Below, in pieces: positions 1 to 34,252 of a stretch of DNA of 34,252 nucleotides. Where the stretch lies: the NCBI GenBank assembly GCA_001939945.1, contig MOEB01000045.1:1-34252 (forward strand), given 5' to 3'. This stretch comes from Aerophototrophica crusticola. Its GTDB lineage: Bacteria > Pseudomonadota > Alphaproteobacteria > Azospirillales > Azospirillaceae. The notes beneath the pieces are model-generated. The model saw only the letters and a list, made by a program, of their open reading frames with translations, had not been told where the DNA came from and did not search any database. A program made the translations under genes and the position numbers. The stretch's first letter is position 1. Every line of letters begins with the position of its first letter.

Positions 1-26
1 CTCCAGCTAAATTTTGCAACAGAGCC
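1..26. mobile_element. Probable terminal inverted repeat of an IS6-family insertion sequence (element edge)
   Basis: The stretch TTTGCAACAGAGCC at 13-26 is the reverse complement of GGCTCTGTTGCAAA, the typical outer end of IS6-family elements such as IS6100 and IS26. The end would be at base 26, with the element body lying to the left outside the window. The adjoining histidine kinase reading frame becomes recognisable exactly from base 27, and an in-frame TAA lies at 8-10. This fits an insertion into the kinase gene. Only 26 bases of the putative element are visible, so no transposase can be confirmed. Confidence 0.6.
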
Positions 27-571
27 CCAAGAACGCCCTCGCCGTCGTCCAGGCGGTCATCCGCGTCACGCGGGCCGAAGGGCCGGAGGATTTCGTCGGC
101 GCGGTGGAGGGCCGGGTGGCGGCCCTGGCCCGGGCCCACCGGCTGCTGGCCCAGGGCGGCTGGGCCGGGGCGGACCTGCGGGACCTGGCGACGGACGAGC
201 TGTCACCTTTCGCCGGGGAGGGGCAGGCGGTTCTGGACGGGCCGCCGGCGCTGCTGGGCCCCGATGCGGTCCAACCTATGGCCATGGCCCTGCACGAGCT
301 GGCCACCAACGCGGCCAAACATGGGGCCCTGTACCTGCCGGGCGGGCGGGTGGTGCTGTCCTGGGCGGTGGTGCCCGACGGGGCGCTGGCGCTCGACTGG
401 CGGGAAGCAGGCGGGCCGCCGGTGGACCCCGCCCCTACCCGCCGCGGCTTCGGGTCGGAGATGCTGGCCGCGGCTGCCAGCCAGCTCGGCGGCCGGGTGG
501 AGGTGGCGCGGGACGCCGGGGGCCTGCTTTGCCGCCTGGTGGTCTCTGCCAGCAACCTGGGTCCGGGCTGA
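14..571 (+). pseudogene. HWE-family sensor histidine kinase, C-terminal catalytic part, 5'-truncated by an IS end
   Basis: The protein would be a sensor kinase that phosphorylates a response regulator in the cytoplasm. What remains starts inside the H-box: the usual H-R-x-K-N-x-L-A is read here as S-P-K-N-A-L-A, with the phospho-accepting His lost. The ATP-binding core is intact. An N-box has the family His in HELATNAAKHG (about residues 94-104), the W-x-E signature is in LDWREAGGP (W129, E131), and a G-box GFG lies near 145-147. These features define the HWE/HisKA_2 group. The open frame can start at a TTG (14-16) inside the putative IS terminal repeat, with an in-frame stop at 8-10, so it is not a natural gene start. 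The sensory domains lie outside or were lost. Autophosphorylation is unlikely without the H-box His. The gene is convergent with the flippase gene, with only 36 bp between the stops. Confidence 0.75.
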
Positions 572-582
572 GGGTCGGACCC
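559..582. terminator. Possible hairpin terminator between convergent genes
   Basis: GGGTCCG (559-565) and CGGACCC (576-582) form a perfect 7-bp stem with a 10-nt loop that spans the stop codon of the kinase remnant. A second dyad, TTCAGGTCACCTGAA, follows at 586-600. The position between two convergent genes suits a bidirectional terminator, but there is no T-tract, so intrinsic termination is uncertain. Confidence 0.35.
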
Positions 583-607
583 GGATTCAGGTCACCTGAA
601 ATCCGCC

Positions 608-2116
608 CTAGCCGCGGGGCTTGGGCCGGGGCAGGCGCGGGATCGGGAAGCGCGGCAGCAGCCGGGCGACTTCCCCGCCCAGGGGGTGGTTGGAGACCCA
701 CAGGCCCAGCAGCCAGCCCACGGCCGCCGCCAGGCCCGCGGCGGCCAGCACCAGCACCGGGTGGTGGGTGGCGGACAGGTCGGCGGCCCAGACCAGGCCG
801 GGCCCCGCCAAGGCACCGATGGTGGGGGGCAGGCTGCCCAGCAGGACCTTGCCCAAGGCGCGGGCACCCACGCCGCCCAGCATGCGCTGCGCCAGCAGGC
901 TGCTCACCAGGGCCGCGACGGCGCGGCTGGCCACCATGGCGACGGCCACCGCCTCCAAGCTGTGCAGGGCGGCCAGCAGCACCATGGCTATCCGCGCGCC
1001 GGTGGCCACCATCTCCACCCACAGCTGCAGCCGGACCCGGCCCATGGCGATGTAGAACTCGTTGTTCAGGGCGGTCAGGGGCAGGAACACCAGGGTCAGG
1101 GACAGGACCTGCACGACCGGCACGGCCGATTCCCAGTTCCGGCCCAGCACCACGGCCACCACCTGCTCCGCCAGGGTGAGGAACAGCAGGGCGGCGGGCC
1201 AGGACACGGCCGCCATGAAGGCGATCTTGGCCAGGTAGGCGCGGGACAGGTCCACCCCCTCGCGCCGGCCCAGGGCCAGCACCGGCAGGGCGGCGCGCTT
1301 GGCCGCCTGCAGGATCAGCTTCTGGAACAGCAAGCTGACCGCATAGCTCCGGTTCAGCAGGCCGGCCGCGTCCACGCCCAGGGTCCGGCCGACCAGGACG
1401 GTGGGCAGCACCCGCCCCACCTCGCTCAACATGCCGGCCCCCATGGAATAGGCCGAAAAGGAGAGGATGTCGCGCCAGCCCCGCAGCCCCGGCCGGACCA
1501 CATGGTAGGACCAGGCCCGCAGCATCGTGCCGAACAGGGTGGTGGCGGCGCTGACCACGATGCCGATGGCCGGGCTCATGGGGCCATAACCCAGCAGCGC
1601 CGCGGCGATGGAACTTGCGGTCCCGGCCAGTGCGCCCAGGGTGTTGATCAGGAAAAGTTCCTTGAACCGCAGTTCCCGCGACAGCATGGCCATGGGGACC
1701 AGCGTCAGCGGGTTCAGCAGGAAACCGATGCTGGCCACCTGGATGACCGGGGTCAGCTCCTCCTCCCCATAGAGACGCGCCGCCAGGGGCGCGCCGAAGG
1801 CCAGGCACGCGGCCAGCAGCAGGCCGGACGCCAGCGTCAGGGTGGCGGCGGTCCGCAGCTGCCAGTCCGGCAGCTCCGGCGCCTGGATGATCCAGTTGGT
1901 GGCGCCGAAGTCCCGGAGCACCACCAGCAGGGCGGACAAGCCGGCGGCGATGGCGAATATGCCGAACTCCGCCGGGGTCAGCAGCCGGGCCAGCACCGTA
2001 AGGCCCAGGAAGTTGATCACCAGGCCGGCATAACGCTCCGCCAGCGTCCAGGCCAGCGAACGGCGGAATGCCGTCCGGCTGTCGGTGGGCGGCGGGCGGT
2101 CGTCAGGGGACGTCAT
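608..2116 (-). CDS. Oligosaccharide/O-antigen flippase (Wzx-like, MOP superfamily)
   Basis: This 502-residue integral membrane protein probably flips undecaprenyl-linked oligosaccharide units across the inner membrane during exopolysaccharide or O-antigen assembly. After a hydrophilic N-terminus of about 17 residues, the opening W-T-L-A-E-R-Y-A-G-L-V-I-N-F followed by LARLLTPAEFGIFA is the hallmark of the polysaccharide-synthesis (Wzx/WzxC) family. About 12 to 14 hydrophobic segments follow, and the tail is basic and proline-rich. Length is normal for the family. The start ATG is preceded by only a weak GAGAG ribosome-binding sequence. It is divergent from the two ATP-grasp genes, which may modify the same polysaccharide. 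No glycosyltransferase or polymerase gene is in the window, so the substrate cannot be named. Confidence 0.87.
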   Translation of the reverse strand: MTSPDDRPPPTDSRTAFRRSLAWTLAERYAGLVINFLGLTVLARLLTPAEFGIFAIAAGLSALLVVLRDFGATNWIIQAPELPDWQLRTAATLTLASGLLLAACLAFGAPLAARLYGEEELTPVIQVASIGFLLNPLTLVPMAMLSRELRFKELFLINTLGALAGTASSIAAALLGYGPMSPAIGIVVSAATTLFGTMLRAWSYHVVRPGLRGWRDILSFSAYSMGAGMLSEVGRVLPTVLVGRTLGVDAAGLLNRSYAVSLLFQKLILQAAKRAALPVLALGRREGVDLSRAYLAKIAFMAAVSWPAALLFLTLAEQVVAVVLGRNWESAVPVVQVLSLTLVFLPLTALNNEFYIAMGRVRLQLWVEMVATGARIAMVLLAALHSLEAVAVAMVASRAVAALVSSLLAQRMLGGVGARALGKVLLGSLPPTIGALAGPGLVWAADLSATHHPVLVLAAAGLAAAVGWLLGLWVSNHPLGGEVARLLPRFPIPRLPRPKPRG

Positions 2117-2501
2117 CTCTCAACCTTCAAGGCAAGGGGCCGGTCACGCCGGGGGCCGGGGTTAGGAACCCGCGGGCGGGCGGGGGTGGGACTGCATACT
2201 CCCGTGATTTTATTGTGACCGGGCCTGCCACAGCCTTGTCCCACCGCCCCGGCTCCCCGGTCGGGGCCAGCCCCGCAAGGCGCGAAAAGGCGTTGTGGGA
2301 CGGCATCATGGCTTGGCCGGTGCCGGTCCGGCCCCTGCTATTCGTGGTATCGACCCATCTTTTGCCCTGTCCCGTTGGTCGTACGCCGATAGCAGCAGGC
2401 TGGGAACGCCAACTGCGATGCCCTGTTCCTTGTGCCTCGACGGCCCCCGCCGTCGAGGCGCCCCCGCTCGCCCCCATTCCCGCAGCCCCCTGAGGATTGC
2501 T
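2117..2501. other. Divergent intergenic region (385 bp) between flippase and ATP-grasp genes
   Basis: No gene is convincing here. An open frame continues upstream of the TupA-like gene to a GTG at 2295, but its translation lacks family similarity and looks like noncoding sequence. The region should hold the promoters of both divergent genes. A short AT-richer block lies near 2195-2220. The one clear structure is the strong hairpin at 2434-2459, listed separately. Confidence 0.5.
2434..2459 (+). promoter_or_regulatory. Perfect 11-bp hairpin in the leader of the ATP-grasp operon
   Basis: GCCTCGACGGC (2434-2444), a CCCC loop and GCCGTCGAGGC (2449-2459) form a perfect stem-loop. It ends about 42 nt before the preferred TTG start at 2502. 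No T-run follows on either strand, so it is not a standard intrinsic terminator. It could act as an attenuator, an RNA-stability element or part of an RNA-binding site. The structure is seen directly; the function is unknown. Confidence 0.5.
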
Positions 2502-3467
2502 TTGGACGGAAACCCCCGATCGCCGCTCACCGCCAAGGGGGGCCGGCCCGGTCTCCTGGACCGGGCTTGGCTCCGGCTGGAACGGGCTTTGCCCGACCGG
2601 CTGGCGGTGGAGGAACAGTATCGCCGCCGCAACGGCTTCCGCCCCGACCTGGTCACGCCGCGCGACCTGTCGGAGAAGATCTGCTGGATGAAGCTGCACG
2701 GCATGACCGCGCTTCACCGGCAGTGCGCGGACAAGGTCGCCGTGCGGGACTATGTCCGCGACTGCATGGGCGACGGGCTGCTGGCCCGCGAGATCCTGGT
2801 CACCGACGACCCGGCGGACCTGGACCCGGAGCGCATCCCCGACCGCCGCTTCGTGGCCAAGGCCAACCATGATTCCGGCACCATCCTGATCTGCCGCGAC
2901 CGTGACCGGTTCGACTGGGCGGCCGCGCGGGAAAAGGCCCGCCAGGGGCTGGCCCGCGACTTCTCCCAGCGCTACCGGGAAAAGCAGTACCAGGGCATCA
3001 AGCCGCGCATCCTGGTGGAGGAGTTCATAGAGTCCGACGACGGCGGCGACCTGGAGGACTTCAAGATCTTCTGCTTCCACGGGGAGCCGGTGCTGGTCCA
3101 GGTGGACCGGGACCGCTTCGTGGGCCACCGCCAGGCCTTCTTCGACCCCCATTGGCGGCGGCTGCCCGTGCGGCGCGCCTATCCCGCGGTGGAGGGTGCC
3201 GTGCCCCGGCCCGACCAGTTGGGGGAGATGCTGGATGCCGCCGCCACCCTGTCGCGGCCGTTCCCCTTCTGCCGGGTGGACCTGTACGCGGCCCAGGGGC
3301 GCATCTGGTTCGGCGAGCTGACCTTCACCCCCGACGCCGGCCTGGGCCGCTTCCACCCGCCGTCGTTCGAGCGGCAGATGGGCGACCTGCTGGACCTGGA
3401 CACGCCCATGGGCGCGTCAAGGCCCCGGCACATCGGCGCGGCCCCCGCCCGTGCCGGGGCGGCATGA
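2502..3467 (+). CDS. TupA-like ATP-grasp protein (polysaccharide modification)
   Basis: ATP-grasp enzymes of the TupA-like family ligate a carboxylate to an amine; the founding member acts in teichuronopeptide synthesis. Family features seen here are an early R-R-x-N-G-F-x-P-D-L, the segment SEKICWMKLH, a central FVAKANHDSGT nucleotide-binding strand, and LEDFKIFCFHGEP followed by VQVDRDRF. Near the C-terminus, FCRVDLYA and FGELTFTPDAG supply the acidic metal-binding residues. I prefer the TTG at 2502 (321 aa) because GAGGA lies 5 nt upstream and the family-like sequence begins soon after. Alternatives are ATG 2418 and GTG 2295. The stop overlaps the next gene's start as ATGA, so the two ATP-grasps are translationally coupled. 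A role in decorating a surface polysaccharide is inferred from the flippase next door. Confidence 0.8.
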   Translation: MDGNPRSPLTAKGGRPGLLDRAWLRLERALPDRLAVEEQYRRRNGFRPDLVTPRDLSEKICWMKLHGMTALHRQCADKVAVRDYVRDCMGDGLLAREILVTDDPADLDPERIPDRRFVAKANHDSGTILICRDRDRFDWAAAREKARQGLARDFSQRYREKQYQGIKPRILVEEFIESDDGGDLEDFKIFCFHGEPVLVQVDRDRFVGHRQAFFDPHWRRLPVRRAYPAVEGAVPRPDQLGEMLDAAATLSRPFPFCRVDLYAAQGRIWFGELTFTPDAGLGRFHPPSFERQMGDLLDLDTPMGASRPRHIGAAPARAGAA

Positions 3468-4483
3468 TCCGGGCAGGGATTGAGCGGTTCCGCTTCCTGC
3501 GCCGCATGGCGCGGATGGAACTGGCCTTCCCGAGGCGTGCCTTCCGGCCGGGCCTGTGGGCGAAGGGGTTCTTCTCCCAGCGGGCATGGCTCTATGACTT
3601 CGCCTGCCACGGCACGGAGCCCTACCTGTCCGACTGGGAGGTGGAGCGGCGGCTGGGCCGGGTGAACGATGACCGCGCCGCCCGGTGGCTGGACGACAAG
3701 CTGCTGTTCCACCTGCTGCTGCAGCAGCAGGGCCGGCCGGGCGTCGCGGCCCCCCTGGCCGGGGTGGCCGTGCGGGGCGAGTACCGGGACCTTTGCGGGG
3801 CGGGCAGCCTGGCGGAGGCCCTGGCCCGGCTCGGGCCCCTGGTGGCCAAGCCGGCGACGGGCGCGGGCGGGCGCGGGGTGCACATCCTCCGCCGGCCGGA
3901 AGGGCTGGCCACGGACGGGGAGTATGTGCTGGAGGGGTTCCTGGCCCAGCACGCCTATGCCGCCGCCATCTTCCCCGGTGCCTTGAACACCATCCGGGTC
4001 ATCACCCTGGTGGACGAGGACGGGCCCTTCATCGCCGCGGCGGCCCACCGCTTCGGCGTCACCGCCTCCGCCCCCGCGGACAACTTCAAGCGTGGCGGCC
4101 TGTCGGCCCTGGTGGACCTGGAGACGGGGGTGCTGTCCCGCGGCCGCACCAACCCCGGCCTGCACGCGGCCGACTCCCACCCCGCCCACCCGGAGACCGG
4201 CGCCCCCGTCGAGGGGGTGGCCGTGCCGCAATGGGACGCGGTGAAGCGCCTGGCCCTGGACCTCGCGGCCCTGGTGCCCGGCCTCCGCCATGTGGGCTGG
4301 GACCTGTGCGTCACGCCCGACGGCCCGCGGGTGGTGGAGGGCAACAGCCGCCTGGCCAACCCCAACCTGGTCCAGGCCCACCGCCCCCTGCTGCTGGACG
4401 CCCGCACACGCGCCTTCCTCTGGCGCCACGGGGTGCTGGGGCATCGCCGCTACCAGCGGCTGGAGGCGCTGCTGGGCCGGTAG
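3464..4483 (+). CDS. Sugar-transfer-associated ATP-grasp protein
   Basis: This 339-residue protein resembles the ATP-grasp group found with sugar-transfer genes. Seen in order are a basic N-terminus, a linker with DDKLLFHLLL, a nucleotide-binding strand LVAKPATGAGGRGVHIL, VLEGFLAQH, the segment LNTIRVITLVDEDG, FKRGGLSALVDLETG, and a C-terminal HVGWDLCVTPDGPRVVEGNSR whose D, E and N fit the Mg-ATP site. It starts at ATG 3464, which overlaps the TGA of the upstream ATP-grasp gene, indicating co-translation. The reaction and acceptor are unknown; an amide or peptide modification of a surface glycan is a reasonable guess. It converges on the esterase gene with only 12 bp between the stops. Confidence 0.78.
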   Translation: MIRAGIERFRFLRRMARMELAFPRRAFRPGLWAKGFFSQRAWLYDFACHGTEPYLSDWEVERRLGRVNDDRAARWLDDKLLFHLLLQQQGRPGVAAPLAGVAVRGEYRDLCGAGSLAEALARLGPLVAKPATGAGGRGVHILRRPEGLATDGEYVLEGFLAQHAYAAAIFPGALNTIRVITLVDEDGPFIAAAAHRFGVTASAPADNFKRGGLSALVDLETGVLSRGRTNPGLHAADSHPAHPETGAPVEGVAVPQWDAVKRLALDLAALVPGLRHVGWDLCVTPDGPRVVEGNSRLANPNLVQAHRPLLLDARTRAFLWRHGVLGHRRYQRLEALLGR

Positions 4484-4495
4484 GGGCGCCGGCGG

Positions 4496-5506
4496 TCAGG
4501 TGAAATAGCCCCGGCGCCGGGCCCAGCCGGCATAGAGCCGCGGCCAGGCCGCAACGGGCTTCTCCTCAAGGCCGCGCAGGCCGAAGCCGTGGCCGCCCTC
4601 CTCGAAGAAGTGGGCCTCGGTGGGGATGTTGGCCTGGCGCAGGGCCGCCAGCATCAGCAAGGCATTGTCGATGGGCACCGCCTTGTCGTCGAAGGCGTGC
4701 AGCAGGAAGGTGGGGGGCGTGTCCGCGGGCACGGACATGTTGGGGGAATAGCGGGCGACCCGGGCCGGGTCGGGATTCTCCCCCAGCATGTTCCGGGCCG
4801 AACCCGCATGGGTAGCAGGGGCGGCCAGGGTGATGACGGGATAGACCAGGCAGGCGTGGTCGGGGCGCGCCCCCAGCGTGTCCGCCGCATCCACCGCGCC
4901 ATAGACCGTCTCCGCGAAGCGGGTGGCCAGGCTTGCGGCAAGGTGGCCGCCGGCGGAGAAGCCCTGGACGCCCACCTTGCCAGGGTCGATCCCGAAGCCC
5001 TTGGCCCCGTGGCGGATCACGCGCATGGCCCGTTGGGCGTCCTGCAACGGCGTGTCGGGGCCGCCGGCCCACCCGTCCTGGGGCAGCCGGTACAGCAGGA
5101 CGAAGACGGTGACGCCCTGCTGCGCCAGCCAGCGCGCCGTCTCGAACCCTTCCTTGTCCACCACCACATGGGCGTAGCCGCCGCCCGGGATCAACAGCAC
5201 GCCGGCACCGTTGGGCCGTTCCGGCCGGAAGACGGTGATGGTGGGGCGGGTCACGTACTTGATGGCCCGGTCGCGCAGCTTGTACGGGTTGTCCCGCTCC
5301 AGCGTCGTCTGCGTCAGCCCCTGCACCGGGCCGCCCGGGGGATCGCCGGGCCAGAGGGGGACCACCTCGGCCGGGTCGGGGCCGGTCAGGGGGAAGGCCT
5401 CCGCCGCCTGTGCCCTGGCAGAGGTAGGGCCGGCGGCCGTGACGGCAGCCAGGGCGGCCGCGCCGCGGAACAGGCCGCGGCGGCTGGGGGCGACGGGGTT
5501 GCGCAT
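4496..5506 (-). CDS. Tat-exported alpha/beta hydrolase, probable carbohydrate (acetyl)esterase
   Basis: The protein (336 aa) is probably a secreted esterase removing acetyl or related groups from plant polysaccharide. The N-terminus SRRGLFRGAAALAAV followed by A-R-A-Q-A is a twin-arginine signal peptide. The hydrolase core shows an oxyanion loop LIPGGGYAHVV (about 105-115), the nucleophile elbow G-F-S-A-G-G with Ser184, an acid at Asp274 in AFDDKAVP, and His306 in EGGHGFG. This is the full triad of the acetyl-xylan-esterase/Aes-like group. GGAGG lies 9 nt before the start codon. It faces the LacI regulator gene across a 715-bp gap with an operator-like site at 5957, and the nearby pectin genes suggest pectin or hemicellulose de-acetylation. 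Substrate is inferred, not shown. Confidence 0.82.
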   Translation of the reverse strand: MRNPVAPSRRGLFRGAAALAAVTAAGPTSARAQAAEAFPLTGPDPAEVVPLWPGDPPGGPVQGLTQTTLERDNPYKLRDRAIKYVTRPTITVFRPERPNGAGVLLIPGGGYAHVVVDKEGFETARWLAQQGVTVFVLLYRLPQDGWAGGPDTPLQDAQRAMRVIRHGAKGFGIDPGKVGVQGFSAGGHLAASLATRFAETVYGAVDAADTLGARPDHACLVYPVITLAAPATHAGSARNMLGENPDPARVARYSPNMSVPADTPPTFLLHAFDDKAVPIDNALLMLAALRQANIPTEAHFFEEGGHGFGLRGLEEKPVAAWPRLYAGWARRRGYFT

Positions 5507-5955
5507 GGCTCAGGCCTCCGCGGGAAGGGTATGGGCCGGCCCCCATGGGGGCGTCGGGCCGGGAAGGGTGGGGGTGTCGAGGGGGATGCGCGGCTCTGCC
5601 CGAAGTGACAGGCCGCCGGGGCCGAGTTTCCGCGCTGTTGCCGCCAGGTCCGCGGGATCGGCCCCGGCCCCCTGTCGCACCGCCATGGGGCGGTGGCGCA
5701 GCCGGGTGAATTCGTCATCGCCCCTGCCGACGGGCGGCGGGGGTGGCACCGCGCCAGCCGCCGGGGCGGTCCTGGCGATCGGGAAGGCGTGTCGGCGCAA
5801 CGCTTGGCCTCCTCCCGCCCTGGTTACGCGGGCATGGCCCACGCCGGGGATCCTTTGTTTCCGTCCCGCCGGAAGGGTGCCGCCTGCGGGCGCGCCGATC
5901 CGCCGAGTCCGGCCTTCTGTGCCGGGATACCATCCGGGGCTCCCCGCTTTCCCAG

Positions 5956-5985
5956 ATGACACCGGTATCAAAACGCTTCTATAAC
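5956..5985 (+). promoter_or_regulatory. Candidate promoter of lacI
   Basis: ATGACA (5956-5961, five of six matches to the -35 consensus) is separated by 18 bp from TATAAC (5980-5985, five of six to the -10). It points toward the lacI gene and would give a leader of about 230 nt. The operator overlaps the -35 box, which suggests autoregulation. Confidence 0.45.
5957..5970. promoter_or_regulatory. LacI-type operator, site 1
   Basis: TGACACCGGTATCA is a near-perfect 14-bp palindrome with the central C-G pair typical of LacI-family operators. It differs from perfect symmetry at one pair of bases. It shares the 10-mer TGACACCGGT with six other sites in the window and is the most symmetric of them. 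Confidence 0.7.
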
Positions 5986-6221
5986 GTCAGCGGACGCGGT
6001 GCAAGGGCCCATGTCGCTTTGCTTGTCCGGGGTCGCCTTGCCGTTTCTGGTTGTCCCGCGCCGCGGATCGGCGGTTGCCGCTTTGCCGGACGGGGCGGAG
6101 CCCTTATCTAGAGGCGACGCGCGCGGTCACCGCGACACCGTCCCGGGCGGCAGGCACAGGCGGCCTTCGCCCGGGCGGGTTTGCGGACGGGCAAGGCGGC
6201 GGTTGGCGGAAGGAACATTCC

Positions 6222-7340
6222 ATGGGACTCGGTGTCGGCCGGAAGCGGGGCGAGGCGGTGCTGGAGATGGCGGACGTCATCCCGGAAGATGCCCCCATCC
6301 CCGACGACCTGTCCTGGACCCTGAAGCGCCGCCCCACCATCAACGACGTGGCCCGGCTGTCGGGCGTCTCCAAGAAGACCGTGTCCCGGGTCATCAACCA
6401 GTCGCCGCTGGTGCGCGGCGACACGCGGGAGCGGGTGCAGAAGGTCATCGACAAGATCGGCTTCGAGCCGGACCTCCAGGCCCGCGGGCTCGCCTCCCAG
6501 CGCTCGTTCCTGCTGGGCCTCGTCTATGACAACCCCAACGCCCAGTATGTGGTGAAGATCCAGGAAGGCGTGCTGGAGGCCAGCCGCCGCGCCGGCTATG
6601 AGCTGGTGGTGCACCCCTGCGACCGCACCAGCCCCGGCCTCGCGGCGGAGGTGCGGCACTTCGTGGAGCGGCAGAAGCTGGACGGGGTGATCCTGCTGCC
6701 GCCCGTGTCGGAGAACGAGCAGGTGGCCGCGGAGTTGGCGGAGGCGGACTGCCGCTATGTCCGCGTGCTGGCCGCCCCCATCGACCGGTCGTCCAACACG
6801 GTCCTCTACTATGACTGGGAAGGGGCGGCGGAGGTGGCGGAGCACCTGGCCGACCTGGGCCACCGCAAGATCGGCTACATCGCCGGGCCCCGCAGCTTCC
6901 GCTCCGCCCACGAGCGCGACCGCGGGTTCCGCCAGGGCCTGGCCCGCCGGCGGGTGGGGCTGGACCCGGCCCTGGTGGAGGAGGGCGCCTATACCTTCGA
7001 GTCGGGGGAGGCGGCGGCGGAGAAGTTGCTGTCCCGGCCGGACCGGCCCACGGCCATCTTCGCCTGCAACGACGAGATGGCGGCCGGCGTGCTGAAGGTG
7101 GCCTACCGCATGGGGCTGCGGGTGCCGGAGGAGCTGTCCGTGGTGGGCTTCGACGACAGCCCCCTGGCCTCCCGCCTGTGGCCGTCGCTCACCACCGTGC
7201 GCCTGCCCATCAAGGAGATGGGGCAGATGGCGGCGGAGAAGCTGATCCAGCGCATCGTCAACCCGGGCACCCCACCGGCCACGGACAGCATCGTCGTGGC
7301 CCGGTTGGTGATCCGCGAATCCACCGCCAGGGCACCCTGA
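6222..7340 (+). CDS. LacI-family transcriptional regulator, probable regulator of the pectin/uronate regulon
   Basis: This DNA-binding repressor is likely to sense a pathway intermediate such as KDG or a uronate. The helix-turn-helix TINDVARLSGVSKKTVSRVI spans about residues 39-58, followed by the hinge helix region and a periplasmic-binding-protein-like effector domain (LGLVYDNPNAQYV through FDDSPLASRLWPSLTTVR). I chose ATG 6222 because AAGGA lies 7 nt upstream, giving 372 aa. This leaves a 38-residue extension before the HTH, which is longer than usual; ATG 6267 would shorten it by 15. An open frame continues upstream to 6051 but lacks coding character. Seven copies of a palindromic LacI-type site lie near this gene and pathway genes, including one at its own promoter. 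The inducer is inferred from context only. Confidence 0.88.
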   Translation: MGLGVGRKRGEAVLEMADVIPEDAPIPDDLSWTLKRRPTINDVARLSGVSKKTVSRVINQSPLVRGDTRERVQKVIDKIGFEPDLQARGLASQRSFLLGLVYDNPNAQYVVKIQEGVLEASRRAGYELVVHPCDRTSPGLAAEVRHFVERQKLDGVILLPPVSENEQVAAELAEADCRYVRVLAAPIDRSSNTVLYYDWEGAAEVAEHLADLGHRKIGYIAGPRSFRSAHERDRGFRQGLARRRVGLDPALVEEGAYTFESGEAAAEKLLSRPDRPTAIFACNDEMAAGVLKVAYRMGLRVPEELSVVGFDDSPLASRLWPSLTTVRLPIKEMGQMAAEKLIQRIVNPGTPPATDSIVVARLVIRESTARAP

Positions 7341-7348
7341 CCGGCTCC

Positions 7349-7371
7349 CCGCGCGGGCCAGGGGCGCGCGG
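7349..7371 (+). terminator. Possible terminator hairpin after lacI
   Basis: CCGCGCG (7349-7355) pairs with CGCGCGG (7365-7371) around a 9-nt loop, beginning 8 nt after the lacI stop. There is no T-tract, so this is a weak prediction based on position and stem only. Confidence 0.35.
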
Positions 7372-7404
7372 TCGGCGCGTCCCGCTACGCTTCGGGATAG
7401 GGTG

Positions 7405-7418
7405 TGACACCGGTGGGC
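7405..7418. promoter_or_regulatory. LacI-type operator, site 2 (auxiliary)
   Basis: TGACACCGGTGGGC keeps the invariant left part TGACACCGGT but has a degenerate right arm. It lies 151 bp upstream of the main receptor operator, a distance at which a tetrameric LacI protein could loop DNA. Confidence 0.5.
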
Positions 7419-7518
7419 AGCCATCGGGGCCGCCATGGCCCCGGACCGGCCGGAATTCCAGGAAAGACGCGGACCGGAAGCCCGCCACGGTCAGAAACAT
7501 GCCGTGCGCGCAGGGTGA

Positions 7519-7547
7519 TTGACATTTCCTGACCACCTTGGCATTGT
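7519..7547 (+). promoter_or_regulatory. Candidate promoter of the TonB-dependent receptor
   Basis: TTGACA at 7519-7524 is a perfect -35 box. A 17-bp spacer leads to CATTGT at 7542-7547, which matches the -10 consensus at only three positions. The operator at 7556-7569 would cover the transcription start, a classical repression position. Confidence 0.45.
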
Positions 7548-7555
7548 CCGCCGCA

Positions 7556-7569
7556 TGACACCGGTTTCC
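7556..7569. promoter_or_regulatory. LacI-type operator, site 3 (TonB receptor)
   Basis: TGACACCGGTTTCC is identical over 14 bp to the site before uxaC. It lies just downstream of the candidate promoter and 213 bp before the receptor start codon. Confidence 0.7.
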
Positions 7570-7782
7570 AACAAAGAACCGGATCAATAAGGCAGCCCAG
7601 AGCGGCGCCGGGATGGGGAGGACAGAAGGCCAGCGCACGCCGCGCCGCCAAAGAATTTCTCAGCCAAGACCAACGGGTGCCGCCCGCGACGGAAGCCGTC
7701 GCCGGGGGCAGGTGCCCGCACCGACTGATCCAGGACCAGCAAGGCCGCCAACGGAGCGAGCGGCCGGAACGGGAGAATCGCT

Positions 7783-10677
7783 ATGAAGGGTGTCAACGCG
7801 GCGTCGCGTCCGTCCATGTCCCTGGCGACCGGGGTTTCCCTTGTCGCCCTTGCCGCCGGTATCCTGGCGGCTGCCCCCGCTACCGCCCAGACGACGCCCC
7901 CGCCCCCGCCCCCGGCCGAGGAAGCCGGCGGCCTGGACGAGATCATCGTGACCGGCTTCCGCCAGTCCCTGCAGGCCGCGCTGGACCAGAAGCGCGACGC
8001 GGTCGGCTCGGTGGACGTGATCGTGGCGGAGGACATCGCCAAGTTCCCCGACCAGAACCTGGCCGAGTCCCTGCAGCGCATCCCCGGCATCTCCATCCAG
8101 CGCGACGGCGGCGAGGGCCGCGCCATCACCGTCCGCGGCCTGGGCTCCCAGTTCACCCGCGTCCGCGTCAACGGCCTGGAGACGGTCGCCACCTCCAGCG
8201 ACGGCGCCGCCGCGAACCGCGACCGCGCCTTCGACTTCAACGTCTTCGCCTCGGAGCTGTTCAGCTCCATCGTCGTGCACAAGACCGCCGAGGCCTCCCT
8301 GGACGAGGGCTCGCTGGGCGCGGTGGTGGACCTGAACACCGGCAACCCCCTGAACGGCAAGGACGGCTTCACGGTCGCCGCCTCCGCCCAGGGCAGCTAC
8401 AACGACCTGAGCAAGGACCTCGGCCCGCGCGTGGCCGGCCTGCTGTCCTACAAGTCGCCGGACAGCACCTGGGGCGTGGCCCTGTCTGCGGCCTACCAGC
8501 AGACCGAGACGCTGGAGCTGGGCAACAACACCGTGCGGTGGCAGCAGGCCCGCTTCGACAGCGTCAACGGCACCCGCTGCTTCACCACGCCCAACAGCGG
8601 CGGCACCTATGTGCCCAGCCCGAACTGCAACGCCGTGGCGCTGGCCTTCCATCCCCGCATCCCGCGCTATGGCGAGGTCCGCCATGACCGCGAGCGCCTG
8701 GGCGTGACCGGCAGCGTCCAGTGGGAGCCGACCGAGACCACGAAGCTGTCCATCGACGGCCTGTATTCCAGCTTCAAGCATGAGCGCGGCGAGAGCTGGG
8801 GCGAGGTGCTGTTCCGCGGCAACGAGCGCGCCATCGACGTCGTCAACTTCCAGATCGACCCGCAGACCAACAACCTGGTCTCCGGCACCTTCAACGATGC
8901 CTGGGTCCGCACCGAGACCTTCCTGCGCAAGTCCGAGACCCAGTTCCACCAGATCAGCGCCAAGCTGGACCAGGACATCGGCGAGTACTTCAAGGTGGAG
9001 CTGCTGGGCGGCTTCTCCAAGTCCGACGCCGACGTGCCGGTGGAGACGACCTTCGTCTTCGACGACCGCGACGCCCAGGGCTACTTCTACGACTACACCA
9101 AGTCCCGCAAGCCGGTGCTGCGCTTCGGCACCAGCGTCACCGACCCGTCCGTGTTCCAGCTGGCCGAGATCCGCGACCGGCCGAACAACGTGACGAACAA
9201 GTTCGAGACCCTGTCCCTGAAGACCAGCTGGGACGCGGCCAACCACCTGAACTTCACCACGGACGCGCTGACCGACCTGACGATCGGCATCGGCGCCGTC
9301 TACCGCAAGTTCGAGTTCGAGACCACCGCCTTCACCCGCGACACCGTGGTCTGCCCGACCCGGACCACGGCGGCCCCCGACGTGGTCCTGGGCACGGTCA
9401 CCTGCACGCCCAGCAGCGTTTTCGGGCCGACGGCGGTCTATGGCTTCCCCGTCACCGCCAGCTTGGCCCGCCTGTTCAACCTGAAGGACGCCGGCCAGCC
9501 GGACGGCACCACCACCCAGTGGCTGGTCCCCGACCTGAAGGCGGCGGCGGACTTCACCAAGCTATACGACCGGCCGCTGGCCCTGGACGCCGGCAACAAC
9601 CGGTCCGTCACCGAGGAGGTGAAGGGCGGCTACCTGGAGTTCGACGCCAAGGGCGAGCTGTTCGGCCTGGAGTACGCGGCGGACGCCGGCGTGCGCTGGG
9701 TGCGCACCGACCAGGATTCCACTGGCCTGAACAGCGGCGTGCTGGTGGACGCCAACCGGTACTATGACGACTGGCTGCCGGCCGCCAACGTGGCCCTGTA
9801 CCCGACCGAGGACATCATCGTCCGCGGCGCGGTGTCCAAGGTCATGACCCGCCCCACCCTGGGCAACCTGACGCCCGGCGGCTCGGTGGACGGCTTCAAC
9901 TACCGCGTCAACTTCGGCAACCCCCGGCTGGAGCCGTTCCGCGCCTGGTCCTATGACGTGGCCCTGGAATGGTACTTCGCGGAGGAGTCCATCGCCTCTG
10001 TCGCGTTCTTCACCAAGGACGTGAAGAGCTTCCCGGTCTCCGTCACCCAGTCCGGCACCTTCGCCTCCACCGGGCTGCCCCTGTCGGTGATCCTGCCCAG
10101 CTCCCCCGCCGCCTCCAACCCGGAAGGCCAGCCCTGGGCGATCTCCACCATCGTCAACGGCCAGGGCGCCACGCTGAAGGGCGTGGAGCTGTCCATCCAG
10201 GGCCCGTTCAGCTTCCTGCCGGGCTTCTGGTCGAACTTCGGCGGCATCGCCAACGCCACCTTCGTGGACAGCGACGCCGACTACACCCTGCAGGGCCCCG
10301 CCACCTCGCCCGGCGGCGCGCTGGTGCGGGCGGACCGCAGCGCCCCGCTGTTCAACCTCTCCAAGCGGGCCTTCAACGGCACCCTCTACTATGAGGAGGA
10401 GAAGTTCAGCGCCCGCGTGTCCGCCAGCTACCGCAGCGGCTTCATCGACGGGTCCAGCGCCACGGGCAACCTGTTCGAAGGCTACAACTCCTCCTTCAAC
10501 CTGGATGCCTCGGTGCGTTACCGCCTGACCGAGGAGCTGGAGCTGTCGTTGGAAGGCGTCAACCTGACCGACGACTACCGCGACCGGTTCACGGACGAGG
10601 ATGCCAACCGGAACTACGAGTATAACCACTTCGGCCGTACCATCCTGTTCGGCGTCCGCTACAAGATGGCGAACTAA
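7783..10677 (+). CDS. TonB-dependent receptor (Caulobacter-type), probable oligogalacturonide importer
   Basis: This 964-residue outer-membrane protein imports ligand using TonB-transduced energy. It has a signal peptide ending near ATAQ (residue 36), a proline-rich linker, a TonB-box-like D-E-I-I-V-T-G-F-R (52-60), and a plug with FPDQNLAESLQRIPGISIQRDGGEGRAI-type sequence and VRGLGSQFTRVRVNG. A long barrel follows, ending YNHFGRTILFGVRYKMAN. The plug motifs match the Caulobacter-type TonB receptor family, which is commonly linked to carbohydrate uptake. Length is normal and no N-terminal signalling extension is present, so it is not a FecA-type sigma regulator. Two operator-like sites lie upstream and the uxaC operon follows directly, so pectin oligomers are the likely substrate. 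The ligand is inferred from context. Confidence 0.9.
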   Translation: MKGVNAASRPSMSLATGVSLVALAAGILAAAPATAQTTPPPPPPAEEAGGLDEIIVTGFRQSLQAALDQKRDAVGSVDVIVAEDIAKFPDQNLAESLQRIPGISIQRDGGEGRAITVRGLGSQFTRVRVNGLETVATSSDGAAANRDRAFDFNVFASELFSSIVVHKTAEASLDEGSLGAVVDLNTGNPLNGKDGFTVAASAQGSYNDLSKDLGPRVAGLLSYKSPDSTWGVALSAAYQQTETLELGNNTVRWQQARFDSVNGTRCFTTPNSGGTYVPSPNCNAVALAFHPRIPRYGEVRHDRERLGVTGSVQWEPTETTKLSIDGLYSSFKHERGESWGEVLFRGNERAIDVVNFQIDPQTNNLVSGTFNDAWVRTETFLRKSETQFHQISAKLDQDIGEYFKVELLGGFSKSDADVPVETTFVFDDRDAQGYFYDYTKSRKPVLRFGTSVTDPSVFQLAEIRDRPNNVTNKFETLSLKTSWDAANHLNFTTDALTDLTIGIGAVYRKFEFETTAFTRDTVVCPTRTTAAPDVVLGTVTCTPSSVFGPTAVYGFPVTASLARLFNLKDAGQPDGTTTQWLVPDLKAAADFTKLYDRPLALDAGNNRSVTEEVKGGYLEFDAKGELFGLEYAADAGVRWVRTDQDSTGLNSGVLVDANRYYDDWLPAANVALYPTEDIIVRGAVSKVMTRPTLGNLTPGGSVDGFNYRVNFGNPRLEPFRAWSYDVALEWYFAEESIASVAFFTKDVKSFPVSVTQSGTFASTGLPLSVILPSSPAASNPEGQPWAISTIVNGQGATLKGVELSIQGPFSFLPGFWSNFGGIANATFVDSDADYTLQGPATSPGGALVRADRSAPLFNLSKRAFNGTLYYEEEKFSARVSASYRSGFIDGSSATGNLFEGYNSSFNLDASVRYRLTEELELSLEGVNLTDDYRDRFTDEDANRNYEYNHFGRTILFGVRYKMAN

Positions 10678-10706
10678 GGGGATCGGAAGTCCCCTGGAAG
10701 CAGGGA

Positions 10707-10720
10707 TGACACCGGTTTCC
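10707..10720. promoter_or_regulatory. LacI-type operator, site 4 (uxaC operon)
   Basis: TGACACCGGTTTCC, identical to the receptor site, lies 90 bp before the uxaC start. It overlaps a possible -35 box. Confidence 0.7.
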
Positions 10721-10743
10721 AAAATGTAGTAAACGAGTATAGT
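10716..10743 (+). promoter_or_regulatory. Candidate promoter of the uxaC-kduI-kduD-TRAP-pectate lyase operon
   Basis: TTTCCA (10716-10721) is followed after 16 bp by TATAGT (10738-10743, five of six to the -10 consensus) in a locally AT-rich stretch that stands out in this GC-rich sequence. The operator covers the -35 position. Confidence 0.45.
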
Positions 10744-10810
10744 ACAACCTGCCGCGGGGCGGCCTACCAAGGTCGCCCCGCCTATTCCCGAAGCGTGAAG
10801 GCCAAGAGAC

Positions 10811-12235
10811 ATGGCAAGACCCCTGGTGCTGCACGAAGACCGGCTGTTCCCCGCCGATCCAGGCGCCCGGGCCATCGCCCGCCGGCTGTACCAGTCCGTG
10901 CGGGACCTGCCGATCATCAGCCCGCACGGCCACACGGACCCGTCCTGGTTCGCCACGGACGCGCCCTTCGCCAACGCCACCGACCTGCTGCTGGTGCCGG
11001 ACCACTACCTGTTCCGGATGCTCTACAGCCAGGGCGTGTCGCTGGAATCCTTGGGCATCCCGGGCCGGCAGGGACGCCCGGCCGTGGACCCGCGGGAGGC
11101 CTGGCGGATCTTCGCCAGCCACCAGCACCTGTTCCGCGGCACCCCGTCTTCCCTGTGGCTGGACCACACCTTCGCCACCGTCTTCGGCCTGGACGTGCGG
11201 CTGGGGCCGGACACGGCGGACCATTACTACGACACCATCACCGCGAAGCTGGCAGAAACGGATTTCCGCCCGAGGGCCCTGTTCGACCGGTTCCGGATCG
11301 AGCTGCTGGCCACCACGGAATCCCCCGTGGACACGCTGGCCCACCATGAGGCGATCCGCGCCAGCGGCTGGGAAAGCGGCCGGGCCGGCCGGGTGGTCAC
11401 CGCCTACCGCCCCGACCCGGTCATCGACCCGGAGCATGAGGCCTTCCAGGCCAGCCTGGCCCGGTTCGCCGAGGTGACGGGGGAGGATGTCCATTCCTGG
11501 GACGGCTACCTGGCTGCCCACCGGAAGCGGCGCGCCGACTTCGCCAGGGTGGGCGCCACCTCCACCGACCACGGCCACCCCACCGCCCTGACCGCCGACC
11601 TGCCGCGGGCGGAGGCCGAGGCCCTGTTCCGCACCGTCGTGTCCGGCAAGGCCACGCCGGCGGAGGCCGAGCTGTTCCGCGCTCAGATGCTGACCGAGAT
11701 GGCGGCCATGAGCGTGGAGGACGGGCTGGTCATGCAGCTCCACCCCGGCTCCTTCCGCAACCACAACCCGCTGCTGTTCCAGGGTTATGGCCGGGACAAG
11801 GGCGCCGACATCCCCACGCCCACCGACTATGTCCGGTCGCTGAAGCCGTTGCTGGACCGGTTCGGCAACGACAAGCGCCTGACCCTGATCCTGTTCACCC
11901 TGGACGAGACGTCCTACGCCCGTGAGCTGGCGCCGCTGGCCGGGCATTACCCCGCCCTTCGCCTGGGTCCCGCCTGGTGGTTCCACGACAGCCCCGAGGG
12001 GATGCTGCGGTTCCGCGAGATGACCACGGAGACGGCCGGCTTCTACAACACTGTCGGCTTCAACGACGACACCCGCGCCTTCCTGTCCATCCCGGCCCGC
12101 CACGACGTGGCCCGCCGGGTGGATTGCGCCTACCTCGCCAAGCTGGTGGCCGAACACCGGCTGGACGAGGAAGACGCCCAACAGGTGGCCGCGGACCTCG
12201 CCTACGCGCTGCCCAAGCGCGCCTACAAACTGTGA
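10811..12235 (+). CDS. uxaC: Uronate isomerase (glucuronate/galacturonate isomerase)
   Basis: UxaC converts D-galacturonate to D-tagaturonate and D-glucuronate to D-fructuronate in the cytoplasm, the first step of the isomerase pathway. At 474 aa it has the usual family length. Seen motifs are the N-terminal [12 protein letters not shown] with His39 and His41 (amidohydrolase-like metal ligands), [24 protein letters not shown], and the C-terminal [29 protein letters not shown]. The ATG follows AAGAGA/GAAGG, a modest ribosome-binding site. It opens an operon in which seven more genes follow with short gaps or overlaps, under the operator at 10707. KduI begins 29 bp after its stop. Confidence 0.95.
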
Positions 12236-12264
12236 GCGGCGACGCCGCGCACCCGGGAGGCACC

Positions 12265-13110
12265 ATGTTCGCCAAGAATTACCACGCGACCCACCCGTCC
12301 ATGATGGCCGGGGCCAGCAACGACGATCTGCGCGACCGTTACCTGGTCGGCGGGCTGTTCCAGCCGGGCCAGATCAACCTGGCCTACTCGCACCATGAGC
12401 GGTTCGTCATCGGCGGCGCGGCACCGGAGGGCACGGCCCTGGAGCTGCCGAAGCAGACCGAGCCGGCGTCCGCCGCCGGCAAGCCGTTCCTGGAGCGGCG
12501 GGAGCTGGGCATCGTCAATGTGGGCGGCCCCGGCACCGTGACCGTGGACGGCACGGCCTATGAGCTGGCCACCCGCGACGGGCTGTATGTGCCCATGGGG
12601 ACGGAAAGCGTCACCTTCGCCTCGGCCGACGCGGCCAGCCCGGCCAACTTCTACCTGGTCAGCACCCCGGCCCACGCCCGGTTCGAGACGGTGAAGATCT
12701 CCATCGACCAGGCCGTCCCGCTGGAGCGCGGCTCGCTGGAGACCAGCAACGAGCGGACCATCTACCAGTACATCATCCCGGGCGTCTGCAAGTCCGCCCA
12801 GCTGCTGCTGGGGCTGACCATCCTGAAGCCGGGCAGCGTCTGGAACACCATGCCGCCGCACCTGCACCTGCGCCGGTCCGAGGTGTACTTCTACTTCGAC
12901 CTGAAGCCCGACGCCCGGGTCTTCCACTTCATGGGCGAGCCGGAGGCGGCCCGTCACATCGTGGTGGACGACAAGGAAGCCGTGGTGTCCCCGCCCTGGT
13001 CGATCCACATGGGCTCCGGCACCAGCAACTACAGCTTCATCTGGGCCATGGGCGGCGAGAACCAGGACTACACCGACATGCAGGTGCTCGACATCTGCCA
13101 GCTCCGCTGA
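12265..13110 (+). CDS. kduI: 5-keto-4-deoxyuronate isomerase (4-deoxy-L-threo-5-hexosulose-uronate ketol-isomerase)
   Basis: KduI isomerises the unsaturated-end product of pectate lyase digestion (5-keto-4-deoxyuronate) to 3-deoxy-D-glycero-2,5-hexodiulosonate, the substrate of KduD. The 281-aa length fits the family. The zinc site is intact: H199 and H201 in [14 protein letters not shown]206 in the same stretch, and H248 in PWSIHMGSG. Other signatures are [23 protein letters not shown] and [14 protein letters not shown] 12265 is chosen because GGGAGG precedes it closely; the open frame upstream overlaps uxaC and is spurious. It is in the uxaC operon, 16 bp before kduD. Confidence 0.95.
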
Positions 13111-13126
13111 GCGGGAAGGGGCGACC

Positions 13127-13885
13127 ATGAGTGCGCTGTTCAGCCTGAAGGGCCGTGCCGCCATCGTCACCGGGGCCAACACGGGCCTGGGCCAGGGGCT
13201 GGCCGTGGCGCTGGCCCAGGCCGGCGCCGACATTGCCGCCGTGGGCCGCACCCCGCCGACGGAGACGGAGGCCGCGGTGCGGGAGGTGGGCGCCCGCTTC
13301 ACCTTCATCCAGGCCGACCTGGGCACGAACGCCCCGGTGGGCGAGGTGGTGGCCAAGGCGGTGGAGGCCCATGGCCGGGTGGACATCCTGGTGAACAACG
13401 CCGGGACCATCCGCCGGGCCGACGCGCTGGAGTTCTCGGAAGCCGACTGGGACCTGGTGCTGGACGTCAACCTGAAGACGCCCTTCTTCCTGGCCCAGGC
13501 CGCGGCGCGGCAGATGCTGGCACAGGGCACGGGCGGCAAGATCATCAACATCGCCTCCATGCTGTCCTTCCAGGGCGGCATCCGGGTGGCGTCCTATACC
13601 GCCAGCAAGAGCGGCATCGCCGGGCTGACCAAGCTGCTGGCGAACGAATGGGCGGCCAAGGGCATCAACGTCAACGCCATCGCCCCCGGCTATTTCGAGA
13701 CCAACAACACCGAGGCCCTGCGCCAGGACCAGCAGCGGAACCGGGACATCCTGGCCCGCATCCCGGCCGGCCGCTGGGGCGTGCCGGCCGACCTGGGCGG
13801 GGCGGCGGTCTTCCTGGCCTCCGACGCCGCTGCCTATGTGCATGGCGCGGTGATCCCGGTGGACGGCGGCTGGCTGGCGCGCTGA
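13127..13885 (+). CDS. kduD: 2-deoxy-D-gluconate 3-dehydrogenase / 2-dehydro-3-deoxy-D-gluconate 5-dehydrogenase (SDR)
   Basis: KduD reduces 3-deoxy-D-glycero-2,5-hexodiulosonate to 2-keto-3-deoxygluconate (KDG) with NAD(P)H. It is a classical short-chain dehydrogenase of 252 aa. The Rossmann motif TGANTGLG is at 15-22, NNAG at 90-93, and the catalytic Ser144, Tyr157 and Lys161 (YTASK) are in place. INVNAIAPGYFETNNTEALR is the typical substrate-loop region of KduD proteins. GGGAAGGGGCG precedes the ATG. It is directly downstream of kduI, the classic pairing, and 70 bp upstream of the FAH-family gene. Confidence 0.93.
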   Translation: MSALFSLKGRAAIVTGANTGLGQGLAVALAQAGADIAAVGRTPPTETEAAVREVGARFTFIQADLGTNAPVGEVVAKAVEAHGRVDILVNNAGTIRRADALEFSEADWDLVLDVNLKTPFFLAQAAARQMLAQGTGGKIINIASMLSFQGGIRVASYTASKSGIAGLTKLLANEWAAKGINVNAIAPGYFETNNTEALRQDQQRNRDILARIPAGRWGVPADLGGAAVFLASDAAAYVHGAVIPVDGGWLAR

Positions 13886-13955
13886 CGCCGAAAGGCGCAA
13901 GAAGGGAACAACCCCGGCGCCGGCACGGCGACCGGGAACAGGGGAGGCGAAGGGG

Positions 13956-14774
13956 ATGACCGCGGTCGCGGCGTTGCAGGAGATTTCGAAGGCCTTCACC
14001 GGCGCCCGCCGGGCGGCCCGCGCGTTGCCGGACTACCCCGGGGCGATCCCGGAAGACCTTGCCACGTCCTATGCCATCCAGGACCTGTCCCTGCGGGCTT
14101 GGCCGGACCAGGCGGTGGGCTGGAAGGTGGGCATGGTGCCGCCGTCATTCCGTGCCGCCCTGGGCGCCGAGCGGCTGGCCGGCCCGATCTTCAGCCGTCG
14201 CGTCTGGCAGGCCGTCCCCGGCACGCCGACCACCGTCCCCGTCTTCGTCGGCGGCTTCGCGGCGGTGGAGGCGGAGTTCGTGGTGCGCCTTTCCCACGAC
14301 CTGCCCCTTGCCGGCGGGCACGTGTCGGCGGAAGAGGCGACCTACCTCGCCGCCGCCATGCATGTGGGGGTGGAGATGGCGGGCAGCCCGCTGGCCACCA
14401 TCAACCAGCTCGGCCCCACGGTGGTGGCCAGCGACTTCGGCAACAATGCCGGCCTGATCCTGGGGCCGGAGATCCCGGGCTGGCGGGAGGCCGACCCGGC
14501 CAACCTGACCTGCCGCACCCTGATCGACGGCAAGGTGGTGGGGGAGGGAAGTGCCGCCTCCGTCCCCGGCGGGCCGCTGGCGGCCTTCCGCTTCCTGCTG
14601 GACCATGCCCGGTCGCGCGGGCTGGTGCTGAGGGCCGGCACCCTGGTCTCCACCGGCGCCACCACGGGCATCCACGACATCGGCGCCGGCCAGTCCGCGC
14701 GGGTGGAGTTCGACGGCGTCGCCGCGATCGAGCTGGTGACCGTGGCGGCGACGGGCGAGGGGGATGGGGCATGA
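13956..14774 (+). CDS. FAH-superfamily hydratase (2-keto-4-pentenoate hydratase-like)
   Basis: This 272-residue protein belongs to the fumarylacetoacetate-hydrolase superfamily, MhpD/hydratase branch. GWKVGM (about 56-61), the metal-binding E105-x-E107 in EAEFVVRLS, E140 in VGVEMAGS, the segment ASDFGNNAG (158-166) and STGATTGIHDIGAGQ near the end all match that branch. Family enzymes hydrate or cleave 2-keto acids. No step of the known KduI/KduD/UxaC pathway needs such an enzyme, so its substrate here is open; a 2-keto-3-deoxy or unsaturated uronate side product is possible. A strong GGGGAGG purine tract precedes the ATG, and its stop overlaps dctP as ATGA, so it is co-translated with the transporter. 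Confidence 0.8.
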   Translation: MTAVAALQEISKAFTGARRAARALPDYPGAIPEDLATSYAIQDLSLRAWPDQAVGWKVGMVPPSFRAALGAERLAGPIFSRRVWQAVPGTPTTVPVFVGGFAAVEAEFVVRLSHDLPLAGGHVSAEEATYLAAAMHVGVEMAGSPLATINQLGPTVVASDFGNNAGLILGPEIPGWREADPANLTCRTLIDGKVVGEGSAASVPGGPLAAFRFLLDHARSRGLVLRAGTLVSTGATTGIHDIGAGQSARVEFDGVAAIELVTVAATGEGDGA

Positions 14775-15778
14775 CCGCCGGCCTGTCCCGCCGCACCCTG
14801 CTGAAGGCGACCGGGGCCGGCGGGCTGGCGTTGCTGCCGGGCTGCAAGGAGGTGAAGCGTCCCCTGTTCTCCGCCGACGCGCACCCGCCGGGCTATCCCA
14901 CGGTCAAGGCTACCCAGGCCCTGGGCAAGATGCTGGAGGAGCGCACGGGCGGCGAGCTGTCCTTGCGCATCTACGCCGGCGGCCAGCTTGGCAGCGAGTC
15001 CGACACGCTGGAGATCACGATCTTCGGCGGCATCGACCTGAACCGGGTGAACCTGGCGCCGCTGAACCCGATCGCGTCGGAAACCTTCATCCCGTCCCTG
15101 CCCTTCCTGTTCAAGTCCACCGACCACATGCGCCGCGCCCTGGACGGCGCGCCGGGGGAGGCGATCCTGGCGGCGCTGGAGCCGCACGGGCTGATCGGGC
15201 TGTGCTTCTACGATTCCGGCGCCCGCTGCTTCTACAACACCAAGCGGCCGGTGCGGACGCCCGACGACCTGCGCGGCCTCAAGATCCGGGTGCAGGCCTC
15301 CAACCTCTACGTGGCCATGACTGCCGCCGCGGGCGCCAACCCGACGCCGATCCCCCTGGGCGAGACCTACCAGGCCCTGGTGCAGGGCGTGGTGGACGGG
15401 GCGGAGAACAACTGGCCGTCCTATGAGACCACCCGGCATTACGAGGTGGCCCGCTACTACAGCCTGACCCGGCACGTCATGGCGCCGGAGATCCTGGTCA
15501 TGTCCCGCCGCCGCTGGGAGAAGCTGTCGCCGGAGCACCGCGCCATCCTGAAGGCCTGCGCCAAGGAGTCCGTCGGCATCATGCGGACCATGTGGGACGA
15601 GCGGGAGGCGGGCGCCCAGCAGCGGGTCATCGCCGCCGGCGCGCAGGTCAACGACGACGTGGACATCGCCGCCTTCACCAAGCGGATGGAGCCGGTCTGG
15701 AACCAGTTCATCACCACCCCCACCCAGCGCCGCCTGCTGGAGGACGTGGTCAACCTGGGGGGTACGGGCAATGCTTGA
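14771..15778 (+). CDS. dctP: TRAP transporter solute-binding protein (DctP family)
   Basis: This is the extracytoplasmic receptor of a TRAP transporter, 335 aa from ATG 14771, which overlaps the preceding TGA. The N-terminus LSRRTLLKATGAGGLALLPGC is a twin-arginine signal with a Cys at 25. The L-P-G-C could act as a lipobox, though Pro at -2 is atypical. Family hallmarks are ELSLRIYAGGQLGSE, FLPFLF-like sequence near LPFLFKSTDHM, LRGLKIRVQASN with the carboxylate-binding Arg, and LGETYQALVQGVVDGAENN. The conserved Arg supports an acidic substrate. Co-localisation with kduI/kduD/uxaC suggests (unsaturated) galacturonate or a short oligomer. It overlaps dctQ by 8 bp. Confidence 0.92.
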   Translation: MTAGLSRRTLLKATGAGGLALLPGCKEVKRPLFSADAHPPGYPTVKATQALGKMLEERTGGELSLRIYAGGQLGSESDTLEITIFGGIDLNRVNLAPLNPIASETFIPSLPFLFKSTDHMRRALDGAPGEAILAALEPHGLIGLCFYDSGARCFYNTKRPVRTPDDLRGLKIRVQASNLYVAMTAAAGANPTPIPLGETYQALVQGVVDGAENNWPSYETTRHYEVARYYSLTRHVMAPEILVMSRRRWEKLSPEHRAILKACAKESVGIMRTMWDEREAGAQQRVIAAGAQVNDDVDIAAFTKRMEPVWNQFITTPTQRRLLEDVVNLGGTGNA

Positions 15779-16265
15779 CGCCATCGCCGCCGTCTCCCGC
15801 CTCCTCAGCCGGCTGTTCCTCTGGTTCGCCGGGATCGGCCTGGTGGTCATGACCGGCATCATCGGCTGGCAGGTCTTCGCCCGCTACGTGCTGGAGGCCA
15901 GCCCCGCCTGGTCGGAGCAGGCCTCGCTGGTGCTGATGATCTGGTACATCAGCCTGGCCGCCGCCGCCGGCGTACGTGAGGGCTTCCACATCCGCATGAC
16001 GGTGCTGGAGGACATGTCCCCCCGCGCCAAGCCCTGGCTGCGCCTCGCGGCCCACGCCATCGTCGGCGCCATCGGCGTCGCCATGGCCGTGTGGGGGGCG
16101 GAGCTGGTCCGCTTCACCTGGCCCCATGCCATACCCACCCTGCCCATCCCCCGCGGGGTGGCGTACCTGCCCATCCCCATCTCCGGCCTGCTGATCGTGC
16201 TCTTCGCGCTGGAGCAGGCCCTGGCCGAGCGCCTGGGCAGAAAGGTCGAGCCCCAATGGAACTGA
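15771..16265 (+). CDS. dctQ: TRAP transporter small permease (DctQ family)
   Basis: The small membrane subunit of the TRAP transporter has 164 aa and four predicted membrane helices. FLWFAGIGLVVMTGIIGWQVFARYVLEASPAWSEQASLVLMIWYISLAAAAGVREGFHIRM contains the family's V-F-x-R-Y and W-x-E-E/Q-x-S motifs and the G-x-H-I motif. It starts inside the end of dctP (8-bp overlap) and overlaps dctM by 10 bp, so all three subunits are translationally coupled. Confidence 0.92.
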   Translation: MLDAIAAVSRLLSRLFLWFAGIGLVVMTGIIGWQVFARYVLEASPAWSEQASLVLMIWYISLAAAAGVREGFHIRMTVLEDMSPRAKPWLRLAAHAIVGAIGVAMAVWGAELVRFTWPHAIPTLPIPRGVAYLPIPISGLLIVLFALEQALAERLGRKVEPQWN

Positions 16266-17536
16266 CCGTCCTCATGGGCAGCCTCGGCGTGCTGCTCCTC
16301 ATCGGCGTGCCGGTCGCCTTCGCGCTGCTGGGCGCCTCGCTGCTGACCCTCATGGTGCTGGACATCCCCCTGGTGGTGGCGTTCCAGCAGATGGCGGCGG
16401 GGATGAACATCTTCGCCCTGATCGCCATCCCCTTCTTCGTCTTCGCCGGCGACTTGATGCACCATGCCGGCATCGCCCGGCGCATCGTCCAGGTGGCGGA
16501 CGCCGTCCTGGGCCGCACCCGCGGCGGGCTGGGGCAGGTGAACGTAGGCGCCAGCATGCTGTTCGGCGCCGTGTCCGGCTCCGCCATCGCCAGCGTCTCC
16601 GCCCTGGGCTCCACCCTCATGCCCATGATGAAGGAGAAGGGGTACGACGCGGACTACGCCGTCAACGTCACCACCACGGCGGCCATCACCGGCCTGCTGA
16701 TCCCGCCGTCGCACAACATGATCATCTACGCGGCGGCCGCCGGCGTGGGCGTCTCGGTGAACGAGCTGTTCCTGGCCGGCGTCATCCCCGGCATCCTGAC
16801 CGGCGGCCTGCTGATGGTCGCGGCCTGGCTGGTCGCGGTGAAGCGCGGCTACCCGCGCGGGCAGTTCCCGGGCTGGCGGGCCTTCGGCCTTGCCCTGGCG
16901 GCCGCCCTGCCGGGCCTGACGACCGCGCTGATCATCTTCATCGGCGTGCTGGCCGGCCTGTTCACGCCGACGGAATCCTCCGCCGTCGCGGTGATCTACA
17001 CGGTGATCGTGGCCGCCTTCGTCTACCGCTCCATGGGGCGGGAGGGCTTCTTCGCCGCCGTCACCGGGGCGGTGCGCACCACGGCCATGGTGATGCTGAT
17101 CATCGGCGCCGCCGGCACCTTCGGCTGGCTGGTGGCGCTGCTGGAGGCGCCGGCCCAGCTCGCCGCCCTGATCCAGTCCCTGTCCGACAACCCCATCGTG
17201 GTGATGCTGGTCATCAACCTGATGCTGCTGATCCTGGGCACCTTCATGGACATGGCACCGCTGATCGTCATCGGCACGCCCATCTTCCTGCCGGTGGCCC
17301 AGGCGGTGGGCGTGGACCCCGTGCATTTCGGCATCATCATGATGCTGAACCTGGGCATCGGGCTGGTCACGCCGCCGGTGGGGTCGGTCCTGTTCGTGGG
17401 CGCCGCCATCGGCAGGATCAAGGTGGAGCAGGCGGTGAAGACCATCTGGCCCTTCTACCTGGCCCTGGCCGCGTCGCTGGCGCTGATCACCTACGTGCCC
17501 TACCTGTCCCTGGCCCTGCCGCAGCTCAGCCGCTGA
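16256..17536 (+). CDS. dctM: TRAP transporter large permease (DctM family)
   Basis: The large permease of the TRAP system, probably Na+-coupled, has 426 aa and about 12 membrane segments. ATG 16256 overlaps the end of dctQ; an upstream extension to 16091 would run wholly within dctQ and is spurious. Family motifs include LIAIPFFVFAGDLMHHAGIARR, FGAVSGSAIASVSALGS, TTTAAITGLLIPPSHNMI, FTPTESSAVAVIYT and MLNLGIGLVTPPVGSVLFV. The next gene, pectate lyase, begins 20 bp downstream, which links uptake and depolymerisation in one transcript. Confidence 0.94.
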   Translation: MELTVLMGSLGVLLLIGVPVAFALLGASLLTLMVLDIPLVVAFQQMAAGMNIFALIAIPFFVFAGDLMHHAGIARRIVQVADAVLGRTRGGLGQVNVGASMLFGAVSGSAIASVSALGSTLMPMMKEKGYDADYAVNVTTTAAITGLLIPPSHNMIIYAAAAGVGVSVNELFLAGVIPGILTGGLLMVAAWLVAVKRGYPRGQFPGWRAFGLALAAALPGLTTALIIFIGVLAGLFTPTESSAVAVIYTVIVAAFVYRSMGREGFFAAVTGAVRTTAMVMLIIGAAGTFGWLVALLEAPAQLAALIQSLSDNPIVVMLVINLMLLILGTFMDMAPLIVIGTPIFLPVAQAVGVDPVHFGIIMMLNLGIGLVTPPVGSVLFVGAAIGRIKVEQAVKTIWPFYLALAASLALITYVPYLSLALPQLSR

Positions 17537-17556
17537 CCGCCGGGAGGAGAGACCCC

Positions 17557-19338
17557 ATGACCCCCCGCCTTGTTCCGATCGCCGGCGATCGTGACCGATC
17601 AACGGCGCCCTCAGACGCCGGGCGCCGCCATCCGGCGGCTTGGCTTACGCGGGCATGGGCCCGCGGGCCGGCGGTCGCCGGCCTCCAAGCGCAAGGGCCG
17701 TTGGCCCATGCGCTTGGCCCCACCCGCCGCGCGGTGCTGGGCGCCGCCCTGGTGCTGTCCGCCGCCCTGCTGCCGATGCCGTCCCTGGCCGCGGCGGACC
17801 CGGCGCTGCGGCAGCAGGCGCTGGACACCATGCGCAAGGCCACCCGCTTCATGACGGAGAAGGTGGCCTACCAGGGCGGCTATGTCTGGTCCTACCTGCC
17901 GGACATGTCCCGCCGCTGGGGGGAGATCGAGGCCACCCCCACCATGGTCTGGATCCAGCCCCCCGGCACGGCCACCGTGGGCCATGTCTTCCTGGACGCG
18001 TACAACGCCACGGGCGACGAGTCCTACTACAAGGCGGCGGAGCAGGTGGCCGGCGCCCTCATCAAGGGCCAGCACCCGGCGGGCGGCTGGAACTATGTGG
18101 TGGATTTTGCCGGGGAAGAGGCGCTGAAGAAGTGGTACGCCACGGTCGGCGCCAACGCCTGGCGGCTGGAGGAATTCCAGCACTATTACGGCAACGCCAC
18201 CTTCGACGACGCGGGCACGGCCGAGTCCTCGCAGTTCCTGCTGCGCATGTATGTGGCGAAGAAGGACCCCAAGTACCGCCCGGCCCTGGACAAGACGATC
18301 CGCTTCGTCCTGGACAGCCAGTACCCCAACGGCGGCTGGCCGCAGCGCTTCCCCTTCGCGGAACAGGCGTCCCTGCACGGCAAGCCGGACTATACCCGCT
18401 ACATCACCTTCAACGACGACGTGGCGGCGGAGAACATCAAGTTCCTGATCATGGTCTACCAGGCGCTGGGCGACCGCACGGTGCTGGACGCCGTGCGCCG
18501 GGGCATGGACATCTTCACGGTGACCCAGCAGAAGGCCCCCCAGGCGGGCTGGGCCCTGCAATACACCCCGGACCTGCAGCCGGCCGGCGCCCGCAGCTAT
18601 GAGCCGAAGGCCCTGGTGACCCACACCACGGCGGCCAACATCGGCCAGCTGATGGATTTCTACCAGCTCACCGGCGACCCGAAGTACCTGGCGCCCATCC
18701 CGGCGGCCCTGGACTGGCTGGAGAGGGTGAAGCTGCCCGCGGACCAGGTGAAGAACAACCGGACCCACCCGACCTTCATCGAGATCGGCACCGACCGTCC
18801 GCTCTATGTCCACCGCCGCGGCTCCAACGTGGTGAACGGCGAGTATTACGTGGACTACGATCTCAAGAACACCATCACCCACTACTCCAGCACCCGGGCC
18901 GTGGACCTGGCGGGCCTGCGCAAGCGGTATGAGGCGCTGAAGGCCACCCCGCCGGCGGAGGCCGCCCGCAACTCGCCGCTGAAGGCGGAAGGGATCGTCG
19001 GCCTGCCCCGGTATTTCTCCCTCCGCCCCATCGAGGTGTCCGACCTGAACAGCGACGCCGCCAGCGCGGCGGAGAAGCAGTCGGACGCGGCCAAGGTGAA
19101 GGAAGTGGTCGGCGCCCTGAACGCGGAGGGCTGGTGGCCCAGCGAGCTGCGGGCCGTCAGCAATCCCTATGTGGGCCCCGGCAACAAGACGCCGGAACCC
19201 GGCGACTTCTCCCAGACCCGCGTCGGCGACCGCACCGACACCTCTCCCTACATCACCGACACGCCCGCCATCGGCATCTCCACCGGCCTGTTCGTGCAGA
19301 ACATGGCGACGCTGCTGGGGTATGTGGCGAAGGAGTGA
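17557..19338 (+). CDS. Pectate lyase (PL10-like family), secreted
   Basis: This enzyme cleaves de-esterified polygalacturonate by beta-elimination, giving unsaturated ends that KduI and KduD process. At 593 aa it is long. The lyase part shows NGGWPQRFPF, RYITFNDDVAAENIKFL, GWALQYTPDLQPAGARSYEPKALVT and FIEIGTDRPLYVHRRGSN, which resemble PL10/PelA-type pectate lyases. ATG 17557 has an excellent GGAGGAGAG site, but about 53 residues of odd sequence precede the signal-like R-R-A-V-L-G-A-A-L-V-L-S-A-A-L-L-P. The corresponding DNA is dense in inverted repeats, including a 15-bp hairpin at 17685-17717. A later start near 17701-17734 would give a normal signal peptide. A last-gene position in the uxaC operon is inferred. 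Confidence 0.87.
   Translation: MTPRLVPIAGDRDRSTAPSDAGRRHPAAWLTRAWARGPAVAGLQAQGPLAHALGPTRRAVLGAALVLSAALLPMPSLAAADPALRQQALDTMRKATRFMTEKVAYQGGYVWSYLPDMSRRWGEIEATPTMVWIQPPGTATVGHVFLDAYNATGDESYYKAAEQVAGALIKGQHPAGGWNYVVDFAGEEALKKWYATVGANAWRLEEFQHYYGNATFDDAGTAESSQFLLRMYVAKKDPKYRPALDKTIRFVLDSQYPNGGWPQRFPFAEQASLHGKPDYTRYITFNDDVAAENIKFLIMVYQALGDRTVLDAVRRGMDIFTVTQQKAPQAGWALQYTPDLQPAGARSYEPKALVTHTTAANIGQLMDFYQLTGDPKYLAPIPAALDWLERVKLPADQVKNNRTHPTFIEIGTDRPLYVHRRGSNVVNGEYYVDYDLKNTITHYSSTRAVDLAGLRKRYEALKATPPAEAARNSPLKAEGIVGLPRYFSLRPIEVSDLNSDAASAAEKQSDAAKVKEVVGALNAEGWWPSELRAVSNPYVGPGNKTPEPGDFSQTRVGDRTDTSPYITDTPAIGISTGLFVQNMATLLGYVAKE
17577..17590. repeat. 14-bp perfect palindrome GATCGCCGGCGATC
   Basis: The palindrome lies 20 bp inside the annotated 5' end of the pectate lyase frame, and a further GATC follows at 17597-17600. 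It may be chance in GC-rich DNA or part of the inverted-repeat cluster that continues to 17717. No function is known. Confidence 0.4.
17685..17717 (+). repeat. Strong 15-bp hairpin within the 5' part of the pectate lyase frame
   Basis: The left arm 17685-17699 (CCAAGCGCAAGGGCC) and right arm 17703-17717 (GGCCCATGCGCTTGG) pair with one mismatch around a 3-nt loop. The hairpin sits just upstream of the codons for the likely signal peptide. It could be a palindromic repeat element, an attenuator or a ribosome-blocking structure. Confidence 0.55.
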
Positions 19339-19392
19339 GGCATCCGCCGCCGTTGGCTGCCATGGATTTCGACAGGCTGAACGGCGCCGTCC

Positions 19393-19527
19393 CGTCCCCT
19401 CTCCCAGGGGGAGGGGGACAGGGAGAGGGGAGGCCAGACCAGGACAGCAGGACCCTATCCGCAGGTTCCCCCTTCCGGGGAGAGGACAACCCCTCTCCCT
19501 GTCCCTCCCCCTCTGGGGGAGGGGACG
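19393..19527. repeat. Large imperfect inverted repeat (38-bp arms) between pectate lyase and carboxylesterase
   Basis: Arm 19393-19430 begins CGTCCCCTCTCCCAGGGGGA. Arm 19490-19527 is its reverse complement with about three differences over 38 bp, separated by 59 nt. Each arm itself contains CCC/GGG symmetry. A partial third copy stands at 34228-34252, so this is a dispersed intergenic repeat. It may form a long hairpin that ends or stabilises the operon transcript. The rest of 19339-19616 shows no gene. Confidence 0.65.
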
Positions 19528-19590
19528 CCCTGGTGGCGTTCGGCCCTGGTTCCCTGCCTGCATCCGTTCCCTCGTAAGACTAAAGTCCCA

Positions 19591-19606
19591 CTTTCGAATT
19601 CGAAAG
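19591..19606. promoter_or_regulatory. 16-bp perfect palindrome at the carboxylesterase ribosome-binding site
   Basis: CTTTCGAATTCGAAAG is fully symmetric. Its right end overlaps the AAAGG Shine-Dalgarno sequence, which lies about 9 nt before ATG 19617. It could be a protein-binding operator or an RNA hairpin sequestering the ribosome site. It is unlike the TGACACCGGT sites. Confidence 0.45.
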
Positions 19607-19616
19607 GTACGCCGCC

Positions 19617-21206
19617 ATGTCGCATGACCTCGACCGCCGGGACCTGCTGAAGGGCGCCGCAGGCCTGCTCGCCGCCTCAAGCCTGCTGGCCACGCCCGCC
19701 CTGGGCAAGGCGGCGGACGCGGTGGCGACCACCGCCCATGGCAAGGTGCGCGGCGCCACCCTGGACGGGGTGCATGTGTTCAAGGGCATCCGCTATGGCG
19801 CCGACACGGCCCCGCGCCGCTTCATGGCGCCCGAGGCGCCGAAGCGCTGGTCCGGCGTGCTGGACGCGCTGGAGTACGGCCCGGCCAGCCCCCAGCGGGG
19901 CGACAAGGAGAAGGCCAGCGAGGATTGCCTGTTCCTGAACGTCTGGACCCCCGCCCTGCGGGACGGGGCCAAGCGGCCGGTGATGTTCTACATCCATGGC
20001 GGCGCCTATTCCGGCGGGTCCGGCTCCAGCGCTCTCTATGACGGGACGAAGCTCTGCAAGCGGGGCGACGTGGTGGTGGTCACGGTGAACCACCGGCTGA
20101 ACGCCTTCGGCTACCTCTACCTTGCCCGGCTGGCGGGGGAGGAGATGGCGGACAGCGGCAATGCCGGCCAGCTCGACCTGATCCTGGCCCTGAGATGGGT
20201 GCAGGAGAACATCCGGGAGTTCGGCGGCGACCCGGACAACGTGATGGTCTTCGGCCAGTCCGGCGGCGGGGCCAAGATCGCAACCATGATGGCCATGCCG
20301 GCCGCCAAGGGCCTGTTCCACCGCGCCGCGACCATGAGCGGCCAGCAGCTCACCGCCTCCGGCCCGCTGAACGCCACAAAGCGCGCCACCACCTACCTCA
20401 CCGCCCTGGGCCTGGCGCCGGAACGGGCGGCAGAGGCCCGCACCCTGCCGGTGGAGAAGCTGGTGGCGGCGCTGTCCGCCACCGACCCGGTGATCGGGGC
20501 CGGCGGCGTCTATTTCGGGCCGGTGCTGGATGAGCGGCACCTGACCCGCCACCCCTTCTACCCGGATGCCCCGCCCCAGTCCGCCCACATCCCCATGATC
20601 ATCGGCAATACCAGGGGGGAGACGCGGAACCTGATCGGCGCCGGCGACCCCACCACCTTCGACCTGCGGTGGGAGGATCTGCCGGCCCGCCTGGCCCAGC
20701 ACATGCGGGTGGACATCCTGCCGGAAGTGGTGGTGGCGGAATACCGCAAGCTCTACCCGGCCTTGAGCCCGTCAGACGTGTTCTTTGCCGCCACCACGGC
20801 AGGCCGGTCCTGGCGCGCCGCGGTGGTGGAGGCGGAGCTGCGGGCCCAGCAGGGTTCCCCTGTCTACGCCTACCAGTTGGATTGGGGCTCCCCCAAGGAC
20901 GGCGGCAAGTGGGGCGCGCCGCACACGCTGGACATCCCCCTGGTGTTCGGCACCCTGGATGCGCCGGAAAGCATCACCGGCACCGCGCCGGATGCCGTTT
21001 CCGTCTCCACCCAGATGATGGACGCCTTCCTGGCCTTCGCCCGCACCGGCAACCCCAGCCACAAGGGCATCCCGGAGTGGAAGCCCTATACCCTGCCCAA
21101 CCGGGAGACGTTGGTGGTCAACGCCACCTCTGCCCTGGTGAACGACCCCCGCGGGGCCGAGCGGGCCCTGTTCGCCAAGGTGCCGTTCATCCAGCAGGGG
21201 ACGTGA
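19617..21206 (+). CDS. Tat-exported type B carboxylesterase
   Basis: This secreted serine esterase has 529 aa. The N-terminus LDRRDLLKGAAGLLAASSLLATPALG is a twin-arginine signal. The type B carboxylesterase signature EDCLFLNVW is at 102-110, the oxyanion HGGA at 127-130, and the nucleophile Ser215 in FGQSGGGAK. A likely catalytic His lies in GAPHTLDIPLVFG. The family hydrolyses varied esters. Next to pectate lyase it may remove methyl, acetyl or feruloyl groups from pectin, which is inference. It may have its own control through the palindrome at 19591, since an inverted repeat separates it from the lyase. The gene ends 10 bp before the stop of the convergent quinone reductase gene. Confidence 0.88.
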   Translation: MSHDLDRRDLLKGAAGLLAASSLLATPALGKAADAVATTAHGKVRGATLDGVHVFKGIRYGADTAPRRFMAPEAPKRWSGVLDALEYGPASPQRGDKEKASEDCLFLNVWTPALRDGAKRPVMFYIHGGAYSGGSGSSALYDGTKLCKRGDVVVVTVNHRLNAFGYLYLARLAGEEMADSGNAGQLDLILALRWVQENIREFGGDPDNVMVFGQSGGGAKIATMMAMPAAKGLFHRAATMSGQQLTASGPLNATKRATTYLTALGLAPERAAEARTLPVEKLVAALSATDPVIGAGGVYFGPVLDERHLTRHPFYPDAPPQSAHIPMIIGNTRGETRNLIGAGDPTTFDLRWEDLPARLAQHMRVDILPEVVVAEYRKLYPALSPSDVFFAATTAGRSWRAAVVEAELRAQQGSPVYAYQLDWGSPKDGGKWGAPHTLDIPLVFGTLDAPESITGTAPDAVSVSTQMMDAFLAFARTGNPSHKGIPEWKPYTLPNRETLVVNATSALVNDPRGAERALFAKVPFIQQGT

Positions 21207-21216
21207 GGCACGGCCT

Positions 21217-22029
21217 TCAGGGTTGGCCCGGCGGCACCTGGGGCGGGTCGCCGGGCTGGAGAAGGTGGATACGGGTCCCGGCCTCGCCGCGGCCCAACCC
21301 TTCCTTCAGCGATTGCTGCCCGTCATAGTGCCCGCCATTCTGCCGGCGGTAGGGGATCGGCTCTTCCGTGAACAGGCCGCGCAGGCGGGCCCGGTAACGT
21401 CCGGCCTCGACCTGCCAGCGCTCCGGCGTCAGGTGGCCGGCCTGGTAGATGACGAAGGGTTCCAGCACCGCCATCCCGGGATAGAACAGGGTCCCGTGCT
21501 GGATGGGCCAGAGCACGTCGTGCAGCGCCCCGTTGACGCCGCGGTCGGTGTAGTGGGCTTCCCGCCCGCCGACCGTCATGGAAACCAGGGCCCGCCGGCC
21601 CAGCAGGGTGCCCTCGCCATAGCGGTCACCCCAGCGCTCGCCCCCATGCTGCCCGACCCCATAGGCGAAGCCATAGGCATAGACCCGCTCGAACCAGCCC
21701 TTCAGGATGGCGGGCATGGAGAACCACCACAGGGGGAATTGCAGGATCACCGCGTCGGCCCACAGCAGCTTCTCCTGCTCAGCCACTACGTCCTCCCTCT
21801 GCGACCCGCCCAGGAAGGCGTGCTTGGACTCGCGGCCGTAGAACATCCTCTCCGGGTTCTCCCGGTCGTGGAAGTCGCCGCCGTCCGCCACGGCCTTCCA
21901 GCCCATGGCATACAAGTCCGACACCTGCACCTGGTGTCCCAGGTCGCGCAGGCTTTCCACCGCCAAGTCCTTCAAGGCGCCGTTCAGCGACTTCGGCTCC
22001 GGATGGGCGTGGATGATGAAGACGTTCAT
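21217..22029 (-). CDS. NAD(P)H dehydrogenase (quinone)/flavodoxin-fold oxidoreductase
   Basis: This 270-residue protein belongs to the NQO1/MdaB/KefF-like flavodoxin-fold family, reducing quinones or other electrophiles with NAD(P)H and FMN or FAD. Seen features are IIHAHPEPKSLNGAL at the N-terminus (flavin phosphate loop), ADAVILQFPLWWFSMPAILKGWFERV, and YGVGQHGGERWGDRYGEG with LLGRRALVSMTVGG. Its C-terminus runs longer than the core, ending in a proline- and glycine-rich tail. It is divergent from a LysR gene, the common arrangement where the LysR controls the reductase. It has no evident role in pectin breakdown. Confidence 0.87.
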   Translation of the reverse strand: MNVFIIHAHPEPKSLNGALKDLAVESLRDLGHQVQVSDLYAMGWKAVADGGDFHDRENPERMFYGRESKHAFLGGSQREDVVAEQEKLLWADAVILQFPLWWFSMPAILKGWFERVYAYGFAYGVGQHGGERWGDRYGEGTLLGRRALVSMTVGGREAHYTDRGVNGALHDVLWPIQHGTLFYPGMAVLEPFVIYQAGHLTPERWQVEAGRYRARLRGLFTEEPIPYRRQNGGHYDGQQSLKEGLGRGEAGTRIHLLQPGDPPQVPPGQP

Positions 22030-22155
22030 GGGTTTGGCTCCAGGAACTGGGGAATGGGAAGGGGCGGTGCCCCCCCCGGCCCCGCCTGCCCCTGGAGTTG
22101 AGGTCGGGCCCTGGCATCCTTGAAATCGTCATGCATGCGTGCTGCTATCACCTGC

Positions 22156-23076
22156 ATGGATGGCAACATCGACCTGAACCTGCTCCTCGCCCTGGACGCT
22201 TTGCTGGCGGAACGCAACGTCACCCGCGCCGCAAAGCGGTTGAACCTCAGCCAGCCGGCCCTCTCGGCCCGGCTGGCGCGGCTGCGCGACCTGTTCGGCG
22301 ACCCGCTGCTGCTCCCCGCCCAGCGGGGCATGATCCCCACCCAGCGGGCGTTGGAATTGCAAGAGCCCCTGCACCGGGCACTGGAGGAGGTGCGCGGCGT
22401 CCTGCTGGCTGGGGCCCGCTTCGACCCGGCCGGGGCGGCGCTGACCATCTCCGTCGCCGCCAGCGACTATGGACAGTATGCGGCGCTGCTGCCCCTCTCC
22501 GAGGCCCTGGCGCGGGAGGCTCCGGGGCTGCGGCTGGCCCTCCGGGCGTTGGACGCTGCCAGTTTGGTCGCACAGATGGAGCGGGGTGAGGTGGATTTGG
22601 CGCTGATGACGCCGGAAATCGCGCCGGACCAGCTCCGCCTGCGGGTCCTGTTCAGGGAACGATACGTCGCCATCGTGCGGCGGGGCCATCCGGGGGTGGG
22701 GCCTGTGTTGGACCTGGACACCTATTGCGCGCTGGAGCACGTCATCGTCTCCCCCGCCGGGGGCGGCTTCACGGGACCGGCCGACGCGGCGCTGGCCGCC
22801 CACGGCCGCTCCCGCCGCGTGGTCCTGTCCGCCCCGAACTTCCTGGTCGTGCCAGAGATCGTCGCCCGCTCCGACCGGGTGGCGCTGGTGCCGGAACGGA
22901 TCGCGCGCGACCGTGCCGACCGGTTGCTGGTGCTGGACCCCCCGGTCCCGGTTCCCGGCTTCAGCCTGGCCATGGCCTGGCACGACCGCGCCACCGACCA
23001 CCCCGCCCAGCGCTGGCTGCGGGCGCGGCTCCTGGCGCTGTGCCAGGGTGGGCTTGCCGCATCGGCGGACGCTTGA
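22156..23076 (+). CDS. LysR-family transcriptional regulator
   Basis: This 306-aa DNA-binding activator or repressor begins NIDLNLLLALDALLAERNVTRAAKRLNLSQPALSARLARLRDLFGDPLL, a standard LysR winged helix with HTH near residues 22-41. The effector domain follows, with VAASDYGQYAALLP and VDLALMTPE. I chose ATG 22156, since LysR proteins usually start about 5 residues before D-L-N-L-L. ATG 22135 and TTG 22120 are in-frame alternatives, and none has a strong ribosome-binding site. It is divergently transcribed from the quinone reductase gene across 126 bp, so it probably controls that gene. It converges on a small ORF with 17 bp between stops. Confidence 0.9.
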   Translation: MDGNIDLNLLLALDALLAERNVTRAAKRLNLSQPALSARLARLRDLFGDPLLLPAQRGMIPTQRALELQEPLHRALEEVRGVLLAGARFDPAGAALTISVAASDYGQYAALLPLSEALAREAPGLRLALRALDAASLVAQMERGEVDLALMTPEIAPDQLRLRVLFRERYVAIVRRGHPGVGPVLDLDTYCALEHVIVSPAGGGFTGPADAALAAHGRSRRVVLSAPNFLVVPEIVARSDRVALVPERIARDRADRLLVLDPPVPVPGFSLAMAWHDRATDHPAQRWLRARLLALCQGGLAASADA

Positions 23077-23093
23077 CGGTCAGGGACGCGCCC

Positions 23094-23273
23094 TCAACCC
23101 CGTCGCACCTGCGTCACCACCCGCACGGAGCACAGCCGCGTGCCGGCGCCGGCGCGGCCGCCCTTGCGGATGCCCTCCAGCGCCTGGCGGACCATGTCCT
23201 GCAAATCCTGCTTGCCGGGGACGGCCACCTCGCGGCGGACGATGGTCTGGACGGTGATGCCGCGGGCTGCCAT
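23094..23273 (-). CDS. Small ORF coupled to eda, hypothetical (59 aa)
   Basis: The ATG lies 11 nt after the eda stop and the frame encodes MAARGITVQTIVRREVAVPG, then KQDLQDMVRQALEGIRKG and a basic tail ending QVRRG. Predicted secondary structure is strand, helix, strand. Strong GC at third codon positions and tight spacing support translation. I recognise no family. Its place behind eda suggests co-expression with KDPG cleavage. Confidence 0.5.
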   Translation of the reverse strand: MAARGITVQTIVRREVAVPGKQDLQDMVRQALEGIRKGGRAGAGTRLCSVRVVTQVRRG

Positions 23274-23284
23274 GACTGGGACCC

Positions 23285-23920
23285 TCAGGCCTGGGGGGCG
23301 GGGGAAAAGGCGGCGGCGGCCCGGGCGTTGGCCGCGATCGCGTCCCAGTCACCTGCCTTCAGCAGCGCGGGCGGGGCGATCCAGGTGCCGCCCACGGCCA
23401 CCACGTTCTTGAGCGCCAGGTAAGACGGCACCTTGTCCTTGCTGATCCCGCCGGTGGGGCAGAAGCGGGCGTGGGGCAGGGGGCCGGCGATGGCCTGCAG
23501 CGTGCCGACGCCGCCATACTGCTCCGCCGGGAACAGCTTCAGCACCTCGAACCCGTCGGACAGCCGGTCGATGCACTCGCTGGGGGTGGCGACACCCGGC
23601 AGGACCGGCACGCCGGACCCCAGCAGGGCCGGCACCAGCCGGGCAGGCGTGCCGGGGCTGACCAGGAACCTGGCCCCGGCGCCCAGGGCCCGGTCCACGT
23701 CCGCCGGGGACAGGATGGTGCCGGCGCCCACGGTCAGGCCCGGGATCTCCGCCATCCGGCGGATCGCCTCCACCGCGGCAGGCGTGCGCAAGGTGATCTC
23801 CGCCGTCCTGATCCCGGCTTCCACCAGCACCTCGCCCAGTCGGCCCGCATCCTCCGCCCGGTCGATGACCAGCACGGGAACGACGGGGGAGGCGGTGAGC
23901 AGGTTGAGGAAGTCGGTCAT
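23285..23920 (-). CDS. eda: KDPG/KHG aldolase (2-dehydro-3-deoxy-phosphogluconate aldolase)
   Basis: Eda splits 2-keto-3-deoxy-6-phosphogluconate into pyruvate and glyceraldehyde-3-phosphate, the last step of this pathway. The 211-aa length is typical. Catalytic Glu41 lies in AEITLRT (with Arg45 for substrate), the Schiff-base Lys128 in VLKLFPAE, and FCPTGGISKDKVPSYLAL provides the phosphate-binding loop. GGAG lies 9 nt before the ATG. It is divergent from kdgK and shares with it a 171-bp region carrying two operator copies, so KDG phosphorylation and cleavage are co-regulated. Confidence 0.95.
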   Translation of the reverse strand: MTDFLNLLTASPVVPVLVIDRAEDAGRLGEVLVEAGIRTAEITLRTPAAVEAIRRMAEIPGLTVGAGTILSPADVDRALGAGARFLVSPGTPARLVPALLGSGVPVLPGVATPSECIDRLSDGFEVLKLFPAEQYGGVGTLQAIAGPLPHARFCPTGGISKDKVPSYLALKNVVAVGGTWIAPPALLKAGDWDAIAANARAAAAFSPAPQA

Positions 23921-23954
23921 CTCGGAAGCTCCGGTCCGGGTAGGGATTGGGAAT

Positions 23955-23984
23955 TTGACACCGGTGACATGGACAGCTTATGCA
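23955..23984 (+). promoter_or_regulatory. Candidate promoter of kdgK
   Basis: TTGACA at 23955-23960 is a perfect -35 box and TATGCA at 23979-23984 a weak -10, with an 18-bp spacer, pointing toward kdgK. Operator 5 covers the -35 box and operator 6 the expected start region. Confidence 0.4.
23956..23969. promoter_or_regulatory. LacI-type operator, site 5 (eda/kdgK)
   Basis: TGACACCGGTGACA, identical to the next site 35 bp downstream. It is nearer the eda start (36 bp away) and overlaps a -35-like TTGACA for kdgK. Confidence 0.7.
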
Positions 23985-23990
23985 AGGAGA

Positions 23991-24004
23991 TGACACCGGT
24001 GACA
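23991..24004. promoter_or_regulatory. LacI-type operator, site 6 (eda/kdgK)
   Basis: TGACACCGGTGACA, the second of two identical copies in the divergent eda/kdgK region and 88 bp before the kdgK ATG. Paired sites suggest cooperative binding or separate control of the two promoters. Confidence 0.7.
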
Positions 24005-24091
24005 ACCCCTTTCTGCCCATTCCGGTGGCAGCAGGGGGGCGGGGCCGGTAGGCTTGCCACCAGAAGCGAACGGGTTGGGGGAGGATCGGTC

Positions 24092-25111
24092 ATGGGCGCG
24101 CGCTTTGTCTTCTTCGGCGAGTTGTTGCTACGCCTGTCCGCCCCGGGGCGGGAGCTGATCCTGCAGACCCCGCGGTTCGACGTGCATGTGGGCGGGGCAG
24201 AGGCGAACGTGGCCGTGTCCCTGGCGCGCTTCGGCCATGACTGCGCGATGGTGGGTACCGTCGCCGCCAACCCGCTGGGCGAGGCGGCATTGGGGGAACT
24301 GCGGCGTCACGGGGTGCGCACCGACGCCGTCCGGGCGGTGCCGGGCCGCATGGGACTGTATTTCCTGGCCACCGGCGCCCTCAGCCGCCCGTCGGAGATC
24401 GTCTATGACCGGGCCGATTCGGCCTTTGCCAAGCATGCCGCCGACGGCCGCGACTGGCCCCGCCTGCTGGCGGGGGCGGACTGGCTGCACGTCTCCGGCG
24501 TGACGCCCGCGGTCAGCGAGGCGGCCGGCGTGGCCGCCCTGCATGCCGTGCGGGCGGCCGTGGATGCCGGGGTCAGGGTCTCCTTCGACTGCAACTACCG
24601 CCAGAAGCTGTGGGAAGCCCGCGGCACCGACGGACGCGCCGTGCTGAAGGAACTGGCATCCCACGCCACCCTGCTGTTCGGCAACCAGCGGGACATCGCC
24701 CTGATGCTGGCCACCGGCTTCGACCAGGTCCCGGCCGGGGAGCGGTTCGCCGCCGCCGCGCAGGCGGCATTCCAGGCCTTCCCGCGGCTGGAGCGCATCG
24801 CCAGCACCATCCGCTCCCACGATTCCGTGGACTGCCAGGACCTGGCGGGGCAGATGGCCGGCCGGGACGGCTCGCTGGTCCGCACGGCCAGCCGCGGCAT
24901 GACCGGCATCGTGGACCGCATCGGCGGTGGCGACGCCTTCGCCGCCGGCCTGCTGCACGGCATCGCCACGGGCATGGACGGGCAGGCGGCGCTGGAATTC
25001 GGCGTGGCTGCCGGGGTGCTGAAGCACTCGGTCCCCGGTGACGCCAGCTTGGTCAGCCTCGCGGACGTGGAGGCCTGCGTCGCCGGCGGCGGCCTGGACG
25101 TGCGGCGGTAG
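24092..25111 (+). CDS. kdgK: 2-keto-3-deoxygluconate kinase (PfkB family)
   Basis: KdgK phosphorylates KDG to KDPG with ATP, feeding Eda. It is 339 aa from ATG 24092, chosen for the GGGGGAGGA just upstream; the open frame continuing back to 23471 runs antisense through eda and is spurious. PfkB features are GGAEANVAVSLARFG (34-48), a substrate region SFDCNYRQKLW, and signature 2 DRIGGGDAFAAGLLHG with the catalytic base Asp281. D-R-I-G-G-G-D in place of D-T-T-G-A-G-D is usual in KdgK-type kinases. It converges on a TetR gene with 23 bp between stops. Confidence 0.93.
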   Translation: MGARFVFFGELLLRLSAPGRELILQTPRFDVHVGGAEANVAVSLARFGHDCAMVGTVAANPLGEAALGELRRHGVRTDAVRAVPGRMGLYFLATGALSRPSEIVYDRADSAFAKHAADGRDWPRLLAGADWLHVSGVTPAVSEAAGVAALHAVRAAVDAGVRVSFDCNYRQKLWEARGTDGRAVLKELASHATLLFGNQRDIALMLATGFDQVPAGERFAAAAQAAFQAFPRLERIASTIRSHDSVDCQDLAGQMAGRDGSLVRTASRGMTGIVDRIGGGDAFAAGLLHGIATGMDGQAALEFGVAAGVLKHSVPGDASLVSLADVEACVAGGGLDVRR

Positions 25112-25134
25112 GCCGCTCGGCCGGCCGGGGGGGC

Positions 25135-25803
25135 TCAGCCGCCCCGCCGGATGGCGCGGACGAACAGGGCGGCTTGGTCGGCCCCGGCCTCCCCGTCGGC
25201 CAGCCAGCCCCAGACGGCCGTCCCATGCAGCCCGGCCACCAGGGCCAGCAGGGCGGGGCGGACCTGCTCCCGGTCCACCTGCCTGGCGTTCCCGTCGATG
25301 GCATCCACCGCCGCGCGCACGGCCTCCGCCAGCTCCCCCATATCCGCCGCCACCTGGGCGCGCAAGGCCGGGTCGGGGGAGGCAAGGACGGCGCGGTAGA
25401 GGTTGCGGTCCTCCTCGAACACCCGGACCAGCAAGCGGGCCAGGGACGTGGCGAACTCCCCCAGATCCCGCCGCCGCCAGCGGCCGGGCTCTAGGAACGC
25501 CGCCAGGGTCTGCCGCAGGGCGCCCGTGTGCACCCGGTACAGGGCGGACAGCAGGGTCGTCTTGTCCCGGAACCGGGCATAGATGGAGGGCGGGGAGCAG
25601 CCGGCCAGGGCCGTGATCTCATCGATGGTGATGGCGTCCAGGGGCTTCTGCCGCAGCAGCGACCGCACCACGTCCACGATCAGGTGCATGGTCGCCTCGG
25701 CCCGCTTGTGCCGGGGCAGGGTGATGCCGTCGATCCCGGCCAGGTCGGCCAGGTTGATGGCCGGAGGCGCCTTGACGGGCGCCAGGGGGAGGGGGGCGGT
25801 CAT
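25135..25803 (-). CDS. TetR-family transcriptional regulator
   Basis: This 222-aa protein carries a TetR-type DNA-binding domain after a 34-residue leader: AITIDEITALAGCSPPSIYARFRDKTTLLSALY, with the HTH near 58-79. The C-terminal part is helical and variable, as expected for ligand sensing, and includes a GLHGTAVWGWLADG segment common in TetR C-terminal domains. AGGAGG precedes the ATG. It is divergent from uxaA across 150 bp that contains a LacI-type operator. Its target and ligand are unknown; it could add a second layer of control on uxaA or act only on itself. Confidence 0.85.
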   Translation of the reverse strand: MTAPLPLAPVKAPPAINLADLAGIDGITLPRHKRAEATMHLIVDVVRSLLRQKPLDAITIDEITALAGCSPPSIYARFRDKTTLLSALYRVHTGALRQTLAAFLEPGRWRRRDLGEFATSLARLLVRVFEEDRNLYRAVLASPDPALRAQVAADMGELAEAVRAAVDAIDGNARQVDREQVRPALLALVAGLHGTAVWGWLADGEAGADQAALFVRAIRRGG

Positions 25804-25850
25804 GGCGGCGGTCCTCCTCTTTATCCCGGGCGGTCATGCGCGGCCCGGCA

Positions 25851-25879
25851 TTGCCTTGTCGGCTGGTGCCCCGTATGGT
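25851..25879 (+). promoter_or_regulatory. Candidate promoter of uxaA
   Basis: TTGCCT (25851-25856) and TATGGT (25874-25879, four of six to the -10 consensus) are 17 bp apart and point to uxaA. The operator at 25877-25890 overlaps the -10 and start region. Confidence 0.4.
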
Positions 25880-25890
25880 AACCGGTGTCA
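25877..25890. promoter_or_regulatory. LacI-type operator, site 7 (uxaA)
   Basis: GGTAACCGGTGTCA is the reverse orientation of TGACACCGGTTACC, so the invariant 10-mer reads on the minus strand. It is 64 bp before the uxaA start and 74 bp before the TetR start. Confidence 0.68.
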
Positions 25891-25953
25891 TAGTATGGGC
25901 ACAGAAGTTTTTGCGGGCCAGACGCAATAAACGTGACAGGGAGGCCACCCCAG

Positions 25954-27465
25954 ATGGATGGAACGGGCAGGATCGGGCTGCCGGCGGCCCACCGCATCGA
26001 CCCGCGGGACGACGTGGCCGTGGCGCTGCGCGACCTCGCGGCGGGGGAGGTGGTCAGCGTGGGTGACTGCGCCGTCACCCTGCGCGCGCCTGTCGCCAAG
26101 GGGCACAAGCTTGCCCTGATGCCCGTCGCCCAAGGGGCCGACGTGCTGAAGTACGGCTGGCCCATCGGCCGGGCCACAGCACCCATCGCCCCCGGCGACC
26201 ATGTCCACACCCACAACGTGGCGACCAAGCTGTCCGACACGCTGGCGTACCGGTACGAGCCGGAACCGGCGCCCGCCCCGGCCGCGGCGACGGGCCTGCC
26301 CGGCTTCCTGGGCTATCGCCGGGCGAACGGGCGGGTGGGCACGCGGAACGAGGTCTGGGTGCTCTGCACCGTGGGCTGCGTGGGCCGCACGGCGCAGCGC
26401 ATCGCCCAGGCCGCCGCGGCGAGGTTCGCCGGAAGGGTGGACGGGGTGCACGCCTTCCCGCACCCGTTCGGCTGTTCCCAGCTTGGCGACGACCTGTCCA
26501 ACACCCGCCGGCTGCTGGCCGCCCTGGCGCAGCATCCCAATGCCGGCGGGGTGCTGGTGCTGGGGCTCGGCTGCGAGTCCAACCAGATCGACCAGCTGCT
26601 GGCCGAGGCGCCGGGCCTGGACCCGGCCCGCCTCCGCTCCTTCGCCGCCCAGAAGGCGGAGGATGAGCTGGAGGATGGCCTGGCCGCGGTGGAGGAGCTG
26701 GTCCGCATCGCCGAGCAGGACCGGCGGGAGCCCTGCCCCCTGTCCGACCTGGTCATCGGGCTGAAGTGCGGCGGGTCCGACGGGTTCAGCGGGCTGACCG
26801 CCAACCCGCTGCTGGGCCAGGTGGCCGACCGGCTGACCGGGGCGGGCGGCACCGCCATCCTGACCGAGATCCCGGAGATCTTCGGCGCGGAGGAGCTGCT
26901 GATGCGCCGCGCCGCGGATGAGGGGGTGTTCCAGGACATCGTCGGCGTGGTCAACGGCTTCAAGCGCTACTTCCTGGACCATGGACAGCCGGTGCATGAG
27001 AACCCGTCGCCCGGCAACATCGCCGGCGGCATCACCACCCTGGAGGAAAAGTCCCTGGGCGCCGTGCAGAAGGGCGGCCGGGCGGCGGTGACCCAGGTAC
27101 TGCCCTATGGCGGGCGGGTGGGCCGGCCGGGCCTGACCCTGCTGGAGGCGCCGGGCAATGACGGGGTGTCCAGCACCGCCATGGCCGCCGCCGGGGCCAC
27201 CATCCTGCTGTTCACCACGGGCCGCGGCACACCCCTGGGCTTCCCCGTGCCGACGCTGAAGCTGGCGACCAACGCCGACCTGGCGGGCCGCAAGCCCCAC
27301 TGGATCGACTTCGACGCCAGCGGCGTGCTGGGGCCGGGGGGCATGGAGGGGGCGACGGGGGCCCTGCTGGACCTGATCGCGGAGACGGCATCCGGCAAGC
27401 CGGCGCGGAACGAGCTGAACGGCGAGCGGGAAATCGCCGTGTGGAAGAGCGGGGTGACCCTGTGA
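25954..27465 (+). CDS. uxaA: Altronate dehydratase (UxaA, SAF plus dehydratase domains)
   Basis: UxaA dehydrates D-altronate to KDG using a metal. The 503-aa protein from ATG 25954 has the N-terminal SAF-like domain (DDVAVALRDLAAGEVV to GDHVHTHNVATKL, about residues 10-92). The catalytic domain then begins at FLGYRRANGRVGTRNEVWVLCTVGCVG. Further family segments are HPFGCSQLGDD, LVLGLGCESNQIDQ, LKCGGSDGFSGLTANPLLG and TEIPEIFGAEELLMRRA. Length is usual. The ATG follows CAGGGAGG at about 10 nt; a GTG at 25933 is in frame but less likely. Its stop overlaps the next gene's GTG, so it is coupled to the reductase. Confidence 0.94.
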   Translation: MDGTGRIGLPAAHRIDPRDDVAVALRDLAAGEVVSVGDCAVTLRAPVAKGHKLALMPVAQGADVLKYGWPIGRATAPIAPGDHVHTHNVATKLSDTLAYRYEPEPAPAPAAATGLPGFLGYRRANGRVGTRNEVWVLCTVGCVGRTAQRIAQAAAARFAGRVDGVHAFPHPFGCSQLGDDLSNTRRLLAALAQHPNAGGVLVLGLGCESNQIDQLLAEAPGLDPARLRSFAAQKAEDELEDGLAAVEELVRIAEQDRREPCPLSDLVIGLKCGGSDGFSGLTANPLLGQVADRLTGAGGTAILTEIPEIFGAEELLMRRAADEGVFQDIVGVVNGFKRYFLDHGQPVHENPSPGNIAGGITTLEEKSLGAVQKGGRAAVTQVLPYGGRVGRPGLTLLEAPGNDGVSSTAMAAAGATILLFTTGRGTPLGFPVPTLKLATNADLAGRKPHWIDFDASGVLGPGGMEGATGALLDLIAETASGKPARNELNGEREIAVWKSGVTL

Positions 27466-28943
27466 GCATGCTCCAACGCCTGTCCGACGCTACCCTGGGC
27501 CGGGTGCCCGCCAGTGTCGGCCTCCCCGCCTATGACCGGTCCAAGACGGGGGTCGGCATCGTCCATTTCGGCCCCGGCGCCTTCCACCGCGCCCACCAGG
27601 CCTTCTATGTGGATGAGGTGCTGGGCAGGGAAGGGGGCGACTGGGCCATCTGTGCCGTGGCCCCCAACAACCCGACGGCCCGCGACGCCCTGGCCCCGCA
27701 GGACGGGCTCTACACCCTGGCCAGCCTGGGCGCCGAGGTGGGCCTGCGGGTCATCGGGTCCATCCGCGAGGTGCTGCACGCCCCGACGGAGACTGAGGCG
27801 GTGCTGGCCCGGCTGGCCGCCCCCGGCACCCGGATCGTGACCTCTACGGTGACCGAGAAGGGCTATTGCCTGGACGCGTCCGGCGCCCTGGACTTGTCCC
27901 ACCCCGCCATCCGCCAGGACCTTGCCAACCCCCGCCAGCCCGCCAGCCTGGTGGGCCATTTGGTGGAGGGGCTGCGGCGGCGGCGCGCCGCGGGCCTTGC
28001 CCCCTTCACCGTGGTCAGCTGCGACAACCTTCCCCGCAACGGCCGCAAGGTGGGCGCCGCCCTGGTCGCCTTCGCGGCGGAGCTGGACCCGGACCTTTCC
28101 GCCTGGATCGAGGGGGAGGGTGCCTTCCCCAACACCATGGTGGACAGCATCACCCCCGCCACCGACGACGCCCTGCGCACCCGGGTGGACGGGGCGCTGG
28201 GCCTGCACGATGCCTGGCCGATCCAGCGGGAGCCCTTCACCCAATGGGTGGTGGAGGACTGGTTCCGCGACGGCCGGCCCGACCTGGCGGCGGTGGGGGT
28301 GGAGCTGACCAGCGACGTGGCCGCCTTCGACCGGGCCAAGCTGCGGCTGCTGAACGGCCCCCATTCCACCCTGGCCTACCTTGGCCTGCTGCTGGGGCGG
28401 GAGACGGTGGCGGAGGCCATGGCCGACGAGGCCCTGGCCCGCTTCGTCGCCACCCTGATGGAGCGGGACATCCTGCCCACCGTGCCGCCGCCCCCCGGCT
28501 TCGACCTGCGCGCCTATGGGCAGGCCATCCTGGAGCGGTTCCGCAACCCCGGCATCCGGCACCTGCTGTCCCAGATCGCCTGGGACGGGTCGCAGAAGCT
28601 ACCCGTGCGCCTGCTGGGCACCGTGGCCGACCGGCTGGCCGCCGGGGCGGAAATCGGCCGACTGTGCCTGCCGGTGGCGGGCTGGCTGCACTTCCTGCGC
28701 ACCCGCGCCCGCCCGGGCCAGCCCGCCCTGGTGGACCCCCTGGCCGACAAGCTGCTGGAGGCCGCCCGGGCCTGTGGCGGGGAGCCGGTGGCGGACGTGG
28801 CCCGCTTCCTGTCCCTGCCCGGCCTGTTCCCGGCCGACCTGGCGGCGGACCCGCGTTTTCGCGAGGCCCTGGCCCAGGCCTATGCCGGCCTGGGCGACGG
28901 CAGCCCAGGGGCGGTGCGGCAGGCCCTGGCGGTAGGTGACTAA
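27462..28943 (+). CDS. uxuB: Mannitol dehydrogenase-family reductase (UxuB-type fructuronate reductase)
   Basis: Enzymes of this family reduce keto-uronates: UxuB makes D-mannonate from D-fructuronate, and UxaB makes D-altronate from D-tagaturonate. The sequence has the UxuB/MtlK type start VGIVHFGPGAFHRAHQAFYVDEVL, then IVTSTVTEKGYCLD, FTVVSCDNLPRNG, FPNTMVDSITPATDD and KLRLLNGPHSTLAYLGLL, with Lys and Asn of the active site. It does not resemble E. coli UxaB. It is directly coupled to uxaA through a GTGA overlap at 27462 (493 aa; ATG 27468 would give 491), which suggests it supplies altronate. No uxuA is visible. Whether it uses tagaturonate, fructuronate or both is open. The symbol reflects sequence type only. 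Confidence 0.82.
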   Translation: MSMLQRLSDATLGRVPASVGLPAYDRSKTGVGIVHFGPGAFHRAHQAFYVDEVLGREGGDWAICAVAPNNPTARDALAPQDGLYTLASLGAEVGLRVIGSIREVLHAPTETEAVLARLAAPGTRIVTSTVTEKGYCLDASGALDLSHPAIRQDLANPRQPASLVGHLVEGLRRRRAAGLAPFTVVSCDNLPRNGRKVGAALVAFAAELDPDLSAWIEGEGAFPNTMVDSITPATDDALRTRVDGALGLHDAWPIQREPFTQWVVEDWFRDGRPDLAAVGVELTSDVAAFDRAKLRLLNGPHSTLAYLGLLLGRETVAEAMADEALARFVATLMERDILPTVPPPPGFDLRAYGQAILERFRNPGIRHLLSQIAWDGSQKLPVRLLGTVADRLAAGAEIGRLCLPVAGWLHFLRTRARPGQPALVDPLADKLLEAARACGGEPVADVARFLSLPGLFPADLAADPRFREALAQAYAGLGDGSPGAVRQALAVGD

Positions 28944-29080
28944 GGCGACCTAAAGGTGACTAAAGTGACCTTAAGGTGACGCTTAAGGAGACGTATGTCA
29001 CATCGCAAGTGCTTGGCAGGATTGGGGAAATCCGCTTAAGGTGACAAAGGTGACGGGGTCTGGCCCGTGTCTCCTTAAGC
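28932..29080. repeat. Array of (A)AGGTGAC-like direct repeats phased at about 10 bp, closing with an inverted copy
   Basis: GTGAC or GCGAC cores start at 28936, 28945, 28956, 28965 and 28976, with spacings of 9, 11, 9 and 11 bp. GCTTAAGGAGAC follows at 28981-28992, GCTTAAGGTGAC at 29034-29045, another GGTGAC at 29049-29054, and GTCTCCTTAAGC at 29069-29080. The last is the exact reverse complement of the 28981 copy and pairs with the 29034 copy with one mismatch. The array begins inside the last codons of the reductase gene. It may be a terminator region, a protein-binding array or the remains of an iteron set. Confidence 0.6.
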
Positions 29081-29346
29081 GGTGAAGCCAGACGCCCCGA
29101 CAGGCGCACGGCGGCGCAGAACCGGTTGGCCCGACTGGCTCGCGGTTCCCCCATTGGCACGGCGATTCACCCTGTGCAAGACCCGTTGTCCCATGAGGGG
29201 CAAGGGCCCAGCATGGCACGGGATAGGACCAAAGTCCATTCCGTCCTGGCCCCCGCTTGCCGCCATCGCCTTGCCAGCCGGCTTGGGCACGGCTCCCGCG
29301 CCGGTCCCGGCTGGGGCAGGGGGCAGGGCAGGGGGTTAGTTGGGTC
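29081..29346. other. Noncoding stretch between the reductase and a winged-helix remnant
   Basis: With the repeat array, the gap from the reductase stop to the next start is 403 bp. This part shows no convincing gene. Open frames on both strands are GC-rich shadows without family resemblance. It contains AACCGGTT at 29117-29124, which shares only the centre of the LacI-type operator. Confidence 0.4.
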
Positions 29347-29649
29347 ATGGCACCCGACGGGTATCGGTTCGAGCGCTTCATCCTGGACCCGGAGGACCGC
29401 CAGCTCCGCCGTGACGGCGTGGCGGTGGAGATCAGCAGCCGCTATTTCGACGCCCTCGCCCTGCTGGGCAGACGGCTGCCGGGCGGCAGCTTGGACCTGC
29501 TGGCCCAGGTCTTCCCCGCCTCCCGCCTGCGCCTGGACAGAATCGGCACCCTGCTGGGCGAACCCGGCTTGGGCCCCGTGTCCCAAGCCGCCACAGGGGC
29601 GCCGGAGGGTGCCCTGTTCGCCGGGTGCTTGGTAGGGATGAGGTGGTAG
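29347..29649 (+). pseudogene. Remnant of a winged-helix (OmpR/CadC-type) transcriptional regulator
   Basis: The first 45 or so residues after ATG 29347, YRFERFILDPEDRQLRRDGVAVEISSRYFDALALLGRR, match the start of the Trans_reg_C winged helix found in CadC- and OmpR-type regulators. The usual recognition helix and the closing wing sequence (typically ending G-x-G-Y-x-F) are missing. The frame instead runs through LDLLAQVFPASRLRLDRIGTLLGEP to a stop after 100 aa. I read it as a truncated or decayed gene; a short functional DNA-binding protein cannot be excluded. It sits between two phased direct-repeat arrays of the spacing that OmpR-type domains often bind. Confidence 0.5.
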
Positions 29650-29682
29650 TAAGGCGGGGGCGGTGAGGGGGAGGGTGGCGCT

Positions 29683-29709
29683 CCGGCGCCATGGCAGTGG
29701 CGGCGCCGG
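29683..29709. terminator. GC-rich hairpin after the winged-helix remnant
   Basis: CCGGCGCC (29683-29690) and GGCGCCGG (29702-29709) form a perfect 8-bp stem with an 11-nt loop, 33 nt after the stop at 29649. There is no T-run. It could serve as a terminator at the edge of the AT-rich insert. Confidence 0.4.
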
Positions 29710-29719
29710 GGTCTGGGAA

Positions 29720-29756
29720 AACGGATTTGAACGGATCAGAACGGATGTAAACGGAT
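29720..29756. repeat. Four AACGGAT direct repeats at exact 10-bp spacing
   Basis: ACGGAT occurs at 29721, 29731, 29741 and 29751, each preceded by A, with variable 3-4 bp between copies. The exact helical period places all copies on one face of the DNA. It stands just before the abrupt change from GC-rich to AT-rich sequence. Confidence 0.7.
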
Positions 29757-29769
29757 GGGCCAGCCATGT

Positions 29770-30103
29770 TCTCTCCCAATATGCAGAAGGCTAGTTTAAG
29801 GACGAAAGCAGAAAAATGCCCAGCAGATTTTTCTGGTCATAGCATCATCAATAAGTGCATTTGTAAAAGATCAGCTCAAAGGCCACAATAAAGATACTTC
29901 AATTCATAGTTATTAGAATTGTTATAGCATTTATTAAAACGTTGCAATCACAATATCAAAATTTTCCTACACTTAAAAAATCTTTGGCGGCATCTATATT
30001 TAGATAAACCACACAGAAAACACAGCACGACGTCTATTGACAGATGCTGCCTAACTCAAGCAGAATTAGAATTAGGTATGTCCGATACGGACACGAAGGA
30101 GCA
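29770..30103. other. AT-rich noncoding leader of the foreign insert
   Basis: Base composition changes sharply near 29770, from the GC-rich background to AT-rich DNA. No gene is seen until 30104. A TTGACA at 30037-30042 and a TAGAAT at 30067-30072 resemble promoter boxes, but their 24-bp spacing is too long for a normal pair. The TAGAAT may work alone as a -10, next to the dyad at 30079. Confidence 0.45.
30079..30093. promoter_or_regulatory. 15-bp dyad TGTCCGATACGGACA, possible operator
   Basis: TGTCCG and CGGACA are perfect inverted 6-mers around ATA. The dyad lies 6 bp after a TAGAAT -10-like box and just before the ribosome-binding site of a leader ORF, a suitable place for a repressor of the insert gene. 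No regulator gene is present in the insert, so the binder would be encoded elsewhere. Confidence 0.45.
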
Positions 30104-30142
30104 ATGTTCCTATTTAATCAAAGAATATGGAGAAGAGGATGA
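30104..30142 (+). CDS. Possible 12-aa leader peptide upstream of the insert gene
   Basis: GAAGGAG (30095-30101) is the best ribosome-binding site in the insert and precedes ATG 30104. The frame reads MFLFNQRIWRRG and stops with TGA 30140-30142, which overlaps ATG 30139 of the large gene as ATGA. This would couple translation of the main gene to the leader. It may equally be chance in AT-rich DNA. Confidence 0.35.
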   Translation: MFLFNQRIWRRG

Positions 30143-31488
30143 ATAATACTCCAGAGCATGGAACAGAAAAATTTGAGTCATTTGATCTCAGAAACATAGT
30201 GATACCAGAACTTCCGTCTGAAGCAGAAGTTCTCGATCGCCTTGAAAAAACATGCACATCAGTAGGTTATGTGCATGCGTTATCATTTTTGTGCTGGCAA
30301 TATAATTTTATTGGCTTCGACAAAGAGATTACGCCCGACGCAGTTCAAGGCATGAAGGGGGAAAATCGTTTGCTTAGAAGCGAGATCGCTCTCCTCAAAA
30401 GACTAATGTATTCAGCGGAAATTGATATGACTTTCCCAGGATCAATTAAGATTCAAGAATATATCGACGAATCCCACAGGCTTCTGCAAGAACTTCATCA
30501 GGTTCTGAGTTCTGCTTATCTGCATTCTCTGAAAAATTCAAATCCGGAACTTTATGGGAATGACATATTTACTGACCCATCAGTATTAAGGGAGCCCATA
30601 TTTTATTCATCAGAATCTGCTTATGATTTCCAGTACAAGGAGTTCTCCGTGCTTCGTCATGCAGCGGATGCCAAATGGATGATCGAGAAAATGGGATTTT
30701 CCCCATTTGAATTGACACAATTCTATGATGGTGTATGTGCACTTACTGTATTTAGGCTGCAAGAAATCAAAAGATCTACTAATTTGGAATCGATAGATAC
30801 TCTAACTTTGTTGCCAGCATTCATGTTTTTAAAATATGATATCATTTCTCAAACCGGATTAAAGGAAGATACTGTAGAAAACATTATCACCGCGTTCTCT
30901 CCAAGCCGGCCAGCACCGTTAGAAACCTACAGACATGTAGGGTCATGGAATGAACTCACATCAAAACCAATTATCAGAATATCCAATGATGAGTTCTTCT
31001 TATTGCAATCATATTCGTTTATTGAGAGTGCATATGAGTCTCCATTCTACTGGATGATCAATGATAAAGCTTACCGTAATGTGGCTGCTGAAAATCGAGG
31101 TTGTTTCACGGAGAGTTTTGCTGAACTCAGGCTGGAAAACATCTTTGAAAAAAATCGGATTTTCAAAAATATTTACATTCACAACAAATCTGGTGACTCC
31201 ATTGGAGAAATAGATGTACTTGTACTGTATGCTGATAGAGCTATAGTCCTGCAAGCGAAATCCAAGCGGTTAGGTGAAGCCGCTCGTAAAGGTATCGAAG
31301 GAGCGCTAAAATCCGATTTTGAAAAGACTGTGCAAGCGGCTTACGATCAAGGTTTTAGTTGCGGTGAATGTTTGATGGACAAAAATCTTGTTTTTAGTAA
31401 AGAATCAGGAGAAAAGATAACTATACCGGCTCAAATCAAAGAAATTTTTATTATCTGCTTAATTGCAGAACACTTCCCAGGACTTTAA
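30127..31488 (+). CDS. N-terminal part of an interrupted nuclease-like/SEC-C protein (horizontally acquired)
   Basis: This 453-aa frame lies in AT-rich DNA with codon use unlike the neighbours. The first 330 residues are mostly helical and I recognise no domain. Near the C-terminus, GEIDVLVLYADRAIVLQAKSKRL has D363 and the Q376-A-K378 pair spaced as in PD-(D/E)xK and NERD-type nuclease cores (Gln replacing the usual Glu). It ends at TAA 31486, but the same frame stays open beyond it to 32361, encoding a matching continuation. ATG 30139 (449 aa) is an alternative start because it overlaps the leader ORF stop. A role in defence or nucleic-acid processing is a guess from the fold and the insert context. 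Confidence 0.6.
   Translation: MEKRMNNTPEHGTEKFESFDLRNIVIPELPSEAEVLDRLEKTCTSVGYVHALSFLCWQYNFIGFDKEITPDAVQGMKGENRLLRSEIALLKRLMYSAEIDMTFPGSIKIQEYIDESHRLLQELHQVLSSAYLHSLKNSNPELYGNDIFTDPSVLREPIFYSSESAYDFQYKEFSVLRHAADAKWMIEKMGFSPFELTQFYDGVCALTVFRLQEIKRSTNLESIDTLTLLPAFMFLKYDIISQTGLKEDTVENIITAFSPSRPAPLETYRHVGSWNELTSKPIIRISNDEFFLLQSYSFIESAYESPFYWMINDKAYRNVAAENRGCFTESFAELRLENIFEKNRIFKNIYIHNKSGDSIGEIDVLVLYADRAIVLQAKSKRLGEAARKGIEGALKSDFEKTVQAAYDQGFSCGECLMDKNLVFSKESGEKITIPAQIKEIFIICLIAEHFPGL
31486..31488 (+). other. In-frame TAA splitting the insert gene
   Basis: The codon lies in EHFPGL-stop-NYAESFLK. After it, the frame continues through REPYIIDVFTFDVVCEMLRSPLYLFSFLNRR without a frameshift. A single substitution, sequencing error or readthrough would explain it. 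Confidence 0.75.
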
Positions 31489-31581
31489 AACTATGCTGAA
31501 AGCTTTCTTAAGCTTAGAGCGCATAGACAAATACGAGAGCCATATATAATAGACGTTTTCACGTTTGACGTAGTTTGCGAA

Positions 31582-32361
31582 ATGTTACGGTCTCCGCTAT
31601 ATCTGTTTAGCTTTTTGAATCGTCGCCATTCATATGCAAGAAAAATACGCGCAAGTAGCGAACTTTCAATTCTTGGATACCATCTCAAATATAATTTGTG
31701 GTTTGAAGATAGTATGGATTTCGTTAATCTTGGCGATGATTTTTCTATTGATGTTGATAGTGCGATGATTGCTCGCAGAATGAACTTTCCTGGGAAAACA
31801 ACGCCAGAGGGTATATTAACAAAAGGAAGAGGAAGCAACTTTGGAAATCTTATAGCAGAAATAGAGAATAAAGAAGCAGATAATATATTAGATTTCGGGT
31901 ATCTGCTTCTGTCGATTAATGAAGAATCAATGAAGAATATGTCAGAGTGTATGCAGTATATATTTGATAAGTTCCAGCATGATCGCAGAACTCATGACTT
32001 TACTATGCTGTTTGGTGACAGCGGGATTACAATGCATTGTGGTGCAGAGAACAATGAAGAAACATTCAAGAGACTCTACGCACATTGCGAACTGTCGAAA
32101 TATCGGAGTAAGGCTAATAACTGGTATGGTATTGCGCTTAGCCCAAGCGAAGCTGGACAAACACGGTTAGTGATTGGCTTGTCAGGAGTTTGGCAGCCTA
32201 ATCCGGATATGGATAATCTCCTGCCCCGCTTTGGGCCTCCTCTATCACCACGCCAACTTAAAAGTATTCTGTCCGCACATCAGAAAGAGACCAAAGTCGG
32301 AGTTAATGAGCCATGTCCTTGCGGAAGCGGCAAGAAGTACAAAAAGTGTTGTAGACAATAG
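31582..32361 (+). CDS. C-terminal part of the interrupted protein, with SEC-C zinc motif
   Basis: This is the same reading frame as the upstream part, in AT-rich DNA. From the first available ATG it has 259 aa; the true continuous segment runs from 31489 (290 aa). It ends NEPCPCGSGKKYKKCC, a SEC-C zinc-binding motif (C-x-C-x8-C-C) as found at the C-terminus of SecA and many unrelated proteins. The middle has no domain I recognise. ATG 31582 has no good ribosome-binding site and falls inside what looks like a continuous domain, so separate translation is doubtful. With the upstream part the whole would be 739 aa from ATG 30139. It is often such SEC-C proteins that are mis-annotated as SecA; this is not SecA, as it lacks the helicase domains. 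Confidence 0.6.
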   Translation: MLRSPLYLFSFLNRRHSYARKIRASSELSILGYHLKYNLWFEDSMDFVNLGDDFSIDVDSAMIARRMNFPGKTTPEGILTKGRGSNFGNLIAEIENKEADNILDFGYLLLSINEESMKNMSECMQYIFDKFQHDRRTHDFTMLFGDSGITMHCGAENNEETFKRLYAHCELSKYRSKANNWYGIALSPSEAGQTRLVIGLSGVWQPNPDMDNLLPRFGPPLSPRQLKSILSAHQKETKVGVNEPCPCGSGKKYKKCCRQ

Positions 32362-32387
32362 CTTCTAAACGGCAATCCTTTCCCGCA

Positions 32388-34223
32388 TCAATACGTCAGC
32401 ACCGCGTTGAACAGTACCGAGTAGTACGTATCCCGCCCGTCCTGGGCCGCGTAAATGTCCTTAAAGCCGTCGCCGGCGAACAGGGCCGCCCCGGAGAGCC
32501 GGAACACGAAGTTCTGGATGAAGCCGGGGCGGTAGATGGCGGCGGCGGAGAGGTCCCAGCCGATGTCGCGGCCGATGGCGCCCTGCATGCGCAGGGCCTC
32601 CAGGCTGTCGGTGTGGTGGAACCAGAGGTGGTTGGCGTTGAGGGACAGGCGCAGCTCGGGCGTCAGGTCCAGGTCGGCGCCGGCGCCCGCCAGGATCAGG
32701 CCGGGGTTGGTGAAGTTGGACTGGCCTTCCTCCTTGCTGGAGCGCAGGGAGGGCAACAGGCCGTTGCGGCCGTTCAGGGACACGGCGCGTCCGCCGCCGA
32801 TCAGGGGGATGCCCTGGCGGATCCAGTAGCTGGTGTCGGCACCGGCGATCAGCGGGTTCTCGAAGATGGCGTCGAAGCCGGTCTCCGTGTTGTCGTACGG
32901 GTCCTTGTCGCCGCTGGCGAAGACGCCGGACAGGCGGATGCGGGTCCAGTCGAAGTCCATGCTGGGCTCGACCGCCGCGAAGAAGGCGCGGACCTGGCTG
33001 TCCTTGTCGGTGAAGATGTTGTCCTCGTTCCGGCCCAGCAGCAGGTAGGCGGAGGCGGTGAGGTTCACCTTGTTGAAATGGCCATCGGCGTTGTAGCCGA
33101 CATAGACGGCGTCATAGTCCCGGGTGCGGAGGTTGCCGATCAGGGCGGGGCGCACGGGGAAGCCGTTGGTGTCGACCTGGGTCTCCCCCTTCTCCCGGTT
33201 CATGTTGTAGACGACGGTGCCCTGGCTGGTGAGGCCGAGGACCGGGAAGTCCTGCCGGTACAGGTTGGCGGCGAAGACGTAATCGTCGCGCACCCGCTGG
33301 GTCACGTCGTTCAGGCCGGAGTTGGTCTCCTTCTCCAGCCGCCAGAAGGCCGCCAGATTGTATTGCCAGCGGTTGTTGTCCCGGTTGCCGAACAGGCGGA
33401 CGCCGAGCTGGTTGTCCTGGAACAGGAAGCCGCGGAAATCCGTGCTGAAGGGCTGGATGCCCACGCGCAGGCTGTCGAAATCGTACCGGTCGCTGACGTT
33501 GCGGATGTGGTAGTCGATGAAGCCTTCCTGGAGGCCGATGAACCCGTCCCGCCGGCTGGTGCCCTTGGCGGGCTCCACGAACAGGATGCGCTTCTCCTTC
33601 ACCTTGGCGTAGTTGAAGTTGAAGACGGGGGTCAGGCGGAATTCCAGGTCGGGCGGCTTGAAGGCGGTCTGGCCCTTGATGGCCGCCAGGCTGACCACGA
33701 GGTTCTGGTTGAACACCCAGCTGTCCGGGTCGCCGAACAGGTCGTTCGCCCCGGGGCGGGTGGTGGTCTGGTTACCCACCGGGATGGGGAAGCTGCGCGG
33801 CTCCACCACCGTGTCGGAGATCAGCGACAGGGCGAAGAACCAGTCCTGGGTGCCGAAGATGGGCCGGTCGCCCTTCAGCGTGTTCTGGTGGTAGGGGTCC
33901 CACCACCGCTCCTTCACGCCCACCGCCTCGATCAGGCGCCAGCGGTCGGGCAGCGGGATCTCATCCGTCGGGAAGGAGGAGGGGTCCGGGATGGGCACCC
34001 GGTTGTCGGCCGGGGGGGCCATGTCCTCCCGCGCCTGGCCGGGGCGGCGGCGCCAGTAATCCTCGAAGGATTCCGGCGGCTGGTCGGGCTGGGCCTGGGC
34101 CGGGGCGGGGGCCTGCTGCGCGGGGGCTGGGGTGGCCGTGAGGAAGGTGGCGGCGAGGAGGAGGGTGGTGAGGAGAGCCTTTGCCGAACCCCGGTGCGCG
34201 ATGAGGTTGGACAGTGCCACCAC
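32388..34223 (-). CDS. Outer-membrane beta-barrel protein (alginate-export/porin-like)
   Basis: This protein is 611 aa from GTG 34223. A signal peptide KALLTTLLLAATFLTATPAPA ends near Q-Q. A proline- and glutamine-rich spacer follows, with ESFEDYWRRRPGQ. The rest consists of alternating amphipathic strands, such as FRLTPVFNFNYAKV, DSLRVGIQPFSTDFRGFLFQDNQLGVRLFGNRD and RIRLSGVFASGDKDPYDN. It ends in SVLFNAVLTY with a C-terminal aromatic residue typical of barrel proteins. Strand content and FQDNQLG-type motifs suggest a porin or polysaccharide-export-like barrel, but the substrate is unknown. The open frame continues upstream without a stop to the window edge, so the start is uncertain; GGAGGGGAC before the GTG may be the ribosome site, formed by the dispersed repeat. 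The AT-rich insert ends about 20 bp after its stop. Confidence 0.75.
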   Translation of the reverse strand: MVALSNLIAHRGSAKALLTTLLLAATFLTATPAPAQQAPAPAQAQPDQPPESFEDYWRRRPGQAREDMAPPADNRVPIPDPSSFPTDEIPLPDRWRLIEAVGVKERWWDPYHQNTLKGDRPIFGTQDWFFALSLISDTVVEPRSFPIPVGNQTTTRPGANDLFGDPDSWVFNQNLVVSLAAIKGQTAFKPPDLEFRLTPVFNFNYAKVKEKRILFVEPAKGTSRRDGFIGLQEGFIDYHIRNVSDRYDFDSLRVGIQPFSTDFRGFLFQDNQLGVRLFGNRDNNRWQYNLAAFWRLEKETNSGLNDVTQRVRDDYVFAANLYRQDFPVLGLTSQGTVVYNMNREKGETQVDTNGFPVRPALIGNLRTRDYDAVYVGYNADGHFNKVNLTASAYLLLGRNEDNIFTDKDSQVRAFFAAVEPSMDFDWTRIRLSGVFASGDKDPYDNTETGFDAIFENPLIAGADTSYWIRQGIPLIGGGRAVSLNGRNGLLPSLRSSKEEGQSNFTNPGLILAGAGADLDLTPELRLSLNANHLWFHHTDSLEALRMQGAIGRDIGWDLSAAAIYRPGFIQNFVFRLSGAALFAGDGFKDIYAAQDGRDTYYSVLFNAVLTY

Positions 34224-34227
34224 GTCC

Positions 34228-34252
34228 CCTCCCCCTGGGAGAGGGGACGGGA
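34228..34252. repeat. Partial third copy of the dispersed CCCTCTCCC repeat
   Basis: The window end, read on the minus strand, begins TCCCGTCCCCTCTCCCAGGG and matches 25 bp of the arm at 19390-19414. It supplies a purine-rich run just upstream of the putative GTG start of the barrel gene. Confidence 0.6.

Follow-up and report, generated by a model that had tools for sequence, protein, structure and literature searches.

A LacI-family protein encoded in the window (the whole 34,252-nt stretch of DNA analyzed here) probably acts as a homodimer on mixed, promoter-fused operators and would thereby repress pectin and uronate breakdown. This reading draws on computed sites, their conservation, their co-occurrence with the LacI gene, the pairing of half-sites, and the registers of promoter boxes. 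In the mechanism that we infer, the protein (about 6267-7340) would respond to sugar acids and repress the breakdown of pectin and uronates. Its homodimer would bind 14-bp operators centered on ACCGGT, most of which join a half A, TGACACC, to an unlike half B, which reads GGWAACC on its own strand (together TGACACC-GGTTWCC); the predicted target is TGACACCGGTTWCC. The mixed operator would be laid over the promoter in two registers, with the TTCC form in the spacer between the -35 and -10 boxes and the TACC form starting the -10 box; with the repressor in place RNA polymerase would be blocked, and KDG or a similar intermediate may act as the releasing ligand.

The 10-mer TGACACCGGT occurs seven times in the window against a chance expectation of 0.08, and none of 100 dinucleotide shuffles of the window reached seven matches. 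A renewed search returned exactly the seven coordinates, the identical left ten bases, and the right arms (in site order ATCA, GGGC, TTCC, TTCC, GACA, GACA, and TACC) that a sequence-only reading of this DNA had listed, and the noncoding placement claimed there holds relative to genes recognized by Pfam or NCBIfam, as all seven matches fall between such genes. A few sites overlap open frames without any family match (5510-5971 was profile-searched), and these frames are taken as spurious. Allowing two mismatches gave 37 matches in the window against 32.5 +/- 5.6 expected, so near-matches add nothing, and the strictness of the left arm does not come solely from having searched for that arm.

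The first site, at 5957..5970 (+, a sequence match), is the near-palindromic operator TGACACCGGTATCA, about 300 bp before lacI; it also lies about 450 bp before a divergent BD-FAE esterase gene. Between lacI and the TonB receptor gene, the 10-mer at 7405..7418 (+) has the unmatched right arm GGGC and is a weak or doubtful operator. The mixed operator TGACACCGGTTTCC is found before the TonB receptor gene (7556..7569, +) and again before uxaC (10707..10720, +), where promoter-like boxes (TTTCCA-16-TATAGT) overlap it. A tandem pair of the A/A type, TGACACCGGTGACA at 23956..23969 and 23991..24004 (both +, 35 bp apart), sits between the divergent eda and kdgK, and the mixed operator TGACACCGGTTACC lies at 25877..25890 (-), 43 bp before uxaA.

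The regulator gene (6267..7340, +; likely start ATG at 6267, read from the open frame) matches Pfam LacI and Peripla_BP_3. Its translation is over the cut-off for PF00356, PF13377, and PF00532, a LacI helix-turn-helix N terminus with a periplasmic-binding-protein-like sugar domain, and this domain make-up is that of the LacI/GalR family; every NCBIfam model stays below its cut-off for the regulator, the best scoring 194.6 bits where 340 is required. The helix-turn-helix is encoded at 6336-6473, with recognition helix SKKTVSRVIN, and by sequence CcpA, LacI, and PurR are among the nearest relatives with solved structures. Also on the forward strand, Pfam and NCBIfam identify a TonB-dependent receptor of the TonB-Xanth-Caul subfamily (7783..10677), uxaC for glucuronate isomerase (10811..12235), kduI for 5-dehydro-4-deoxy-D-glucuronate isomerase (12241..13110), and kduD (13127..13885). 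There follow on this strand an FAA-hydrolase-family gene (13956..14774, with NCBIfam matches far below cut-off), a TRAP transporter DctP-DctQ-DctM (14764..17536; DctP start approximate, open frame from 14099), and a pectate lyase gene matching the Pec_lyase profile (17557..19338). Profile matches further identify an eda-type KDPG/KHG aldolase gene (23285..23920, -), a PfkB kinase gene that is probably kdgK (24044..25111, +, start approximate; over the PfkB cut-off, with KDG-kinase models matching below theirs), and genes for a uxaA-like dehydratase and a mannitol-dehydrogenase-family (uxaB/uxuB-like) reductase (25933..28943, +). The uxaA-like product belongs to the galactarate/altronate dehydratase family, and the galactarate dehydratase model matches it below cut-off. 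The sites adjoin uxaC, uxaA-like, kduI, kduD, kdgK-like, eda, and pectate lyase genes.

The whole source genome (6.06 Mb) contains the exact 10-mer 22 times (reversed control, 3), and 7 of these occurrences are on this 34-kb contig. The 10-mer is not equally common away from the uronate locus, with about 204 copies per Mb on the contig and 2.5 per Mb in the rest of the genome. Open frames contain most of the 15 off-contig matches. Four of the 15, a count that leaves aside C279:394 and C310:7924, are at polysaccharide genes: before a LamG-domain gene (C21:326), in the start region of a pectate lyase frame (C212:199889), early in a GH43 frame (C212:218169), and before a TonB receptor gene (C212:221046). 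Outside such polysaccharide loci the bare 10-mer is near chance level, and the specific signal is the 14-mer that includes the second half.

Across 80 loci with relatives of the regulator, the 10-mer occurs 181 times and its reversed control not once, and the recognition helix reads S-K-K-T-[VI]-S-R in all 80. Site and uronate gene (a blastp match of >35% identity to a window protein) are found together at 70 loci, a uronate gene only at 1, a site only at 0, and neither at 9; the sole locus with a uronate gene and no exact site, L101, has a one-mismatch site. Within the order, 82 genomes were compared: the 19 with a LacI relative (E <= 1e-60) have 11.1 operator-like sites on average, the 63 without one 2.6 (p 3e-11). 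Synteny, genome co-occurrence, and the conserved recognition helix favor what the sequence-only reading proposed, namely that the sites are LacI-type operators of a pectin/uronate regulon and that this LacI protein is likely their binder. The regulon stands, while the description of it as local is not quite apt: in sister species such sites are also present elsewhere in the genome, before genes or up to a few hundred bases into the called frames, at genes for pectate lyase, pectinesterase, GH28, GH88, GH43, GDSL esterase, an MFS transporter, and TonB receptors. As is typical for LacI/GalR operators, the sites are of even length with a central CG (in the ACCGGT core) and lie near their putative targets: at FAH, kduI, uxaA, and uxaC, mixed sites have median distances of 64-80 bp to the estimated start. 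Gene assignment relied on blastp searches against the window's proteins together with simple reading frames, and it left 33 of the 181 sites without a gene. No paper title in an exact-motif search of the open-licence literature points to this regulon, and PMC5507952 and PMC1790865, in the portions available, treat other uronate or TonB systems.

The asymmetry of the sites had been tentatively ascribed to one dominant half-site plus a cofactor, or to a tetramer loop between 7405 and 7556. The right arm, however, is not free but mostly a second half-site (TACC or TTCC in 125 of 188 readings), and on the ground of this conserved second half we reject a dominant half with a free right arm. The 151 bp between 7405 and 7556 correspond to 14.4 helical turns and the arm GGGC fits neither half-site class, so looping between them is without support here.

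The two halves are paired far more often with each other than with themselves. Among 467 ACCGGT cores from the 80 loci plus the window there are 125 mixed sites (TGAC/GGTA 75 and TGAC/GGAA 50), 13 A/A (TGAC/TGTC 7 and TGAC/TGAC 6), and no B/B. None of 50,000 shuffles reached the observed excess, and thinning the sites by flank identity left this unchanged (AA 13, AB 87, BB 0, with one TGTC-containing mixed site set aside). Whole genomes gave the same result (AB 120, AA 33, BB 10 in 18 of the 19 genomes with LacI, G063 entering the count test only, and with intergenic GGTAACCGGTTACC sites left in), as compared with a second test in which all 19 TGTC/GGWA sites were dropped, which lowers the mixed count; the table for genomes without a LacI relative rests on at least 75 sites. 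Two B/B candidates (L175 and L179) and 7 TGTC/GGWA sites inside TonB receptor genes encode the receptor's VTGF/VTGY motif. L193 and L201 are also in TonB receptor frames, and not all dropped sites are codons, as the one at L182 2667 precedes lacI.

We consider it plausible, at somewhat less than even credence, that the homodimer has a natively mixed operator. Identical subunits would read TGACACC and GGWAACC, with T1/C4 and G1/A4 swapped together, the TA or TT form of the second half would encode which promoter part is covered, and in Alpha-, Beta-, and Gammaproteobacteria alike operator and promoter would evolve together as a single fused, directional element. The mixture is not obligatory everywhere, since uxaA and uxaC carry the nearly symmetric TGACACCGGTGTCT at three Hyphomonadaceae-like loci (L082, L086, and L108); in Asticcacaulis, some of the sites at uxaA and FAH have ATCA or ATCT as their last four bases.

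The strongest competitor, which we judge unlikely though worth weighing, is that the halves are graded in strength, TGACACC being strong and the right half no more than a weakened copy of it, which would tune affinity so that promoters are derepressed at different inducer levels. Consistent with this, A/A-type sites (TGACACCGGTGTCA and TGACACCGGTGACA) are mainly at TonB receptors and kdgK, the symmetric ones in the 80 loci being at TonB receptors in 15 of 15 assigned cases, while mixed sites are almost all at catabolic operons, and the right arms GTCT, ATCA, and AGCA also occur. Yet weakening would permit many sequences, whereas TACC and TTCC predominate in three proteobacterial classes, and positions T1/C4 tend to change together to G1/A4 (halves in 18 genomes: TGWC 197 and GGWA 149 versus TGWA 13 and GGWC 37).

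The right half might instead differ only through overlap with promoter boxes, which we think rather improbable. The registers, on which our main reading also draws, were counted for nonredundant sites that read toward the gene, a TTG box being scored when two or more of its three bases matched. Of 32 TTCC sites, 25 have this box at -7 and 22 have TA at 17-18; of 48 TACC sites, 28 have it at -13, and the registers of the two forms differ sharply (p 5e-5 and 3e-9). In TACC sites with TTG at -13, the TA at 11-12 falls 17 bp behind the -35 box. TTCC sites thus tend to sit between boxes that may be working promoter elements, and TACC sites to begin the -10 box, with exceptions: 35 of 48 TACC "minus-10" boxes lack the customary final T, in Lysobacterales the -13 box is weak (5/16; lineages were assigned from record titles), and three of four reversed TACC sites, all in Azospirillaceae, have TTG at -7, which the register scheme does not explain. 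Promoter overlap alone does not account for TTCC sites, which keep GGAAACC although the spacer that they occupy requires no promoter base, nor for the twelve nonredundant reversed sites that retain B, eight of them TTCC sites with neither box of their own class (two have a TTG-like box at -13). Of 143 nonredundant sites with an assigned gene, 63 are something other than TACC or TTCC reading toward the gene. At the sites of the window itself the boxes are poorly visible, with one promoter-like match in 5500-10820 and boxes beyond 10820 read by eye only; one box scan was set aside because its many boxes at offset -1, seen in every class, likely follow from the operator's fixed TGACA by itself.

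It is very unlikely that B is the site of a non-LacI factor binding beside LacI; this would be compatible with genomes that have one LacI gene and with the conservation of B on its own terms, but A and B have the ACC core in common and exact symmetry about the center CG, like halves of one dimer site. Least probable is a heterodimer that this LacI forms with another LacI-family protein, one reading each half, which would also give A-with-B pairing far above chance and for which intergenic B/B palindromes (GGTAACCGGTTACC) exist in sister species; this is largely refuted, and rejected for genomes with one detected LacI-family gene, as 4 of 24 searched genomes (two that are isolates judging from their titles, Arenimonas terrae R29 and Citromicrobium JLT1363, and two MAGs) have a single such gene and keep mixed sites, so that a second LacI protein is not needed there. 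Nor are the examined palindromes at uronate genes: they lie before a transhydrogenase-like gene (pntA-like by Pfam in L137, with homologous 385-aa frames in L158, L165, and L181) and before a GT20 gene in L174, the sites whose genes were read excluding G072:C151 and the GGAA/GGAA site of G054.

A homodimer on mixed operators both resembles and departs from known systems. In the sections available, the survey of Ravcheev et al. 2014 (PMC4052901) has six uronate groups, lists the glucuronate/galacturonate regulators ExuR, KdgR, UxaR, and UxuR, and describes LacI/GalR motifs as palindromes of highly conserved inverted repeats; the even-length operators, central CG, promoter-region sites, local carbohydrate regulons, and common autoregulation agree with our system, whereas most sites here have two different halves, a departure that concerns the operator and not the protein family. 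The recognition code of Camas et al. 2010 (PMC2978694), in the parts considered, covers TVSR helices such as that found here and considers nonpalindromic mixtures of two half-site species; significant combinations there are usually palindromes, a mixture being compatible with weaker regulation, whereas in our set mixed sites prevail, and of the two possible palindromes one is missing from the 80 loci. The E. coli lac operator O1 likewise has unequal halves in a natural operator read by one repressor, but its asymmetry includes an intervening base without which, according to the same excerpts (PMC2978694), LacI does not bind the mixed site, while the unlike halves here are at symmetric spacing in many operators and many species. 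The Xanthomonas XylR xyl-box, given as TGGTAGCGCTAACA in the available text of PMC10380989, is also a 14-bp sugar-regulon box with a central CG and, by our own reading of its sequence, slightly unequal halves; its sequence and sugar are different, and its halves differ at one position, compared with two or three here.

Regulon finders often seek palindromes and could blur or miss mixed sites such as these. If the preference of a homodimer for mixed halves is real, the regulon would offer a clean natural system for identical subunits reading different sequences and for mutual constraint between operator and promoter sequences. The specific 14-mer could also serve to locate genes for pectin and uronate use in many bacteria that have been little studied.

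The 10-mer TGACACCGGT occurs seven times in the window, always intergenic with respect to recognised genes and against a chance expectation of 0.08, and the seven sites and right arms described in the sequence-only reading were all reproduced. The adjacent genes are lacI, a TonB receptor, uxaC-kduI-kduD-FAH-TRAP transporter-pectate lyase, eda with a PfkB kinase (probable kdgK), and a uxaA-like gene with a mannitol-dehydrogenase-family reductase. One operator lies in the gap of about 700 bp between a BD-FAE esterase and lacI (5510-6266), where no further feature was identified. The genome-wide search proposed in that reading found 22 copies in 6.06 Mb, and most of the 15 outside the window fall within open frames. 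A second polysaccharide cluster of the same genome (G000:C212:192000-226275; loci L028 and L029), with a pectate lyase, GH43, a dehydratase and a TonB receptor, encodes a different LacI (HTH at 215781-215918, helix SAMTVSRVIN) and holds four copies, with right arms AGCA, GGAA, ATCA and ATCA.

By its sequence, the window LacI is an ordinary LacI/GalR-family member. Used as a query against genome contigs, it had 130 matches, and the analysis retained the 80 best loci, covering Azospirillaceae, Asticcacaulis, Sphingomonadales, Hyphomonadaceae-like bacteria, Lysobacterales, two betaproteobacterial MAGs and others; the recognition helix S-K-K-T-[VI]-S-R is present in all 80. Among these loci the nearest relatives belong to Oleisolibacter albus and Niveispirillum irakense (67-69% identity), which places the source genome in the Niveispirillum/Oleisolibacter neighbourhood.

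The predicted sites define a regulon that is real and wide. The exact 10-mer occurs 181 times in the 80 loci (952,631 bases) and the reversed 10-mer, as a control, not once; 70 loci have both site and uronate gene, one has a uronate gene without an exact site, none has a site only, and nine have neither. Six of those nine (L040, L042, L043, L045, L047 and L048) carry Nitrospirillum or Azospirillum paralogues (56-58% identity) with an unchanged recognition helix, and neither exact operator nor uronate genes were found within these fetched loci. In genus g11, apparently including Nitrospirillum, five of seven genomes pair a 61-63% LacI copy with a 57-59% copy, a sixth (G063) has one 57% and one partial 60% copy, and the 62% copy of G065 has uronate genes with sites nearby. 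Of 82 genomes surveyed in the order, the 19 that have a LacI relative average 11.1 matches to the loose palindromic pattern KGWMACCGGTKWCM, and the 63 that lack one average 2.6. Sister species have operator-like sites upstream of, or at most a few hundred bases into the called frames of, dispersed genes for pectate lyase, pectinesterase, GH28, GH88, GH43, GDSL esterase, an MFS transporter and TonB receptors, so that the pectin/uronate regulon proposed earlier stands but is not local.

The asymmetry of the putative operators is that of a second half-site. At all 467 ACCGGT cores of the 80 loci and the window, taken whether or not the 10-mer is present, TGAC (188), GGTA (79) and GGAA (60) are the most frequent halves, and the pairs include TGAC/GGTA (75), TGAC/GGAA (50), TGAC/TGTC (7) and TGAC/TGAC (6), with no B/B (GGWAACC on both sides) pair. 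Mixed sites, joining half A (TGACACC) to half B, number 125 against about 69 under random pairing, a count reached in none of 50,000 shuffles, so the right arm is mostly a conserved second half and the idea of one dominant half-site with a free right arm falls. Thinning by flank identity, rather than a tree, was used to lower phylogenetic dependence and left 87 mixed, 13 A/A and no B/B sites, again never matched by shuffles. Eighteen genomes with a LacI relative gave 198 sites (120 mixed, 33 A/A, 10 B/B); removing all 19 TGTC/GGWA sites, seven of which are TonB-receptor codons for VTGF/Y, leaves 101 mixed, which shuffles still never reach. Among the 75 sites listed for genomes without a relative, mixed sites were not in excess (7 mixed, 2 A/A, 7 B/B). 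Three Hyphomonadaceae-like loci have nearly symmetric sites at genes whose sites are mixed elsewhere.

The VTGF/VTGY codons of TonB receptors (GTC/GTA-ACC-GGT-TTC/TAC) imitate the operator within the gene (L129 5994, L143 2138, L175 2024, L179 2081 and others) and are a trap for motif scans. Several sister species carry one copy per genome of a perfect palindrome, GGTAACCGGTTACC (L137 2019-2032; equivalents in L158, L165 and L181; G072:C151:102-115), away from uronate genes and, in the regions read, about 325 bp upstream of a pntA-like transhydrogenase gene.

A homodimer reading two unlike halves would be the simplest account. A PF00356 search of 24 genomes with mixed sites detected a single LacI-family gene in four, Arenimonas terrae R29 (G084), Citromicrobium JLT1363 (G092) and two MAGs (G093 and G089), and because the operators are mixed in all four (L058, L087, L110 and L112), one protein appears to be enough; it is less likely that an unrelated partner protein joins LacI at the mixed site.

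Mixed sites in the 80 loci run in the same direction as the gene in 94 of 100 assigned cases. Among nonredundant mixed sites with the A half distal to the gene, a TTG box (two or all three bases matching) lies at -7 in 25 of 32 TTCC sites (23 exact), and TA at 17-18 in 22, which puts candidate -35 and -10 boxes 17 bp apart with the operator within the spacer. TACC sites contrast with this register (Fisher p 5e-5 and 3e-9): the box lies at -13 in 28 of 48 (18 exact) and TA at 17-18 in one, so that a -10 box spaced 17 bp from it would start at the TA of TACC. The TTCC box is strong in Lysobacterales (11/11), Azospirillaceae (4/4), Sphingomonadales (4/5) and Beta MAGs (2/2), less so in unclassed Proteobacteria MAGs (2/3), and poor in Asticcacaulis (1/3), Gamma MAGs (1/3) and Hyphomonadaceae-like bacteria (0/1). 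The TACC box occurs in Azospirillaceae (7/8), Asticcacaulis (9/14), Sphingomonadales (3/4), Beta MAGs (2/2), Arenicella (1/2), a Proteobacteria MAG (1/1) and no Gamma MAG (0/1), and is weak in Lysobacterales (5/16). Twelve nonredundant mixed sites are reversed, three of them at pectate lyase; the eight TTCC sites have neither signal of their class, and the four TACC sites lack the -13 box and, outside the register scheme, have TTG at -7 in three, all Azospirillaceae. Judged by these predicted boxes, operator and promoter would be fused.

Mixed sites lie mostly at catabolic operons, and A/A-type sites mainly at TonB receptors and kdgK. Tandem operators of the A/A type 34-35 bp apart (3.2-3.3 turns) lie by kdgK or a TonB receptor (window 23956/23991, L035 10399/10433, where one member has right arm AGCA, and L036 2455/2489). 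The repressor dimer would probably occupy the promoter and block polymerase until released by one of the intermediates in uronate breakdown, which may be KDG. T1/C4 of the half-site tends to swap jointly to G1/A4, and at a guess a lysine from the KK pair touches a guanine that sits at position 1 in one form and opposite position 4 in the other.

Exact-motif searches of the open-licence literature returned no title indicating this regulon, which may itself already be catalogued in RegPrecise or the subscription literature. A 2014 survey of LacI regulons, which included uronate regulators, describes motifs as palindromes (PMC4052901), in contrast to the mostly mixed halves here, and half-site mixtures are treated in principle by Camas et al. 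2010 (PMC2978694). On evidence that is all sequence-derived, what looks new is a conserved, preferred mixture of half-sites coupled to promoter register.
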